NCBI RefSeq assembly: GCF_002754475.1
Contig: NZ_PEFL01000001.1
Location: 1,736,001 to 1,800,000, forward strand
DNA: 64,000 nucleotides
Direction of reading: 5' to 3'
DNA from: Comamonas sp. 26
Lineage (GTDB): Bacteria; Pseudomonadota; Gammaproteobacteria; Burkholderiales; Burkholderiaceae_C
Below are positions 1 to 64,000 of this stretch, piece by piece (positions within the stretch are counted from its first letter, which is position 1; each line of letters begins with the position of its first letter). The notes under the pieces are model-generated. The model was not told the DNA's origin, did no database searches, and saw only the letters and a program-made list of their open reading frames with translations. A program made the translations under genes and the position numbers.

Positions 1-1
1 C

Positions 2-1788
<1,787 letters not shown>

Positions 1789-1816
1789 AAAGCGCTGAGT
1801 GCGGTAGAAAGCAAGC

Positions 1817-2866
1817 ATGAATAAATTGCGACGCAAACCGGTTGTGGGTCTGGCATTGGGCAGTGGCTCGGCCCGTGGCTGGGCGCATTTTGGTGTGCTG
1901 CATGCGCTGCGCGAGGCCGGAATCAGCCCTGACATCATCTGCGGCACATCCATAGGCTCGCTGGTCGGCGCAACCTATGCAGCGGGCGAGGTGGATGCGT
2001 TTGAGAGCTGGGTGCTGGGCCTTGGAAAGCGCAAGGTGTTCGGCTTCATGGATTTCAACCTGGGCGGTGGTCTGCTCAAGGGCGAGAAGATCATCGACTT
2101 CTGGCGCGAGAACTTTGTGCAGGAAACCATGGAAGAGCTGGGCGCTCCGTTTGGCTGCGTGGCCACCGACCTGCAGACAGGTGCCGAGGTCTGGTTGCGC
2201 AAAGGCTCGATTGCAGAGGCAGTGCGCGCCTCCATCGCTCTGCCCGGCTTGTTTACGCCCTCCACACACGATGGGCGTTTGCTGGTTGATGGCGGGCTGG
2301 TCAACCCTGTGCCTGTGTCGCTGGCGCGGGCCATGGGGGCTGACATTGTGATTGCTGTCGATCTGAACGCTGACATCATGCGCAAGCACATAAAGCCCGT
2401 GGACATGAGTGAGACCGATCTCAAGATTCATGCCCGCGAGGTCAGGGCGTCGCAGACGCAGCTTGACGAAGACGATGAGCCGCCGCTGCCGCTTGGGCAA
2501 ATTCCTGAGGCGCTGGCCGCCCATGCTTCCCCTGCGGGCTGGTCGGGCAAGTGGAAGAGCAGTATGACCAGTGTGAAGACCATGTCATCGTCAGTCATGC
2601 GTATGGGCCGTAAGGACGAGAGCGAGGCGGAAGAAGACGATTCACCGCGCATTCCCTCGCTGCTCAATGTGGTGATGGCCAGCGTCAACATCATGCAGAT
2701 GCGCATTACGCGCAGCCGTATGGCGGGCGACCCGGCCGAAGTGCTGATTGCGCCGCGCCTCTCGCATGTCGGGCTGATGGATTTTCACCGTGGGCGCGAG
2801 TCCATCGACGAGGGCTATGCAGCGACGCAGCTGGTGCTGCCTGCGCTCAAAGGCTGGGGGCTGTAG
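1817..2866 (+). CDS. Patatin-like phospholipase (RssA/NTE type)
   Basis: Predicted serine lipid acyl hydrolase with a Ser-Asp dyad. The oxyanion glycine-rich loop (GSGSARG, residues 15-21), the nucleophile elbow GTSIG with Ser45, and DGG with Asp158 are all present and in family order. There is no signal peptide, so it is likely cytoplasmic or inner-face. Residues about 200-280 form a low-complexity, charged and Ser-rich insert before a conserved C-terminal part. It follows ligA by 28 bases and is closed by a strong terminator. Family assignment is firm; the substrate is unknown. Confidence 0.9.
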   Translation: MNKLRRKPVVGLALGSGSARGWAHFGVLHALREAGISPDIICGTSIGSLVGATYAAGEVDAFESWVLGLGKRKVFGFMDFNLGGGLLKGEKIIDFWRENFVQETMEELGAPFGCVATDLQTGAEVWLRKGSIAEAVRASIALPGLFTPSTHDGRLLVDGGLVNPVPVSLARAMGADIVIAVDLNADIMRKHIKPVDMSETDLKIHAREVRASQTQLDEDDEPPLPLGQIPEALAAHASPAGWSGKWKSSMTSVKTMSSSVMRMGRKDESEAEEDDSPRIPSLLNVVMASVNIMQMRITRSRMAGDPAEVLIAPRLSHVGLMDFHRGRESIDEGYAATQLVLPALKGWGL

Positions 2867-2887
2867 AGCAGTCTTGCTCCTGAGCAT

Positions 2888-2916
2888 AAAAAAGACGCTT
2901 TCAAGGCGTCTTTTTT
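2888..2916 (+). terminator. Rho-independent terminator after patatin gene
   Basis: An 11-bp stem (A6GACGC / GCGTCT6) with a 7-nt loop and flanking A and T tracts. It could work in both directions. Confidence 0.85.
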
Positions 2917-3036
2917 ATGTTCAAGATACAGAATTACTCGCCGATGTTGTCGGTAGGAAAGCGCAGCGATTCGCGCAGCAGATAAGGCATGGGGAGCTCA
3001 AGGTTAATGCCTTGCGAGCCGTTAAAAGTAGAGGCG

Positions 3037-3387
3037 TTAGCTGCGGATATAGGTCCAGCCTGCTTGCTGCATGCAGGCAATGGCTTCCACGGCGCCCATG
3101 GGCAGTACCTGAATGTTCTCGGGTGCGGTGACTCCGTTGTTCTTCAGTGTGTTGGGGCACAGCAGAACATGCGCCAGGGCAGGGCCCATGTCATCGGGCT
3201 GGTCGAGCACGGCTTGCACGGCCTGAGCGTTGACCACGATCCAGATCTGCAGCGCAGGGTGGGCTGCCGTCAAATTCTTGAAGTTGCCGCGTGCACGCGC
3301 CAGTGCTTGCGGAGTGGGGGCATGCAGCACCACGCGGGTGTCGGGGTGTAGGGCAGGAAGCAGGGAATTCCAGTCGGGTTGGCTCAT
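3037..3387 (-). CDS. DsrE-like family protein
   Basis: A 116-aa soluble protein that reads as a small single-domain DsrE/DsrF-like protein: a beta-strand (RVVLHAPT), an alternating alpha/beta body, a second core strand (IWIVVN) and a C-terminal GWTYIRS. DsrE-like folds occur in sulfur-relay proteins and in many small proteins of unknown role. No catalytic cysteine in the usual DsrE position is obvious (one Cys in VLLCPN, one in AIACMQQ), so sulfur transfer is not proven. It stands alone between a terminator and the dsbG operon. Confidence 0.7.
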   Translation of the reverse strand: MSQPDWNSLLPALHPDTRVVLHAPTPQALARARGNFKNLTAAHPALQIWIVVNAQAVQAVLDQPDDMGPALAHVLLCPNTLKNNGVTAPENIQVLPMGAVEAIACMQQAGWTYIRS

Positions 3388-3464
3388 GGTGTGCAGTCAG
3401 AGTTTGCTACTGGGATGATAGCTTCTAGCGCTTTTTGAGTATGGGCTACAGGCCTTTTTGGCTC

Positions 3465-4349
3465 TTATGGTGCGGTTGTGCCCATCACACTGTTCAGCAG
3501 CCCGGGCGGCATGCCGGTGCGCGTCTGTACCAGTCCCTGTGCGTTTTTCCAGATGGTTGCGGGTGTGGCGCGCAGACCCATGCTGTTCATCAGTGAGACA
3601 TTGTTGACCAGCGCATCACGGGCAGACAGGGGAATGCGTTGCAGGGGCGCAATGCCCAGTGTGTCGGGGTTCTTGCCGCTGGCATCGGCATAGGCCAGCG
3701 CATGGCTGGCCAGTGCTTGCTCGGGGGATTTCGCGGCCAGAATGGCGGCGGCCTTGCCCTGGCTGCTGGGGCGCAGTATGCCCACCAGAATATGGCGCAG
3801 CTGCAGCTGGCCTGATTGCACCATAGGCCGCGCGTCGCGCCACAGCTGGTTGCAGTAGGGGCAGTTGGGGTCGGTGAAGACATAGGCAATCTGCGGTGCG
3901 TCGGGCTTGCCGTCGCCAATCCAGTGCGTGCCCTCCAGATCACTCCACAGTTGCTGGCCCATGGGCTTTTGCACGGCGCTCTGCAATGTCTTGGCGTTGA
4001 CGTCCTTGCCCTGCGCATCAATGACTGTGCCTATCACCCAGTGCTTGCCGTCGGGCAGGCGGTAGATGGGAATGGGCTGCTGGTCGCGGTAGGCCGCCCA
4101 TGCCTTGAGACCACCGGCAGATGGCATGGGGCCGGCGATGGTCAGGCCTTGCTCGGCCAGAAAGTGCGCCGAAGGCAGCTCGCCCGCGGTGCTGGTGATC
4201 TCTGGTTTATCGCTCGTCTTCGTCGAGGCGATGGCGTCATGTGCATAGGCCACGGCGACCAGCGTGGCGGCAGCGGCTGCGGCAATAGGAATCAGCAGGG
4301 GGGATGACTGGCGAAGCTTGGACAGGAAGCTGGGCAACTGGCGGGGCAC
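3465..4349 (-). CDS. dsbG: Thiol:disulfide interchange protein DsbG-like
   Basis: Periplasmic disulfide isomerase or reductase of the DsbC/DsbG family, 294 aa. An N-terminal hydrophobic stretch (residues 18-36) exports or anchors it; a dimerisation-like region follows and then a thioredoxin domain with active site C163-P-Y-C166. CPYC is one of the forms found in DsbG/DsbC relatives. It lies 21 bases downstream of the DsbD-alpha/TlpA fusion gene on the same strand, so the two are probably one operon, with the upstream protein a possible electron donor (inference). Confidence 0.85.
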   Translation of the reverse strand: MPRQLPSFLSKLRQSSPLLIPIAAAAAATLVAVAYAHDAIASTKTSDKPEITSTAGELPSAHFLAEQGLTIAGPMPSAGGLKAWAAYRDQQPIPIYRLPDGKHWVIGTVIDAQGKDVNAKTLQSAVQKPMGQQLWSDLEGTHWIGDGKPDAPQIAYVFTDPNCPYCNQLWRDARPMVQSGQLQLRHILVGILRPSSQGKAAAILAAKSPEQALASHALAYADASGKNPDTLGIAPLQRIPLSARDALVNNVSLMNSMGLRATPATIWKNAQGLVQTRTGMPPGLLNSVMGTTAP

Positions 4350-4370
4350 GATAAAAATCTCCGTTTTTAG

Positions 4371-5798
4371 TTATTGCTTATCAGGGCTATGTTCGCGGGG
4401 CGCTATGACTCGTAGCTGCTCGGCAAGGCTGGCGCGAGATAGCTCGCCCATGCGCATGCCTTTGAGCTGCCCGCTGGCGTCATAAAAATACGTCGAGGGC
4501 AGACCGCGCTGCTGCCAGTGCTGGCTGGCGAGCTGCTGCGGGTCCAGCAGCACCTGGGCGGCTGGCAAGGGCATGGTCTGCAAGTAGCGCATGACTTTGG
4601 TAGCGTCTTCGCCCTGATTGATCCAGATAAAGCGCACGCCGGGGTGCTCTTTCTGGGCCTGCGCCAGCACCGGCATCTCGCGTTTGCAGGGCGGGCACCA
4701 GCTGGCCCAGAGGTTGATGACCAGGGGCTGACCTTTGTAACTGCTCAAATCCAGGGTCTGCGCGGCGGCATTCACAAAAGGCGTGCTGGGCAAGGCCATG
4801 TTTTGAGTGGCAGGCCAGGTACGCATTGTGTATCCAGCTATCACTATCAGAGCGCCCAAAGCCAGCGCCTGCAAGCTGCCGCGGCGCAAAGCGGCTTGCT
4901 TGCGGGTGCGCCACAGTGCCCAGAGTAGGGCGGCAAGCACGCCGGCCCAGAGATTCCAGCCGCCATCGCGGATATCGAGCATGCGCAGCAGGCCACTCAG
5001 GTGATCGGCCGTGCTTTCACCCCAGTACTCGGGCCACCACTGCGCCACATAGGCCAGTCGCGCGCCCAGCAAACCGGCAATCGTGGCCTGCAGCAGGGCC
5101 GATTCCACCGGCTGGCCACTGCGCAGTTGCTGGCGTCTGGCCCACCACTGGCTGGCAAACAAGGCCATAAACACAATCAGCGCCATGGTGGGCAGGGCGA
5201 CCGGGCCTAGCAAAACGCTAGGGGGCAGAGCCAGCCAATGTGTGGCGGATTGCGGTGGGGCGCTGGCGGGGGCCATGTTTTCGGGTTCGGTATCCAAGCT
5301 CAAGCGCAGTTGCTGCGCAGTCACGCTGGCTTGCTGCGGCTGGTAGCACACGCCAATTTCCGCGCAGCCCTGCCATTGCAGCTGCAGCGGCCATTGTTCT
5401 GCTCGGGTAGGCAAGGCTGCCTGCACTGTGAGCTGTTGGTGAAAAACCTGCACCTGGCCAAAAAAGGCATCCGTCAGTGCTTCGCCTTGTGGAATGTTGG
5501 CATTCAGGCTCTGGCCCTGCGCATCGCTGATGCGAATCTGATCGCGGTAAAGGTAGTAGCCGGGCGCAATCTGCCAGTTGAGGGTGAGCTGCTTGTCTTC
5601 TGTTTTATCTTCGGTTTTGATAGCGCTGAGCGCAGGTGGCAAAAGGATGAAAGCCTGCTCCGCATTCAAAACATCGGTCTGCGCGCTGTCTGCCTGGCTA
5701 TTGAGGCTAGGAATGCTCAAAGGCTGAGCCAATGCAGCAGCCCCGGTCAGCAACAGAGCTGAAAGCAGGGCGGTGGCGGCGGAAAGGCGTGGACGCAT
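4371..5798 (-). CDS. DsbD-alpha / LGT-like membrane region / TlpA thioredoxin fusion
   Basis: A 475-aa multi-domain redox protein. Order seen: signal peptide (1-24); a DsbD-alpha-like immunoglobulin-type domain (about 50-170) with the paired cysteines C145 and C151 in GCAEIGVCYQP, spaced as in DsbD-alpha; four hydrophobic segments (about 197-220, 238-255, 283-298, 308-325) resembling part of prolipoprotein diacylglyceryl transferase; and a TlpA/ResA-type thioredoxin domain with C368-P-P-C371. It likely moves reducing equivalents in the periplasm for cytochrome c maturation or for DsbG next door (inference). The membrane block has no conserved cysteines, unlike DsbD-beta, so the electron path is unclear. 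Confidence 0.85.
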   Translation of the reverse strand: MRPRLSAATALLSALLLTGAAALAQPLSIPSLNSQADSAQTDVLNAEQAFILLPPALSAIKTEDKTEDKQLTLNWQIAPGYYLYRDQIRISDAQGQSLNANIPQGEALTDAFFGQVQVFHQQLTVQAALPTRAEQWPLQLQWQGCAEIGVCYQPQQASVTAQQLRLSLDTEPENMAPASAPPQSATHWLALPPSVLLGPVALPTMALIVFMALFASQWWARRQQLRSGQPVESALLQATIAGLLGARLAYVAQWWPEYWGESTADHLSGLLRMLDIRDGGWNLWAGVLAALLWALWRTRKQAALRRGSLQALALGALIVIAGYTMRTWPATQNMALPSTPFVNAAAQTLDLSSYKGQPLVINLWASWCPPCKREMPVLAQAQKEHPGVRFIWINQGEDATKVMRYLQTMPLPAAQVLLDPQQLASQHWQQRGLPSTYFYDASGQLKGMRMGELSRASLAEQLRVIAPREHSPDKQ

Positions 5799-5980
5799 GA
5801 GCGGGTGAACATTGAAAGACAGAGTGAATAAGCCGGTAATCTTGGGCGCAAGGGATTAAGTCGCGGTTAACGCTGGGAAAACCTAAATCTGCGATGCTGA
5901 TCACTTTTGACGAATAGGCACGTAACTTGCGCTTACTCACCTCAAGAGGTGCTGCTAGCCAGAGTTTCGTGGTGACGACG

Positions 5981-6652
5981 ATGCATGTGCTGTTAGTGGA
6001 AGATAACGCTTTGGTCGCCAGCGGGGTCAAGGCGGGCCTGCAGTTACAGGGCTTTGGTGTCGATGTGGTGGGCTGCGCCAGTCAGGCAGATGCGGCCATC
6101 AAATCATCGCACTTTGATGTGTGTGTGCTGGACCTGGGCCTGCCCGACGAGGACGGCCTGCACCTGCTGGCGCGCTGGCGCAGTCAGGGCCTTGAGCTGC
6201 CCGTGCTGGTACTGACCGCACGCGATGCGGTGGGTCAGCGCATTGAAGGTCTGCAAACGGGTGCAGACGATTATTTGGTCAAACCCTTTGATCTGCATGA
6301 GCTGGCTGCACGCCTGCATGCGCTGCTGCGCCGTGCGGCGGGCCGGTCTGTGGACTGGATTGTGCTGGGCGATGTCAAGGTCGATCTGGCTGCCGGGCAG
6401 GCTGTGCGTGAGGGGCAGGCGGTCGATTTGTCGCGCCGCGAATGGGCTTTGCTGCGGGCGCTGCTGCAGTCGCCGGGCCGCGTGCTCAATCTGGAGCAAC
6501 TGCGCGACAGCCTCTATGGCTACAGTCTTGATGTGGAGAGCAATGCCGTGAATGTGCATGTGCATCATCTGCGCCGCAAGCTGGGTACGGACATTGTGGA
6601 GACGGTGCGCGGCGTGGGCTTTCGCCTGGGGCGCATTCAAGGCGGTAACTGA
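5981..6652 (+). CDS. Two-component response regulator, OmpR/QseB type
   Basis: Receiver plus winged-helix DNA-binding regulator, 223 aa. The ATG at 5981 is chosen because HVLLVEDN is the standard receiver start; the open frame extends 18 codons further up without family similarity. Phosphoacceptor Asp51 in LDLGLPDEDG and the receiver lysine in LVKPF are present, followed by a C-terminal OmpR-type domain (about 125-220). It overlaps the kinase gene start by one base (TGATG), so the pair is co-translated. The gene starts divergently from the dsbD/tlpA operon; a short inverted repeat (CACCTC-AA-GAGGTG) at 5939-5952 lies between them. Confidence 0.92.
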   Translation: MHVLLVEDNALVASGVKAGLQLQGFGVDVVGCASQADAAIKSSHFDVCVLDLGLPDEDGLHLLARWRSQGLELPVLVLTARDAVGQRIEGLQTGADDYLVKPFDLHELAARLHALLRRAAGRSVDWIVLGDVKVDLAAGQAVREGQAVDLSRREWALLRALLQSPGRVLNLEQLRDSLYGYSLDVESNAVNVHVHHLRRKLGTDIVETVRGVGFRLGRIQGGN

Positions 6653-8502
6653 TGCGTAGTTTGCGGGTTCGACTGCTGGTCTGGCTGTGTCTGGCGCTGT
6701 GTACGCTCTGGGGCGGTGTCGCTACCTGGATGTTTACCGGCATGCGCCACGAGCTGCGCTCGGTGCTGGATGACAGACTGATTGCATCGGCCCGCATGGT
6801 GGCGGGCATCGTCCACCAGTTCAAACCGCAAAACGCCAGCCCTGAAGACTGGGGGCCCATGCTCAACGTGGTCGCGCGGGATGGCGTGGCCTGTGAGGTC
6901 AGCATGATTCGCAGTGAAGTGCATACAGCACCTTCGCCAGCAGCTATCAGTACTGAAGCACCTAATACTGAGACGGTTCATACGGAAGATGGCACGGCAA
7001 TGCCTGCGGCGCTGATTCCGGCGTCTCCGCTGGCGTTGCCGCGCAGCAATGTGGGTGGTCATGCTGGAGACAGGGCCGGAGATAAGCTTGGAGACAAGGC
7101 GCAGCCCGTGCAGATGCCGGAAGCGGCCGAACCCGATGATTCGCAGGTACTGGCTCGCACGGCCGGTGCGCCCAGCTTTCAGGCACCGCTGCCGCTGGGC
7201 TTTTCTACCGTCATCAAAGGAGGGCGCCCGTGGCGCACCTATGTGCTGGAAGATCACGGTGTGCGCATTGCCACGGCTGACCGCATTGATGTGCGCGAGG
7301 GGCTGATCTACGGCTTTGCCTACACCATAATCCTGCCCTTTTTGCTGGCGCTGCTGGCCAGCATGGTGCTGATGTGGTGGGGGGTGACGCGGGGCCTGCG
7401 GCCACTGGAGTCGCTGCGCCAAGAACTCAGCCTGCGCCCGCCCGGCGATGATTCGCCCGTGGCGCAAGGCCGTCAGGTCAAAGAACTGGCGCCGCTGGTG
7501 CAGACCATTAATCATTTGCTGCAGCGCGTGCACAGCGCGCTGGAGCGCGAGCGCCGCTGGACGGATGATGCCGCCCATGAGCTACGCACGCCGCTGACGG
7601 CGGTTAAGACCCATGTGCAAGTTGCTCAGATGGCCGTGGCCAGCGTGGGCGCGCAGACCATGCAATGGCAGATGACCCATGATGCGCTGGAACAGGCAGG
7701 TGAGGGCGTGGTGCATTTGCAGCACACGCTGGAGCAGTTGCTGCTGCTGGCGCGACTCGATTGCCAACCTGCGGGTGACGAGGCCGATGAAGGCAGCGAC
7801 ACAGGTCGCATGGTCTGCGGCTCTGAGCCTGCCTGCGCCTGGGAGGCGCTGGAGAAAGCCTGGAGTCTGGCCGCTACGGCCATTCCCTCGGGTCAGCAGC
7901 GTCTGCGCTGGCTGCCAGGGCAGGTGCAGGGCGACGCTCGGCTGGAGGATTTGCGGGTGGTTGTGCCCCAGCCTCTGCTGATTTCGGCACTGCGCAATCT
8001 GATCGAAAATGCCTTGCGCTATGGGCAGGTGGCGGGGCAGGATCAGGCGGATTTCCCCGTGTCGTTGGGTATGCGCTATCTCAAGCATCTCAAGCGTTCT
8101 TTCAAGCAACTGCCGGTAGATGCTGATGGCTTAGCGGATACGGCTTTGCCAAGGCCTGCGCGCATTGCGGGATATGTGGAATTCATCGTGCTCGATCAAG
8201 GACCGGGTTTGAGCCGCGAGGATTGCGCCCTAGCCACACAGCGCTTCTGGCGCAAGCAGCATCAGGCGCATGGCAGCGGGCTGGGGCTGGCCATTGTTCA
8301 GCGCATTGCCCAGTGCAGCGGTGGTGTCCTGGAGCTGCAGCCACTGGCGCAGTGGCTGCAGCAAGGTGATGCGAGCGACTGGTTTTCTGGTGCCTCTATG
8401 CCATCTGCTGCATCTGCAGCTCCAACAGGGCTGGTGGTGCGGCTTTACCTGCCGGTCGTGGCCTGCAATGCAGGGCTTGATAAGGGTATGGATACACCCT
8501 GA
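6652..8502 (+). CDS. Sensor histidine kinase, QseC-like
   Basis: A 616-aa inner-membrane sensor kinase paired with the upstream regulator. Segments: TM1 (about 8-28), a periplasmic loop (about 30-218), TM2 (about 219-243), a HAMP-like linker, the DHp domain with phosphoacceptor His309 in DAAHELRTPL, and the ATPase domain with N box (NLIENALRYG), DQGPGL and GSGLGLAIV. The sensor loop carries a long low-complexity stretch rich in Ala, Pro, Gly and Asp (residues 90-165, including GDRAGDKLGDK), larger than in typical QseC. A second insert lies inside the ATPase domain. The signal is unknown. Confidence 0.92.
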   Translation: MRSLRVRLLVWLCLALCTLWGGVATWMFTGMRHELRSVLDDRLIASARMVAGIVHQFKPQNASPEDWGPMLNVVARDGVACEVSMIRSEVHTAPSPAAISTEAPNTETVHTEDGTAMPAALIPASPLALPRSNVGGHAGDRAGDKLGDKAQPVQMPEAAEPDDSQVLARTAGAPSFQAPLPLGFSTVIKGGRPWRTYVLEDHGVRIATADRIDVREGLIYGFAYTIILPFLLALLASMVLMWWGVTRGLRPLESLRQELSLRPPGDDSPVAQGRQVKELAPLVQTINHLLQRVHSALERERRWTDDAAHELRTPLTAVKTHVQVAQMAVASVGAQTMQWQMTHDALEQAGEGVVHLQHTLEQLLLLARLDCQPAGDEADEGSDTGRMVCGSEPACAWEALEKAWSLAATAIPSGQQRLRWLPGQVQGDARLEDLRVVVPQPLLISALRNLIENALRYGQVAGQDQADFPVSLGMRYLKHLKRSFKQLPVDADGLADTALPRPARIAGYVEFIVLDQGPGLSREDCALATQRFWRKQHQAHGSGLGLAIVQRIAQCSGGVLELQPLAQWLQQGDASDWFSGASMPSAASAAPTGLVVRLYLPVVACNAGLDKGMDTP

Positions 8503-8681
8503 GACCGGATTTGTAGCCGATTGTTCCAAGCATTAATTGGCTCTTAATCTTATATAAGTATCTTCGGGGTATGCGCTTGCTGTCATGGGCTTCTACGTCC
8601 TTGACATCACCGTCCAGACGTCGGCGCTTGCACCAGCCTGATGTGGGTCTGGTGGGCGCGGCGTACAACTCCATTCCCAAG

Positions 8682-9407
8682 ATGAATCGCTTGAACACTA
8701 AGACTCTGCCCCGGTCGTGGGTGGCTGTTGGCATTTCCATGCTGATGGCGACTAGCGCCTGGGCGCAAGAACCTGCCGCCGCCAAGGCCGCATTGAATGG
8801 CAATGCCACGGCTGGCGCAAAGATTGCACAGTCCGGCTCCGCAGGTGGCGCAGCCGCCTGTGCCACTTGCCACGGCGCCAAGGGAGAAGGTCAGGCCGGC
8901 TTTCCCGCGCTGGCAGGTCAGCACCCCGGCTATCTGGAGCGCCAGCTGAACCAGCTGGCCGCAGGTGCACGTCAATCTGCCGTCATGGCCTCCATGGCCA
9001 AGGCCTTGAGCGAGCAAGAGCGCGCTGACGTAGCGGCTTATTACGCCACCCTGCCATTGCCCATCAAGGCGGTGCGCGGTGCTTTGCCTGGCAAGAATGA
9101 CGATAGCGGCGCATGGCTGGTCGAGCGCGGTCGCTGGGCTGATGGCATTCCTGCCTGCGCACAGTGCCATGGCCCCGGTGGCGTGGGTGTGGGCAAGGAT
9201 TTCCCGGCCATTGGTCACCTGTCTGCCGACTATATGCAGAGCCAGATCGACGCCTGGAACAAGGGCCAGCGCGAAGCCGGCCCTCTGGGCCTGATGGGCG
9301 CTGTTGCCAAGAAGCTGTCGGCGGATGACGTCAAGGCTGTCGCTGCGTACTACCAGCGTCTGCATAATCCAGCCGCTGCTGCGCCTGCAGCACCCGCCAA
9401 ACCTTAA
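8682..9407 (+). CDS. tsdB: Diheme cytochrome c4-type protein, probable TsdB
   Basis: Exported diheme cytochrome, 241 aa. The ATG at 8682 gives a normal signal peptide (cleavage near AWA-QE, residue 28); the longer open frame from 8571 has no export signal at its start. Two heme-binding motifs, C60ATCH64 and C160AQCH164, sit in two repeated halves typical of class I c4 cytochromes. The next gene, 16 bases on, looks like thiosulfate dehydrogenase TsdA; known tsdB genes encode c4-type diheme partners placed just upstream of tsdA, so TsdB is the best reading. A generic cytochrome c4 remains possible. Confidence 0.85.
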   Translation: MNRLNTKTLPRSWVAVGISMLMATSAWAQEPAAAKAALNGNATAGAKIAQSGSAGGAAACATCHGAKGEGQAGFPALAGQHPGYLERQLNQLAAGARQSAVMASMAKALSEQERADVAAYYATLPLPIKAVRGALPGKNDDSGAWLVERGRWADGIPACAQCHGPGGVGVGKDFPAIGHLSADYMQSQIDAWNKGQREAGPLGLMGAVAKKLSADDVKAVAAYYQRLHNPAAAAPAAPAKP

Positions 9408-9423
9408 GCCTCGGGAGTTGACT

Positions 9424-10401
9424 ATGTCGGAACAACAAAAAACGGCTTCCAAAAGCTCCAATCTTGCTGAATACGCCGTGGTGGCGTGCATGTTCGCTGG
9501 CCTGGGCGGTGCGCTCTGGTATGGCATGAGCGTGAGCAGCCCCAAAAAGGCTGAGGAGCCTGCCAAGGTTGCTGCGCCTGCGGCAGATGCCAAGGCTGTG
9601 GCCGTGGTGGCCAAGCCCGGAGCGTTCACTCCCCCAGGCGAAACAGACATGCCTGAAGGCCCCATGGGTGAGTGGATTCGCCGTGGCGAAGCCATCTTCA
9701 CACGCACGCCTACCAATGCCGTGGGCTTCTCGGGCAACCCCCTGAGCTGCACCAACTGCCACCTGGATGCCGGTCGCCTCAAGGGCGCTGCTCCCATGTG
9801 GGGCGCATACCCCATGTACCCGGCCTATCGCAAGAAGACCGACCACGTAGACACCTTTGCCGAACGCGTGCGTGGCTGCTTCATGTACTCCATGAATGGC
9901 AAAGCACCGGATGACGGCCATGACGTGCTGGTGGCGCTGGAGTCTTACGCTTACTGGATGGCTCAAAAGGCCCCCACTGGCGAAAAGCTGCCCGGTGCAG
10001 GCTTTAAAAAGGCGGGCGAGCCCCAGGAAAAGCCCACGTACGAAGCCGGTGCCAAGGTTTATGAAGCCAAGTGCGCGCTGTGCCACAGCGCGGACGGCAA
10101 GGGCCAGTTTGTCGGCGATGTCGCCGTGTTCCCGCCGCTGTGGGGCAAGGATTCCTATAACTGGGGCGCTGGCATGCACGACATCGACAAGGCTGCCAAC
10201 TTCATCAAGAACAACATGCCCTACGGCAATGCGACGCTGAGCGATCAGGAAGCCTGGGACGTGGCAACCTTCATCAACAGCCAGGAACGAGGTCAAGACC
10301 CCCGCTTCAATGGCAACTTGCAGGCCACAGCTGAACAGCACCATGGCAAGTTCTCCATGTACGGCAAGGAAGTGAATGGCAAGGTGCTCAAGGGTCTGTA
10401 A
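9424..10401 (+). CDS. tsdA: Diheme c-type cytochrome, probable thiosulfate dehydrogenase TsdA
   Basis: A 325-aa diheme cytochrome. Two heme sites, C109TNCH113 and C217ALCH221, are separated by the long linker typical of TsdA. Cys152 in RGCFMYSMNGK matches the conserved cysteine reported as distal ligand of the active-site heme in TsdA, and NNMPYGN provides the conserved Met region of the second heme. TsdA oxidises thiosulfate to tetrathionate (or the reverse) in the periplasm. Instead of a cleaved signal, residues 14-36 look like an uncleaved membrane anchor followed by a Pro/Ala/Lys linker. It is expressed with tsdB and closed by a terminator. Confidence 0.8.
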   Translation: MSEQQKTASKSSNLAEYAVVACMFAGLGGALWYGMSVSSPKKAEEPAKVAAPAADAKAVAVVAKPGAFTPPGETDMPEGPMGEWIRRGEAIFTRTPTNAVGFSGNPLSCTNCHLDAGRLKGAAPMWGAYPMYPAYRKKTDHVDTFAERVRGCFMYSMNGKAPDDGHDVLVALESYAYWMAQKAPTGEKLPGAGFKKAGEPQEKPTYEAGAKVYEAKCALCHSADGKGQFVGDVAVFPPLWGKDSYNWGAGMHDIDKAANFIKNNMPYGNATLSDQEAWDVATFINSQERGQDPRFNGNLQATAEQHHGKFSMYGKEVNGKVLKGL

Positions 10402-10439
10402 TCAGGCGCTTGATCGGGTTTGCCGGATATGAACCCAAG

Positions 10440-10470
10440 GCCAGCTCTGCATAAGAGCTGGCTTTTTTTG
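10440..10470 (+). terminator. Terminator of the tsdBA operon
   Basis: A 9-bp stem GCCAGCTCT/AGAGCTGGC with loop GCATA, followed by a run of seven T. Confidence 0.9.
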
Positions 10471-10552
10471 TTTCAGGATTTTCAGGCCTCTAGCGCAATA
10501 CCTTCAAGCGCAAGCAGCTCATCTTTTGATAGTGATTGAATTCGCTAGACGT

Positions 10553-10576
10553 AAAAAAGCCCGGCGAACCGGGCTT
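10553..10576 (-). terminator. Terminator of ctaB
   Basis: Stem AAGCCCGG/CCGGGCTT with loop CGAA. On the minus strand it is followed by a T tract (A6 on plus at 10553-10558). It lies just past the ctaB stop. Confidence 0.85.
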
Positions 10577-10599
10577 CTTCAGGTGCATGGCTAAAAAGC

Positions 10600-11505
10600 T
10601 CAAGCCATGAATAAGTAATGATCGACGAGCAGAGCCAGAAAAAGCAGGCTCAGGTGAATCAGTGAAAAGCGGAAGGTACGGCGCGACAGCTCATCCGAAT
10701 AGTTGCGGTACAGAGCCACGGCGTAGCCTATAAAACCAGCGCCCAGAACCACGGCGGCAAACAGATACAGCCAGCTGCTCATGCCATACATAAAGGGCAG
10801 CAGACCTGCGGCAAACAGCACCACGGTGTAGAGCAGAATCTGCAGGCGCGTGTATTCGCTGCCATGGGTCACGGGCAGCATGGGCAGGCCGGACTGGCGG
10901 TAGTCTTCCACCCGGTACAGGGCCAGCGCCCAGAAGTGCGGCGGGGTCCACAGGAAGATGATGAGGAACAGAATCAGCGCCTCGGGGCCCACATTGCCGG
11001 TCATCGCGGCCCAGCCCAGCACAGGAGGCATCGCGCCCGATGCACCGCCAATCACAATGTTTTGCGGCGTTGCAGGCTTGAGCACCACGGTGTAGATCAC
11101 GGCGTAGCCGACAAAGGTGGCCAGTGTCAGCCACATGGTCAGCGAATTGGTCCAGACCCAGAGAATCGTCGCTCCAAGCATGCAAAGAATGGCCGAGAAG
11201 GCCAGTGCCTGCTGGCTGGACAACTCGCCACGCGCTGTGGGGCGCCAGGCGGTGCGCTTCATCTTGGCATCAATATGGCGCTCTACCAGGCAGTTAAAGG
11301 CGGCAGCGGCAGCGGCCACCAGCCAGATGCCGATGCAGGCCACACCCATATGCACCCATTGGGCGGCAGTCGGCCAGCCGGGAACGGCCAGCACCATGCC
11401 GATCAGCGCGCAAAAAACAATCAGTTGCACCACGCGCGGCTTGGTCAGCGCATAGAACTGGCTGACTCGCGAGGTGTTGTCCAACAAGGCTTCACTTTGA
11501 CTCAT
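10600..11505 (-). CDS. ctaB: Heme O synthase (protoheme IX farnesyltransferase)
   Basis: Integral membrane UbiA-family prenyltransferase, 301 aa, that adds a farnesyl group to heme B for cytochrome oxidase. The first Asp-rich motif appears as [15 protein letters not shown] (about residues 68-82); a second conserved region contains [17 protein letters not shown]. Multiple hydrophobic segments cover the protein. It follows ctaA by 25 bases on the same strand, so heme B to heme O to heme A is encoded by one unit. Confidence 0.95.
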
Positions 11506-11530
11506 GCAATCACTCTTTGTGCGCTATGCC

Positions 11531-12709
11531 TCAGGCAGGGCGGCGCGTCATTTCAGGTCGGGTGGCGGTAACGGCATCAGTGCGCGTCACAGCCAGACTC
11601 CAGACCACAATCGTTACCAGGGCCGCGGCTCCACCAGTGTGAAGCACGGCCGCAACCAGGGGCCAGTCCAAGACCACGTTGGACAGACCCGTTAAAACTT
11701 GTAGCACTACAAAAAAGCCCAGCAGGCGGCGCTGCTTGGCCAGTGCCAGTGCGCGGCGCATTGCCCACCACAGGCCCGCAAGGGCTGCCACCACCACATA
11801 AGCCGCCAGGCGGTGGGTGTAGTGAATGGCGGTAAGCGCTTCAAAGCTGATGTTGCTGCCATCTTTGAGCAGACCCAGCGGGCGCCAGATCTGCAGCGCC
11901 TCGCCAAAATTCATGGCAGGCCACCAGCTTCCCTGGCAGTTGGGGAAGGTCGTGCATGCCAGCACGGCGTAATTGGTGCTGACCCAGCCGCCCAGACTGA
12001 CCTGAATCACCAGCAAAGCTAGGCACAGCCAGAGCGCGGTACGTAAGCCCTTGGCAATGAAGGCCGGTGTCTGGCCCGCTTGCTTCATGCTCAAGGCCGA
12101 AGCCGGAATAGCCAGTAATGCCAGCAGGCCTGTTCCGCCCAGCAGGTGCAGCGTGACAATGGCCGGAAACAGCTTCATCGTCACTGTCAGCGCGCCAAAA
12201 GCGCCTTGTATGCAGACCCAGACCAGTGTCACTGTTGGCCACCAGGGGTTCAAGGCACCCTGTGCGGCTTCGGGTTGGCCTGCATGACGAGCGGCTCGGG
12301 CTTGCTTCCAAGACAACACGGTCATCGCAATGATGAGCACGCCCACGGTGGTCGCCAGATAGCGGTGAATCATCTCCACCCAGGCTTTGCCGTGGGTGAC
12401 AGGGCCAGTCGGCATGGCGGCTTGCGCCTCGGAAATCTGTGCATGGGCCGCAAGAGGGCTTGAGCTGCCGTAGCAGCCGGGCCAGTCAGGGCAGCCCAGA
12501 CCGGAATCCGTCAAACGCGTGAAGGCACCAAACAACACCAGATCAAAAGTCAGAAACAGCGTCAGCACACAAAGCGCCTGCAGCCGCTTGCTAGGCCCCG
12601 TGCCGCGATTACGCCACCACACCCAGCACAGCGGGCCGAGTGCCAGAACCAGGCCAAACGCCATCAACTCCAGCGCCGGAGCCAGGTCATACAACTGCTG
12701 TTCAGTCAC
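11531..12709 (-). CDS. ctaA: Heme A synthase (COX15/CtaA family)
   Basis: A 392-aa multi-pass membrane enzyme converting heme O to heme A. Histidine-bearing helices are present in both halves (EMIHRYLATTVG; AIHYTHRLAAY), as expected for heme ligands, and GAFTRLTDSGLGCPDWPGCYG is the conserved N-terminal signature. About eight hydrophobic segments can be seen. It lies directly upstream of ctaB in a likely operon. Confidence 0.94.
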   Translation of the reverse strand: MTEQQLYDLAPALELMAFGLVLALGPLCWVWWRNRGTGPSKRLQALCVLTLFLTFDLVLFGAFTRLTDSGLGCPDWPGCYGSSSPLAAHAQISEAQAAMPTGPVTHGKAWVEMIHRYLATTVGVLIIAMTVLSWKQARAARHAGQPEAAQGALNPWWPTVTLVWVCIQGAFGALTVTMKLFPAIVTLHLLGGTGLLALLAIPASALSMKQAGQTPAFIAKGLRTALWLCLALLVIQVSLGGWVSTNYAVLACTTFPNCQGSWWPAMNFGEALQIWRPLGLLKDGSNISFEALTAIHYTHRLAAYVVVAALAGLWWAMRRALALAKQRRLLGFFVVLQVLTGLSNVVLDWPLVAAVLHTGGAAALVTIVVWSLAVTRTDAVTATRPEMTRRPA

Positions 12710-13200
12710 GTGCGGTCCCCGTGCATCGGCACACTGGCCCCTCTGAAGTGGTCAGCAGGCAAGTCGAAATTGCAAAAGCAGATCAGCATGGTGGAGCAGG
12801 CGCGGGCTAAGGTTTGTTTGTGTTTTCAGAAAGTATTGAAGATCCAGGCCAAGCGCTGCATGGGATAAAACCTGCATGACTTGGTGTCGAGTCTGGCGAG
12901 CAACGGCGTTGCCCGTTGCGAGATGACTGAAACAGTCGCTGAATGCAGGCTCTTTGATCCCGCACAATTTTACCCGTGTGATTTGTGGCAATGCAGCATA
13001 TCTTTCAGTGCCCCTAATAAAGCCGTGGAACGCAAGCAGCGCAGGCCGCATTTGCGGGAAATTACGGTGTTAAAAAGTGAGCAGCACGGCTGTTTTGCGA
13101 CGCCAGTGTTTCAGGCTTGCTGTACGATTAGTAACTGATTCACGGCTAGCTACCGTGATTGCAGTCAGCGGCAACTACCTTACGTAGCCTTGCCTACAAT
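12710..13200. other. Intergenic region with no convincing gene
   Basis: About 490 bases between ctaA (leftward) and tRNA-Gly (rightward). It must hold the promoters of both. Open frames here lack ribosome sites and family-like composition, and I see no repeat or structured RNA. Confidence 0.5.
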
Positions 13201-13274
13201 GCGGGCGTCGTTCAATGGCAGGACTTTTGCTTCCCAAGCAAATAACGTGGGTTCGATCCCCATCGCCCGCTCCA
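13201..13274 (+). tRNA. tRNA-Gly (CCC anticodon)
   Basis: A 74-nt cloverleaf: 7-bp acceptor stem GCGGGCG/CGCCCGC, anticodon arm TTTGC-TTCCCAA-GCAAA (anticodon CCC), T-arm GTGGG-TTCGATC-CCCAT, discriminator T and encoded CCA. Confidence 0.95.
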
Positions 13275-13285
13275 GATTTCCAAAT

Positions 13286-13315
13286 AAAGCAAGGTCTTAT
13301 GAGACCTTGCTTTTT
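13286..13315 (+). terminator. Terminator after tRNA-Gly
   Basis: Perfect 12-bp stem AAAGCAAGGTCT/AGACCTTGCTTT with a 4-nt loop TATG and a T tract. Confidence 0.92.
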
Positions 13316-13470
13316 CAAAAAAAATTGCTGGGTAAGCAACAAACCTCTCCAGCTGTACCGGCTCAATATCGCTTCGATATCAATGCCTATCAGCTGCTCG
13401 GCAGCGCAGCGCTGAGCACTGGTGTACTTCTTGAATACACGCAATTTGTTGATTCATTCATACTTCATGC

Positions 13471-13743
13471 ATGAAGAAGCTGCTTGGAGTATCTGCGCTT
13501 GTGTTGCTTTTGTCGGGCTGCTATGCAACAGGTCCCGGGTATAGCTATGGCTACATTTATCAGCCTTATAGCGGCGCGTATTACTACGGTCCCTCGTATC
13601 GGCCTGGGCATGTGCATCGTCCGCCAGCACACAGACCCCATCCTGGTCACGGCATGCATGGCAGCCATCGGCCCGGCCAAGGAGGCAACAGGCCATATGG
13701 TGGCGGGAGCCGTCCGGGCGGTGGTGGTCATGGTCGTCACTAA
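13471..13743 (+). CDS. Small Tyr/Gly/His/Pro-rich lipoprotein
   Basis: A 90-aa predicted lipoprotein. Signal sequence and lipobox LLSGC (Cys17) are clear. The mature part is low complexity: Tyr/Gly-rich at first (residues 20-45), then His/Pro/Gly/Arg-rich repeats to a C-terminal HGRH. It may bind metal or the cell surface through its histidines (inference). No homologue recognised. Confidence 0.65.
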   Translation: MKKLLGVSALVLLLSGCYATGPGYSYGYIYQPYSGAYYYGPSYRPGHVHRPPAHRPHPGHGMHGSHRPGQGGNRPYGGGSRPGGGGHGRH

Positions 13744-13877
13744 ATAGAAGCAGCGCTGAGCCGCGCGTTCGCTGCACAGTGATTTCAATGCCCACTGGGG
13801 TTGTGTCACCAGTTGATTGCCTGTCGCTTATGAGAGGCCAATGCCTGAAACAGCACGCGACTTGCCTTTTACTTTTT

Positions 13878-14180
13878 CTAGCGGCAAGACACATTGCGCC
13901 AGTTGAATTTTCCGTCGTTGAAAAACTCAGTCCAAATAGACATTGGTGGCTCCTTGCGCAAGGAGAAAGTGATCTGGTTTGGAATATTGGGCCCAAGCGC
14001 CGCTAATTCCCCCATCTTGGTATAGACCTTCACAAAGCAGTTGCTGAGTTCTTCGCTGCCGTTGGAGTCGAGAACGACCCGATAGGTTTTGACGAACTCT
14101 TCCCAGTCCTGGCGTTTCGTTACATAGGTATGCAGGCGCACATAAGCTCGGTTCGTGCTCTTGATGCTGGGCTTTTTCAT
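13878..14180 (-). CDS. Unrecognised ~100-aa family, copy 1 (NWRNVSCR C-terminus)
   Basis: A 100-aa protein without signal peptide or membrane segment. The start at 14180 has a strong ribosome site (AGGAGGG). It aligns end to end with copies at 41465-41776 and 43209-43517: shared features are NRAYVRLH, a GSE turn, AALG, PNQITFS, WTEFFNDG and the terminal WRNVSCR. The Cys two residues from the end is invariant in all three. A DNA motif (GATACAA, about 12 nt, TGCAAAA) lies 63-97 bases upstream and is also found before the other copies. I do not recognise the family; the alternating hydrophobic pattern suggests a small beta fold. Confidence 0.75.
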   Translation of the reverse strand: MKKPSIKSTNRAYVRLHTYVTKRQDWEEFVKTYRVVLDSNGSEELSNCFVKVYTKMGELAALGPNIPNQITFSLRKEPPMSIWTEFFNDGKFNWRNVSCR

Positions 14181-14419
14181 GTTGTGCCCTCCTGGGAATG
14201 TCTTTGCAGAGAGATGAAGCGGAGTGAAATCAAACTTGGCTTTTGACATTTTTTTGCAGCCTGAGCAGATTTGTATCAAGCAAGAAGCTGAAAAAAATGT
14301 AGGCGCTTTTGCTGACCCGCTAAGAGTTGGCGCTGTCATGAAACCGTGCAGGCATAAAATCCCGTCAGATCACGAGCTTGCTTGGGAAAAGTGAGCAGGG
14401 CGCTGAAACTCTTAGACTC

Positions 14420-14433
14420 TCCCACTCGATGGT
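14420..14433. repeat. Candidate left attachment repeat (copy of guaA 3' end)
   Basis: The 14-nt TCCCACTCGATGGT is identical to 45285-45298, which lies in the last codons of guaA. The integrase gene is beside the guaA copy and an alpA-type gene beside this one, as expected at the two ends of an integrated element. Confidence 0.55.
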
Positions 14434-14466
14434 TAACAAGCTCTTGAAAGCCTTATGCGGCGCGGC

Positions 14467-14721
14467 TTACAGCTCGGCGATGGCTGTAGATACCATCCCA
14501 GATGCCATGCGAATAGATGCACTGGCGAGAGGCGCAGCGGCCTTTTCATTCGCCTGGCGTCGGGACTCGATCCAGGCATCGATCTCGGCTTCATCCCATG
14601 CCACGCGACGTGGCGAAAGCACGATGCGTTTGGGAAACCGGCCAATGGATTCCAGTTTCAGAATCCAGCGATCAGACAAAGGAACTTTAGCGCAAAGCGC
14701 CTTGCGGTCTATCAATTTCAT
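14467..14721 (-). CDS. AlpA-family excisionase/transcriptional regulator
   Basis: An 84-aa MerR-like winged-helix protein of the AlpA prophage regulator type: LIDRKALCAKVPLSDRWILK recognition part, then GRFPKRIVLSPRRVAWDEAEIDAWI, the usual wing and closing helix. AlpA-type proteins control excision or integrase expression in P4-like elements. Good ribosome site (GGAGAG) before ATG 14721. It lies 33 bases inside the candidate attachment repeat, at the opposite end from the integrase. Confidence 0.85.
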   Translation of the reverse strand: MKLIDRKALCAKVPLSDRWILKLESIGRFPKRIVLSPRRVAWDEAEIDAWIESRRQANEKAAAPLASASIRMASGMVSTAIAEL

Positions 14722-14738
14722 AGTGCTCTCCAGTAAAA

Positions 14739-14765
14739 AAGCCCGCTCATGGCGATGGCGGGCTT
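14739..14765 (-). terminator. Hairpin terminator upstream of alpA
   Basis: Stem AAGCCCGC/GCGGGCTT, with a T tract on the minus strand. It would end transcripts coming from the gene at 14994-15323. Confidence 0.65.
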
Positions 14766-14993
14766 GGGTGAAATGGTTGTGTGTTTGCGAAAGTTTTTCG
14801 CAGCGCTTTAGGGATTGACTGATCCGACGGATAAAAATAAAGACGCGTATCCGTCCAAGCTGGCGTGGTGATGGCTCTGTGTGCCCGGATGCTTGGACGA
14901 CCTGGTCGGCAGCGGCATGGCCAGATTGCAGTGCGCTAGGCAGTGCTAGCCACAGGAGATTTGAAAAGGGTAGGTCTGCCTGCTCAGGTGTAG

Positions 14994-15323
14994 CTAAACG
15001 TTGCTCAGTTCCCGGCTACGGGCTGGGACCAGAGCGCAGCTCACCACCGTTGCCAGCAGTTCGCTGCGGGGCGGGCGGCAATGCAGGGTGTGGATCTGCG
15101 CACGCTCCAGCTCCACCACCACGGCCGCGCCGGGCTTGAGCGTTGCCGCGTGCTCCAGCCAAAAGCGCTGGGCGCTGCGGCCTGTCCACGTCACGCGCCA
15201 TGGCTCGATGTGGTGGGTGCCCAGCCGGTCATAAAGCAGCATTTGCAACTGAAAAGCGCCGCATCGGGCCATGCTGGCTTGCGGCGCGGTTTTGCTGAGG
15301 TAAAGCGTTCCTGTGTGGCGCAT
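14994..15323 (-). CDS. Hypothetical phage-type protein
   Basis: A 109-aa protein with a good ribosome site (AGGAGCC) before ATG 15323. It is arginine-rich and alternates strand-like segments (AFQLQMLLYD, PWRVTWTG, AAVVVELE, LLATVVSCALVP), which could be an OB-fold single-strand-binding-type protein, but I recognise no diagnostic motif. It lies in a run of small leftward genes at the left end of the island. Confidence 0.55.
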   Translation of the reverse strand: MRHTGTLYLSKTAPQASMARCGAFQLQMLLYDRLGTHHIEPWRVTWTGRSAQRFWLEHAATLKPGAAVVVELERAQIHTLHCRPPRSELLATVVSCALVPARSRELSNV

Positions 15324-15342
15324 GTTGGCTCCTGATTGGGCA

Positions 15343-15376
15343 TAAAAAAACCCGCGCGGCGTAGGCCGGGCGGGCT
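15343..15376 (-). terminator. GC-rich hairpin with T tract
   Basis: On the minus strand a GC-rich hairpin is followed by seven T (A7 on plus at 15344-15350). It is the likely end of the small gene at 15400-15585. A close relative occurs at 16933-16968. Confidence 0.6.
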
Positions 15377-15399
15377 GGGGTTGAGTGGGGTGTCTACTT

Positions 15400-15585
15400 C
15401 TACGGAGTCTTATTTCGTCCGCGATAGTTCAGGTCACTGGCTGAGTAATTCTCGCGTTTGCGCCAGTCCATCTGGATAGGGCCGGCATGATCGGGAGGAT
15501 AGGTGATGCGTTCTTTCTCCCGGCTGAGCTCCCAACGCTTGGCCTCCACGGTATGGTGGACGGTTGATTTTTTTATTTTGCTCAT
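15400..15585 (-). CDS. Small hypothetical protein (61 aa)
   Basis: A charged 61-aa protein rich in Lys, Arg, Glu and Tyr (KIKKSTVHH; WRKRENYSASDLNYRGRN). The start at 15585 is chosen as the ATG after which the sequence looks protein-like; its ribosome site is weak. No family recognised. Confidence 0.45.
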   Translation of the reverse strand: MSKIKKSTVHHTVEAKRWELSREKERITYPPDHAGPIQMDWRKRENYSASDLNYRGRNKTP

Positions 15586-15999
15586 TGGCAAGGATCTCAG
15601 TAAATTGACAGACAGTTGTCCCACGGTACATGGTTGCTGCAGAAGGGTCTATCGATTTCTTTTTCAGGGTGCGAGGAGGTGTCTCGCCTCAGGGCGACAT
15701 CCTTCGGCGATGTTCTAAGATTGAAAACCAAAGGTCTTTCCTTTCACCTATACTCATTGGACTCGCTGTTCAGGTTGTTCGCCCCGACAGCGTCTGTCTG
15801 ACACCTATGCCGCCCCTTGGCCGCCGGTAACCGCTCTTTCACGCAAAGCACGCGGTCGTCACTCCCCCTCCTGCGAACTCTCCCAGACCCTGAACATTTT
15901 TATGGGTCTGCGCAGTCCCCCCAGTTTCTGGCGCGGGCACTCATCTCTCTCTCTTTCATTTGACGGCTATCACGCCTCAGCGTGCGGCTGTCCGTATTC
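15586..15999. other. Long leader region upstream of the infA cluster
   Basis: About 410 bases without a convincing gene, next to the rightward cluster at 16000-16823. It contains a hairpin (ACATC-CTTCGGC-GATGT near 15700), a C/T-rich tract and the promoter region. It may be a long 5' untranslated leader, as in cold-shock genes (inference). Confidence 0.4.
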
Positions 16000-16218
16000 A
16001 TGCTGCAAAAAAATATTACAGAGCAGATCGGCCGCTATGTGGTCACACCTCTGACACAACCCATTTCCAGCGGCCAGTTCCTGGCTGCCGTTTCCATTCG
16101 ACGTGGCACTTATGACCGCGTCATTCGATTCATCCCTCAGTTCTCTAACGAATCGCTCGCCTCCAACTACGCCCTGACTGAAGGGCGAAACATGGTGATG
16201 AGCCAAAGCTTGAACTGA
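16000..16218 (+). CDS. Small conserved-looking protein upstream of infA
   Basis: A 72-aa protein starting [11 protein letters not shown] at 16000. The composition is ordinary: amphipathic, with [14 protein letters not shown] and [12 protein letters not shown]. It has no signal peptide. It precedes infA by 31 bases on the same strand, so it probably shares the transcript. I do not recognise the family. Confidence 0.6.
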
Positions 16219-16249
16219 ATGCCTATTGCTTTTATTCAAAGGAGACACT

Positions 16250-16510
16250 TTGGCTAAAGAAGAACTAATCGAGATGCCCGGTCGCGTTGATGAAGTCCTG
16301 CCAGATTCGCGCTTTCGCATAACTCTGGAAAACGGCCATCAGCTCATTGCCTACAGCGGCGGAAAGATGCGCAAGCACCGCATCCGCGTGCTGGCTGGCG
16401 ACAAAGTGACCGTAGAAATGTCTCCCTACGACCTCAACAAAGGGCGAGTGACTTTCCGTCATCTTGCTCCTCGCACTGGCGCGGCACCGGCCTTCAAGCG
16501 CCGCCGCTAA
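16250..16510 (+). CDS. infA: Translation initiation factor IF-1
   Basis: S1-type OB-fold factor that occupies the ribosomal A site with IF-2 and IF-3. The core is complete: [58 protein letters not shown]. Start TTG at 16250 is chosen because AGGAGAC sits 5 nt upstream and it gives the standard N-terminus; no ATG fits. At 86 aa it is longer than usual (about 72) because of a basic tail ([14 protein letters not shown]). Burkholderiales often carry a second infA; this looks like that copy. Confidence 0.92.
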
Positions 16511-16571
16511 GCCCGCTCAACTAATTACCCGCTCATCGCTGAAATGCCTGAGCAACCTTTGAAAGAACACT

Positions 16572-16823
16572 ATGCAATCCAATCTTTATGTGACCAATCT
16601 CAGCTACAACGTTGACGGTGATGCCCTGCGCACACATTTCGGCAGCTGCGGCGATGTCGTCGCTGCTGACATCATCATGGACCGTGAAACTGGACGCTCG
16701 CGCGGCTTCGGCTTCGTGGAAATGAGCAATCCGGAGCAGGCACAAAAGGCTATCGAAACGCTGCATGACCAGCCGCTCGGCGGCCGCGCTCTGGGAGTGG
16801 CCCTGGCCCGTCCACGCAAATAA
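16572..16823 (+). CDS. RRM-type RNA-binding protein
   Basis: A single RNA-recognition motif, 83 aa. RNP2 (LYVTNL, residues 5-10) and RNP1 (RGFGFVEM, about 43-50) are intact with their aromatic residues. Proteins of this kind are often cold-induced. It lies 61 bases after infA on the same strand, and the cluster ends in a strong terminator, so infA and this gene probably form a translation/RNA-chaperone unit. Confidence 0.92.
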   Translation: MQSNLYVTNLSYNVDGDALRTHFGSCGDVVAADIIMDRETGRSRGFGFVEMSNPEQAQKAIETLHDQPLGGRALGVALARPRK

Positions 16824-16849
16824 GCTTCTTCGACCTCTAAGAGGAAGCG

Positions 16850-16880
16850 GCCCACGCCAAAAGCGTGGGCTTTTTCTTTT
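16850..16880 (+). terminator. Terminator of the infA-RRM cluster
   Basis: Perfect 8-bp stem GCCCACGC/GCGTGGGC with loop CAAAA and T-rich tail. Confidence 0.9.
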
Positions 16881-16932
16881 TGGGAATCGCTACATGCTGC
16901 TGACCGCTTTTTGAGGAAAGCATCACAGACAC

Positions 16933-16968
16933 CAAAAAGCCCGCGCGGCGTGGCTGGGCGGGCGGGGT
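16933..16968 (-). terminator. GC-rich hairpin with T tract, end of BRO gene
   Basis: Hairpin built from GCCCGC/GCGGGC elements; A5 on plus gives a T tract on minus. It lies downstream of the leftward antirepressor gene. Confidence 0.55.
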
Positions 16969-16985
16969 TTTGAATGAAATAGGGC

Positions 16986-17012
16986 GCTAGCGCTTATGTA
17001 TCAAGCGCTAGC
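16986..17012. repeat. Dispersed palindromic intergenic repeat
   Basis: GCTAGCGCTT / AAGCGCTAGC inverted repeat with a 7-nt spacer, followed by AGCTAT. It is the best-formed copy of a dispersed element with the signature AGCGCTnGCAGCTAT; related copies lie at about 3416-3463, 10495-10548, 21361-21400, 25645-25680, 34425-34460, 36241-36265, 36901-36930, 58448-58490 and 60786-60835. Confidence 0.7.
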
Positions 17013-17041
17013 AGCTATGAAATTGATAAAGCTGTTCCGCG

Positions 17042-17758
17042 TTACCGCAGCTGCAAACGGCCTTGTTGCGCTGGCTGGCTTTGCGCAGCAGTTGGCGCGC
17101 CGCTTTCGCGCCTGCGTGCTTCATATTCGGTGCGCTCGGCCATGCGCTGGGTGCAGGCCGCAGCCAGTCTGGCCAGCGTGGCATCGCTCAGCATCAAATC
17201 CGTGCGAATGGCCTGGGTCAGCTGGGGCAGCGTCATCAGCATGGCACCGGCCTCCATCGGCTTCACATAAGGGGCGAGTGCATCGCCCGGCCCTTGGGTG
17301 AAAGACAGTAGCAGGCGGGTGAAGTGAGCAGGTTCGTCACCCTGCATTGCGGCATCAAACACGGCCTGATAAACCTGTAGCGTGGCCGCGTGGGCCAGCT
17401 GGCGCGCGTGCTCCGTGCGGCGGGTGTCGGGCTGTTTGGCATAGCCGCCGGTCTGGCGAATGCTGGGCAGCACCTCGCTGGTCACCCACTTGGCAAACTT
17501 GCGCGCCTCGGGCTTGCGGCTGCGCAGGACAAGGGCGTAGAGGCCGGATTCGTTAACGACGCTGATGTTTTGAAGGCCACCAAGGGTGTCGCTTGAAACG
17601 ACACCCTTTTCGTCTTCATCAAGATGCATCAGCGAGTCGCGGTGGTTTTTGATGCCTAGAGCTGCACAAACATCAGCGGCTGCGAACCATTGCTGATTGT
17701 CGTGACTGATAACGCGAACGGGAAAAACGCCGAAGTTAAAGGGGGTGATGTCAGCCAT
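17042..17758 (-). CDS. Phage antirepressor, BRO-N domain
   Basis: A 238-aa phage regulator. The N-terminal BRO-N domain (about 1-105) is clear: FPVRVISHDNQQWFAAADVC, ALGIKN, LHLDEDEKG, VNESGLYALVLRSRKPEARKFAKWV. The C-terminal part (about 125-225) contains VYQAVFDAAMQGD and ATLARLAAACTQRMAER, a version of the tail shared with the Rha and KilA-N genes in this island. ATG 17758 has a GGAGG site. A C4-type antisense RNA lies in its leader, so translation is probably silenced by RNA pairing. Confidence 0.88.
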   Translation of the reverse strand: MADITPFNFGVFPVRVISHDNQQWFAAADVCAALGIKNHRDSLMHLDEDEKGVVSSDTLGGLQNISVVNESGLYALVLRSRKPEARKFAKWVTSEVLPSIRQTGGYAKQPDTRRTEHARQLAHAATLQVYQAVFDAAMQGDEPAHFTRLLLSFTQGPGDALAPYVKPMEAGAMLMTLPQLTQAIRTDLMLSDATLARLAAACTQRMAERTEYEARRRESGAPTAAQSQPAQQGRLQLR

Positions 17759-17814
17759 TGCGGCCTCCGTAGATTGTGCTTTTGCTACAACCACCGCCTT
17801 TGACGCCAACCAAA

Positions 17815-17902
17815 GGGCGGTGACTCGAAGAGGTTGGCGTACCGGACAATCCTGCGGACAAACCGGCGAGCCTCGCGGCTCCCCCTCCGAGCCACCATAA
17901 AA
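17815..17902 (-). ncRNA. C4-type antisense RNA, upstream of BRO antirepressor
   Basis: The minus strand reads GGTGGCTCGGAGGGGGAGCC-GCGA-GGCTCGCCGG, then TCCGGTACGCCAACC and TCACCGCCC, matching the layout of phage C4 antisense RNAs. The terminal segments CGCCAACC and CACCGCC are complementary to GGTTGGCG and GGCGGTG in the leader just before the ribosome site (17791-17811). C4 RNAs block antirepressor translation in P1/P7-like phages. A second copy with the same layout is at 24721-24802. Confidence 0.75.
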
Positions 17903-18081
17903 CTGGGGCCACAGACGACAAAGCCGCACGACTGCGATTCGGGTGCGGCTTTGTTGTCACCGCAGGAAATTGTTTCAGGACGCCAATCCCGATCACGCTT
18001 TACTGGCGTGACGGTATGGAGTGTACACAAAGGTGATACTTTTTTGTGGAGCTTCGTTGGCGATGCGCAGCGCCCAGACAC

Positions 18082-18104
18082 AAAAAAGCCCGCGTGTGCG
18101 GGCT
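18082..18104 (-). terminator. Terminator of the TPR membrane protein gene
   Basis: Stem AGCCCGC/GCGGGCT with loop GTGT; A6 on plus gives a T tract on minus. Confidence 0.8.
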
Positions 18105-18120
18105 GGTGAGATTGAAGTGT

Positions 18121-19431
18121 TTAAGCTGGCTCTGCTTCCGGCTCGTTATCGCCTCGAAGCTTGTTAAGCAGCCGTTGGGCGCGCTCTACAAGCTTCTCTA
18201 CCTCTGGATTGCTGTCTCCTGCATATCGCTGAATGACTTGCTTATAGGTTTTCATGGCTTCTTCCTGTCGATCCAATTCACTTAGTGTGAGGCCTTTATA
18301 AAGTAGAGCTTCTGCCACCAGCTTGCGCAATTCAAAGCTTTCGTCTTGGCCATAGCGGTCAACGATTAAGTCGTAGGTTTGGATCTCTTCTATGTTGCGG
18401 CTCAATTTACCTAAATCAACGCCTTTGTTGAAAAGTGTGGTAGCGGCATGCTTGCGTACAGCTGGATCAGGGTCATTGCTATAGCGTTGATCGATAAGGT
18501 CAGTAACTCTGATCTTATCTTCTGAGCGATGTAATCGATCCAAAGCTACGCTTTTGTTATAGAGCGCTTTTGCAACTTGTGCACGCACGGTAGGTGTGGA
18601 TTCAGTGCCATAAAGTTGGTCAATCATGTCATACAAAGGAATTGCTTCTTGAAAGCGCTCTAGCTCACATAAAGCAATCGCACAGGCGCTGATAATATTT
18701 GCGTGTCTATCGGGTGAAATGTTCTCTGTGGCAGCCTTATCAAGAGCTTTCTGAAAGCTGATTAGAGCGGATTCAAAGCGTTTACTAGCGAAATCTTCAA
18801 GACCCCGCACATAATGGTCATCAGCTGTGAATTGATCCTCAGGCTTTGCATTCAAAGCTCGGCTTGCATTGGTCACTGCAGCTAGCGCTTCTAACGTGGC
18901 AGGATCAGAGTTTTCTAAGTCTTTGCTGATGAGAATTTTTTGGCTTGCTTTATCCAGGAGGTCTCTGAATAGATCAGCATATCTTTCGTGCTCAGATGCT
19001 AAATTTTTTAATTTTTCAATCTGAGTCATTAGTCCAGAATTGTTTTGGGAAAACCAGTTTCTGGCTTCTATCTCCGCATGCTTTTTAGCTTCTTCTATTG
19101 CATGGTGCTTGGTCGTGAAAAACACTGCCAATCCAGCAAGGATAGAAATTATGGCTATAAAAATTCCTAGCAATGTCGAAGCATTGGCTATAGAAGACAT
19201 GTGATTGGCTTGCTGGCTTGTCCAAAGGCCAAGGTCTCCAACACGCTTGTCCTGTGAGTCAAGACGGTTGGCCGTTACTTCTTTGAGGACGGTGAGCTCT
19301 TTGTCCAGCACCTGAATTTGCTGTTGAACCTGCTGAATATCTGTCTGAGTTGCCGGCTGGCTGGGTTCGGATGCCGAGGCGACGAACGCAAGGCAAAGGC
19401 CAAGAAGTAGGAAGATTTTTCGCGCGATCAT
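18121..19431 (-). CDS. Membrane-anchored coiled-coil/TPR protein
   Basis: A 436-aa protein of unknown role. Order: signal or anchor sequence (1-20), Gln-rich coiled coil (28-65), a transmembrane helix (about 85-106), a second coiled coil (110-165), then TPR-like helical repeats (about 205-430), several containing an A-LYNK / TLFNKGVDLGKL / ALLYKGLTLSEL pattern with a spacing near 45 residues. The repeats probably face the cytoplasm and bind a partner. The gene is AT-richer than its neighbours and stands alone, suggesting recent transfer. No enzymatic domain seen. Confidence 0.75.
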   Translation of the reverse strand: MIARKIFLLLGLCLAFVASASEPSQPATQTDIQQVQQQIQVLDKELTVLKEVTANRLDSQDKRVGDLGLWTSQQANHMSSIANASTLLGIFIAIISILAGLAVFFTTKHHAIEEAKKHAEIEARNWFSQNNSGLMTQIEKLKNLASEHERYADLFRDLLDKASQKILISKDLENSDPATLEALAAVTNASRALNAKPEDQFTADDHYVRGLEDFASKRFESALISFQKALDKAATENISPDRHANIISACAIALCELERFQEAIPLYDMIDQLYGTESTPTVRAQVAKALYNKSVALDRLHRSEDKIRVTDLIDQRYSNDPDPAVRKHAATTLFNKGVDLGKLSRNIEEIQTYDLIVDRYGQDESFELRKLVAEALLYKGLTLSELDRQEEAMKTYKQVIQRYAGDSNPEVEKLVERAQRLLNKLRGDNEPEAEPA

Positions 19432-19504
19432 GTGAACTGGGTAGGCAGCAATGTTGTCTCAGTGGTTTGAAACAATTGTAAGCACGACCTAGCGCTGAAA
19501 TCTT

Positions 19505-19726
19505 TCAGTTCGCGGTTTGGCTTTGTCCAGTTGTTGCAGGGAGAGGTCTTAAAACGCGCTGTTGATGCTCCAGCAGCAACCGCATGCACAGGGTGCAGAT
19601 AAAAGCATCTCTGTCGGGTGCCGTGCGGTACAAGTCCACCAGTTGCTGCAACTTGAATCCGCCATCAGAATTCAGCACATCCGAAATGGCGTTGTCGTCG
19701 GTCACGATTGAATTGAGGGTGTTCAT
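19505..19726 (-). CDS. Possible small protein (73 aa) divergent from DUF4145 gene
   Basis: Frame starting MNTLNSIVTDDNAIS at 19726, with an ordinary-looking sequence (QQLVDLYRTAPDRDAF, CMRLLLEH). Its ATG overlaps the ATG of the rightward gene at 19725 by two bases on the opposite strand. No clear ribosome site, so support is weak; it may be only a shadow of the 5' region of the opposite gene. Confidence 0.3.
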   Translation of the reverse strand: MNTLNSIVTDDNAISDVLNSDGGFKLQQLVDLYRTAPDRDAFICTLCMRLLLEHQQRVLRPLPATTGQSQTAN

Positions 19727-20375
19727 GGCAGTTTTGGTAATGCAGTGCCCGCATTGCGGGGCGGAAAACATGACGTTTAGCGTCATGCAGGCGGTGGGGC
19801 ATCTGATGCCCGGTAAAACTTCTGTGGTGGCTTTATGTGCCGGATGCGATGAGCCTGTGCTGGCATCGTTCCGTACAGGAGCGGCGCAAGCTAATTACGT
19901 ATTGGCAACGCAGGGCAATCTGCTGAACGATCGCGGCTTCACTTCACTGGGGGTTTGGCCTTCGAAGCAGTCTCTGAATATTCCTGAGTCATTGCCCGAG
20001 AGGGTTGCCAAGAATTTCATGGAGGCTTTGAAAATCCGCAATGCCAAGCATTGGAATGCTGCGTGCGGTAGCTATCGGCGTTGTCTAGAGATCGCGCTGA
20101 AAGAATTTGCGCCTGACATTGAGGCGAGGATGCTGGAAAAGCGAATCGACAAGCTGGCTGCGGAGCACCGTATTACCCCAGCCCTTCAGGCGTGGGCGCA
20201 TGAGTTACGGCTTGACGGCAACGAGGCTCTGCATGGCCTTGAGGATGCCACTGAAGAGATGGCCGAGCAGATGCATCACTTGACGTATTTTCTGCTGACC
20301 TATCTGTACACCTTGCCTCAGCAGATCGATGGGGTGCGTGCTCGGCGTCAGGCGGCTGCGGCCACAGTGGCGTAA
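19725..20375 (+). CDS. Zinc-ribbon plus DUF4145-like protein
   Basis: A 216-aa protein. Start ATG 19725 has GAGGG upstream; the longer frame from 19584 is not family-like. Two CxxC pairs (C8PHC11, C38AGC41) form an N-terminal zinc ribbon. The C-terminal part (about 105-200) is helical and reads as DUF4145: MEALKIRN, RRCLEIALKEF, LEKRIDKLA, HELRLDGNEALHG. DUF4145 occurs in phages and near restriction or defence genes; the role here is unknown. Confidence 0.75.
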   Translation: MAVLVMQCPHCGAENMTFSVMQAVGHLMPGKTSVVALCAGCDEPVLASFRTGAAQANYVLATQGNLLNDRGFTSLGVWPSKQSLNIPESLPERVAKNFMEALKIRNAKHWNAACGSYRRCLEIALKEFAPDIEARMLEKRIDKLAAEHRITPALQAWAHELRLDGNEALHGLEDATEEMAEQMHHLTYFLLTYLYTLPQQIDGVRARRQAAAATVA

Positions 20376-20389
20376 GTACTCCTTGCTGA

Positions 20390-20623
20390 TCAAAAAAGCC
20401 CGGCGGTTCTGGAACCTTGCGGGCTTTTGTATGGGTGGTGGCTTCTGAACTTGTGAGCGCGCTGCGCCTGTTCTAGCTGCGTTTGAAAGTAGTTTGCTAT
20501 CGAGAGGCTTGCTGGGCTGGCGGTAGCTGCTTTGCTTTCCATAGCGCGTAGCAACTTGCTTCGCTGGCGGTCGCGGTGCTGCAGCTCGCACAGCACTGTG
20601 TCGATGGGGTATGGGCTGTTCAT
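20390..20623 (-). CDS. Possible small protein (77 aa)
   Basis: Open frame starting MNSPYPIDTVLCELQ at 20623, helical and charged (RDRQRSKLLRAMESK, NYFQTQLEQAQRAH). Similar small helical frames are usual in phage early regions, but there is no clear ribosome site and the stop lies inside the terminator hairpin. Weak call. Confidence 0.3.
   Translation of the reverse strand: MNSPYPIDTVLCELQHRDRQRSKLLRAMESKAATASPASLSIANYFQTQLEQAQRAHKFRSHHPYKSPQGSRTAGLF
20394..20428. terminator. Bidirectional terminator after DUF4145 gene
   Basis: AAAAGCCCG/CGGGCTTTT outer stem with GGTTC/GAACC inner stem; T tracts on both strands. Confidence 0.8.
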
Positions 20624-20864
20624 GGATGAGCGGAGATCTAGAGTTTCTTTGCAGAAGAAGGGGAGGTATCAACTGATGCCCGCCAGACGCGCCAGTTCCT
20701 CACGGTCTGAGGTGGCAGTCATCAATATTCCTTTGCTATGAAAAAAGCCCGCAGAAGGCGGGCTGGCATACGAACAGGGTAGGAAAGTCCTTATTCCACA
20801 AGAGCTTACAGCGGGCACAGGCAGCAGGAATAGCCTGAAAAACTCCACTTTTCAAGGAGTTGCC

Positions 20865-21095
20865 ATGAAGGTTCTACTTTTAATTGCGGCGGCCGCAAGC
20901 GCGCTGGCGGGGTGCTCGATGATGCCGGGGCGAGACTCAGGGCGTCAGGCTAGTGGAGGCGGATATCAGCAGCCTATGGGGCACAGCGATATGCGTTCTG
21001 AGTGGGGGCGCGGGGCGTATGAGGGCCCTGGCAAGATGCCGATGTGGTCCGGCGGGGACGATACTTCTGGAGGACTTGGCTGGCGTCGTGAATAA
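20865..21095 (+). CDS. Small lipoprotein
   Basis: A 76-aa lipoprotein with good ribosome site (AGGAG) and lipobox LAGC (Cys17). The mature part is Gly/Met/Trp-rich (GGGYQQPMGHSDM, WSGGDDTSGG). No homologue recognised. It may be a small surface or stress lipoprotein. Confidence 0.7.
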   Translation: MKVLLLIAAAASALAGCSMMPGRDSGRQASGGGYQQPMGHSDMRSEWGRGAYEGPGKMPMWSGGDDTSGGLGWRRE

Positions 21096-21153
21096 GACGG
21101 AAGAGCCAATTTTGCGCAACGAACTGGCAAGCGGCGATTCCATGCGTAACGCC

Positions 21154-21348
21154 TTAGGGGGCTTCCTTCAGGCACTGCACGGTTTTGTCATCTAGCCATT
21201 CGGCATGCATGCCTGGGCATACAAATGCATCGCGCTGTGTCGTTACGGGGAAAGAGGGCTCATCGGCCTGTGCAGAAGGGCTGGCCAGCCAGGCCAGTCC
21301 CAGGCAGATTGCGACGATCAGGACTAGAGATTCAAGAATTTTTGTCAT
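21154..21348 (-). CDS. Small secreted protein
   Basis: A 64-aa protein with a cleavable signal peptide (1-28, ending SAQA-DE) and a short mature part with two cysteines (FVCPGMHAEW, TVQCLKEAP), which may form one disulfide. Ribosome site GGAG lies 8 bases before ATG 21348. Unknown function; it may form an envelope-related pair with the convergent lipoprotein. Confidence 0.65.
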   Translation of the reverse strand: MTKILESLVLIVAICLGLAWLASPSAQADEPSFPVTTQRDAFVCPGMHAEWLDDKTVQCLKEAP

Positions 21349-21410
21349 GATTTAACTCCGTAGCGCTTATGAATAAAGCGTGAGTAGCTATCAAAGTTGA
21401 GCGGACCCGG

Positions 21411-21590
21411 TTACATGGGCCATGCATCAGGGGTGAGCGCCATCAGAACGGCCACACCGATGAGGCAAAAGAGGCCGAGAAAGGTGAGGCTCCACTGGGC
21501 GGCGATCAGTAGCTTTGCTCCAGCGCCGGGGCGAGCAAGAGCAGAGCAGTCAGCAGCAGCGTGAGCAGGACGGTGGGGATGTGTGGCCAT
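21411..21590 (-). CDS. Small single-span membrane protein
   Basis: A 59-aa protein: short soluble head and one transmembrane helix (about 34-52, LTFLGLFCLIGVAVLMAL). ATG 21590 has GGGAGG 8 bases upstream, inside the end of the 24-codon gene before it, so translation is probably coupled. Typical of phage regulatory or lysis micro-proteins; not identified. Confidence 0.55.
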   Translation of the reverse strand: MATHPHRPAHAAADCSALARPGAGAKLLIAAQWSLTFLGLFCLIGVAVLMALTPDAWPM

Positions 21591-21591
21591 T

Positions 21592-21666
21592 TCACAGGCC
21601 TCCCTTCTCGCGCAGGCGCTGCACGAGGTCTTCATCAACTGGCTGAGGAACGGTGCTGTACAGCAT
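21592..21666 (-). CDS. 24-aa micro-protein, coupled leader peptide
   Basis: ATG 21666 is preceded by an ideal site (AGGAG, 6-nt spacing). The product MLYSTVPQPVDEDLVQRLRE... is 24 aa. Its stop falls next to the ATG of the 59-aa membrane protein. It may be a leader peptide or a true micro-protein. The long structured region at 21817-21912 lies in its leader. Confidence 0.5.
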   Translation of the reverse strand: MLYSTVPQPVDEDLVQRLREKGGL

Positions 21667-21816
21667 GAAATCTCCTTGAGGCGAGAAGCAGGCCCGCTGG
21701 ACGGGCGGGGCGAATAAAAAGGGCCAGTGCTCTTGCGAGCAGGCGAAACCAACGAAGGGGCGGAGTGAATGCGCTTCGCGCTCTGGCGGAAAAAATGGGG
21801 GCTGCTGGGCGGCAGC

Positions 21817-21912
21817 GCCATCAAGGAAGAGTGCAGGGCCCGGCTTTCGGTCTGTCGGTGGCGGCATTGGATTGCCACGGTCCACACCCGGCTTGCACTC
21901 TTTCTTGATGGC
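21817..21912. repeat. Long imperfect inverted repeat, possible structured leader
   Basis: Arms 21817-21835 and 21894-21912 (GCCATCAAGGAAGAGTGCA and its complement) match at 18 of 19 positions; an inner stem GTGGC/GCCAC lies between them. In the minus transcript it would precede the 24-codon gene. It resembles the folded leaders of P4-like immunity regions but I cannot assign it. Confidence 0.6.
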
Positions 21913-22521
21913 CCCGCTTCGGCCCTGCGGGTGTGGGCACAGGTCTGTAGCGACTTGTTGCTGCAAATTCTACTGTTATTTTGATCAGTGCTGTGCATTT
22001 GTACAGTAGTTTAGATTTTGCCTGTACAGGGCGTCAACAGGCTTTGATGCCATGTGTTGCGTGGTTGCACTGCGTGTCTGAGGGCAAAGAAAAAGCCCAC
22101 CGGCGTTAGCGGGTGGGCTGGGGTGTAAAGGCCGTTGCCTTGCGGCTGCCTGGGGAATCAGAGGGAGGGAAAGGACATCCCAGGCTCGGCTAAAAGTGAT
22201 GGGAGTCGTCACCATCGGGTGTGAGCGCTCCAACCGCAGCTCACAGCGTGTGCACTGCGGTATGGGTAAAGCGTATTTCGGGATGGGATTTTGAGCAATA
22301 CCCTGTGCCGAGAACGATCACACCGGATGGCCTCGCTTGACCCTGCGGGGAGAGGTCGCGCTTAAGGCCTGCGGGGCCGGGGGGCTACATGGGGAAATCT
22401 CCGTGCAAAAAAAAGCCTACCGTGAGGTGGGCTGAACTCCAACTGGATAGCGGCCGGCTTTCACCGGCCTGCGGTTCTTCTTAACGTTGGGCGCTAATGC
22501 CTGTGCGGCTGCGCGCCGGAT
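21913..22521. other. Gene-poor region with folded elements
   Basis: About 600 bases without a supported gene. It holds a terminator-type hairpin with A5/T potential (about 22086-22112, GCCCACC/GGTGGGC). A minus frame starting at 22233 has phage-leader-like composition (ending ALYRQNLNYCTNAQH) but no firm support. Confidence 0.4.
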
Positions 22522-22869
22522 TTAGATATAGGGCACACCGTAGTGGTCGTAGACCCGGCGGCCGTATTCGTCGGTGTATTCGGGCAATGTGCTTCCCTCG
22601 TAGCGAGGGGCGTTTTCAAGCCGTTCTTTGGTGACTGAGACTACGTACCCGCCTTTGTCGGGGTCGTATTTGAGTGTGTCCCATGGCAGAGGGTAAAGGT
22701 CTGTGCCGATGCCCAGAAATCCGCCGAATTCCATCACTGCGTATCGAACCTTGCCCGTGAGCTTGTCGATCATCAGTGAGTCGATGGACCCCAGCTTGTC
22801 GCCGTTGGGGTTGTAAACGTTGGTGCCGTTGACACGATCGGATGAGATGACAGGTGAGGCTAAGTGCAT
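22522..22869 (-). CDS. PRC-barrel domain protein
   Basis: A 115-aa PRC-barrel protein. VNGTNVYNPNGDKLGSIDSL followed by KVRYAVMEFGGFLGIG and YPLPWDTLKYD is the standard PRC-barrel sequence (about 10-75). Such stand-alone proteins are common stress-linked genes in proteobacteria. ATG 22869 has AGGAG. The upstream Gln-rich gene is on the same strand, 68 bases away. Confidence 0.88.
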   Translation of the reverse strand: MHLASPVISSDRVNGTNVYNPNGDKLGSIDSLMIDKLTGKVRYAVMEFGGFLGIGTDLYPLPWDTLKYDPDKGGYVVSVTKERLENAPRYEGSTLPEYTDEYGRRVYDHYGVPYI

Positions 22870-22937
22870 TCCTGCTCCTTTCTATGCGTGGTTCAAAACA
22901 ACCCCGGAGCGCTTGGCAAGCGCTGGGGCGCGCACTT

Positions 22938-23132
22938 TCAGCGCTGCTGTGCTTTTTGTGGCTGCCCGGGCTGCTGCTGAGCCGGGTTTTTCTGCTGGCC
23001 CGGGGTCTGCTGTTGCTGCTGACCGGGCTGGTTGGTGTTTTGGCCTGGCTGGCGTTGACCGGGGCTTTGCTGCTGCTGTTGCTGCTTGTCCTGCTGGTTG
23101 GGATTCTGCTGCTGGTTAGCTTGTTGCGTCAT
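22938..23132 (-). CDS. Gln/Pro-rich low-complexity protein
   Basis: A 64-aa protein made almost only of Gln, Pro, Gly, Asn and Lys. ATG 23132 (MTQQANQQQN) fits a GGAG site 10 bases upstream; a GTG three codons earlier is an alternative. No hydrophobic segment, so it is likely disordered. It is transcribed with the PRC-barrel gene. Similar Q-rich small proteins are seen with stress proteins, but I cannot name it. Confidence 0.55.
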   Translation of the reverse strand: MTQQANQQQNPNQQDKQQQQQQSPGQRQPGQNTNQPGQQQQQTPGQQKNPAQQQPGQPQKAQQR

Positions 23133-23304
23133 GTCCTTCACTCCTTCAGGTTGGTGACCAGCAAACCGGTTTGGCTTGCTGTGATTGCATGGTCACCGCA
23201 TCAGGAAAAACCTTTCTGTAGGAGAAGGGGGCACAAGCCTGAAAAATGTGAATTAGCCACCATTACGTAGCATTTGGCTTACGTTTGAGGCGGAACTCTC
23301 GATA

Positions 23305-23973
23305 TTGCTCACAAGATCCAGCATAAATCGAAGCAGGATGGCATGGGTTCTAGACCCATTGAGGCCTCTGGTCGTTGCCATTCATGAGGAGATCAAACCG
23401 CAGCACCCTGATGCCAAGGTGCTCTGGTTTGGCCCCGATGCGCTCGGGGAGGGCGGTGCCGGGATTCCAACCGGCGTTGCCGTTCTTGCTCTTGGCCGCA
23501 TTCGCCTCGCCGTGCGCAAGTGCCGCCGTTGCACGGTTTATCACCTGCTGCCGTGGCTGCATGTGCTGCTCGCTGGTTCAGTGCAGCTGGCTCACACATC
23601 GCATTTCCTTCTTGTCCAACGGATGTGGCCAGGGAGGAGGGGTCTGCCCGCTTCGAATGTGCGTAAGTGTCAGCCGGTAACAGAAGTTGCGCGTGAAGTA
23701 GGGCGACTATGTGACCTTCCGGTTTTCGAGAACTTACTTCTTAAGGAAGCTACAGGACAGTCGCTTAAAAATCTGGAAACGAGGGAGCAAAAACTCGAGG
23801 CAATTGGGAATAGCCTTAATATCTATGACGTAATCCCAGGGCAAGGCCGTTGGGACGTGCTTTTGGTTGATGATTTATATGATTCAGGTGCTTCCATGCA
23901 TGCTGCATGCACAGCCCTTCGTCGTCATCCAAAAATTGCAGATATTTATGTGGCAGCTCTTACATGGAAGTAG
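23305..23973 (+). pseudogene. Phosphoribosyltransferase domain, probably truncated at the 5' side
   Basis: The C-terminal ~105 codons (from about 23659) encode a type I PRTase half: EVAREVGRLCDLPV, SLKNLETREQKLEAI, and the PRPP-binding loop VLLVDDLYDSGAS. This resembles ComF-like PRTases. The first ~115 codons of the open frame (23305-23655) are GC-rich, arginine-rich and unlike any family, so the true 5' half seems replaced by unrelated DNA; a GTG near 23659 could start a short form. Its stop is two bases before the SLOG-like gene. It may be a damaged gene or a small domain. Confidence 0.6.
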
Positions 23974-23975
23974 TT

Positions 23976-24533
23976 ATGACGACAAAGGTTTTTATCGCAG
24001 GATCAATCACGATTAAAAATCTGGACCCGAAGGTTAAGGAACGTATCGCAAATATTGTTGATCAGGGCTTCGAAGTTCTTGTCGGTGATGCTGACGGAGT
24101 TGACTCATCCGTCCAAAATTACCTTTCCGAATTGAATGCAAAGGCTGTAACTGTTTTTTGCAGCGGAGAGGTTCCACGAAATAATTCTGGTTCCTGGTCT
24201 GTAGAGCCGGTTTCCACGCTGCATAAGGAAGGTTCTCGAGCCTTCTTTACAGCAAAAGATGTAAAAATGGCGGAAACGGCTGACTTTGGATTAATGATAT
24301 GGGACACAAAAAGCACAGGGACTTTAAGCAACGTAATTGAGTTGTTAAGTGCAAAGAAAAAGTCTGTAGTCTTTGTTAACAAAGATAAGATTTTCAAAAA
24401 TGTAAGTTCAATAGAGCACTTAGAAGATTTGATCGGATTAATGTCTGATCATGCAAAGAAGAAGGCAGAAGATAAAATTCGGTTATCAGAAAAAGTATCT
24501 TCTTTGAAGAATGAGCAATTAAATATGTTTTAA
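23976..24533 (+). CDS. SLOG-like Rossmann-fold protein
   Basis: A 185-aa protein. Start ATG 23976 lies two bases after the PRTase stop, so the two are coupled. The N-terminal half reads as a SLOG nucleotide- or ligand-binding fold: KVFIAGSITI, then GFEVLVGDADGVDSSVQNYL (the GDAxGVD motif), then FCSGEVPRN. Later segments ADFGLMIWDTKSTGTLSNV and KKKSVVFVNKDK fit the second half. A charged helical tail (about 140-185) follows. AT-rich compared with the core genome. SLOG proteins are linked with nucleotide-signal conflict systems. Confidence 0.75.
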   Translation: MTTKVFIAGSITIKNLDPKVKERIANIVDQGFEVLVGDADGVDSSVQNYLSELNAKAVTVFCSGEVPRNNSGSWSVEPVSTLHKEGSRAFFTAKDVKMAETADFGLMIWDTKSTGTLSNVIELLSAKKKSVVFVNKDKIFKNVSSIEHLEDLIGLMSDHAKKKAEDKIRLSEKVSSLKNEQLNMF

Positions 24534-24720
24534 GGATTGCGTGTTTAGCGAAGACCAATGCATGGAAATCTTCGAATAACGCGTTATAATACGGAAGTCA
24601 CGCCCGTAAGCGTGATCTGGGCTTGGCGGCCCGGTCAACCAAGGCGCAGCAGCCGCGCCATCAATCTATGGTTTGCGGCTTTTTGCTTTTATGAGCATGC
24701 CTGCGCGCGCATGGCTCCGT
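24534..24720 (+). promoter_or_regulatory. Promoter and upstream leader of the Rha antirepressor
   Basis: A TATAAT at 24585-24590 is a good -10 box; the -35 is weak. The transcript would begin near 24597 with a small hairpin (TCACGC/GCGTGA), then CTTGGCGGCCCGG, a segment complementary to the CCGGTCCGCCAA part of the C4 RNA that follows. Confidence 0.5.
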
Positions 24721-24802
24721 TTTACGGTGGGCCGTGTGGGGACACCCGCAAGGGTGTGCCGGCTCCTTGGTCCGGTCCGCCAACCCTGCACGGTCCATCA
24801 CC
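24721..24802 (+). ncRNA. C4-type antisense RNA, upstream of Rha antirepressor
   Basis: Layout GGTGGGCCGTGTGGGG-ACACCC-GCAA-GGGTGT-GCCGG, then TCCGGTCCGCCAACC and CCATCACC. This is the phage C4 antisense RNA pattern (GGGACA..GCAAGG..TGTGCCGG; CCGGTCnGCCAACC). The segments CCGCCAA and CCATCACC are complementary to TTGGCGG and GGGTGATGG at 24806-24827, just before the antirepressor ribosome site, as in the known mechanism. Confidence 0.85.
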
Positions 24803-24855
24803 TTTGCTTGGCGGCCTGGGTGATGGGTTGAAAACCTGTCATCAAGGAGCCTGTC

Positions 24856-25641
24856 ATGGCTGGCATTTCTACTGCTTCGTCTTCTATCGTCGTATCTGCT
24901 CAACCCGAGCTTTCGATTCACGACGGTATGGTCACTACCACCAGCAACCAAATCTCCGCGCACTTCGGAAAGCAGCACAAGGCTGTACTGCGAGCCATCC
25001 GAAATTTGAGTGGTGTGGTGGAGGATGATTTCTATCAGCGCAACTTTGTGCCGATACAAATCAGCACCGACCTTGGTATGGGTCGTACCCGCAAAGACCC
25101 GGCCTATCTCATCACCCGCGATGGTTTTGTGTTCTTGGTGATGGGGTTCATCGGCAAAGAAGCCGCAGCATGGAAAGTTGCCTACCTTGCAGCCTTCAAT
25201 CGCATGGAGGCTGAGCTGCAAAAGCCCGCGCAAGACCCGCAGCGCATTCAGCTCGCTCAGCGTCTGGCCACCCAGGCGGCGGCGCAGGTCACGCAGGCCG
25301 TGTTCGATGCCGTGATGGCCGCAGACAACACCGACTGGCGCCACGCCCGCTACCTGCTCAACCTGGGCTACGACCGCGAAGGTCAGCCCAGCGTGCCCCA
25401 TGCCCAACCCATAGCCGACGACCAGATGATCGTCTCCTTCAACGCGCTGCCCGAGCGCATCGCCAGCGGCGAGATCCTCTCCGCCACTGACGCCCAGCTC
25501 GCCACCCTGGCCACAGCCTGCACCCAGCGCCTCACCCAACGCGCCCAGCACCGTGAAAAGCAGGTGACTCAACCCGTCTATCCCACCAAGAAGCCCGCCG
25601 CCAGCCTGCCATCCGGCACGCTGATGATGACCTTCAAGTAA
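24856..25641 (+). CDS. Rha-family phage regulatory protein
   Basis: A 261-aa antirepressor-type protein. The N-terminal Rha domain (about 12-120) shows MVTTTSNQISAHFGKQHKAV, LRAIRNL, and AYLITRDGFVFLVMGFIGKEAA...AYLAAFNRME. The C-terminal module (about 135-245) includes QAVFDAVMAAD, YLLNLGYDREGQP, HAQPIADDQMIVSFNALPERI and ATLATACTQRLTQRAQHREKQV; the same tail is found, closely matched, in the KilA-N gene at 36938-38053. ATG 24856 has AGGAGCC. Translation is likely controlled by the C4 RNA in the leader. Confidence 0.88.
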   Translation: MAGISTASSSIVVSAQPELSIHDGMVTTTSNQISAHFGKQHKAVLRAIRNLSGVVEDDFYQRNFVPIQISTDLGMGRTRKDPAYLITRDGFVFLVMGFIGKEAAAWKVAYLAAFNRMEAELQKPAQDPQRIQLAQRLATQAAAQVTQAVFDAVMAADNTDWRHARYLLNLGYDREGQPSVPHAQPIADDQMIVSFNALPERIASGEILSATDAQLATLATACTQRLTQRAQHREKQVTQPVYPTKKPAASLPSGTLMMTFK

Positions 25642-26130
25642 TCAGTTTTGATAGCTGCTAGCGCTTTCAATACAAGGGCTGGCGGCATTTTTTGCTGAAT
25701 CTGTTGGGGTAGTTGTTTCTAGTTCGACTACTGAAGCTAGATGAAGCGGAGTCTGCTGCCATAGCTTTAGCTGAGCTTTGAGCTCTTGGATTTCCTCCGC
25801 TTGCTTATCTAATCGATTGAAGATTTGAGTGCCGATCAGGTCACCGAGCAGTAAAAGAATGGCAAAAGCGTGCAATGCAGCTGCACCTAAATCTTTACGA
25901 GTGACGTCGGGAGAGGATGTAAGAACAAGAACGATGACTAAGCCAATGACGGAGTTCAACAATCCGATCACATAGAAAGATGCTTTTAGGATTCGCTTGG
26001 TTTTGAGACTCCAGCGACCAAGGTTCTGTAGAACCCGCTCGCGCTCGTCTTCTTTGAGTTTGGCTAATGTGATGAGCAATGCTGACGCACTAAAAAAAAC
26101 GCTAACAGCTATGGAAATCCAGCCCGACAT
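25642..26130 (-). CDS. Three-span membrane protein with C-terminal coiled coil
   Basis: A 162-aa protein. The start MSGWIS at 26130 has an excellent site (GGAGGG). Three transmembrane helices (about 5-25, 49-72, 84-105) are followed by a coiled coil (IFNRLDKQAEEIQELKAQLKLWQ, about 108-130) and a polar tail. AT-rich and convergent with the Rha gene; the stop codons nearly touch, within a copy of the dispersed AGCGCT repeat. Unknown role. Confidence 0.7.
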   Translation of the reverse strand: MSGWISIAVSVFFSASALLITLAKLKEDERERVLQNLGRWSLKTKRILKASFYVIGLLNSVIGLVIVLVLTSSPDVTRKDLGAAALHAFAILLLLGDLIGTQIFNRLDKQAEEIQELKAQLKLWQQTPLHLASVVELETTTPTDSAKNAASPCIESASSYQN

Positions 26131-26306
26131 TTCTCCCTCCATTGATTTTTTGATTGAGCGAATGTTACTGGTATAGCCGTCGCTTTCCATTTCTGCTATC
26201 AATTTGATTGCTAATGTCATTGCTGCATAAGACCAAAATGGGGCGGACATAATTTGGTGACATCTGTCCTCTGTAAATGTCCGCGCTGCGCTGAGAAGCT
26301 TGGCGC

Positions 26307-26549
26307 ATGGGTCTCTACAGCCACCTCACCACCGAACAGCTCGCCGCCCGGCGCGACAGTTATCTGGCCGCCATCGATGCGCGCCTGACCGGCCCCACGC
26401 AGGCCAGCCACAGCACCGATGGGGTGGGCGCGCGCTCCGTGCAGTTCAATGCCGACACGACGCAGCTGCGTCGCGCCATTGACGACATCAACGCCGAGTT
26501 GCTGCGCCGTACCGGCCAGCCAGCGCGCAAGCCCATCTACCTGGTGTAA
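26307..26549 (+). CDS. Phage head-tail joining protein, gpW-like
   Basis: An 80-aa protein of the lambda gpW type: N-terminal helix (LTTEQLAARRDSYLAAIDAR), a beta hairpin (SVQFNADTTQLRRAIDD) and C-terminal RKPIYLV. gpW is placed between terminase and portal in lambda-like phages, and here the portal gene follows by 2 bases. No terminase precedes it, so the left part of the late operon is missing. Confidence 0.82.
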   Translation: MGLYSHLTTEQLAARRDSYLAAIDARLTGPTQASHSTDGVGARSVQFNADTTQLRRAIDDINAELLRRTGQPARKPIYLV

Positions 26550-26551
26550 GC

Positions 26552-28156
26552 ATGGGCCGCAATACACGCATGCATCGGCAAAGCCGCAGCCGCACGTCGT
26601 TGGGCGCAGCGCCATTGAAGGGCGGCGCAGCCATGTCTGCCCACCAGGGTGCATCGCACACCGATCTGGCCCTGCGTGACTGGCAGCCGTTTGCCGGCAG
26701 CGCCGATGCAGACTTGCTGCCCGAACTCGATACCCTGACCAGCCGCAGCCGAGACCTGGTGCGCAATGACGGGCTGATGGCCGGCGGCATTCAAACCCAC
26801 CGCGATAACGTGGTGGGCGCGGTGCTGCGCTTGTCGGCCTTGCCCGATTACCGCCTGCTGGGCTGGACCCCCGAGCAAGCCCGCGAGTGGGGCAACAAGG
26901 TGGAGGCGCACTTTCGCAGCTGGGCCGACACGACGGATTGCGATGCCGCGCGCACGCTGGATTTGCTGGGCCTGACGGTGCTGGCCTTGGGCGGCGAGAT
27001 GGTCAACGGCGATGCGGTGGCCATTCCCAAATGGTTGCCCCGGCCAGACAGCCCCTGGGCTACGCGCATCAGCGTGATTGAGGCTGACCGGCTGGAAACG
27101 CCGCCCCACCTGCAGGGTATTGCCAGCATTCGCCGGGGTGTGGAGTTTGACCGCGAGGGCGCGCCCATTGCCTATCACTTTCAGGCGGCGCACCCGGGCG
27201 ATGCGCTGTATTTGCGCGGCGATGAAGCTATGGACCTGAACCGGTGGGAGCGTGTGCCTGCCTTCACGCCCTGGGGCCGCCGCCGTGTGGTGCATCTGCA
27301 TTCCAAAGAGCGCACGGGCCAGAGCCGGGGCAAGCCCATCGTCAGCGCCGTGATGCGCGAGTTTCATATGGCGGGCAAGTACGCCCAGAACGAGCTGCAG
27401 GCCAGCCTGGCCAATTCGCTGGTGGCGGCGTTTCTGGAGTCGGATCTGGACCAGGAATCATCTGCCGCCTTGTTTGGTGACCAGCCGCGCGATGCGTGGA
27501 AGGACTCCGTCAAGCAGTCGCGCAGCATTGGCAAGCTGCAGGCCGGGGCGGTGATTCCGCTGCCCGTGGGCGCGCGCCTGCAGTCGTTTACGCCAGGCCG
27601 CCCCAATGTGGCGTTTGAGGCTTTCATGCAGTCGGTGGAGCGGCGCATTGCCGCAGGCATGAACCTGCCTTATGAGCTGTTTGCCAAAGACTTCAGCAAA
27701 GTGAACTACAGCAGCGCCCGCGCTGCGCTGCTGGAGGCATGGCGCTACTTTCACGGCCGCCGCCGCTGGCTGACCACTACCTGGCTCAAGCCCATTTTTG
27801 AGCTGTGGTTGGAAGAGGCGGTGAACGCTGGCGTGATTGATGCGCCCGGTTTTTACGCCAACCGCTATGCCTATACCCGCTGCCGCTTTGTGTTTGGCGG
27901 CAAGGGCTGGGTGGACCCGGTGAAGGAAATCACCGCGGCCAAGCTGCGGCTGGAGATTGGCGTTTCCACCCTGGAGCAGGAATGCGCAGAGCAAGGCCTG
28001 GACTGGGAAGAGGTGCTGCACCAGCAAAAGATTGAAGCCGAGCGCCGTGCCGAGCTGGGCTTGGTCAGCCCCATGGCCACCACCTGGATTGCCAACACCG
28101 CCGACAGCACTGGCGACAAGGAAGAGGGCGCAGCCCCGAAAAAGGATGCGCCATGA
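26552..28156 (+). CDS. Phage portal protein, lambda gpB family
   Basis: A 534-aa portal subunit that would form the dodecameric DNA gate of the procapsid. Family regions are present throughout: SRDLVRNDGLMAGGIQTHRDNVVG, GGEMVNGDAVAI, VIEADRLETP, IRRGVEFDREGAPIAYHF, GMNLPYELFAKDFSKVNYSSARAALLEAWR. Length is normal and no frameshift is seen. Its stop overlaps the ATG of the next, chimeric gene (ATGA). Confidence 0.92.
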   Translation: MGRNTRMHRQSRSRTSLGAAPLKGGAAMSAHQGASHTDLALRDWQPFAGSADADLLPELDTLTSRSRDLVRNDGLMAGGIQTHRDNVVGAVLRLSALPDYRLLGWTPEQAREWGNKVEAHFRSWADTTDCDAARTLDLLGLTVLALGGEMVNGDAVAIPKWLPRPDSPWATRISVIEADRLETPPHLQGIASIRRGVEFDREGAPIAYHFQAAHPGDALYLRGDEAMDLNRWERVPAFTPWGRRRVVHLHSKERTGQSRGKPIVSAVMREFHMAGKYAQNELQASLANSLVAAFLESDLDQESSAALFGDQPRDAWKDSVKQSRSIGKLQAGAVIPLPVGARLQSFTPGRPNVAFEAFMQSVERRIAAGMNLPYELFAKDFSKVNYSSARAALLEAWRYFHGRRRWLTTTWLKPIFELWLEEAVNAGVIDAPGFYANRYAYTRCRFVFGGKGWVDPVKEITAAKLRLEIGVSTLEQECAEQGLDWEEVLHQQKIEAERRAELGLVSPMATTWIANTADSTGDKEEGAAPKKDAP

Positions 28157-30948
28157 GCCGCCAGATGAATCGACCCTACCCGCACCTGGCTGATGTGCTG
28201 GCCAAGGGCGCCAACGCGACCAATACCAGCGTGGAAGGCCTGGCCCAGGCCCTGAGCTATGCCGCACCGGTTGCCAATACCCTGGGCGTGAGTCTGGAGA
28301 GCACCGTCGCCATCATCGGCAAGTTTGCCGATGCGGGCATTGACGCCAGCCGCGCGGGCACGGCGCTGAACTCCATCATGAGTCAGTTTGCCAACCCGCT
28401 CTCCAGCTTCCGCAAGGAACTGGGCGCTGCCGGCATCGTCACCACCAATTTTGAAGAAGCTCTGCACCAGCTGGCAGCCAAGGGCAAAGACGGCGAGCGT
28501 GCCATCAATGCGGTGGGCTTGGAGGCCGGGCCCGCGCTGCGCGCCTTGCTCAACCAAGGCATGGGTGCGTTGGACGAACTGACGGGCAAGTTGCGGGAGG
28601 CGGGCGGCAGTGCCGAAGCCACGGCCAAGACCATGGCCGACAACCTCAATGGCTCTCTCAAGGGCCTGAGCAGCATGTGGGAGACCGTGACCCAGGTGCT
28701 GGGCAAGCCCGTGCTGCCAGTGGTGCGCAAAGGCGTGGACGAGCTGACCGGCGCACTGCGCAAGGCGGTCGATAACGGCCTGGTGGAGCGCTTCGGTCAG
28801 ACCCTTGCGACGGCCTTCGAGAACGGCCTGAAGTTCTTCCGCGCGTTTGCAGCCAACGTCAACTTTGACGTCGTGGTGTTGCGCCTGCAGGTCTTTGCCA
28901 GCGAAACGGGCGAGACGCTGCAGCGCATCGGCCAATACGCCACCAATGCCGGCAACACGGTGCAGTTGGCCTGGGGCGTGATGACGGCCGGGGTCAATGG
29001 CGTGCTGACTGCCATCTACGGCCTGGGCGCGGCGTTTGCACAGGTTGCCTCCAAGGTGATGGCGGGCGTGGCCATGCTGCGCAGCGGCCTGGCGTCTGTC
29101 ACTTTTGGGGGGCTGACCGATCAGGCCGTGCTGGGCACTTACACGCGCGAGCAGCTCACCGAGATGGGGGTGACGCTGGTCGACCCCACCCAGATCGCCC
29201 GCGATGACGGGGCGGGCAAGCTGATGCTCAATGGCGCACAGGTAGGCACCGTGACCTATGCGACGGGCGCGGTGGACTTCAACCCCGATGTCACGATCAA
29301 GATTCCCAAGCCGGTTTACTCGTCCAGCCAGGTCAGCGGCGGGGGCTTTTCTGGAGAGGTCGCCAAGTACCGCCTGAACTATGAGGGCATCGATTACCTG
29401 AGCGCTCCCTCGATCTACCCTAACGATGAGAGCGGCTACGTCAAGATCCGGTTTCGCACCACGGGAAGCGCGACCCGCCGCACGCTGCAGGTCACGTTTG
29501 CGCCTGAGTTTGACCTGGTCACGGGCGTGCAGGCTCCGGTGGTGCCGGGTTCGGTCCTGCTGATGCCTGCCAGCGGTCAGCCCTGGAGCGATGACGGCAG
29601 GGGTGTGCTGCGGGTGCTGACGGCTGCGGGATTTGTAAATCGAGGCACTCTGAACTACGCCACGGGCCGGGTGGCACTCACATCCTGGACGGCGGGCAAT
29701 GCCAACTCGCTGCGCCGTGCGGCTTGCATCACCACATTGGGTGATGCGATTTCCAGTGCCTATGTGTTCAGAACGGCTGCTGCTCCTCTGCGTCCTGGCT
29801 CCCTTACGGTGCAGATTCCCCGTGCCTCGGGTGGCTCGCAGAACGTCACCGCTGGCATTGACGGCACCATCTCAGCTCCCGGTGTGGTCGGCACTGTGGA
29901 CTACGAAACCGGCTTGGTGCGTCTGGGCTTTGGGGCTCTGGTCGTGGCCGCTGGCAATGAGACTGAGCCCTGGTACGACGCCGCCAACGTCCAGCCGGAC
30001 GGCAAGATCTTTAAACCTCAGCCCATTGTGGCCAGCGCCTTGCGCTATGCGGCGGTGGCCTATGCCTATCTGCCCATGAATGCCGACATCATCGGCATCG
30101 ACCCGGTGCGCCTGCCCAGCGATGGCAAGGTGCCTATCTTCCGGCCCGGCACTCTGTGCGTGGTGGGTCACACCAAGACCAGCAGCCAGTTGGTGGCGAG
30201 CAACGGCCAGACCATCAACCTGGCCCGTGTGCGCCTGTCCCGCGTGGTGGTGCGCGATGCCAATGGCAAGACCCTGAATGCAGGTTTTTCCGTGGACCTG
30301 GAGGCCGGGCAGGTCACTTTTACCGACGTGTCCGCCATGACCATGCCGGTCACCATCGAGGACCGTATCGAAGACATGGCCACGGCCACAGATGTGCAGA
30401 TCTCCGGCGAGATCACCTTTAACCGGGCGCTGACCCATGACTATCCCAAGGACTGCACCTATGTCTCCAGCGCCTTGCAGGCCAGCGACCGGCGTGCCCG
30501 CGTGAGTCTGGCCTTTGAGCAGCAGACCTGGATTGATAACGTCTGGGCCGATGCCCCCAATGGGCCAGGGATTGCAGCCAAGTACGACCAGAGCGTCTCG
30601 CCCATAGCAATCACCAATGCCGGCGGCAGCACCGAGCGCTGGGTGCTGCAGTTCACCACTACCACGCAGTTTCGGGTGATTGGCGAGCATGTGGGTGTGA
30701 TCGCCATCGGCGATATCAACACGATTTGCTCGCCCGTCAACCCGGCCACGGGCAAGCCTTATTTCACGATCGATCCGCTGGGCTGGGGCAGTGGCTGGGC
30801 GATCGGAAACATTCTGCGCATCAACACCGTGGGGGCCATCTACCCGTTCTGGGTGGTGCGCACCATCCAGCCGGGGCCGGAAACCGGCATCGAGCACAGC
30901 TTTTCTATCCTGGCGCGCGGTGATGTGAACCGCCCGCAGACAAACTGA
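28153..30948 (+). CDS. Chimeric phage protein: protease start / tape measure / tail protein
   Basis: A 931-aa continuous frame built from unrelated parts. Residues 1-12 (MSRQMNRPYPHL) sit where a prohead protease gene normally begins, overlapping the portal stop. From about 13 to 320 it is a tail tape measure (TP901-like): ADAGIDASRAGTALNSIMSQF, LSSMWETVTQVLGKPVLPVV, hydrophobic helices near 280-315. From about 321 on it becomes a beta-rich tail or baseplate-type protein (GTYTREQLTEMGVTLVDPTQ; RGDVNRPQTN). Missing between are protease, capsid, head completion, tail tube and chaperone genes. Two deletions have fused three genes in frame. Probably non-functional. Confidence 0.8.
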   Translation: MSRQMNRPYPHLADVLAKGANATNTSVEGLAQALSYAAPVANTLGVSLESTVAIIGKFADAGIDASRAGTALNSIMSQFANPLSSFRKELGAAGIVTTNFEEALHQLAAKGKDGERAINAVGLEAGPALRALLNQGMGALDELTGKLREAGGSAEATAKTMADNLNGSLKGLSSMWETVTQVLGKPVLPVVRKGVDELTGALRKAVDNGLVERFGQTLATAFENGLKFFRAFAANVNFDVVVLRLQVFASETGETLQRIGQYATNAGNTVQLAWGVMTAGVNGVLTAIYGLGAAFAQVASKVMAGVAMLRSGLASVTFGGLTDQAVLGTYTREQLTEMGVTLVDPTQIARDDGAGKLMLNGAQVGTVTYATGAVDFNPDVTIKIPKPVYSSSQVSGGGFSGEVAKYRLNYEGIDYLSAPSIYPNDESGYVKIRFRTTGSATRRTLQVTFAPEFDLVTGVQAPVVPGSVLLMPASGQPWSDDGRGVLRVLTAAGFVNRGTLNYATGRVALTSWTAGNANSLRRAACITTLGDAISSAYVFRTAAAPLRPGSLTVQIPRASGGSQNVTAGIDGTISAPGVVGTVDYETGLVRLGFGALVVAAGNETEPWYDAANVQPDGKIFKPQPIVASALRYAAVAYAYLPMNADIIGIDPVRLPSDGKVPIFRPGTLCVVGHTKTSSQLVASNGQTINLARVRLSRVVVRDANGKTLNAGFSVDLEAGQVTFTDVSAMTMPVTIEDRIEDMATATDVQISGEITFNRALTHDYPKDCTYVSSALQASDRRARVSLAFEQQTWIDNVWADAPNGPGIAAKYDQSVSPIAITNAGGSTERWVLQFTTTTQFRVIGEHVGVIAIGDINTICSPVNPATGKPYFTIDPLGWGSGWAIGNILRINTVGAIYPFWVVRTIQPGPETGIEHSFSILARGDVNRPQTN

Positions 30949-30970
30949 TTTCCGAACTCTGGAGAGAGAT

Positions 30971-33262
30971 ATGGCATCCATCGTAGACACCGGCGTCAAA
31001 CACGCATACAGCTCCATGGCCGGAGCGCCCGCTATCAACGGCGCGGCGGGCTCACTGATCTCCGCACTTGACGCTTTCCTGGTCACAGGCTGGGGAACCA
31101 AGGCCGTGGATTCGGCGGTCATCAGCAACGGCGTTTGCCGCTTGAACTTTGCCAGCGGCAAGAGCGCTGCCGAGGCCCATACCGTCATTTTGGTGGCAGG
31201 CGCTTCGCCTGCCGCGCTAAGTGGTGAGCAGAAGGTCACTGCCGTTGCCAGCGGCTGGGTGGAGTTCAAGACCGCTTTGCCCGATGGTTCGGTCACAGGC
31301 TCCATCAGTTTCAAGATGGCACCGCTGGGCTGGGAGAAGGTTTTTACCGGCACCAACAAGGCGGTGTATCGACAGACTGATCCAGCTTCGACTCGTACTT
31401 ACTACCGGGTCGATGACAGCAATGCCCTGTATGCCCGCGTGCAAATGTATGAGTCCATGACTGATGTGGACACAGGTGTTGCGGTGGCACCGCTGACTGT
31501 GGCAGGCGGGTATTACTGGCACAAGCGGGTTTCGTCGGGAGGTGCCGGTAACTACTGGATGCTCGCCGGAGATTCTCGGGGCTTCTTTGCCGTACTGTTC
31601 CCGCATAACTCACCGACCGCTGCTAGTGGCAACAACTACGCGGGGTGTTCGTATTACGCAGGCGATCTCAACAGTTACCGCAGCGGTGATGCGTTGCCCT
31701 CTGGATGGACGTCGACCGCGCAAGACGCCAAGCCTTTGCAGGAGCAGTTCGGCGTGGCCTGGCAGGACGGCCAGCGGCAAGGGGTGGCCCTGCAGGGGCG
31801 GTTTCAGAAGGCGTGGCCTCTGCCTGGCGCAACCATGCAGGTCAACTGGCAAGAGTCGCAAGGTGTGCGCGTGGCTCTGCAGGCCAATGTCCAGGATGCC
31901 ACGCCCGTGCGTGCGGGTTGGGTAGTGCGGTATGAGGAAAGCCTGCGCGACCGTCGCTTGCTGCTGGAGGCCGTGGCTCAGGATGCGATGGGGCTGCAGC
32001 ACCTCGTCACTGATGGAGCTGGTTCAGCGGTGCCGCTTTACACGGCTTACTTGGCTCGCTACCAGCAGGCCATGAAGCCACCAGCGGGAAAGTCGGTGCC
32101 CAAGCCTCCCGAGCCTGAAAAGCCCGGCTGCTATGAGCAACTGGTGGGTGGCCCCATCCCATTGCTGTTCTGCCGCTCCTGGGCGGTATCGGCAAATCTG
32201 CTGTTCATGTGCTGCAGGTCCATTGGGCCTGAGCCGCAGCCCCAGTTCTTCATTCCCCTGTTGCCCGTCTATATGCAAGTCCACCATCTCACTGCGCATT
32301 TGCTGCCAAGCCTTGAGCCTGTTGTGCTCACTGACGTCACTATTTCTGCAGACGATGACAGCTATTGCTGGAGCCTGTCGGCCAACGGGCCTGAGCATTT
32401 GCTGGACCAGCTCGCGCCTGTGGGCGGACTGCCGCAGCGTCTGCAGGTCGGTATTGATGGAATGCAGTTTGTCTTTGCGGTCACCAGCACTGCGCGCAGC
32501 CGTTCCTTTGATCGCCGCCGCGTAGCGGTGCAGGGCATCAGCGTTACGGCCATGCTGGGCAATCCGTATATGCCCAAGCAGTCTTGGCTTTCCACCTCGG
32601 TGGCCACGGCGCAGCAGCTGGCGGTGAGCACGTTGGAGTTCAGCGGGGTAGGTCTGGATTGGCAGATCCCGGACTGGCAGGTGCCTGCCGGCGCGTGGAG
32701 TTTTCAGGGCACGCCCCTGCAGGCCGTGCTGCGCATGGCCGAGTCGGTCAATGCCGTGGTGCGCAGCCACCGCACGGCAGAGCAGCTCATCGTTGCGCCG
32801 CGCTACCCGGTGCTGCCGTGGGAATGGGGTGCGGCCGTGCCCGATGTGCAAATGCCTGCGGCCGTCATCGTGACCGACGAACTGCGGCCAGATCCGCGTG
32901 CCGAATACAACGCCGTCTATGTTGCGGGCGGCAGCGTGGGGGGCGTGCTCGGCCATGTGGTTCGCAGCCTCAGCGCGCGCGACAAGCTGGCTCCGCAGAT
33001 TCAGGACGACCTCATCACCAATGCCGACGCAGCCCGCATGCGCGGCAGCTGGGCGCTGGCGGCCAGCGGCAACAAGCTGCAGCACAGCATCAGCATGCCT
33101 GTGCTTACCGGCGGCACCAACCCCGGCATCTTGAACCCCGGCCAGCTGCTGGAGGTTGCAGATACCGACGGCACCTGGCGCGGCCTGGTGCGCGGTGTCA
33201 GCGTCACTGCCGCTATGCCCCGCGTGCGCCAGCAAGTCACCGTCGAAAGGGTCGCCGCATGA
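30971..33262 (+). CDS. Phage tail protein, probable second chimera
   Basis: A 763-aa protein. Residues 1-255 resemble a tail protein (SMAGAPAINGAAGSLISALD, FASGKSAAEAHTVILVAG). From about 265 the sequence changes to short imperfect repeats (FGVAWQDGQRQGVALQGRFQ; MQVNWQESQGVRVALQANVQ), a Pro-rich linker (KPPEPEKPG), and from about 430 a baseplate-hub-like domain (HHLTAHLLPSLEPVVLTDVT, GMQFVFAVTS, LRPDPRAEYNAVYVAGG, NPGILNPGQLLEVAD). The start ATG at 30971 has AGAGAGA. It overlaps the next gene by ATGA. Tail function likely; exact role uncertain. Confidence 0.72.
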   Translation: MASIVDTGVKHAYSSMAGAPAINGAAGSLISALDAFLVTGWGTKAVDSAVISNGVCRLNFASGKSAAEAHTVILVAGASPAALSGEQKVTAVASGWVEFKTALPDGSVTGSISFKMAPLGWEKVFTGTNKAVYRQTDPASTRTYYRVDDSNALYARVQMYESMTDVDTGVAVAPLTVAGGYYWHKRVSSGGAGNYWMLAGDSRGFFAVLFPHNSPTAASGNNYAGCSYYAGDLNSYRSGDALPSGWTSTAQDAKPLQEQFGVAWQDGQRQGVALQGRFQKAWPLPGATMQVNWQESQGVRVALQANVQDATPVRAGWVVRYEESLRDRRLLLEAVAQDAMGLQHLVTDGAGSAVPLYTAYLARYQQAMKPPAGKSVPKPPEPEKPGCYEQLVGGPIPLLFCRSWAVSANLLFMCCRSIGPEPQPQFFIPLLPVYMQVHHLTAHLLPSLEPVVLTDVTISADDDSYCWSLSANGPEHLLDQLAPVGGLPQRLQVGIDGMQFVFAVTSTARSRSFDRRRVAVQGISVTAMLGNPYMPKQSWLSTSVATAQQLAVSTLEFSGVGLDWQIPDWQVPAGAWSFQGTPLQAVLRMAESVNAVVRSHRTAEQLIVAPRYPVLPWEWGAAVPDVQMPAAVIVTDELRPDPRAEYNAVYVAGGSVGGVLGHVVRSLSARDKLAPQIQDDLITNADAARMRGSWALAASGNKLQHSISMPVLTGGTNPGILNPGQLLEVADTDGTWRGLVRGVSVTAAMPRVRQQVTVERVAA

Positions 33263-33495
33263 GCACCAACCTTTACAAGCGCCTCAAGGCTCTGCTGCCT
33301 GATGACCCCGTCATGACCGGGCAGATCAGCGCCGTGTTTGCCGACGGCACCGCGCTGGTCGCCCTTGAAGGTGCCGCAGGCCTGCTGCGTGTGCGCAACC
33401 CGCTGGGCACGGCTAATGGCGTGCGCGTCTATGCGCAAGGCGGCGCCATCACCGGCCCCGCGCCCGCCATGCCCTATGTGCTGATCGAAGTCTGA
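33259..33495 (+). CDS. Small phage tail/baseplate protein
   Basis: A 78-aa beta-rich protein (MTGQISAVFADGTALVALEG, VRVYAQGGAIT), starting at ATG 33259 inside the end of the hub gene (ATGA overlap). Such small proteins follow the baseplate hub in several siphophages. Specific function not known. Confidence 0.7.
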   Translation: MSTNLYKRLKALLPDDPVMTGQISAVFADGTALVALEGAAGLLRVRNPLGTANGVRVYAQGGAITGPAPAMPYVLIEV

Positions 33496-33532
33496 AAACG
33501 AAATAGGAAAGCGACATACGAAAGGAGAGGGA

Positions 33533-33829
33533 ATGGATGACTACGGGGATGAGTTGCCGGTGGTATCGCACCAGCAGATCAATGAACGATTCGACAAAGG
33601 GAGTGAGCGCATGGCCGCCATCGAGCGCGATCTGAAGGCTGCGACGCAGGAGCTCTATGAGCTCAAGCAGCAGCTGGCGGATCTACTGGAATTTTTTACC
33701 GCCATGAAAGGTGCCTTCAAGGTGCTGAACTGGGTGGGCAAGGTGGCCAAGCCGCTGGCGGCCATCGTCATGCTGGGCGGCGCCTGTGTAGGTTTCTGGA
33801 CGGCTATCAAGGGAGGAGCAAGCCGATGA
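33533..33829 (+). CDS. Holin-like or lysis-associated membrane protein
   Basis: A 98-aa protein with an N-terminal charged coiled coil (NERFDKGSERMAAIERDLKA...ELYELKQQLADLLEFF) and a C-terminal membrane helix (KPLAAIVMLGGACVGFWTAI). A GGAGAGG site precedes ATG 33533. It overlaps the endolysin gene by ATGA and lies where holins usually sit, so a pinholin or holin-like role is probable. Confidence 0.7.
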   Translation: MDDYGDELPVVSHQQINERFDKGSERMAAIERDLKAATQELYELKQQLADLLEFFTAMKGAFKVLNWVGKVAKPLAAIVMLGGACVGFWTAIKGGASR

Positions 33830-34296
33830 ACTGGAAAGAAAAACTCTTGGCCGCCATCGGTGGCGCTGCCTTTGCTTTGGCTGTGCCGCTGGTGCAGAAG
33901 TACGAAGGCACCGTGCTGCGCAGCTACCCCGATCCGGTGGGCATCGTCACGGCATGCACCGGCCATACCGGTCCCGAGCTCAAGATGGGCCAGACCTACA
34001 CCCGCCAGCAGTGCGAGGAAATACTCTACAAAGACTTGGCCAAGCATGCCGATGCGCTGGATTGCATTCGTCAGCCCTTGACCGATGGCCAACGCGCCGC
34101 CTTTGTGAGCTTTGCTTTTAACGTGGGCGAGGGTGCGTTTTGCGGCAGCACCCTGGTGCGCAAGGCCAATGCGGGCGACATCGATGGCGCGTGTGCCGAG
34201 CTATCGCGCTGGACCTATGCCGGTGGCAAGCAGTTGCCCGGCCTCATCAAACGTCGCGCGGCAGAGCGCCAATTGTGTGAGGCGGGGCTGGCATGA
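33826..34296 (+). CDS. Endolysin (lysozyme, GH24), SAR type
   Basis: A 156-aa muramidase. The catalytic triad fits E-8aa-D-5aa-T: Glu27 (QKYEG), Asp36 (YPDPVG), Thr42. The N-terminal hydrophobic stretch (residues 8-22) rich in Ala/Gly looks like a signal-arrest-release anchor, as in R21-type endolysins. It overlaps both neighbours by four bases within the lysis cassette. Confidence 0.92.
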   Translation: MNWKEKLLAAIGGAAFALAVPLVQKYEGTVLRSYPDPVGIVTACTGHTGPELKMGQTYTRQQCEEILYKDLAKHADALDCIRQPLTDGQRAAFVSFAFNVGEGAFCGSTLVRKANAGDIDGACAELSRWTYAGGKQLPGLIKRRAAERQLCEAGLA

Positions 34297-34805
34297 CAGG
34301 CGCATCCCGTCTCTGGCCGTGGCTGGCCTTGGCCCTTGCGGGGCTGCTGGCCCTGCAGTCGCTCAGGCTGGCCAACGCTCAGCTGGAGCTGGCCAAGGTT
34401 GAGGTTTCTCAATCAAAACAGGCTCAATCCCAAGCACAACAAGCGCTAGCAGCTACAGAAAAGAAAGCGTCTGCCGTGCTTGGGCATGGCGCGGCCCAAC
34501 AGGACAACACCCATGACTACACACAAAAACTGGCAGTGCTGGAAACTGCTCGCGCTGCTGACGCTTCCCGCATTGCAGGCCTGCAGCACGACATCCGCAG
34601 TGCCGCTACTCGCAACGCCCAGCTTGCCGGTGACGCCGCTGCCTGCAGAAGTCTCGCAGATCAACACCAGCGACTCGCAGCCCTTGCTGGCGAAGGCGCG
34701 GGCGTGGTTGGCCAGCTTGTCGGATTGGTCGAGCGCAGAGACGCCCAGGTTAACGCCCTGATGGGGCAGGTGCAGGTGGACAGGCAGTTGCTGGCCAGCC
34801 ATTGA
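34293..34805 (+). CDS. i-spanin Rz-like
   Basis: A 170-aa inner-membrane spanin subunit. One N-terminal transmembrane helix (8-24, LWPWLALALAGLLALQSL) and a long periplasmic coiled coil (about 28-130). It overlaps the lysozyme by ATGA. The o-spanin gene is embedded in its sequence in another frame. A copy of the genomic AGCGCT-GCAGCTA repeat (34425-34460) is read through as coding sequence QQALAATEKKA in the coiled coil. Confidence 0.85.
   Translation: MTGASRLWPWLALALAGLLALQSLRLANAQLELAKVEVSQSKQAQSQAQQALAATEKKASAVLGHGAAQQDNTHDYTQKLAVLETARAADASRIAGLQHDIRSAATRNAQLAGDAAACRSLADQHQRLAALAGEGAGVVGQLVGLVERRDAQVNALMGQVQVDRQLLASH
34513..34761 (+). CDS. o-spanin Rz1-like lipoprotein, embedded in Rz
   Basis: An 82-aa lipoprotein, start MTTHKNWQCW, lipobox LQAC (Cys24) followed by STTS; the mature part is Pro/Ser/Leu-rich. 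It lies wholly inside the Rz gene in the +1 frame, the classic embedded arrangement. Outer-membrane partner that spans the periplasm with Rz to disrupt the outer membrane at lysis. Confidence 0.85.
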   Translation: MTTHKNWQCWKLLALLTLPALQACSTTSAVPLLATPSLPVTPLPAEVSQINTSDSQPLLAKARAWLASLSDWSSAETPRLTP

Positions 34806-34894
34806 GCTCACCCAGAAAAGGCGAAAGCCCCAAGCGTTACGACCGCCTGAGGCTTTCTTTCCCAACCCTTGCAAGACCAAGAATCAGAGCGTTG

Positions 34895-35047
34895 ATGATG
34901 TTTTTCAAAGTGACCGTCACCGCACCTTTGGACGCAGCCGCGGCCGACCGCTTTGCCCGCCGTATTGCTGTGGCCTACGTGCAGGTCGCACTGGGCATCA
35001 CTTCCGCAGGGCTGGCGGGCCTGCTGCTGGCTATCCGCTGGTGGTGA
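34895..35047 (+). CDS. Small phage membrane protein (50 aa)
   Basis: A 50-aa protein with one transmembrane helix (about 25-46, VAYVQVALGITSAGLAGLLLAI). ATG 34895 or the next ATG. It follows the lysis cassette. The ribosome site is weak, so support is moderate. It ends just before the uspA array. Confidence 0.5.
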   Translation: MMFFKVTVTAPLDAAAADRFARRIAVAYVQVALGITSAGLAGLLLAIRWW

Positions 35048-35056
35048 AGCGCCGCC

Positions 35057-35506
35057 CTACACCACAGGCCGGTGCACCAGCACCGGAATGCTGCTGTTCA
35101 CCAGCACGCGCTGTGTTTCGCTGCCCAGCAGAATCCCGGCAATGCCCTTGCGTCCGTGCGAAGCCATGCAGATCAGGTCGCAATTGCTGTCCTTGGCTTG
35201 CTGGATGATGGCCTGGTGCACCGAGAAGTTCATGGTCCTTGCCGTCTTGCACTCCACGCCCTCGGCCTTGGCCATGTCCTGCACCGCCTGCAGCACCTTG
35301 TCGGCCGTTTTTTCGGCGTCTTTGCGTAGCTCGCTGGGGTTGTAAGTCACCATCCCCTCGCTGGCATACATCAAGGCGGAATAATCCGGCATCACATACA
35401 GCACCGTCACTTCGGCGCCTTGCTCCTTGGCCAGTTGCAGGCCCGCGTGCAGCGCGGCCTCAGAGAGTTTCGAGCCGTCTGTAGGAATCAAAATGTGCTT
35501 GAACAT
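35057..35506 (-). CDS. Universal stress protein A family, copy 1
   Basis: A 149-aa USP domain. The ATP-binding motif G-2x-G-9x-G/S is visible in SHGRKGIAGILLGSETQRVL, and the N-terminal ILIPTDGSKLSEAA is standard. Cytoplasmic stress protein, often induced by low oxygen or growth arrest. ATG 35506 has AAGGAGGC. The spacer upstream is a diverged copy of the one before copy 2, so the array arose by tandem duplication. Confidence 0.93.
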   Translation of the reverse strand: MFKHILIPTDGSKLSEAALHAGLQLAKEQGAEVTVLYVMPDYSALMYASEGMVTYNPSELRKDAEKTADKVLQAVQDMAKAEGVECKTARTMNFSVHQAIIQQAKDSNCDLICMASHGRKGIAGILLGSETQRVLVNSSIPVLVHRPVV

Positions 35507-35612
35507 ATTCAGCCTCCTTGCGCGCCAGCGCCTGTGGTTGTCAATGAATCAGAACCATTGCCGCCTCATACTCACACTCCGCTGCGGCGAATGCAACACC
35601 CCGAAACCCGCC

Positions 35613-36062
35613 TTACACCACCGGGCGGTGCACCAGCACCGGAATGCGGCTGTTGACCAGCACGCGCTGGGTTTCGCTGCCCAGCAAAATGCCGGCAATG
35701 CCCTTGCGGCCGTGCGATGCCATGCAGATCAGGTCGCAGTTGCTGTCCTGCGCGGTCTTGATGATGGCCTGGTTGACGGAGAAATCCGTCGCCCGCACCG
35801 TCTTGCAAATCACGCCTTCGGCTGCGGCAATATCGGTCGCGACCTTGAGTACCTTGTCGGCTTCCTTCTCGGCGCTTTTGGTCATTTCTGTTGCGTTGTA
35901 GGCCATCAGGGCCTCAGAGCCGTAGATCATGGTGGCGTAATCCGGCATCACATACAGCGCCGTCACTTGTGCACCTTGTTCCTTGGCCAGTTGCAGGCCT
36001 GCGCGCAGTGCAGCCTCCGAGAGCTTCGAGCCATCCGTAGGAATCAAAATGTGCTTGAACAT
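35613..36062 (-). CDS. Universal stress protein A family, copy 2
   Basis: A 149-aa USP, the closest relative of copy 1 (same ends, same LVHRPVV tail). ATP motif in SHGRKGIAGILLGSE. AAGGAGGC site before ATG 36062. A perfect FNR/Anr-type palindrome TTGAT-GGAA-ATCAA lies at 36187-36200, about 125 bases upstream, so low-oxygen induction is likely (inference). Confidence 0.93.
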   Translation of the reverse strand: MFKHILIPTDGSKLSEAALRAGLQLAKEQGAQVTALYVMPDYATMIYGSEALMAYNATEMTKSAEKEADKVLKVATDIAAAEGVICKTVRATDFSVNQAIIKTAQDSNCDLICMASHGRKGIAGILLGSETQRVLVNSRIPVLVHRPVV

Positions 36063-36186
36063 ATACAGCCTCCTTGCGCGTCTGCGCGTGTGTGTAGTTG
36101 CCAGTCAATCCGAACGATTGCCTCACCCATACTCACACCCCGGGGCGGCTAATGCAACACCCCGAAGTAAGTATTCAGGCGGTTTC

Positions 36187-36200
36187 TTGATGGAAATCAA
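36187..36200. promoter_or_regulatory. FNR/Anr-type binding site upstream of uspA copy 2
   Basis: TTGATGGAAATCAA fits the FNR consensus TTGAT-N4-ATCAA at every fixed position. In Pseudomonas aeruginosa, Anr controls usp genes, which supports function here. It lies between usp copies 2 and 3. Confidence 0.7.
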
Positions 36201-36295
36201 AATCTTGAAGTTCAAGAAAAAATGGCCTCAAGCCCATACCCATCAAGCGCTTGTAGCTATCAAAACATGCGCTGAACGCCATGCGCCACCTGCTG

Positions 36296-36754
36296 TCAGC
36301 CGCTGACGGGGTCTGCGCGGTGCACCAGCACCGGGATGCTGCTGTTGGTCAGCACCTTCTGGGTTTCGCTGCCCAGCAAAATGCCGCTGAGCCCCTTGCG
36401 ACCGTGCGAAGCCATGCAGATCAGATCGCACCCGCCTTCCTGCGCCTGCAGGATGATGGCCTCGGCCACCGAAGGACTAGTGGTGCGCACGCTCTGAATC
36501 GCCAGCCCGCGCGCGCCAGCCAGCTCCTCGGCAAATTTCAGCACGGCATCTGCTTCGGCGTTGGCATTTTTCGTCAGCTCGGTCGTGTCATAAGCGGTCA
36601 TCGAGCGCGACCCATAGATCAACGCACGGTAATCCGGCATCACATACAGCACCGTCAACTTGGCGGCCTTCTCGCCGGCCAGCTCAATCCCCGCGCGTAC
36701 GGCCGCTTCGGACAACTTGGAGCCATCTGTCGGAATCAAAATGTGTTTGAACAA
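36296..36754 (-). CDS. Universal stress protein A family, copy 3
   Basis: A 152-aa USP, more diverged from the other two (about half to two-thirds identity by eye). ATP-binding motif SHGRKGLSGILLGSETQKVL. Its C-terminus differs (HRADPVSG). ATG 36754 is preceded by GGGAGAG. It is the first gene of the leftward array. Confidence 0.92.
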   Translation of the reverse strand: MFKHILIPTDGSKLSEAAVRAGIELAGEKAAKLTVLYVMPDYRALIYGSRSMTAYDTTELTKNANAEADAVLKFAEELAGARGLAIQSVRTTSPSVAEAIILQAQEGGCDLICMASHGRKGLSGILLGSETQKVLTNSSIPVLVHRADPVSG

Positions 36755-36937
36755 CGGTCTCTCTCCCTGCGCGGTCGCGCATCTGTTGTGGCAAAAGCCC
36801 CAGCCCCCTCTGACTGGCGGCGGAACTGCCCATCATGGCAGCGAATCGCGATTGGCATAAAGACGCAAATTCTGCGTATGCAGCCAAAACAGCTGTCAGC
36901 CCTTGACCATCAAGCGCTGACAGCTATCAAAAGCAGA

Positions 36938-38053
36938 CTACCGGAACAGCATGCGCAGAGTGCCTTCATCGGGTGCAGGGGGCTGCTTGGCTGAAAGGGA
37001 TGGGGCAGAAGCAGGGCGCTTGCCGGGGGGATTACTGGGGTACAGCGGCAGCGTCACCTGCTTTTCGCGGTGCTGGGCGCGCTGGGTCAGCCGCTGGGTG
37101 CAGGCCGTTGCCAGCGTGGCCAGCTGGGCATCGGTCGCGCCGATGATCTCGCCGTCGGCAATGCGCTGCGGCAGGCTGTTGAAGGAGACCACCATCTGAT
37201 CCGTCGCAATCGGCTGGGCATGGGGCAGGGTGGGGCGGCCCTGGCTGTCGTAGTTCAGGTTCAGCAAATAGCGGCTGTGCTGCCACTCTTCCGCATCACC
37301 TTGCATCATCGCGTTGAATACCGTGCGCTGCACCAGGGCGGACGCCTCGCATGCAGTGGCGAAAGCAAGCTCCATGCGCTTCGGATCCGAAAGCTCAAGC
37401 GTTGAAGTCGTTTCCACAACTTGGCCTTCATAACCCATAGGCAGTTTGCTGATCAGATAGCTGCGCGCTTCCTCGTAGCGGCTGGCTGGTAGCTCCTCGT
37501 ACTTGTTGACTCGAAATTTCTTTTGAAAGCGTGCCCAGGTCTCGCCATGCTTCTGAATACCGGCATCGACAATAGCCTGAACAATCTCGCGCAGGTCTTG
37601 CTTTTGAGTCGGGTTTAGACGGGTGTAGTCGATTGCAGGTGCTGCGGGCTGCACAGCATCTAGGAACACGCGAATGACTTTGAGCTGGAATGCTGCGCTG
37701 ATCCACGCTGCGTAGGCGATGACCAGTTCCTTGCAGGCATAGGTGCCTCCGTTGCGGCCTTCCTTGGTTTTGAAACTCTGCAAATCTGTAGAGTTTCCGA
37801 TTTCATGAATGAGCGCTTGCGTTTGCTCCAGACGCATGAATAACGCGGGTTGATGCTTGGCTTCTCCGCCTGCGGCTTTGTGCAAGTCGTTGAGAGAGTA
37901 CAGGTCATCGGCAAGTCGAACCTTGGTGCCTGCAACGGACAGTGCTGTAGAATTTGACAAGATTGTTCCTTTGTTGATGCTTTGGGACACTTCACTCGAA
38001 GCCCTGCCGGTTGCCGCCGTCGGGGCTTCACCTTTTTCAGGCCTGCTTTTCAT
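36938..38053 (-). CDS. KilA-N domain antirepressor
   Basis: A 371-aa phage regulator. The KilA-N DNA-binding domain lies at about 40-140 (VRLADDLYSLNDLHKAAGG, HQPALFMRLEQT, KEGRNGGTYACKELVIAYAAW, AFQLKVIRVF). The C-terminal module (about 225-345) closely matches the Rha-family protein at 24856: YLLNLNYDSQGRPTLPHAQP, IATDQMVVSFNSLPQRIADG, ATLATACTQRLTQRAQHREKQV. The start ATG 38053 lies inside the end of the Arc-type gene, so translation is coupled. It has no C4 RNA in front, unlike the other two. Confidence 0.85.
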   Translation of the reverse strand: MKSRPEKGEAPTAATGRASSEVSQSINKGTILSNSTALSVAGTKVRLADDLYSLNDLHKAAGGEAKHQPALFMRLEQTQALIHEIGNSTDLQSFKTKEGRNGGTYACKELVIAYAAWISAAFQLKVIRVFLDAVQPAAPAIDYTRLNPTQKQDLREIVQAIVDAGIQKHGETWARFQKKFRVNKYEELPASRYEEARSYLISKLPMGYEGQVVETTSTLELSDPKRMELAFATACEASALVQRTVFNAMMQGDAEEWQHSRYLLNLNYDSQGRPTLPHAQPIATDQMVVSFNSLPQRIADGEIIGATDAQLATLATACTQRLTQRAQHREKQVTLPLYPSNPPGKRPASAPSLSAKQPPAPDEGTLRMLFR

Positions 38054-38207
38054 GATTGGCCTCTTCGGCTTTGCGACTTGCCTCTAGCCGTGACGCGATC
38101 TCGCTGTTCAAGGATCGGAAATTGTCAACAGCCTTGTGCTTGAGCCACTGCTTAAGCTCCTCGGGAAGGCGTACCGGAGTCGGAGCAATTGCTTTGTGTT
38201 CTTTCAT
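38037..38207 (-). CDS. Arc/MetJ-type ribbon-helix-helix protein
   Basis: A 56-aa Arc-type repressor: strand PTPVRLPEELKQWLKHKA, then SLNSEIASRLEASRKAEE, the N[SR]EI..RL signature of Arc family helix B. ATG 38207 has AAAGGAA. It is the first gene of the KilA-N operon, overlapping it by 17 bases, and faces a second Arc-type gene across an operator-rich gap. Likely autoregulates both directions. Confidence 0.88.
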   Translation of the reverse strand: MKEHKAIAPTPVRLPEELKQWLKHKAVDNFRSLNSEIASRLEASRKAEEANHEKQA

Positions 38208-38228
38208 GGGATTTCCTTTGGTTGAGGT

Positions 38229-38285
38229 GGACTCCATTTGACTCCATGGGGTTGATGGAGTCAATAGGACTCGTTGAGATGAGTC
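38229..38285. promoter_or_regulatory. Operator array between divergent Arc-type genes
   Basis: Inverted repeat TTGACTCCAT (38238-38247) / ATGGAGTCAA (38255-38264) with a 7-nt spacer, flanked by further half-sites: GGACTCCAT (38229-38237), GGACTC (38267-38272) and GATGAGTC (38278-38285). Repeats of this kind at a divergent promoter are typical of Arc-family operators. Confidence 0.75.
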
Positions 38286-38307
38286 ACTTTGCTGCCACAA
38301 TTGAGCG

Positions 38308-38841
38308 ATGGAAGAAAAACCGCGTACCACCCCGTATCCGCTTCGCATGCCCGATGAGCTTCGTGCACAGCTCGAAGAGTCGGCCAAACTCGGTGCGCGA
38401 AGCCTGCATGCAGAAATCATTGCTCGACTGGAAGGCACGTTCTCCAAAACTGCCGCCAGCCCGGCGGTAGATCTGTCACGTACGGTGCAAGAGCTGGAGT
38501 CTTTGCAGCAGTTGGGCACGCTGAACTATGAGCTGCAGCGAGCCAACTACCGCATGGATACTGCCAAACTGCAATTCAGCAGTGCTTACGCCGTGCTTCA
38601 GAAGGCACTAGGTTCCGGCGATAAGGATGCGCAGGAAGACGCCAGCGAAAAGTGCTCTGAATTGCAGGTAAAAATGAACGAGCTAAGTGCAGAAATTGCC
38701 CAACTTGAGGAGCAGATCGGTCGAGTCCACTTTGATCGAAAATTGAATGGACTCAAGGAGCTTCGCGATGTTCAGTCTGTTAGCGCATCGGTTGATGTAC
38801 GCTTTAAAGATCAGGCTTCAAAAAAAGCTAGTGATCATTAA
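38308..38841 (+). CDS. Arc-type DNA-binding protein with long coiled-coil tail
   Basis: A 177-aa protein. An Arc domain (residues 8-48: PYPLRMPDELRAQLEESA, SLHAEIIARLEG) is followed by a coiled coil (about 60-150), making it much longer than usual Arc proteins. The tail may give tetramers or bind a partner. It is divergent from the 56-aa Arc gene and likely regulated by the shared operators; it ends at a strong terminator. Confidence 0.85.
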   Translation: MEEKPRTTPYPLRMPDELRAQLEESAKLGARSLHAEIIARLEGTFSKTAASPAVDLSRTVQELESLQQLGTLNYELQRANYRMDTAKLQFSSAYAVLQKALGSGDKDAQEDASEKCSELQVKMNELSAEIAQLEEQIGRVHFDRKLNGLKELRDVQSVSASVDVRFKDQASKKASDH

Positions 38842-38882
38842 TTCATGCACATGATCAGTCACAGGTGACTGACTTTTGCTGC

Positions 38883-38914
38883 AAAAAAAGCCCGCGAAAT
38901 GCGGGCCTTTTTAT
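38883..38914 (+). terminator. Terminator of the Arc coiled-coil gene
   Basis: Stem GCCCGC/GCGGGC with loop GAAAT, flanked by A7 and T5. Confidence 0.85.
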
Positions 38915-39282
38915 TTGAGTAAGTAACGCTTCTAGCCCTAATCGGCAATGTAAAGAACTATATTGCCATTTTTATCGCTAATTGCGGGTGCAGCCATCGT
39001 TGACCTCCATACCGCTCGGAAGTGACCTTCATGCTTGAGTCGACCAGCGGCTGCAGCGACCCTGAGCAGTCGTTCAACAAAAGCTGAAAAACAGGCATTC
39101 ATATCCACGAAACCCGACCCTCATCGGGAAAAAAATTCAATCTATTTTTGCACCGTATGTCGCGGATTCCTCAAAGCCATAAACATGCGCATGCATTGCA
39201 TATAGACATATTCGGTTTGCAGCTTATAGTATGTGTATCGCTATGTTTCATCAGTCTTTTCAATCAAAAAAAGGAAATAGCA
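38915..39282. other. Intergenic region with degraded sequence
   Basis: About 370 bases with no supported gene. The segment CGACCCTGAGCAGT at 39057-39070 recurs at 39639-39652, so both gaps hold fragments of one repeated unit. The 3' part is AT-rich and includes the promoter of the 73-aa gene. Confidence 0.45.
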
Positions 39283-39504
39283 ATGCAAAGATATGCAGAT
39301 ATAAATAACGATTCTGGCGTTATTGGCTACGAGATTTCATCTGCCTCCATAACTGTTTGGTTTGATGGTACAGCTAGACCATACACCTATAGTTACGGCG
39401 TCGCTGGGCAGAGCCATGTTGAAAAAATGAAACAACTTGCTCAATCTGGTGACGGTCTTAACGCATACATAAATTACAACGTCAAGTTTAAATACGATCG
39501 ATAG
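39283..39504 (+). CDS. Small KTSC-like protein
   Basis: A 73-aa protein, start ATG 39283 (AGGAAA site). The pattern SGVIGYEISSASITVWFDG, then PYTYSYG, GDGLNAYINYNVKFKYDR recalls KTSC-type domains (IGYD...L.V.F..G..Y.Y...I...Y). AT-rich and monocistronic. No functional assignment is safe. Confidence 0.6.
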   Translation: MQRYADINNDSGVIGYEISSASITVWFDGTARPYTYSYGVAGQSHVEKMKQLAQSGDGLNAYINYNVKFKYDR

Positions 39505-39766
39505 TCTCCAAATGAAGTAAGCATCGGGACTTAACATTTTATTCAAGCGATGATTTCGCCGTCGCTTGATTCATATTGGAGTGACCGCTGTCTCTTATGG
39601 TCATCGGCCACTTTTTGCTGACTGAGGCTGTTGGAGCTCGACCCTGAGCAGTTATATAAGTGCAAAAAGCAGCCGCAGGCGGAAGTGTTTTTTAAGCTAA
39701 CGCTCCCTCAGGGGAATCTTGATGATGTGTTGCTTAAGATCACTCGGTAATTTTTAGGGGAAAACC

Positions 39767-40096
39767 TTGTATTCAAAAAAAATTCTTCCCGGATTTGCTC
39801 TTTTCTTCGTCCTTGTTAGTGGGGAGGTAAGTGCAAACGCGAATATTGACAAAATGACAACCTATGCTGTTCTTCTTGGTCGTGCAATAGGTTGTGGGAT
39901 CGAGGTCAAAAAGCCAATGGAGAGGGTTGGTGCTTGGATGGACAAGGTATTTCCGCCGGGTTCAGAAGATCAGAAGGTTCTTCTTCCTATTTTTGTTCAG
40001 GGGGTGATGGACAATTCGAAAGCTCAAACTGAAGGGCGAAGTCCAGATACGTGCAACCAAGTTCGAACATCATTTGGCAAAACTAAGTGGCCTTAA
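39767..40096 (+). CDS. Small secreted hypothetical protein
   Basis: A 109-aa protein with a signal peptide (about 1-24, ending VSANA). Start TTG 39767 is chosen because AGGGG lies before it and no ATG is in reach. Mature part has two cysteines (GCGIEV; PDTCNQVR). AT-rich. Not recognised; possibly a periplasmic protein acquired with the island. Confidence 0.55.
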   Translation: MYSKKILPGFALFFVLVSGEVSANANIDKMTTYAVLLGRAIGCGIEVKKPMERVGAWMDKVFPPGSEDQKVLLPIFVQGVMDNSKAQTEGRSPDTCNQVRTSFGKTKWP

Positions 40097-40273
40097 AACC
40101 AAGGCATCGACATCTACACCTATCGACTCAATGTCTGGAATTGGCTGTGGATTCAACCGGTCACTACCAGAAGCCTAGTCAGCCGTAACCGGCACAGGCG
40201 GGCAGTTCAACCGGAATACGCTCTAATCAGATTTCAACTGGCAGCCCTTGCTGCGGGAGGCGGACGTGGGATC

Positions 40274-40375
40274 GTCGATTTTGTGCATGGTCTGCGGTCT
40301 GTATGGGCAAAGGGTTTCCTCTGGGCAGGAATGGTCAGTGTGGTCGACCAGGTACCTCCTGGGTGTTTGTCGCCA
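40274..40375 (-). pseudogene. Fragment of a nitrobindin-like gene
   Basis: This stretch matches the 3' part of the heme-binding-like gene at 41937-42590 (region 41998-42100): both read TTGTGCA(T/G)GGT..TGCGGTC, GTGGGCAAAGGG (here TATGGGCAAAGGG), AATGGTCAG (or GATGGTCAG), GACCAGGT and GGGTGTTTG (or GGGTTTTTG). Indels break the reading frame, so it is a decayed duplicate. Confidence 0.65.
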
Positions 40376-40498
40376 AATTGAGTAGCGATATCCCGTGCGG
40401 TGTGACCGATGATCGTGGTGACCTATATCCCGTGTTCAGGCAGGGCAGGGAAGCCCTGCTCGAAACTAAGCGGGCCGAGGCCCGCGCTTTCCTCTAGG

Positions 40499-41179
40499 TC
40501 AGTTGGCAGCAAAGCAGTACATCAGCCCTGCGCTGCCGCTTTGTTGGAGCTGGTCGATGCTGCAGCCGCGCGTGCCGTGCGATGAGTTCCACGAGGCGTT
40601 GGCCACAGGGTCGGGGTTGGTGCCCTTGTGGTCGTGGTGGCCCACGATGGCAGAGCCTCCATCGCTCTTGGTCCAGTTGCCGCAGGTGGTGTCCTTGCCG
40701 GGCTCGGGCACGGCCACGGTGCCGTCAGGGCGCGAGCCGGTGAGGATGTCGTGGCGGTTGACCTCATCGCCAAAGCCCGAGACGATCTCGCCCTTCTCAG
40801 TCAGCGAGGTGTCTTTGCCGACCTTGGCATTGGCGCTGTGCAGGTCGGCCACGTTGGTGGCTATGACCACGCCCTTGGCGTTGCGCCATGGTCCGTTGCC
40901 GATGCGGTCGCGCGCATTCACAGCCGGCTGTCCGTTCAGGGCCGCATTGCTCAGGTAGGCGCGCCAGGTTTTGTTGCCTGCCCCCACGCTTGCGGCCAGC
41001 GATTGGCAGTAGCGGTCAGCGCCGGCCAGGCTACCGAGGTCGCCGCCCTTGCCGGGGTTGGTGCTGGTGATGAAGAAGCTCATGGGGTTGCCGCCCGATG
41101 ACCCCATGGTGCCGCAACCAACGACCAAAGCAACAGCCGCAATGGCGGTGCTGGCGGAAAGAACCAAACGACGGGACAT
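40499..41179 (-). CDS. Lectin-like lipoprotein (C-type lectin fold)
   Basis: A 226-aa lipoprotein: lipobox VVGC (Cys22). The mature domain starts FFITSTNPGKGGDLGSLAGA followed by DRYCQSLAASVGAGNKTWRAYLS, the signature of a DUF1554/endostatin-like C-type lectin fold; conserved cysteines recur (TTCGNWTKS, GTRGCSIDQL, LMYCFAAN). Probably outer-membrane and may bind glycans or host/cell-surface ligands (inference). ATG 41179 has AGGAG. Confidence 0.82.
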   Translation of the reverse strand: MSRRLVLSASTAIAAVALVVGCGTMGSSGGNPMSFFITSTNPGKGGDLGSLAGADRYCQSLAASVGAGNKTWRAYLSNAALNGQPAVNARDRIGNGPWRNAKGVVIATNVADLHSANAKVGKDTSLTEKGEIVSGFGDEVNRHDILTGSRPDGTVAVPEPGKDTTCGNWTKSDGGSAIVGHHDHKGTNPDPVANASWNSSHGTRGCSIDQLQQSGSAGLMYCFAAN

Positions 41180-41373
41180 GGCAGGCTCCTGAGCAATAGT
41201 GGAGCCCGCAGGCTACCGTAACGTTGTGTCAGCGGCAATATGGGTAGTTGTGCGAGTTGGACCCACCGCCAAGGCAAGCTGAAAATGCCTGCCGAGCGTT
41301 ATCTGTAAATCCAGTTACAAGTAGATTGTTGGACATCGCCAGAGAAAAAACCGGAATATGGATTGACTAAGCC

Positions 41374-41407
41374 AAAAAGGCAACGCGGTTGAATGCGTTG
41401 CCTTTTT
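41374..41407. terminator. Bidirectional terminator
   Basis: Perfect 13-bp stem AAAAAGGCAACGC/GCGTTGCCTTTTT with loop GGTTGAAT, between the lectin-like gene promoter and family copy 2. Confidence 0.9.
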
Positions 41408-41464
41408 GCTGGGGCCAGCCTTCAGAGGGTTCTGGGCCGTCGCATGCCTATGCTGTGTTTTGCC

Positions 41465-41776
41465 TTAGCGGCAAGACACATTGCGCCAGCTGAATTTGCC
41501 GTCGTTAAAGCTCTCTGTCCAGACTGCCATGGCAGGTGCTTTGCGCGAAGAGAAGGTGATCTGGTTGGGGATTTTGTTGCCCAGGGCGGCGGGTCTGCCT
41601 ATCCGGTCAAGAACTTGCACTCCGTATTGCTTGGCCTCTTCACTGCCGCTTGAGTTCAGAATCACGCAGTACGCGCTGGCGAAGTCATCCCACAGGTGAT
41701 GCTGCTTGATCACGTAGCTGTGCAAGCGCACGTAAGCCCGATTGGGATTTCTGCTCGTGAGGTTGGGTTTATTCAT
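41465..41776 (-). CDS. Unrecognised ~100-aa family, copy 2
   Basis: A 103-aa member of the three-copy family: NRAYVRLHSYV, ILNSSGSEEAKQYGVQV, AALGNKIPNQITFSSRKAP, WTESFNDGKFSWRNVSCR. ATG 41776 with AGGAG. The upstream motif (GGTACAA, 12 nt, TGCAAAA) lies at 41824-41858. It is the most diverged copy but keeps the invariant C-terminus. Confidence 0.75.
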   Translation of the reverse strand: MNKPNLTSRNPNRAYVRLHSYVIKQHHLWDDFASAYCVILNSSGSEEAKQYGVQVLDRIGRPAALGNKIPNQITFSSRKAPAMAVWTESFNDGKFSWRNVSCR

Positions 41777-41936
41777 GATCAAGACTCCTGCTTGTTCGAA
41801 AAGATTCGGTGGAGATCGATCGATTGACACATTTTTGCAATCGCAACTTCTTTGTACCGAACAGTTTGTGTAACAAGCGTAGGGGTCTTGGCCGTGAGGG
41901 GATAGGGCTTAGGGGCCGCGCTGTAGGCTGTGTCGG

Positions 41937-42590
41937 TTATATGGCGCTGGCCGATGCTTCGGCAGCTTGGGCCGTGGGGTTGGGTGTGGGTTCGCCGATC
42001 TTGTGCAGGGTGTTGCGGTCAGTGTGGGCAAAGGGCTCGCTCTGGCCGGGGATGGTCAGCGTTGTTTCCTGCTCATACGACCAGGTGCCGTCTGGGTTTT
42101 TGGTGACGGTGATGGTGTAGGCATCGGTTCTGAACGCGTACTCCAGAAACGGGTTGCTTGAGATGCCGTTCACGGTAGAGCCACGTACGGCTTTGAGGGT
42201 AAAGGTGGTGGCGTCCGCCGTGGTTTTGCCCGTGGCCATGGCGGTTTGCCCACGCGGAATGGTCAGTGTCTGGATGATGTTGCCGGTGGCGGGCTCCCAC
42301 AGCCAGTAGCCGACCTGGTCGTGAAAGGTTTCGGGGTCATCGGGTTTGACGATGCGCGTGTGGTAGCGCAGGCCGTAGAAGAGCTGGGGGCCGTTGGTCT
42401 GGGCATCGATGGGCTGGCATTCCATGTGCTCGATGAAGGCCTGCTTTTCCGGGCCGTCGGCCTTGGGGTTGATGTCCAGCCCGCGTTTGCCGGTCCAGAT
42501 GCCGGCCATGCCGGTGAAGGGGCCGAGGTTGGCCAGGGTGTTCACATCGGGCTCGGGCTCTGTGTAAATGTCTTTGGGGTAGTTTTCCAT
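41937..42590 (-). CDS. Nitrobindin-like heme-binding beta-barrel protein
   Basis: A 217-aa protein of the nitrobindin/THAP4 (DUF1794) type. NLGPFTGMAGIWTGKRGLDINP contains the GxWxGxG-like lid motif; a ten-strand barrel follows (LFYGLRYHTRIV, GYWLWEPATGNIIQTLTIPRG, YTITVTKNPDGTWSYEQETTL) and ends in HTDRNTLHKIG. Such proteins bind heme and react with NO or peroxynitrite. A low-complexity Ala/Pro tail ends the protein. No clear ribosome site; a decayed relative lies at 40274-40375. Confidence 0.8.
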   Translation of the reverse strand: MENYPKDIYTEPEPDVNTLANLGPFTGMAGIWTGKRGLDINPKADGPEKQAFIEHMECQPIDAQTNGPQLFYGLRYHTRIVKPDDPETFHDQVGYWLWEPATGNIIQTLTIPRGQTAMATGKTTADATTFTLKAVRGSTVNGISSNPFLEYAFRTDAYTITVTKNPDGTWSYEQETTLTIPGQSEPFAHTDRNTLHKIGEPTPNPTAQAAEASASAI

Positions 42591-42706
42591 AGCTTGAACG
42601 GGCTTTCTCGTTGAATCTGGTGCGGCCCAGTTTACAAGCCGTTGGCTGAGGCGAGCTTGACAGCTATCAAGCTGTCAGGGTGCGCTGCTGCAGGATCTGC
42701 CGCTCG

Positions 42707-43111
42707 TCAGGTGCTCTCTTCGGTGGTGAGCGTAAAGCGTGCGCTTTCGCCGCGCTGGGCGGCTTCACGCGTGAGGTAGATCATCACGCGGTAGCTGGTG
42801 CCCCGTTCGACGAGGAAGGTGCAGGTGTTGCTATCAGCCGAGCCGTGACACAGCGACTCGGCACTGCCGCCCTTGAGGACGTTCATCCGGCTGGATGGGT
42901 TGTTGGTGTTGAATGTGACGATGATGCGCTGGAAGGGCCGCGTTTCAAGCCCGTATTGCACGACGCCATTTCCAGTGACCTGGCCGCTGTAGGAGCTGGT
43001 GTAGTCGCCCGGCCTGGTGAAGGCGACCTGTGCCATTGAGATGCTGCTGAGGTGCAGGGTCAAGAGACTGAGCAGGGCAGCAGTTGCAAGCATCGGTTGG
43101 AAGCGGGTCAT
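42707..43111 (-). CDS. Secreted hypothetical protein with one disulfide
   Basis: A 134-aa protein with a signal peptide (about 1-28, SISMAQ-VA). Mature part is beta-rich with a Cys pair (SLCHGSADSNTCTF), likely a disulfide. PFQRIIVTFNTNNPSSRMN and YRVMIYLTREAAQRGE suggest a pre-peptidase-like or adhesin-type beta-sandwich, not proven. AGGAG site before ATG 43111. Confidence 0.65.
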   Translation of the reverse strand: MTRFQPMLATAALLSLLTLHLSSISMAQVAFTRPGDYTSSYSGQVTGNGVVQYGLETRPFQRIIVTFNTNNPSSRMNVLKGGSAESLCHGSADSNTCTFLVERGTSYRVMIYLTREAAQRGESARFTLTTEEST

Positions 43112-43208
43112 GCAACATCTCCTGGTTGTGTTGGACAGGATGGCGCCCCTTGGCGCGGCGGCGGGTGTCTATGCCGACAGCCGGACCACCATATCCCGTC
43201 GCTGCGCC

Positions 43209-43517
43209 CTAGCGGCAGGAGACATTGCGCCAGTTGAATTTTCCGTCGTTAAAAAACTCTGTCCATACCGACATGACGGGGGCCTTGCGGTAAGAAAACG
43301 TAATCTGGTTAGGGATCTTTGACCCCAGTGCAGCGGGCTGGCCGTTTTTGTCAAAAACCTGGACGATGAAGAGCGTTAAGTCTTCACTGCCGTTAGTGTT
43401 GAGTACGACGCGGTAGGACTGGGTGAAGAGATCCCAGTCTTGCACTTTGGCGACATAGGTATGCAGGCGAACGAACGCGCGGTTGGCGTTCTTGGCGGCG
43501 GGGTTGATGCTTCTCAT
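43209..43517 (-). CDS. Unrecognised ~100-aa family, copy 3
   Basis: A 102-aa member: NRAFVRLHTYV, VVLNTNGSEDLTLFIVQV, AALGSKIPNQITFSYRKAP, WTEFFNDGKFNWRNVSCR. ATG 43517 with AGGGAG. The motif GATACAA-11 nt-TGCAAAA lies upstream at 43563-43596. Closest to copy 1 in the C-terminal half. With copy 2 it flanks two secreted/heme-type genes. Confidence 0.75.
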   Translation of the reverse strand: MRSINPAAKNANRAFVRLHTYVAKVQDWDLFTQSYRVVLNTNGSEDLTLFIVQVFDKNGQPAALGSKIPNQITFSYRKAPVMSVWTEFFNDGKFNWRNVSCR

Positions 43518-43740
43518 GATGACGCTCCCTGTTGCAGAACCACTTGCCGCAGAACCTGCGAGCTCACATTCTTTTGCATTTGAGCGATGTTGTATCAATT
43601 GAGTTGCATGGTGTGTAGACGCTCACGGCTTGCCCATTTCCTTGCTTGATACGGCTGGAGTGCGCTTGCATGAAGTGCAAAGAAGTCAATTTGTCGGTGC
43701 AGCTGTCATCTTTTGGTGATGTTGTGAACACACGAACAAC

Positions 43741-44988
43741 TTATCTATGAAGAGCGTTTTGATAAATGTGGGGGCTTGGAGAGGGGGAGGTCCAGCTGTC
43801 GATCATGTTGGCCCAGTCTTGCAGCATGGCTTTGCGTTGATCGCGGTATTCGGCCTTGTTGTAGACGGCGCGAACGCCTTTTTGCTCGTGGGCGAGGGTT
43901 TTCTCAATCCAGTCGGAGTTGTAGCCAGCTTCATGCAGGATGGTGGAGCCGGTGCGCCGCAAGTCGTGCGGGCCGAATTTGGCAAGCGCGTGGCCGTCTT
44001 TTTGCGCGTATTCCCAGCACAGGGTCATGACGCGGTTCAGCGTGGCTGAACTCATGGGCCTGTGGGTTTCGTAGCGGCTGGGGAAGACATAGTCCGAGCC
44101 GCCGGCAAACATTTTGAGCGCTGTCAGCAGGTCAATGGCCTGCTGGGCCAAAAAGACGATGTGAGGGCGGCGGGCCTTCATTCTTGCTGCTGGAATGGTG
44201 AGCGTGCCGTCGGTGAAGTTCACATCCGCCCATTTGGCATTGGTGAGCTCGCCTTTGCGCAGCAAGGTCAGCAGCAGCAGTTTGCAGGCCGCGCGAATGC
44301 TGGGCGTGGTGCCTACTTTCTCAAGGCCGCGGTAGAACAGCCCGATTTCTTCTTTGGAGAGGGCGCGGTCTTTGGGCTCGAAGGTGGCAATGGTGCTGGG
44401 TGCGACTTCTTCGGCAGGGTTGCTGACCTTCTGGCCGCGCTCGATGGCGTAGCGAAAGATCATCAGAATGATCTCGCGTGCGTGGATGGCGGTGGCTGGT
44501 GCGCCACGGGCCACGATGGCATCGGCCATGCTGCGCACGTCTTCGCCCGAGATCTCGCGTAGCTGGAGCTTGCCAAAGCGTGTCTGCACCTCGCGCTCAT
44601 AGACAGATCGGCGCATGTCGCGGGTGCTGTCTGCCATCTTGTGGCCCTTGAGCCATTTGATGCCCCATTCGCCCAAGGTGCCGGCCGACACCTCTCGGGC
44701 TTTGGTGCGAATCTTTTCACGCGCCGGGCTCACACCCTCTTGAACCAGCTTCTTGGCGAGCAGCTGTTTGGCGCGTGCCTCGGCAAGCGTGATTCCGCCG
44801 ATACCATACGCGCCGATGGTGAGCGTTTCCTGGCGATTGTTGATCTTATAGTTGTAGCGGAAACTTATTGTGCCGCTTGGGGTTACGGCCACATAGAGGC
44901 CATCGCGGTCGGTGACTTTGTAGAGCTTGCCGGTGGCTTTGAGTGAGCGGATTTTGGTGTCGGTGAGCACGGGATGGCCTCTTTTCAT
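43741..44988 (-). CDS. Tyrosine recombinase integrase, P4 type
   Basis: A 415-aa integrase with N-terminal arm-binding DUF4102 domain (about 1-90) and a catalytic domain with Arg244 (LLRKGELTN), Lys271, His341/Arg344 (HDLRRTGS), His367 (LAHEQKG) and nucleophile Tyr376. This family inserts islands into tRNA genes or guaA. Its start faces the guaA 3' end 290 bases away, so guaA is the likely target. Complete and apparently functional. Confidence 0.94.
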   Translation of the reverse strand: MKRGHPVLTDTKIRSLKATGKLYKVTDRDGLYVAVTPSGTISFRYNYKINNRQETLTIGAYGIGGITLAEARAKQLLAKKLVQEGVSPAREKIRTKAREVSAGTLGEWGIKWLKGHKMADSTRDMRRSVYEREVQTRFGKLQLREISGEDVRSMADAIVARGAPATAIHAREIILMIFRYAIERGQKVSNPAEEVAPSTIATFEPKDRALSKEEIGLFYRGLEKVGTTPSIRAACKLLLLTLLRKGELTNAKWADVNFTDGTLTIPAARMKARRPHIVFLAQQAIDLLTALKMFAGGSDYVFPSRYETHRPMSSATLNRVMTLCWEYAQKDGHALAKFGPHDLRRTGSTILHEAGYNSDWIEKTLAHEQKGVRAVYNKAEYRDQRKAMLQDWANMIDSWTSPSPSPHIYQNALHR

Positions 44989-44996
44989 GCTGGCGA

Positions 44997-45151
44997 TACC
45001 ATGCGCAAAAAAAGTCCATTTTCAGGCATGGTATCTTCATTGAAATCAATGACTTAGATGAATTCCGTACCATGCGCTCCTGATAAAGCGATTGAATGGT
45101 ATCGGTGAGGCGGATGGTATGAGGCCGGTGCCGTACCATGCAAAGTACCAA
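44997..45151. repeat. Array of TACCATGC/ATGGTAT motifs between integrase and guaA
   Basis: TACCATGC-type sites at 44997-45006, 45068-45077 and 45134-45141, an inverted form GCATGGTA at 45026-45033, and partial forms ATGGTAT at about 45097-45102, 45114-45120 and TACCA at 45146-45150. Placement next to the integrase start and attachment end suggests integrase arm-type or excisionase sites. Confidence 0.65.
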
Positions 45152-45211
45152 TAAATCTCGTCGACTCCATGCGACCGGCTAGTTCCGGATAAAGCCCAAC
45201 CAAAATGAAAA

Positions 45212-45233
45212 AAGCCCGCGAAATCGCGGGCTT
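45212..45233 (-). terminator. Terminator of guaA
   Basis: Stem AAGCCCGCG/CGCGGGCTT with loop AAAT; the minus strand ends in a T tract (A6 on plus). Confidence 0.85.
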
Positions 45234-45280
45234 ACATGAGAAAAAAGTCTAAAGGTCGCGAGTTGCTTCGCGACGTGCTT

Positions 45281-46897
45281 TTATTCCCACTCGATGGTCG
45301 CTGGAGGCTTGGTGCTCACATCGTAAGTTACGCGGTTGATGCCTCGTACTTCGTTGATGATGCGGCCGGACACCTTCTTGAGCAGGCCGTAAGGCAGCTC
45401 AGCCCAGTCGGCAGTCATGAAGTCGCTGGTGACCACGGCGCGCAGTGCCACGACGTAGTCGTAGGTGCGGCCGTCGCCCATCACGCCCACGCTCTTGACG
45501 GGCAGGAACACGGTGAACGCCTGGCTGGTCAGTTCGTACCAGCTCTTGCCAGTGGCTTCGTCGATCCAGTTGTTCAGCTCTTCGATGAAGATGGCGTCGG
45601 CACGGCGCAGCAGGTCGGCGTATTCCTTCTTCACTTCACCCAGAATGCGCACGCCCAGGCCTGGGCCGGGGAAGGGGTGGCGGTAGACCATGCCACGGGG
45701 CAGGCCCAGGGCCACACCCAGTTCGCGCACTTCGTCCTTGAACAAGTCGCGCAGGGGTTCCAGCAGCTTCAGGCCCAGTTGCTCAGGCAGGCCACCCACG
45801 TTGTGGTGGCTCTTGATGACCACAGCTTTCTTGGATTTAGCACCGCCGGATTCGATCACGTCGGGGTAAATCGTGCCCTGGGCCAGGAAGGTTGCGCCCT
45901 TGCTGCCGGCGTTGGCCGCCTTGAGCTTGGAGGCTTCGGCCTTGAACACATCGACAAACAGGCCGCCGATGATCTTGCGCTTGGCTTCGGGCTCGTTCAC
46001 GCCGGCCAGCTTGCCCAGGAACAGGTCGGCAGCATCGACGCGGATGACCTTGGCGTGCAGCTTGCCTTCAAACATATCCATGACCGCATCGCCTTCGTTC
46101 AGGCGCAGCAGGCCGTGATCGACGAACACGCAGGTCAGCTGGTCGCCAATGGCGCGGTGGATCAGCGCCGCTGCGACGGAGGAATCCACGCCACCGGACA
46201 GGCCCAGAATCACTTCTTCGTCACCCACTTGCTCGCGGATCTTGGCAACGGCTTCTTCGATGTAGTCACCCATGATCCAGTCGGCTTGCGTGCCGCAGAT
46301 GTCTTTGACAAAGCGGTTGAGCATGGCTGCGCCCTGCACAGTGTGCGTGACTTCGGGGTGGAACTGCACGGCGTAGTAGCTGCGTGCTTCGTCGGCCATG
46401 CCGGCGATGGGGCACGATGGTGTGGATGCCATGACCTTGAAGCCGGGTGGCAGCTCGGTGACCTTGTCGCCGTGGCTCATCCAGACCTTGAGCATGCCGT
46501 GACCTTCAGCCGTCGCGAAGTCTTCAATACCTTCCAGCAGCTTGGTGTGGCCATGGGCGCGCACTTCTGCGTAGCCGAATTCGCGGGTGTTGGAGCCTTC
46601 GACCTTGCCGCCCAGCTGGGTGGCCATGGTCTGCATACCGTAGCAAATGCCCAGCACGGGCAGGTTCAGCTCGAACACGGCGTCAGGCGCGCGGTCGTCC
46701 ACTTCGTAGACCGAAGCGTGGCTGCCGGACAGGATAATGCCCTTGAGCTTGCCGTCGGCGGCGAATTCGCGCACCCAGTCGCTGCTCACATCGCAGGGAT
46801 GCACTTCGCAGTACACATTGGCTTCGCGCACGCGGCGGGCAATCAGTTGGGTGACTTGCGAGCCGAAGTCCAGAATGAGAATCTTGTCGTGTTGCAT
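45281..46897 (-). CDS. guaA: GMP synthase (glutamine-hydrolysing)
   Basis: A 538-aa enzyme making GMP from XMP. Start ATG 46897 gives the standard [14 protein letters not shown]. Glutaminase domain: nucleophile Cys in LGICYGMQ, His/Glu in [11 protein letters not shown] pyrophosphatase domain: P-loop GLSGGVDSS. The C-terminal dimerisation domain ends TIEWE. Full length despite the island end inside its 3' codons. Confidence 0.96.
45285..45298. repeat. Candidate right attachment core inside guaA 3' end
   Basis: TCCCACTCGATGGT covers the codons for T-I-E-W at the guaA C-terminus and is repeated at 14420-14433. Islands with P4-type integrases commonly insert here and restore the guaA end. Confidence 0.6.
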
Positions 46898-46929
46898 GGT
46901 ATTCAAGGGCAAGAGGGTGACAAAAGGGA

Positions 46930-47370
46930 TCAGAAATTTTCCGGTGCCAGCAACTGCACGCCGCTTTTGCGGGCAGCAGCCATCTGGGCTGAGTCGAAAG
47001 TGGCTAAGGGCAGGCGCAGCGACTGCGCCAGCCACAGATAAGCGGCGTCGTAGGTGGGCAGGCCGGTGACCAGTGCTACATCCAGCACCGCTTTGTGCTG
47101 GGCGGGGGCCAGGTCGTGCAGCTCTACGCGGTGGCGAATGGCTTCCAGTACGCCCCACAGGCCTTCAACCGAGCTTTGCGGGATGCGGCCATTATTCACG
47201 CCCGAGGCAATCAGGTTGCCGCATTCCCACTGCCAGACGTTGGGGGAATGAGGATCCACTTCATCGCGGCGGATGCGGGTGTAGAGGCGCTGGGTGTGAA
47301 CGCTAGCGTCATCAGGCAGCAGCCAGGCAGCGGTGACGGATGCATCAAGAATGAAAGCGCTGGCGCTCAT
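46930..47370 (-). CDS. vapC: PIN-domain toxin (VapC type)
   Basis: A 146-aa PIN ribonuclease. Acidic residues expected for metal binding are visible: Asp in [12 protein letters not shown], Glu in WQWECGNLI, Asp in YDAAYLWLA, Asp in [11 protein letters not shown] 47370 overlaps the antitoxin stop by four bases. The typical target is tRNA or rRNA (family knowledge). It sits between guaA and guaB, unlike the usual adjacency. Confidence 0.88.
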
Positions 47371-47627
47371 GCCTGACACCGGCCGGTGTGACGCAGACTT
47401 GCTACGGAATCAGTAGCTGCTTGCGCTTTGACTGTCTTCTGTAGAGCCGAAATCTGTTCTAACTCGCGGGCGATCTGCTCATCGGTAATGACGGGCTTGC
47501 GGCGTACGGGCAGCATGCGCACGACTTCTTTGCCGTGACGCGTGATGCGCACTTCCTCGCCTTGCTCGACCATTTCGATCAGGGCGGAGAACCGTGTTTT
47601 CGCTTCGTAGATGCCGACGGATTGCAT
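47367..47627 (-). CDS. Phd/YefM-type antitoxin
   Basis: An 86-aa antitoxin: MQSVGIYEAKTRFSALIEMV then GEEVRITRHGKEVVRMLPV is the Phd/YefM DNA-binding domain; the C-terminal helix (about 50-80) would neutralise the PIN toxin. Upstream (47665-47715) lie repeated GACCAGA/TCTGGTC-like elements, probable operators for autoregulation. Confidence 0.88.
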   Translation of the reverse strand: MQSVGIYEAKTRFSALIEMVEQGEEVRITRHGKEVVRMLPVRRKPVITDEQIARELEQISALQKTVKAQAATDSVASLRHTGRCQA

Positions 47628-47654
47628 GGAGTGGAAATTGAAAAGTCTGGGCCG

Positions 47655-47715
47655 ATATTTGAATCAGACCAGATTTTAACACTCTGACTAGAAATAAAAA
47701 TTCTGGTCAAAATGT
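47655..47715. promoter_or_regulatory. Operator-like repeats upstream of the toxin-antitoxin pair
   Basis: ATCAGACCAGATTTT and AAATTCTGGTCAAAAT contain inverted GACCAGA / TCTGGTC elements around AT-rich promoter DNA. Confidence 0.55.
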
Positions 47716-47918
47716 TGTGGGTAAGGTGAGCGCTGCGTCAGTGCAAGGTAGTGCGGGGTAAGGTCTGACAGGTATGTAGTAAGCAGTAAGGGGCTGAATA
47801 GTCAGGTGGTTTTAGCACCAGCGTTGCCCGCCACGCTTTACATGAGAGACCAGCTTGTTTTCGACCTCCTGGCCTCACCGAGGTCTTTGCACTCGCCCGC
47901 AGCGCTCAAAAACTCAAT

Positions 47919-48371
47919 CTAAATCTCGATCTGCCAGTTGGCCGCTTGAACGGTAACATTCACTTCGCGAATCTTGCGCGACAAATCATCGGCCTGCTTT
48001 TGCAGGTTGGCTACATCGATTTGGGCAATCCATTTGATTTCGCGCTGGCTGTAGCGGTCTACGTCTTTGTGGGTGGCCGCGATGGTGGCGGTCAACAGTG
48101 AATGCCGCGCAATCAAGGTATCGCGCAGTGCTAGTACATCGGCAAGCAGGCGGCCATCTGCCAGTCGGGTGGATTCGTTGGCGGTGTTGATGGTGCGCAC
48201 CAGTTTTTGCTGTTCTTCAAGCGCTGACGTTGCTTCGGCCAGCAAGTCTTCCACTTTTTCCTTGGGCGTTTCGCCCTCTTGCACGATGGCATTGCGGTTG
48301 ATGCGCTCGCGCAGCGAGGCCAGCTTTTTATTCAGATCGGCTCTGAGCAACAAGGCTTCGGCAAGTTTCAT
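47919..48371 (-). CDS. DIP1984 (septicolysin-like) family protein
   Basis: A 150-aa helical protein: MKLAEALLLRADLNKKLASLRERI, RNAIVQEGE, NTANESTRLADGRLLADVLALRD, YSQREIKWIAQIDV match the DIP1984 family. No signal peptide. The function is unknown; some members are called septicolysin without proof. It lies between the guaB terminator and the toxin-antitoxin pair. Confidence 0.85.
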   Translation of the reverse strand: MKLAEALLLRADLNKKLASLRERINRNAIVQEGETPKEKVEDLLAEATSALEEQQKLVRTINTANESTRLADGRLLADVLALRDTLIARHSLLTATIAATHKDVDRYSQREIKWIAQIDVANLQKQADDLSRKIREVNVTVQAANWQIEI

Positions 48372-48390
48372 TGTGCCTCCTTAAAAAACA

Positions 48391-48421
48391 ATAGCAGGGT
48401 AGGCAATGCCGACCCTGCTAT
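48391..48421 (-). terminator. Terminator of guaB
   Basis: 14-bp stem ATAGCAGGGTAGGC / GCCGACCCTGCTAT (one mismatch) with loop AAT; on minus followed by a T6 tract. Confidence 0.88.
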
Positions 48422-48439
48422 GACTTGTCAACCGATCAA

Positions 48440-49984
<1,545 letters not shown>

Positions 49985-50013
49985 CTAACCACTGCCCAAG
50001 ACTTATTGACTCC

Positions 50014-50532
50014 ATGAATATCACCAAGATCGCTTTGTTTGCTGCCATTAGCTGCTGCTCGGTTTCCGCTATGGCCCAGTGGCAATGGATTGATGGACAG
50101 GGTCGCAAAGTGTTCAGCGACAGGGCGCCACCCGCCGAAATTCCTGCCAAGAATGTGCTTCGCAGCCCCAGTGGTGCATCTTTGTCTAAAGCGACTGCTG
50201 CAGCTGAAGCGGCACCTGCTCCATCAGTGCTTGCCAAGCCTGCGGCCGATAAAGGCGTAGACAAGGGCCTTGAAGAGCAAAAGCGCAAACAGGAAGAGCA
50301 GGAAGCGGCCAAGGCTCAAGCAGAAAAAGTCAAAAAGCAAAAGGCACGCGTTGAGAACTGCAACCGTGCCAAGCAGGCCAAGGCGACGCTGACGTCGGGG
50401 CGCATGCTTTCAAACGTCAATGCGAATGGCGAACGTGGGTTCATGGATGAAGCATCGCGTGAAACTGAGGTCAAGCGTGCTGATTCTGTGATCGCTTCTG
50501 AATGCGGGCCCGCGCCAGAGAGCGATCAGTAA
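50014..50532 (+). CDS. DUF4124 periplasmic protein
   Basis: A 172-aa protein with a signal peptide (1-21, SAMA-QW) and a DUF4124 domain (QWQWIDGQGRKVFSDRAPP). A long Ala/Lys/Glu/Gln coiled coil (about 85-125) follows, then two cysteines (ENCNRAKQ; ASECGPAP). Start ATG 50014 is the family start. Role unknown; common in Comamonadaceae. Confidence 0.85.
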   Translation: MNITKIALFAAISCCSVSAMAQWQWIDGQGRKVFSDRAPPAEIPAKNVLRSPSGASLSKATAAAEAAPAPSVLAKPAADKGVDKGLEEQKRKQEEQEAAKAQAEKVKKQKARVENCNRAKQAKATLTSGRMLSNVNANGERGFMDEASRETEVKRADSVIASECGPAPESDQ

Positions 50533-50552
50533 GTTTCGAGAGATGCAATGCA

Positions 50553-50585
50553 AGAAGCGCCTGTTGAAGGCGCTTCTTTTTTTGT
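50553..50585 (+). terminator. Terminator after DUF4124 gene
   Basis: 9-bp stem AGAAGCGCC/GGCGCTTCT with loop TGTTGAA and T7. Confidence 0.88.
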
Positions 50586-50594
50586 AGCTATTAC

Positions 50595-50948
50595 CTAATA
50601 CCCAGCCTTGGCTCCGGGCCTCTGACGCTTGAAAAGACCGCTGCTGCGTGCACCTTGGCGTGCAAAGCGTTCACGGCGCGCAACTTTGGGGTCCACTGTC
50701 AGAGGGCGGTAGATTTCAAGGCGGTCGCCGTGTTTCAGCAATTGTTCGGCACGCGCGGTCTTTCCCCAGATGCCGATCATGGCCGGGGCGAGTTGATCAA
50801 GGTTTACTGCCAGCTCAGGCAATTTGGCGGCTTCAGCCAAGGCTTGTGCCACAGTGCTGCCCGCAGGCAGTTGCAGGCTGGCTTCATGCGTGGTGCCTGC
50901 TTTGGGGGATGTGCAGATGGTGATCTGCAAATGGGCCAGCTCAGCCAT
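50595..50948 (-). CDS. rnfH: RnfH family protein
   Basis: A 117-aa ubiquitin-like-fold protein: ITICTSPKAGTTHEASLQLP, AMIGIWGKTA and HGDRLEIYRPLTVDPKVARRERF are the RnfH signature. Linked to smpB-ratA in most beta/gammaproteobacteria, as here. It overlaps ratA by eight bases. Confidence 0.93.
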   Translation of the reverse strand: MAELAHLQITICTSPKAGTTHEASLQLPAGSTVAQALAEAAKLPELAVNLDQLAPAMIGIWGKTARAEQLLKHGDRLEIYRPLTVDPKVARRERFARQGARSSGLFKRQRPGAKAGY

Positions 50949-51393
50949 AGACTTGCTCGGCGCGTTTGATGAACGCGTCGACCATGGAGCCAGCGATGCG
51001 ATCGAACACGGGGCCGATGATGGCGGCGACTGCGGCGTTGTCGAAACCGTAGTCCAGTTGCAGCTCTACCTTGCAGGCGCGCTGGGAGCCGTCGCCGACG
51101 GGGTGAAAGCGCCACTGGCCTTCAAGACGGGAGAAAGGACCTTTGACCAGTCGCATGGCAACCTGTTTGCCACCGCTGTCCATGGTACTGTTCGTGTTGC
51201 GCGTCACAAAAGATTTGCGTAGTCCGCTGAACGAGATGCCGACCTCGGCGGTCATGCCTGTGGAGTCCTGTTCCACAACCTTGGCATGATCGCACCAGGG
51301 CAGAAAATCGGCATAGTGGGCCACGTCCGTCACGAGGGCAAACATTTCTTCGGGGCTGTACCAGATCAGGACGGACTTGTTGACGTTTTTCAT
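50941..51393 (-). CDS. ratA: RatA-type START-domain protein
   Basis: A 150-aa START-like protein (ribosome association toxin or coenzyme Q-binding Coq10 type). Start ATG 51393 gives MKNVNKSVLIWYSPEEMFALV. Core PWCDHAKVVEQ, VGISFSGLRKSFVTRN and DRIAGSMVDAFIKRAEQVYG are conserved. The E. coli member impairs 70S assembly; the Coq10-like role is also possible. Confidence 0.9.
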   Translation of the reverse strand: MKNVNKSVLIWYSPEEMFALVTDVAHYADFLPWCDHAKVVEQDSTGMTAEVGISFSGLRKSFVTRNTNSTMDSGGKQVAMRLVKGPFSRLEGQWRFHPVGDGSQRACKVELQLDYGFDNAAVAAIIGPVFDRIAGSMVDAFIKRAEQVYG

Positions 51394-51552
51394 GAACAAA
51401 GAACAATCAGCATGGTGCAAGAGCAGGGAATTGGCGGTCGCCAATGTCCTCAGTGAGTCCATGCGAAACTAAAATCATCGCTCAGAGGCGAGACGGCAAT
51501 CCAGTATTGTAGGGAGAGCTTTCATCTCCGGTCTGCCTGCAACTAATATTCC

Positions 51553-52026
51553 ATGGCCAAGAAACCAGAAACATCGTCGCGCATTGCCGACAATAAAAAA
51601 GCAGCATTCAACTATTTCTTCGAGGAACGTCACGAGGCAGGAGTTGTCCTGCACGGCTGGGAAGTGAAGGCCTTGCGCGAAGGCAAGGTTCAGCTGACCG
51701 ACGGCTATGTCCTCATCAAAGAGGGAGAGATGTACCTGCTGGGCTGCCAGATCAATCCGCTTAAAACGGCATCGACTCACGTCAATCCAGATAGCGCTCG
51801 CATTAAAAAGCTGCTGCTCAAAAAAGCGGATATCGAGCGCTTGACCATTAAAGTGGAGCAAAAAGGCTACACGCTGGTGCCCATCAACCTGCACTGGAAA
51901 AATGGTTATGTGAAGTGCGACATTGCGCTTGCCAAGGGCAAGGCAGAGCACGACAAGCGGGATGTGATCAAGGATCGCGAAGGCAAGCGCGAGGTTGAGC
52001 GCGCCTTGAAGAGCCGCAACCGTTGA
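51553..52026 (+). CDS. smpB: SsrA-binding protein
   Basis: A 157-aa tmRNA partner for rescue of stalled ribosomes. Conserved start IADNKKAAFNYFFEERHEAG, VLHGWEVKALREGKVQLTDGYV, and the C-terminal KREVERALKSRNR tail. Divergent from ratA-rnfH, the standard layout. Confidence 0.96.
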   Translation: MAKKPETSSRIADNKKAAFNYFFEERHEAGVVLHGWEVKALREGKVQLTDGYVLIKEGEMYLLGCQINPLKTASTHVNPDSARIKKLLLKKADIERLTIKVEQKGYTLVPINLHWKNGYVKCDIALAKGKAEHDKRDVIKDREGKREVERALKSRNR

Positions 52027-52098
52027 TGAAATATCAGCGCCTGCTCAACCGGATGAGGTCGGGCGATGATCACCTTCGCGATTTCATCGTCTCCCCGT

Positions 52099-52392
52099 TC
52101 AGGGGTTTGCGCCGTAGCGAGTCTTGAAATCAAATTCGAGTCGTTCGCAGTCCTGTGAGGACTTGAATTCATTCGTCTTGCGCTCCGCCTCAGGCTTGGC
52201 CGTCTGCTTCCAGCAGATTTTGATGGTTTCGTTGTCCGTCCAGCGCTGTGTGCTTTCTGGATCATCCATGAACTGGCCGACCAGCATCAGTGCGCCAAAA
52301 ATGACGACGGGCAGGGCAATCATCCAGACCACAATGCGGTTTTTGGCGGGGGCGGCGGGCTTGCCGGCTTCGGTTTGGGGTGTATCGCTCAT
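52099..52392 (-). CDS. Small single-span membrane protein
   Basis: A 97-aa protein with a polar N-terminus, a transmembrane helix (about 21-41, VVWMIALPVVIFGALMLVGQF) and a soluble C-terminal part with two cysteines (IKICWKQT, SQDCERLEF). ATG 52392 has AGGA-like sequence. It is transcribed against smpB. Unknown function. Confidence 0.75.
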   Translation of the reverse strand: MSDTPQTEAGKPAAPAKNRIVVWMIALPVVIFGALMLVGQFMDDPESTQRWTDNETIKICWKQTAKPEAERKTNEFKSSQDCERLEFDFKTRYGANP

Positions 52393-52601
52393 ATGAAGGA
52401 CTGATTATCCGCAAGCCGATGATGGCGGGATTAATGCAGCGCATGAAAAGTGCTGATTTGCCATAACGGCACACCGTCGCGCGGGACTGTAGTCGCAAAC
52501 CTATAATGTTCGGCTGATTTGCCTGTGCGTGCAGCACTTGAAAAGTTGCACCGGGCCGTACTGATCGCAGGCGTCATGCAGGCGTCTTCATACAAAACAC
52601 C

Positions 52602-55226
52602 ATGAGCACACCCACTTTTTCCGTAGCGGACATCCGCAAGACGTTCCTGGATTTTTACGCTTCCAAGGGCCACGCCGTTGTCGCGTCCAGCTCGCTGGTT
52701 CCCGGCAATGACCCGACGCTGATGTTCACCAACTCGGGCATGGTGCAGTTCAAGGACGTGTTCCTCGGCACGGACAAGCGCCCCTACAACCGCGCCACGT
52801 CGGTGCAGGCCTGCCTGCGCGCTGGCGGCAAGCACAACGATCTGGAAAACGTGGGTTACACCGCGCGTCACCACACTTTCTTTGAAATGCTGGGCAACTG
52901 GTCCTTTGGCGATTACTTCAAGAAAGAGTCGATCGAGTGGGGCTGGGAGTTGTTGACCAAGGTCTTCGGCCTGCCTGCTGAAAAGCTGCTGGCCACCGTC
53001 TACTACGAAGACGATGAAGCCTATGACATCTGGAAGAACGTTATCGGTCTGCCTGCAGAGCGCATCATCCGCATTGCCGACAACAAGGGTGGCAAGTACA
53101 AGAGCGACAACTTCTGGATGATGGCCGACACCGGCCCATGCGGTCCTTGCTCGGAAATCTTCTACGACCACGGCGCACACATTGCCGGCGGCCCTCCCGG
53201 CTCGCCCGATGAAGACGGCGACCGCTTCATCGAGATCTGGAACCACGTGTTCATGCAGTTCGACATGAAGGAAGACGGCTCCATCGTCAAGCTGCCCGCA
53301 CCTTGCGTGGACACCGGCATGGGTCTGGAGCGTCTGGCTGCCATCCTGCAGCACGTGCACAGCAACTATGAGATCGACCTGTTCCAGGCCTTGATCAAGG
53401 CCGCTGGCCGCGAGACGCACATTGAAGACCTGAGCACCCCATCGCTCAAGGTGATTGCCGACCACATTCGCGCAACCTCCTTCCTGGTGGCTGACGGCGT
53501 GATCCCTTCCAACGAAGGCCGTGGTTATGTGCAGCGCCGCATTATTCGCCGCGCGATTCGCCACGGCTACAAGCTGGGCCAGAAGACCCCGTTCTTCCAC
53601 AAAATGGTGGCAGACCTGGTCGTGCAAATGGGCGATGCATACCCCAAGCTCAAGGAGCAAGAAGCGCATATCACCAGCGTGCTCAAGGCTGAAGAAGAGC
53701 GCTTCTTCGAGACTCTGGCCAACGGCATGGAAATTCTGGACAGCGCACTGGCGGGCGACGTCAAAGTGCTGCCCGGCGATGTGGCCTTCAAGCTGCACGA
53801 CACCTACGGCTTCCCGCTCGACCTGTCCAACGACGTGGCGCGTGAGCGTGGCGTGAGTGTGGACGAGGCCGGTTTCAAGGCCGCCATGGAGCACCAGAAG
53901 AGCACGGCCCGTGCTGCCGGCAAGTTCAAGATGGACCGCGCGCTGGAATACACGGGCGATGCCAACATCTTTGTAGGCTACGAAAAGCTGGCTGAAGCTG
54001 CAAAAATCGTAGCGCTGTACGCAGATGGTGTAAGCGTGAACGAGCTGAAGGCTGGCCAGAACGGCGTAGTCGTGCTGGACACCACTCCTTTCTACGCTGA
54101 GTCCGGCGGTCAGGTGGGTGACCAGGGTGTGATCACGGCTGGCGCTGCGCGCTTTGCGGTGGAAGACACACTCAAGATCAAGGCTGATGTATTCGGCCAC
54201 CACGGCCAGCTGGAGTCTGGCAGCCTGAAGGTGGGCGATGCCGTTGAGGCGCAAGTGGACACCGCCGTGCGCGCTGCCGTCATGCGCAACCACTCGGTCA
54301 CCCACATCATGCACAAAGCCCTGCGCGAAGTGCTGGGCAGCCATGTGCAGCAAAAGGGCTCGCTGGTCAACGCTGACCGCACCCGTTTTGACTTTGCGCA
54401 CAACAACCCCGTCACCGCAGAGCAGATCCTCGAAATTGAAGCCCGCGTGAACGCTGAAATTCTGGCCAACACCAGCACTGAAGCCCGCGTGATGGACATC
54501 GAAAGCGCTCAGCAGACCGGTGCCATGATGCTGTTCGGCGAAAAGTACGGCGAAACCGTGCGCGTGCTCGACATCGGCTCCAGCCGTGAACTGTGCGGCG
54601 GCACCCACGTGCACCGCACGGGCGACATTGGCCTGTTCAAGGTGGTGGGCGAATCTGGCGTGGCCGCTGGCGTGCGCCGTATTGAAGCCATCACCGGCAT
54701 CAACGCGCTGGCCTATCTGCAGTCGCTGGAATCCACTGTGGATCAGGCTGCTGCAGCCTTCAAGGCACCTGCAGCCGAGCTGAACAACCGCATTGGCGGC
54801 GCTCTGGATCAGATCAAGGCGCTGGAAAAGGAAATCGCTGCGCTCAAGGGCAAGCTGGCTTCCAACCAAGGCGACGAACTGGCGACACAAGCGGCCGTGA
54901 TCAACGGCGTGAAGGTTCTGGCTGCCAAGCTGGAAGGCGCTGACGCCAAGACCCTGCGCGACACCATGGACAAGCTTAAAGACAAGCTGGGTGCTGCCGT
55001 GATCGTGCTGGCTGCGGTGGATGGCGACAAGGTGCAACTGGCCGCAGGCGTGACCAAGGCTGAAACCGCCAAGGTCAAGGCCGGTGAGCTGGTGAACTTT
55101 GTGGCCCAGCAAGTGGGCGGCAAGGGCGGCGGCAAGCCTGATATGGCCATGGCCGGTGGTACAGACGCAGCGGCCGTGCCCGCAGCGCTGGCCAGCGTGC
55201 AAGCCTGGGTGACAGAGCGCCTGTAA
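52602..55226 (+). CDS. alaS: Alanyl-tRNA synthetase
   Basis: An 874-aa class II synthetase. Aminoacylation core: [44 protein letters not shown]. Editing domain: [31 protein letters not shown] and [11 protein letters not shown] (zinc ligands). Oligomerisation C-Ala domain ends [16 protein letters not shown]. Full length, strong terminator follows. Confidence 0.97.
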
Positions 55227-55266
55227 GCGCGATGGAAAAGGCAGCGAAACTGCCTTGCCCCAAAGC

Positions 55267-55295
55267 AAAACGCTCCTCAATGAGGAGCGTTTTTA
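55267..55295 (+). terminator. Terminator of alaS
   Basis: Long stem AAAACGCTCCTCA/TGAGGAGCGTTTT with a T tract. Confidence 0.9.
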
Positions 55296-55365
55296 TGCCC
55301 AGCATGCAATATGCCGCAGCGAGCCTCAACCAGCAACATCGAGCAAGGGCCGCCCCGCAGCGATG

Positions 55366-55434
55366 ATGTTGTCCCCCTTCCATAGCGCGCAGCGCGTAGA
55401 GAAAGGGGGAAGGCGCAAAGCGCCTCAGGGGGTT
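55366..55434. repeat. Comamonadaceae-type intergenic repeat
   Basis: TCCCCCTT and AAGGGGGA arms around a GCGCGCAGCGCG core, then AGGCGC-AA-AGCGCCT and CAGGGGG. I recall this element from many Comamonas/Acidovorax intergenic regions. It touches the trmB stop and may act as its terminator. Confidence 0.65.
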
Positions 55435-56212
55435 ACTTCTTCTTGAACACCAGATCCCAGACGCCATGACCCAGGCGAATGCCGCGGTTCTCAAACTTGG
55501 TCAGTGGGCGGTAGTCTGGCTTTTCAGCATAGGCTTCGGCCGTGTTTTGCAGTGTGGACTCGGCGCTCAGCACTTCCAGAATCTGCACCGCATAGGGCTC
55601 CCAGTCGGTAGCGCAGTGGATATAGCCACCGGGCTTGATACGGGCGGCCAGCTTGGCGATCAGTGGGCTCTGGATCAGGCGGCGCTTGTTGTGCTTCTTC
55701 TTGTGCCAGGGGTCGGGGAAAAAGATGTGCACGCCATCAATCGATGCTTCGGGCAGCATGTTGTCTATGACTTCCACGGCGTCGTGCTGCAGGATGCGGA
55801 TGTTCGAGATATCTTGCTCGCCAATGCGCTTGAGCAGCGCGCCCACGCCGGGTTCGTGCACTTCGCAGCACAGGAAGTTGTCGTCGGGGCGCACGCGGGC
55901 GATATGGGCTGTGGCTTCACCCATGCCAAAGCCGATTTCAAGAATCAGCTTGCCATCGCGGCCATAAGCGGCAGCGGCGTCCAGAGGGGCTTGCTGGTAT
56001 TGCAGCAAAAAGCGCGGGCCCAGGTCTTCAAAAGCCTTGGCTTGACCAGTGGTGGTGCGGCCGGCGCGGCGCACAAAGCTTTTGATGACCTTGGGGTAGG
56101 CCACGCCCTCAGGCGCCTGGCCCTGGTCTTTGGGCGCTGGTGCTGCAGAAGCGTCAGCGGCGGGCACGTTTTCGGCCATATCGGAGGTAGGGGTTGGAAT
56201 AGATGAAGTCAC
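55433..56212 (-). CDS. trmB: tRNA (guanine-N7-)-methyltransferase
   Basis: A 259-aa AdoMet enzyme making m7G46 in tRNA. AdoMet motif [28 protein letters not shown], and [15 protein letters not shown] are diagnostic. About 40 N-terminal residues are Ala/Pro-rich and non-conserved. It overlaps gluQ by four bases. Confidence 0.95.
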
Positions 56213-57273
56213 GGGGCAATATTGTAGGTTTGACGCCAGCAGTTGACCCAGAAGCTCAGTGCCAAAGGCAAGGCGCTTGCGGGGCTTTCGTCATGGAGGG
56301 ATGTGGTCATGGGCGCTTGTGGCAGGCCTAGCTGCATGGCAGCGTCGCTCAAGGCGCGCAAGGGCTGGCTGACATCGACCGCAGGCGCACCATGTTGTTT
56401 GGAGAGCTTTTCGCCGCTTTCCATGCGCACCAGCGGTGTGTGCAGATAGCGCGGCTGGGGCAGGCCCAGCGCCTGCTGCAGCAGCAACTGGCGCGGCGTG
56501 TTATCCGTCAGGTCTTCGCCGCGCACAACGTCGGTGATGCCTTGCTCTGCATCGTCCACGACGACGGCCAATTGATATGCCCAGAGCCCATCGGCCCGGC
56601 GCAGCACAAAGTCGCCCACGCTGGTCTGCACATTTTGCTGCTGGGCACCGAGCCTGCGATCAAGCCAGTGCAGCACGGGAGCATGGCATTCGAGTTGCTG
56701 CTGGCCGATTGCTATGGTTTGCGTAGCTTCTTGCGCTTGATGTGAAAGGACTAGAGGCCTATTTTTATGTAAATCAGCAATCTGCTTCTCAAGCGCAAAG
56801 CGCCAGGCTCTGGCAGGTTTGCCATGCAGGCCGTTGCGACAGGTGCCGGGGTAGGGGCGTTCTACATGGCGCTCGTGCGTGAGCCCCTGAGCTTGCCAAG
56901 CGGCCTCAATGTCTTTACGCGTGCAGCCGCAGGGGTAGGCCAGCTGGTGATTTTGTAGCTGCTGCAGTGCTTGCTCGTATAGCGCATGGCGCTGCGACTG
57001 CCAGACCACAGGCGCATCGGAATGCAGACCGCAGGTGGCCAGCTGGCGCAAAATTTCCTGATCGGCACCGACCTGGCAGCGTGGCGGGTCTATGTCTTCA
57101 ATGCGAATCAGCCAGCAGCCCTGATGCGCACGGGCATCTAGCCAGCTGGCCAGTGCTGCGACCAGCGAGCCCGCATGCAGCGGGCCGGTGGGGGATGGCG
57201 CAAATCTGCCAATATAGCGCCCTGAAGAAGAGGCGCTTTGAGAGGGGAAAGTGGGAGCTGTGGCCGAAGTCAT
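56209..57273 (-). CDS. gluQ: Glutamyl-Q tRNA(Asp) synthetase
   Basis: A 354-aa truncated GluRS-type enzyme that puts glutamate on queuosine of tRNA-Asp. HIGH-like [11 protein letters not shown], zinc-type cysteines in [14 protein letters not shown], and KMSKS-like EKLSKQHG are present; no anticodon domain. A segment around residues 160-190 ([18 protein letters not shown]) falls where DNA at 56735-56765 resembles the dispersed repeat. The pair gluQ-trmB is co-transcribed. Confidence 0.93.
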
Positions 57274-57306
57274 GAGGGACGCAATCTTACGCCCCTCATG
57301 CGGCTC

Positions 57307-58419
57307 TCAAACCAGTGCCAGAGCCATTTCCAGACCGGAGATAAAAGCGTCTTCCACCCGCGCGCCTGTGCACCAGTCGCCGCACAGGGCCAGGCCAGCC
57401 GATCGGTCATAGGCAAAGGACTGGCCCAGCGGGGCCAGCGTCTGAGCGTTCTGCCAGAGGTAGACGCTGGCATGGCGGGGAGCGACGCGAATGCCCGTGA
57501 TTTCGCCAAAGGCCTTTTGCAGCTTGGAGAGCACGCGCGTGGCGTCGTCATGGCGGTGCTCGTTAGACCACAGCGGGTTGGCGTGAATCGTCCAGCGCTC
57601 GGTTTGTGCGCGGCCGGGCTTGGACGATTCGCGGGCCACCCATGAAATACGCTCATGTGTGCTGCGCGAGGCATTCCACTGCGGGCCCAGCGTGCTCAGG
57701 CCCGCTTGTGCGGCCATGGGGTAAGAGAGAGTCATGGCCCAGCAAGGTGCCATTTCTACGGTGGCCAGTGATCTGGCCAGCGCCGCGCCTTGCGGGGCGG
57801 TCTGCAGCAGTTGCACGGCCACTGGGGCGGGCACAGCCAGCACCACGCAGTCAAAGCCATCGGCAATTTGCGGGCCGTGGTCTTCGGTGTCCAGCATCAA
57901 AGACCACTGGTGGTGGCTTTGGCCTTTGCCGTTGGCGATATGGTGGCTCATGGCCCGGACAGACTGGCCAAGATGCAGCTTCCCGGCTTCCCACAGCGGT
58001 GTGGCCCATGCCAGTGGCAGAGATTGCATGTCAGGTATGCCGACCCAATGGGTCTCACGCACGGGGGTCAGTTTGTCGATGCGGCGGCCATGGGCGTTGC
58101 GCGTCTGTATGTTGTTCAGGCTCCAGGCGCGCAGATTGCCGGGAGTGGTGTCCAGCACTTTCTGAAAGCGCGGGTCGCGCACGGTGAAGAACTGTGCTCC
58201 GATGTCAAAGCTACCATAAGGGCCGCTGACCGATCGCATGCGCCCACCGGCCTGTGTCAGGCGCTCGTAGACATGGACCTCGTGCCCGGCTTGTAGCAGC
58301 GTGCGGGCGCATGCCAGACCTGCAATACCCGCGCCGATGACGGCGATGCGCCGAGGCCGGGAGGTGGTTGAAGAAGAAGCGGAGGCCGTTGCGGAAGCAG
58401 GAGTACGGGAAGCGTTCAT
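57307..58419 (-). CDS. Renalase-like FAD-dependent oxidoreductase
   Basis: A 370-aa flavoprotein: a Ser/Thr/Ala-rich leader (1-22), then dinucleotide motif IAVIGAGIAGLACA, VYERLTQAGGRMRS, GAQFFTVRDPRF, and C-terminal GLALCGDWCTGARVEDAF. This is the bacterial renalase-like amine-oxidase fold. Substrate unknown. Confidence 0.88.
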   Translation of the reverse strand: MNASRTPASATASASSSTTSRPRRIAVIGAGIAGLACARTLLQAGHEVHVYERLTQAGGRMRSVSGPYGSFDIGAQFFTVRDPRFQKVLDTTPGNLRAWSLNNIQTRNAHGRRIDKLTPVRETHWVGIPDMQSLPLAWATPLWEAGKLHLGQSVRAMSHHIANGKGQSHHQWSLMLDTEDHGPQIADGFDCVVLAVPAPVAVQLLQTAPQGAALARSLATVEMAPCWAMTLSYPMAAQAGLSTLGPQWNASRSTHERISWVARESSKPGRAQTERWTIHANPLWSNEHRHDDATRVLSKLQKAFGEITGIRVAPRHASVYLWQNAQTLAPLGQSFAYDRSAGLALCGDWCTGARVEDAFISGLEMALALV

Positions 58420-58552
58420 GTAAAAGCCTTTTCAACACCGTTTGACTTCTAGCGTAGCAGCTACTTTAAAGATAGCAAGTGCTGCTTTTGCTGAATTGTT
58501 GCATCGCAATTCACTCTACATCGGCGCGCCGGGGCTGCAAGCAAGTCAGCAC

Positions 58553-59491
58553 TTATTGGCGGTGATGGTTTTCCATAAGCGCCTTGCGCGTGGTGGGGCT
58601 TTCCAGCTGTTCCAGCCACCATTGCAGGGCGCGGCCGGGCGTGCGGTGAGCGGCACCCTGCCAGGCGTAATGCAGGCGCAGATTGCGGCTTGCGCGCTGC
58701 ACCTGGCGCGTGATGAGCAGGCCCGCATCGAGATAGGTCTGCACCATGCCGCGCGGCAAAAAACCTGCGCCAATGCCGCGCACCTGGGCCTCGACCTTGG
58801 CGTGCATGCTGTCCACCGTCAGCACATCCTGCCCGCTGACAAGGCCGTAGCTGGTCTTGCTGCGCACGCCAGAATCTGCCACGGCAATCATGCGGTGCTG
58901 CAGCAGCACTTCATCAGACAGCGGTTCATCGTACTGGGCCAGCGGGTGGTGCGGGGCCATGGCAAAGACAAAGTCCACTTCGCCCAGCTCGCGCGTCTGT
59001 AGCTCTGAGACATTGCTGGTGTTGACTGCCACGCCAATGGCCAGATCGGCCTGGCCGCTGGTCAACACCTCCAGCGTGCCGTTGAGAATGGCGTCTTTCA
59101 GCTTGAGGCTGGTGGGCGGGTTGAGGGCGTAGAAGGCTTCGACCAGCTCAAAGATGGGTGTGCGAGCCACGGCCCCATCAATCACAAGGGTCAGCTGTGG
59201 CTCCCAGCCGGTGGCCACGCGTTTGACGCGGTGGGCCACGGCATCAATCTCCTGTAGCAGGCGCGCGCCCTCGTGCAGCAGGGTCTGACCGGCCTCGGTG
59301 GCCTGTGCATGGCGCGAGCTGCGGTCAAACAGTAGCACATCCAGCGCATCTTCAATCTGCCGCACCCGGTACGTCAGCGCACTGGGCACCAGACCCAGAG
59401 AGCGGGCGGCAGCGGCAAAACTGCCGGTTTCAGCAATGGCCTGCAGCATGGCCAGGCTGTCGGGGGTGAGCACATCGCGGGAGCTGGGCAT
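58553..59491 (-). CDS. LysR-type transcriptional regulator
   Basis: A 312-aa LysR regulator: helix-turn-helix (residues 10-65, MLQAIAETGSFAAAARSLGL) and a substrate-binding domain. It is divergent from the pirin gene 123 bases away, and LysR/pirin/DoxX/flavodoxin clusters are common, so it likely controls them. Confidence 0.92.
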   Translation of the reverse strand: MPSSRDVLTPDSLAMLQAIAETGSFAAAARSLGLVPSALTYRVRQIEDALDVLLFDRSSRHAQATEAGQTLLHEGARLLQEIDAVAHRVKRVATGWEPQLTLVIDGAVARTPIFELVEAFYALNPPTSLKLKDAILNGTLEVLTSGQADLAIGVAVNTSNVSELQTRELGEVDFVFAMAPHHPLAQYDEPLSDEVLLQHRMIAVADSGVRSKTSYGLVSGQDVLTVDSMHAKVEAQVRGIGAGFLPRGMVQTYLDAGLLITRQVQRASRNLRLHYAWQGAAHRTPGRALQWWLEQLESPTTRKALMENHHRQ

Positions 59492-59614
59492 GGGGTGGTA
59501 GAGGGTTCAAAGAGTTTGAATGATGCCATCAACAGGCTTCAGCCACAGCGCGGGCGGCAACTTCTACAGTTGAGCCATACAGAAACCGAACCATCTGAAC
59601 GAAAGGAACGCACC

Positions 59615-60316
59615 ATGATGACTCTGCGCAAATCCCAGGAACGCGGCTATGCCGACCACGGCTGGCTGAAGTCCTATCACAGCTTTTCGTTTGCCGGCTA
59701 TCACGATCCACGGTATATGGGCTTCGGCAACCTGCGGGTGATCAATGAAGACCGCATTGCCCCCGGCACCGGCTTTGGCGCTCACGGCCACCGCGACATG
59801 GAAATCATCAGCTATGTGCTCGAAGGTGCGCTCTCGCACAAAGACAGCATGGGGCATGAAAAACCCATTTTGCCCGGCGAAGTGCAGCGCATGAGCGCAG
59901 GCACGGGTGTGGTGCATAGCGAGCAGAACTACGCCCAAGACAAGACCACGCACTTTTTGCAGATCTGGCTGCTGCCCGCCCGCAATGGTGTTGAGCCCGG
60001 TTATGCGCAAAAAGCGTTCAGTGACGCTGAAAAGCGCGGCCGTCTATGTCTGGTGGCTTCGCCTGACGGGGCAGAGGGCTCGGTGTCCATGAATGCGGAT
60101 GCCCGACTGTTCGCTGGTCTGTTTGACGGCGCTGAATCTGCCGACATGGCTTTGCCCGCTGGTCGCAAGACCTATGTACACCTGATTCGCGGGGAGTTGG
60201 ATGTGAATGGACAAACCCTGACAGGCGGTGACGCTGCGCTTATTGAAAATGAGGAGCAACTGCGCCTTGCCAATGGCCGGGCTGCGGAAGTTCTGGTGTT
60301 TGATCTGGAACCCTGA
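59615..60316 (+). CDS. Pirin family protein
   Basis: A 233-aa bicupin. Start ATG 59615 after AAGGAA. Metal-binding residues GFGAHGHRDMEII and later EVQRMSAGTGVVHSEQN are present, as in YhhW-type quercetinases. First gene of the LysR-regulated unit. Confidence 0.93.
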   Translation: MMTLRKSQERGYADHGWLKSYHSFSFAGYHDPRYMGFGNLRVINEDRIAPGTGFGAHGHRDMEIISYVLEGALSHKDSMGHEKPILPGEVQRMSAGTGVVHSEQNYAQDKTTHFLQIWLLPARNGVEPGYAQKAFSDAEKRGRLCLVASPDGAEGSVSMNADARLFAGLFDGAESADMALPAGRKTYVHLIRGELDVNGQTLTGGDAALIENEEQLRLANGRAAEVLVFDLEP

Positions 60317-60377
60317 TCACAGGGCTTGTGCAAAAGTAAATCAATGCGGCCCAGAGCCGTAAGAAATGGAGTTTGAA

Positions 60378-60785
60378 ATGCTGAATCAACTGAAGAACCC
60401 GCTGGATCTCGTAGGCCGTATTCTGATTGCCTTGCTGTTTTTGCCGGCTGGCATTCAAAAAATCAGTGGCTTTGGCGGCGCCGTGGGCTATGCCACGTCG
60501 GTGGGCATGCCCATGCCGACAGTCGCTGTCGGTCTGGGGCTGGTAATTGAAATTGCCGGTGGCCTGGCCATCTTGCTGGGTTGGCATACCCGCTGGGCGG
60601 CTTTGATTCTGGGCTTCTTCACGCTGGTGGCCAGCTTCTTTTTCCACAACTTCTGGGGCGTTCCCGCCGAGGCGGCCATGATGCAGCAGCTGCTGTTCTG
60701 GAAGAACATTGCCGTCGTCGGCGGTTTGCTGGGCTATGCAGCCCATGGTGCAGGTGCCTGGAGCGTGGATGGCCGCAAGGCATAA
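60378..60785 (+). CDS. DoxX family membrane protein
   Basis: A 135-aa four-helix DoxX protein. ATG 60378 is preferred to 60366 because GGAG lies 8 bases before it. LIALLFLPAGIQKISGFGGA and ASFFFHNFW are conserved. DoxX proteins are tied to redox or thiol stress. Second gene of the pirin cluster. Confidence 0.9.
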   Translation: MLNQLKNPLDLVGRILIALLFLPAGIQKISGFGGAVGYATSVGMPMPTVAVGLGLVIEIAGGLAILLGWHTRWAALILGFFTLVASFFFHNFWGVPAEAAMMQQLLFWKNIAVVGGLLGYAAHGAGAWSVDGRKA

Positions 60786-60955
60786 ATAGCTTGTAGCCCA
60801 TATGCAGAGAGCGCAAGCAGCTATAAATTTGATACGCTATTGCGCAAGGTAAACAAGGCCTGTCGGGTGAAAATCCGGCGGGCCTTGTTGCAGACAGATT
60901 TACGGCGAAGGGTGGTATGCCCGCGCCAGTTCAAGCGAGTAAGAAAGTAAAAATC

Positions 60956-61510
60956 ATGAGCAATATCGTTGTGGTCTACCACTCGGGCTACGGCCATACC
61001 CAGCGCATGGCGCAATCCGTGGCGCAGGGCGCTGGCGCGCAACTGCTGGCCATTGATGCCGACGGCAATCTGCCTGAAGGTGGCTGGGAGCTGCTGGCAG
61101 CGGCAGACGCCATCGTGTTCGGTGCACCTACCTATATGGGCGCACCGAGCTGGCAGTTCAAGAAGTTTGCCGATGCCTCGTCCAAGGCCTGGTTTGTGCA
61201 GGCCTGGAAGGACAAGCTGTTCGCCGGTTTCACCAACAGTGCCAGCGTGCAGGGCGACAAGCAGGTAACGCTGGATTATTTCTACCATTTGTCCATGCAG
61301 CATGGCGGCGTGTGGGTGGGTCTGGGTCTGTTGCCATCGAACACCAAGGCGGCGCAACGCAACGATTTGAACTGGATGGGCAGCTTCAGCGGTGCCATGG
61401 CGCAATCACCTTCCGATGCATCGGCCGGTGAAATGGCGGCGGGTGATCTGGAAACCGCACGCCAGTTTGGCGACCGCGTCGCCAAGTCGGCTGCACGCTG
61501 GGCCAAGTAA
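60956..61510 (+). CDS. Flavodoxin-fold NAD(P)H:quinone oxidoreductase
   Basis: A 184-aa flavodoxin-fold protein (WrbA-like). Start ATG 60956. FMN-binding loop YHSGYGHTQRMAQS, then GAPTYMGAPSWQFKKF and FTNSASVQGDKQ. It lies 170 bases after doxX, with a dispersed repeat between, and completes the redox cluster. Confidence 0.9.
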   Translation: MSNIVVVYHSGYGHTQRMAQSVAQGAGAQLLAIDADGNLPEGGWELLAAADAIVFGAPTYMGAPSWQFKKFADASSKAWFVQAWKDKLFAGFTNSASVQGDKQVTLDYFYHLSMQHGGVWVGLGLLPSNTKAAQRNDLNWMGSFSGAMAQSPSDASAGEMAAGDLETARQFGDRVAKSAARWAK

Positions 61511-61535
61511 GCTTTAATCCGCTATTTAATTCAAA

Positions 61536-61615
61536 GCGGCCAGCGCCTATCATGCAAGAGCTTCAGAGCGAAATAGCTCTGAAGCTGAGTATGAACAGGC
61601 GCTGGCTGCTTTGTT
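61536..61615 (+). terminator. Nested hairpin terminator
   Basis: Outer arms GCGGCCAGCGCCT (61536-61548) / AGGCGCTGGCTGC (61597-61609), inner perfect stem AGCTTCAGAGC/GCTCTGAAGCT (61559-61586), then TTTGTTTTT. Confidence 0.75.
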
Positions 61616-61647
61616 TTTGATAGTGGATTGCGGAGTGCTCGTGACTC

Positions 61648-62421
61648 TTATTCCATCAGATGTTTTTTGATGGGGCGAGGGTGCACCAGATCAGTTCGCG
61701 CCAGATCGGTGCTCAGCGAGTCGCGGCCGTCGAAGACAAAGCAGCCGCCGTCGTAGAACTTTCCATCGGTTTCCTCGAAGTATTTGAGGATGCCGCCTTC
61801 TAGCTGGTAGACGTTTTCAAGACCTTCATCGCGCATCAGAATGGCGGCTTTTTCGCAGCGAATGCCACCCGTGCAGTAGCTGACTACGGTTTTTCCAGCA
61901 AATTCGGCCTTGTGCTCGCGCAGGGCCGGGGGGAATTCTGTGAACTTGGTCAGGCGCCAGTCCACGGTGCCGGCAAACGCGCCTTCGTCCACTTCGTAGT
62001 CGTTGCGAGTGTCCAGCGTTACCACTTCGCGGCCATCGTCGTCGTGGCCTTGCTCCAGCCAGCGGCGCAGCGTGGCAGGAGCAACCGATGGGGCGCGGCC
62101 ATTAGCGGGACGAATGGTAGGGTGGTCCATGCGAATGATTTCATTCTTGACCTTGACCAGCATCTTGCGAAACGGCACGGTCTCGGACCAGCTTTCCTTA
62201 GGTGCGAGGTCGGCAAAGCGCTCATCCTGGCGCAGTGCATCGACAAAGCTGTGGACGGCTTCGGCCGGGCCAGCCAGAAAGAAGTTGATGCCCTCTTCGG
62301 CCAGCAGCACCGTACCTTTGAGGTTCAGGGCTTGGGCGCGCTCATGCAGCGTCTCGCGTAGCTGAGCAGCATCGGGCAGGGGGGTGAATTTGTAGCAGGA
62401 AATGTTGAGTATGTCGGCCAC
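61648..62421 (-). CDS. trhO: tRNA uridine(34) hydroxylase (rhodanese-like, YceA)
   Basis: A 257-aa protein of the TrhO/YceA family: N-terminal acylphosphatase-like domain (1-95) and a rhodanese domain with YCTGGIRCEKAA active site. Catalyses oxygen-dependent ho5U34 formation in tRNA. Confidence 0.93.
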   Translation of the reverse strand: MADILNISCYKFTPLPDAAQLRETLHERAQALNLKGTVLLAEEGINFFLAGPAEAVHSFVDALRQDERFADLAPKESWSETVPFRKMLVKVKNEIIRMDHPTIRPANGRAPSVAPATLRRWLEQGHDDDGREVVTLDTRNDYEVDEGAFAGTVDWRLTKFTEFPPALREHKAEFAGKTVVSYCTGGIRCEKAAILMRDEGLENVYQLEGGILKYFEETDGKFYDGGCFVFDGRDSLSTDLARTDLVHPRPIKKHLME

Positions 62422-62471
62422 GTCGGTATCCGGGTGCGGCCGCTCGGCGGCTGTGTCGAGGGTGACGCAGC

Positions 62472-63323
62472 TCAGACCGGGGCCGTCAGTGCTGTCTTGA
62501 TTTTATTGGACAGCTGTGCCACTGCGAGAGAAGCGGGTGCTCCGGGCATGGATTGCAGCAGCAGCTGCCGGCGCATCACGGCTTCGCGCACGGCAGAATC
62601 GACCGGAATATCGCCCCAGTGAGTGAGCTGCAGCGGCTCGCCTGACTCGGTGGTCACAAAGCGGTTGAGCACCTGTTGCAGCTGGCTGGTAATGGCCCGG
62701 CCATCGCCGGGGCGCTGGGCCTGGTTGATAACCAGCCGCACCTGCTGGCGCTTTTGCTGCAGCGCCAAAACCTTGATGGCGGCGTAGGCATCGGTCAGCG
62801 AGGTGGGCTCGGGCGTGGCCACGACCAGCACTTCGGTGGCTAAGGAGACCGAGAACAGCACGACATCAGAGATGCCAGCACCGGTGTCGAGCAAGATGAT
62901 GTCGTAGCGGGGGCGCAGCGTCTCTATGGTGCGCATGAACTGGGCGCGAATCTCGGGCGTAAGGCGCGAGTATTCGATCATTCCAGAGCCTGCCAGCAGT
63001 ACGGAGTAGCCGCCGGAGGTGGTCAGAATGGCTTCATCCAGCGAGGCACGACCCGTGAATACGTCGTGCAGCGTGACCTTGGGGTAGAGGTTGAGCACCA
63101 CATCCAGGTTGGCAAGGCCCAGGTCTGCATCCAGCACCAGTACATTGAAGCCGTGGCGCGTGAGGGCTGCAGCCAGGTTGGCGGAAACAAATGTTTTGCC
63201 TACACCGCCTTTGCCACTGGTGACAGCGATGATGTGGGCCAGTTTGGATCGGCTGGGTGCCCGTAATGCATCTTCCATGGAAATATGTGCGGGCAGTGTG
63301 GGGAGTGTGACCAAGGTATCCAT
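62472..63323 (-). CDS. MinD/FleN-like ATPase
   Basis: A 283-aa deviant Walker ATPase: VTSGKGGVGKTFVSANLAA, LDADLGLANLDVVLNL, and LDTGAGISDVVLFSV. The pattern fits YlxH/FleN (flagellar number) more than cell-division MinD, which ends in an amphipathic helix absent here. Four bases after the GGDEF gene stop, so co-transcribed. Confidence 0.88.
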   Translation of the reverse strand: MDTLVTLPTLPAHISMEDALRAPSRSKLAHIIAVTSGKGGVGKTFVSANLAAALTRHGFNVLVLDADLGLANLDVVLNLYPKVTLHDVFTGRASLDEAILTTSGGYSVLLAGSGMIEYSRLTPEIRAQFMRTIETLRPRYDIILLDTGAGISDVVLFSVSLATEVLVVATPEPTSLTDAYAAIKVLALQQKRQQVRLVINQAQRPGDGRAITSQLQQVLNRFVTTESGEPLQLTHWGDIPVDSAVREAVMRRQLLLQSMPGAPASLAVAQLSNKIKTALTAPV

Positions 63324-63327
63324 CGTC

Positions 63328-64000
63328 TCAAGGCGTTATGACCTGGCGCTCGGCGTCGGTGTATACGTCTGGTGCTGTGTTGTGCTCTGAGCCATTTTCC
63401 TCGAAGGTGGCGGCAGGCAAAGGGCTGAAAAGCAGGCTTTTTTCCTCGGCACTCACGGTACTGTCGGGTGGATCTTCCATGAATACGCAGTTGCGGCCTG
63501 CTGATTTGGCCAGATACAGCTGCCGGTCGGCACGTTCTGTCCATAGCTGGGTCGTGCTGCGAATCCATTGCTGGGCGTAGACACCGCCAATGCTCACAGT
63601 CATGTGCAGGTCCTGGCCGGAGGAGATGCGGACGGGCGTGGACTCAATGGTCTGGCGCAGGCGTTCAGCCACTGCATGGCCCTGATGGGCGGGGCAGGCA
63701 GGCAGAACAATGGCAAATTCTTCGCCGCCATAGCGGGACAGCGTGTCCATGGGGCGTATGCCTTCGGAAAGGGTCTGCGCCACAGACTGCAGCACCATGT
63801 CGCCCGCGATGTGGCCATGCGTGTCATTGATCTGCTTGAAGTGATCAATGTCCAGCATGAGCAGCAGAGCCGTTTCGCCGGAGCGTGCCACGCGGTCCAT
63901 CTCACGCTCGATGACGGTGCGGAAGTGGCGGCGGTTAGCAAGCCCCGTGAGGGGGTCGCGCAAAGACAGCTCGCACAGACCGTCAATCAGTGCTTGCAGG
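63328..64000 (-). CDS. Diguanylate cyclase (GGDEF), 5' end outside window
   Basis: C-terminal 224 codons of a GGDEF protein: RDPLTGLANRRHF, DIDHFKQINDTHGH and the active-site GGEEF (RYGGEEFAIV) are intact; an RxxD inhibitory site before GGEEF is visible as RPMD. A variable tail follows. Makes cyclic di-GMP. The sensor half lies beyond 64000. Confidence 0.92.
   Translation of the reverse strand, partial: LQALIDGLCELSLRDPLTGLANRRHFRTVIEREMDRVARSGETALLLMLDIDHFKQINDTHGHIAGDMVLQSVAQTLSEGIRPMDTLSRYGGEEFAIVLPACPAHQGHAVAERLRQTIESTPVRISSGQDLHMTVSIGGVYAQQWIRSTTQLWTERADRQLYLAKSAGRNCVFMEDPPDSTVSAEEKSLLFSPLPAATFEENGSEHNTAPDVYTDAERQVITP

Follow-up and report, generated by a model that had tools for sequence, protein, structure and literature searches.

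Within the 64,000-nucleotide stretch of Comamonas sp. 26 DNA analysed here (the window), three minus-strand genes encode small proteins of a single family: copy 1 at 13878-14180 (P0001, 100 aa), copy 2 at 41465-41776 (P0002, 103 aa) and copy 3 at 43209-43517 (P0003, 102 aa), stop codons included in the coordinates. All three reading frames are where the initial annotation had placed them, and the end-to-end alignment it described is borne out: 54 of 103 columns are invariant, WRNVSCR included, and over the full-length alignment copies 2 and 3 are 58% and 67% identical to copy 1. A profile HMM built from the three copies, as the annotation had proposed, finds exactly these three in the organism's own genome (4.7 Mb, 3 contigs), with E values of 7e-61 to 5e-59 for the same copies from which the profile was built.

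Copies 2 and 3 share their surroundings with several other genes. Cluster c7 (42707-43111, minus strand), which has a signal-peptide-like N-terminus by eye and no Pfam match, begins 97 bp downstream of copy 3. It is followed by cluster c6 (41937-42590, minus), a THAP4-like heme-binding beta-barrel protein (THAP4_heme-bd, E 1.1e-21), while beyond copy 2 lies c44 (40499-41179, minus), lipoprotein-like by eye and with a DUF1554 match below the curated cut-off. A short stretch beyond c44, at about 40266-40344, resembles part of the c6 gene, a hint that this cargo was once duplicated in tandem. Three universal stress protein genes stand in tandem (35057-35506, 35613-36062 and 36296-36754, all minus, Pfam Usp each), flanked on one side by phage lysis genes and on the other by a KilA-N gene; the DNA of the copies shows 64-78% identity to the first across 300 nt.

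The region containing these genes is bounded by a short direct repeat. Within the window, the 14-base sequence ACCATCGAGTGGGA has exactly two occurrences, both in the same orientation (minus strand): at 45285-45298 in the 3' end of guaA (45281-46897, named by search), a likely attachment-site copy, and at 14420-14433, the likely far end of the element. When up to 2 mismatches are allowed there are 3 matches, compared with 0.26 expected, and none of 100 shuffles gave 3. Just inside the guaA-side repeat is a tyrosine integrase gene with an Arm-DNA-bind_3 domain (43741-44970, minus, Pfam), and just inside the far repeat an AlpA-family regulator (14467-14721, minus, PF05930, E 4.7e-10). With an integrase adjoining the guaA 3' end, a short direct repeat at both ends and an AlpA-type gene, the element is, as far as its sequence features go, a guaA-site island, and the repeat pair indicates that it spans about 14.42-45.30 kb. 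It also contains phage genes (portal, lysozyme, Rha, BRO-N and KilA-N).

These limits refine the view that the copies occupy both edges of the island. They do lie at or next to its ends, but given the repeat-bounded limits copies 2 and 3 are cargo inside it, toward the integrase end (the integrase gene is 223 bp from copy 3), whereas copy 1 lies beyond the far repeat by about 240 bp, with a tRNA-Gly (ccc) gene (13201-13274, plus strand) on its other side, and may be left from a neighbouring element. In C. suwonensis and G036 the sequence leading up to the far repeat is conserved, the core having one and three mismatches, respectively. The core was found in the guaA end of all seven further Comamonas genomes fetched, once with one mismatch. 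G048 carries a related integrase at its guaA end; the 7.9 kb fetched there contain no family copy, the single copy in this genome being at another site. Two simple histories found no support: that copy 1 was inserted into a site otherwise empty in G007 (the G007 sequence there differs), and that guaA and ctaA adjoined each other before the island, their distance varying widely between genomes.

Several other features of these elements deserve mention. Rfam finds tRNA and C4 RNAs in the window and nothing else; the two C4 antisense RNAs (RF01695; 24720-24805, plus, and 17813-17902, minus) adjoin the Rha and BRO-N genes. An IF-1 gene, an RRM RNA-binding protein gene and a 72-aa ORF lie together inside the element (16250-16823, plus), and the same trio occurs close to the family gene at two other loci (L012 and L041). 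In G028, two copies of the 11-base guaA core stand 9.3 kb apart (positions 1785 and 11118 of locus L064), apparently a separate insertion at the same guaA site.

The reading frame of the family gene is real, since pN is well below pS among the three window copies (whole gene, pN 0.20-0.24 and pS 0.66-0.71). Across the family, all 11 pairs computed have a lower pN than pS over the gene. This substitution pattern indicates that the family genes are real coding genes under strong purifying selection. The proteins are read as soluble and basic because their predicted pI is 8.8-9.9 and they have no hydrophobic stretch: hydropathy averaged over 19 residues peaks at only 0.45-1.19, and by this measure no membrane or signal stretch is apparent.

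Conservation extends upstream of the coding sequence. Each window copy is preceded by a conserved block on the minus strand, at 14181-14310 for copy 1 (motif TACAA..TGCAAA..TGT at 14246-14275, AGCGCCTACA at 14298-14307), 41777-41890 for copy 2 (motif at 41827-41856) and 43518-43630 for copy 3 (motif at 43566-43594). The words CTAC, TACAA, CAA, GTnA and GGAG are common to the upstream regions of 12 of 15 distinct genes, a count that leaves out near-duplicates; all 15 were aligned separately. Between diverged copies, identity in the proximal 125 bp is 0.45-0.60, compared with 0.30-0.43 further up, and proximal exceeds distal identity in each of the nine pairs computed. The pattern TACAA-N8-13-TGCAAA-N2-5-TGT, which was defined after seeing the copies, has three matches in the 4.7-Mb genome, each before a family copy, and the reversed control has none. 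This confinement speaks for a private control element and against a general regulon. Nor is there support for a genome-wide regulon based on the CCTACA part, AGCGCCTACA occurring 11 times in the genome compared with 8 for the reversed control. No RNA structure was found in the block, and Rfam gave no match there at five relatives' loci.

Library searches bear out the description of the family as unrecognised. With 15 members searched, the best E was 0.069 in Pfam and 0.0068 in PADLOC, the latter in one member; for the three window copies, the only members searched against these two libraries, it was 0.17 in NCBIfam and 0.099 in PHROGs. Among PDB sequences the best E was 0.0024 with 3 alignment rows, for an RxLR effector protein, and weakened to 0.03 with 15. 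Searches of PDB folds were equally unconvincing: Foldseek found no match to the P0001 model in PDB or BFVD at E 0.001, and the P0003 model was compared by VIA-align only, where proteins outside the matches listed are not excluded. The literature listings and abstract openings we consulted contain no mention of the family.

The family is also narrow in range. We gathered 32 loci, with many sites represented twice because two collections contain them, and these encode 15 distinct proteins. Within Comamonas, profile searches found it in 11 of 53 species genomes, with 19 copies in all and up to three per genome. Searches across 399 genomes of the taxonomic family (from 141 genera), 399 genomes from the order and 398 from the phylum, in which only a limited number of first-look candidates were scored for each genome, each matched the window's own genome and no other. 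A scan of genome_contigs (84,980 species), which requires exact conserved words and misses distant relatives, confirmed 6 loci from 41 pattern stretches, all in Comamonas. Seven contigs of a viral collection carry one locus each, and P0003 had no match at E 0.01 in the annotated phage and plasmid collections. Judged by these searches, the family is restricted to Comamonas, with no recognisable homologue outside this lineage in the samples covered. As a delimited, genus-restricted orphan family it is an addition to the protein families known.

We counted six kinds of gene context. In seven genomes the copy lies in the lexA region (lexA named by search) with universal stress genes, c7 and c6. 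At one G036 locus (L035) the order is copy, c9, universal stress gene, and in G027 the copy stands between a zapA-like gene, whose match is below the curated cut-off, and a universal stress gene. The fourth and fifth kinds are the integrase side of a guaA-type element and the AlpA side, before a tRNA; both occur in the window genome, C. suwonensis and G036, the latter kind also on viral contig L010. In the sixth the copy is beside a small gene, c8: three genus copies are of this kind, one in surroundings that look prophage-like (L041), one in a PFGI-1-class ICE with TraD and PilL2 genes named (L005) and one with transposase-type genes around it (L034), together with six viral contigs, one of which (L013) ends before c8. 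At the G027 locus (L042) we also noticed a cobalamin riboswitch (8230-8471) adjoining a gene that looks receptor-like by eye, about 1.5 kb from the family copy. The association with stress is drawn from the universal stress genes that lie within 7 kb in four of the six kinds (the first four).

Could the protein simply serve the elements that carry it? The association with mobile DNA is drawn from viral contig L015, where integrase, RdgC and S24-repressor-like genes lie near a copy in an accessory region of prophage-like DNA, and from the TraD and PilL2 genes of the ICE-like locus. Along with the copies near the island integrase and the viral-collection contigs, this is consistent with a lysogeny- or island-expressed accessory factor acting in superinfection exclusion, anti-defence or anti-phage activity. 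However, 9 of the 19 genus copies are found outside the guaA element, next to universal stress genes, in surroundings that by eye show little or no sign of phage. No phage gene was recognised by eye around the seven lexA-locus copies (two viewed over 20 kb, five over five genes on each side) or the zapA-side copy (an 11.6-kb contig with 1.3 kb beyond the gene), and the ninth, in L035, has an integrase-arm fragment about 7.6 kb away. The lack of a convincing PADLOC match also argues against such a factor, and we regard it as unlikely, if the most plausible of the alternatives.

The recurring neighbours raise a different possibility, namely that the protein acts in nitrosative or redox stress with the THAP4-like heme protein and the universal stress proteins, its near-invariant cysteine being redox-active. 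The order copy-c7-c6 is found at 8 loci, and in 8 of the 26 listed copies c7 follows directly, 95-97 bp downstream, always in this one gene order. Yet c6 and c7 are absent from the stretches read at the c8-side, AlpA-side, L035 and zapA-side copies (the zapA-side stretch being short), and one homologue, L032, lacks the cysteine while its reading frame stays open and its protein alignable. We find this explanation doubtful, and slightly less likely than the preceding one. The same counts show that a place at an element edge or next to a secreted gene, about which the annotation had asked, is not a constant feature of the homologues.

The initial annotation had emphasised the extreme C-terminus, proposing an invariant WRNVSCR under strong selection that would serve as a modified, anchoring or partner-binding tail. 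Selection there is confirmed, the last 23 codons of the window copies having pN 0.05-0.11 compared with pS 0.53-0.61. Invariance holds among the three window copies but not across the family, in which 12 of 15 distinct proteins end in WRNVSCR and one each in WRNISCR, WRSVSCR and WHNISGH. The next-to-last cysteine is thus present in 14 of 15; the distant copy ending in WHNISGH lacks both it and the final arginine, an outcome of the kind that the annotation had named as refuting its reading. Nor is the end exceptional: mean column identity is 0.89 over the last 8 columns and 0.91 in the N-terminal helix 1.

Structure prediction, another check the annotation had suggested, points the same way. 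AlphaFold models of two different query proteins, made with the same 15 rows, have mean pLDDT of 85.4 and 85.1 and the same layout; in both, WRNV, most of the motif, is the last strand of a five-stranded sheet rather than a separate tail outside the folded domain. SCR extends beyond this strand in both models, with lower confidence, which together with the widely retained cysteine leaves some room for a tail function. A cysteine second from last, on the other hand, fits neither a CAAX box nor a sortase signal. In these models the conserved end looks like an ordinary part of the protein fold, and we consider a functional tail improbable. That the protein is an orphan immunity-type member of a toxin system seems to us very improbable indeed.

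Our preferred reading, to which we give a probability of roughly 40%, is that this Comamonas-restricted orphan family consists of small, basic, soluble binding or adaptor proteins with their own upstream block, kept both as mobile cargo and at stress loci. While the analysis establishes the family, the selection on it, its gene contexts, the island end repeats and the upstream conservation, the soluble intracellular role is one we infer from the protein's size and charge, its conserved helix residues and the neighbouring genes. The gene would travel as accessory cargo on guaA-site islands, prophages and one ICE-like element, and would also be kept beside chromosomal stress genes. Its product, predicted to fold as two helices and a five-stranded sheet whose last strand contains WRNV, may act within the cell in binding or as an adaptor. 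It may be made under stress or lysogeny, with expression probably controlled via the upstream block, perhaps by the protein itself.

A bolder version, which we rank between the redox factor and the functional tail in probability, is that of a self-regulating unit: the protein would bind its own block through a fold unlike known DNA- or RNA-binding proteins and, as a stress module ready for use, would have moved within one genus among stress loci, guaA islands, prophages and an ICE-like element. If the upstream block were a private operator, the family would neatly exemplify an orphan gene that moves with its own regulation. In any case, the family illustrates the position that such cargo takes on a guaA-site island, and it pairs a conserved upstream block with a fairly confident predicted fold that has no strong fold match.

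The nearest known comparison in fold alone, actin capping protein CapZ alpha, is below the tool's trustworthy level at about 10% identity; it is a larger eukaryotic protein, and we claim no family link. Another parallel is with the accessory genes of prophages known as 'morons', which lie inside a prophage beside integrase and regulatory genes. The L015 copy is alike, having its own upstream block and lying between repressor-like and integrase genes. The L005 copy is in ICE-like DNA instead, inspection by eye showed no such location for the lexA-locus and zapA-side copies, and the family differs from morons in the many copies kept at stress genes. The island itself resembles GIsul2 and other genomic islands at guaA that have int and alpA; GIsul2 is reported to integrate at the guaA 3' end at the site GAGTGGGA and to carry int and alpA (PMC9376610). 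The window's 14-bp repeat contains this 8-mer, with the integrase at one end of the element and AlpA at the other; the likeness is one of site, int and alpA. Unlike GIsul2, the window element has phage structural genes, universal stress genes and this Comamonas family.
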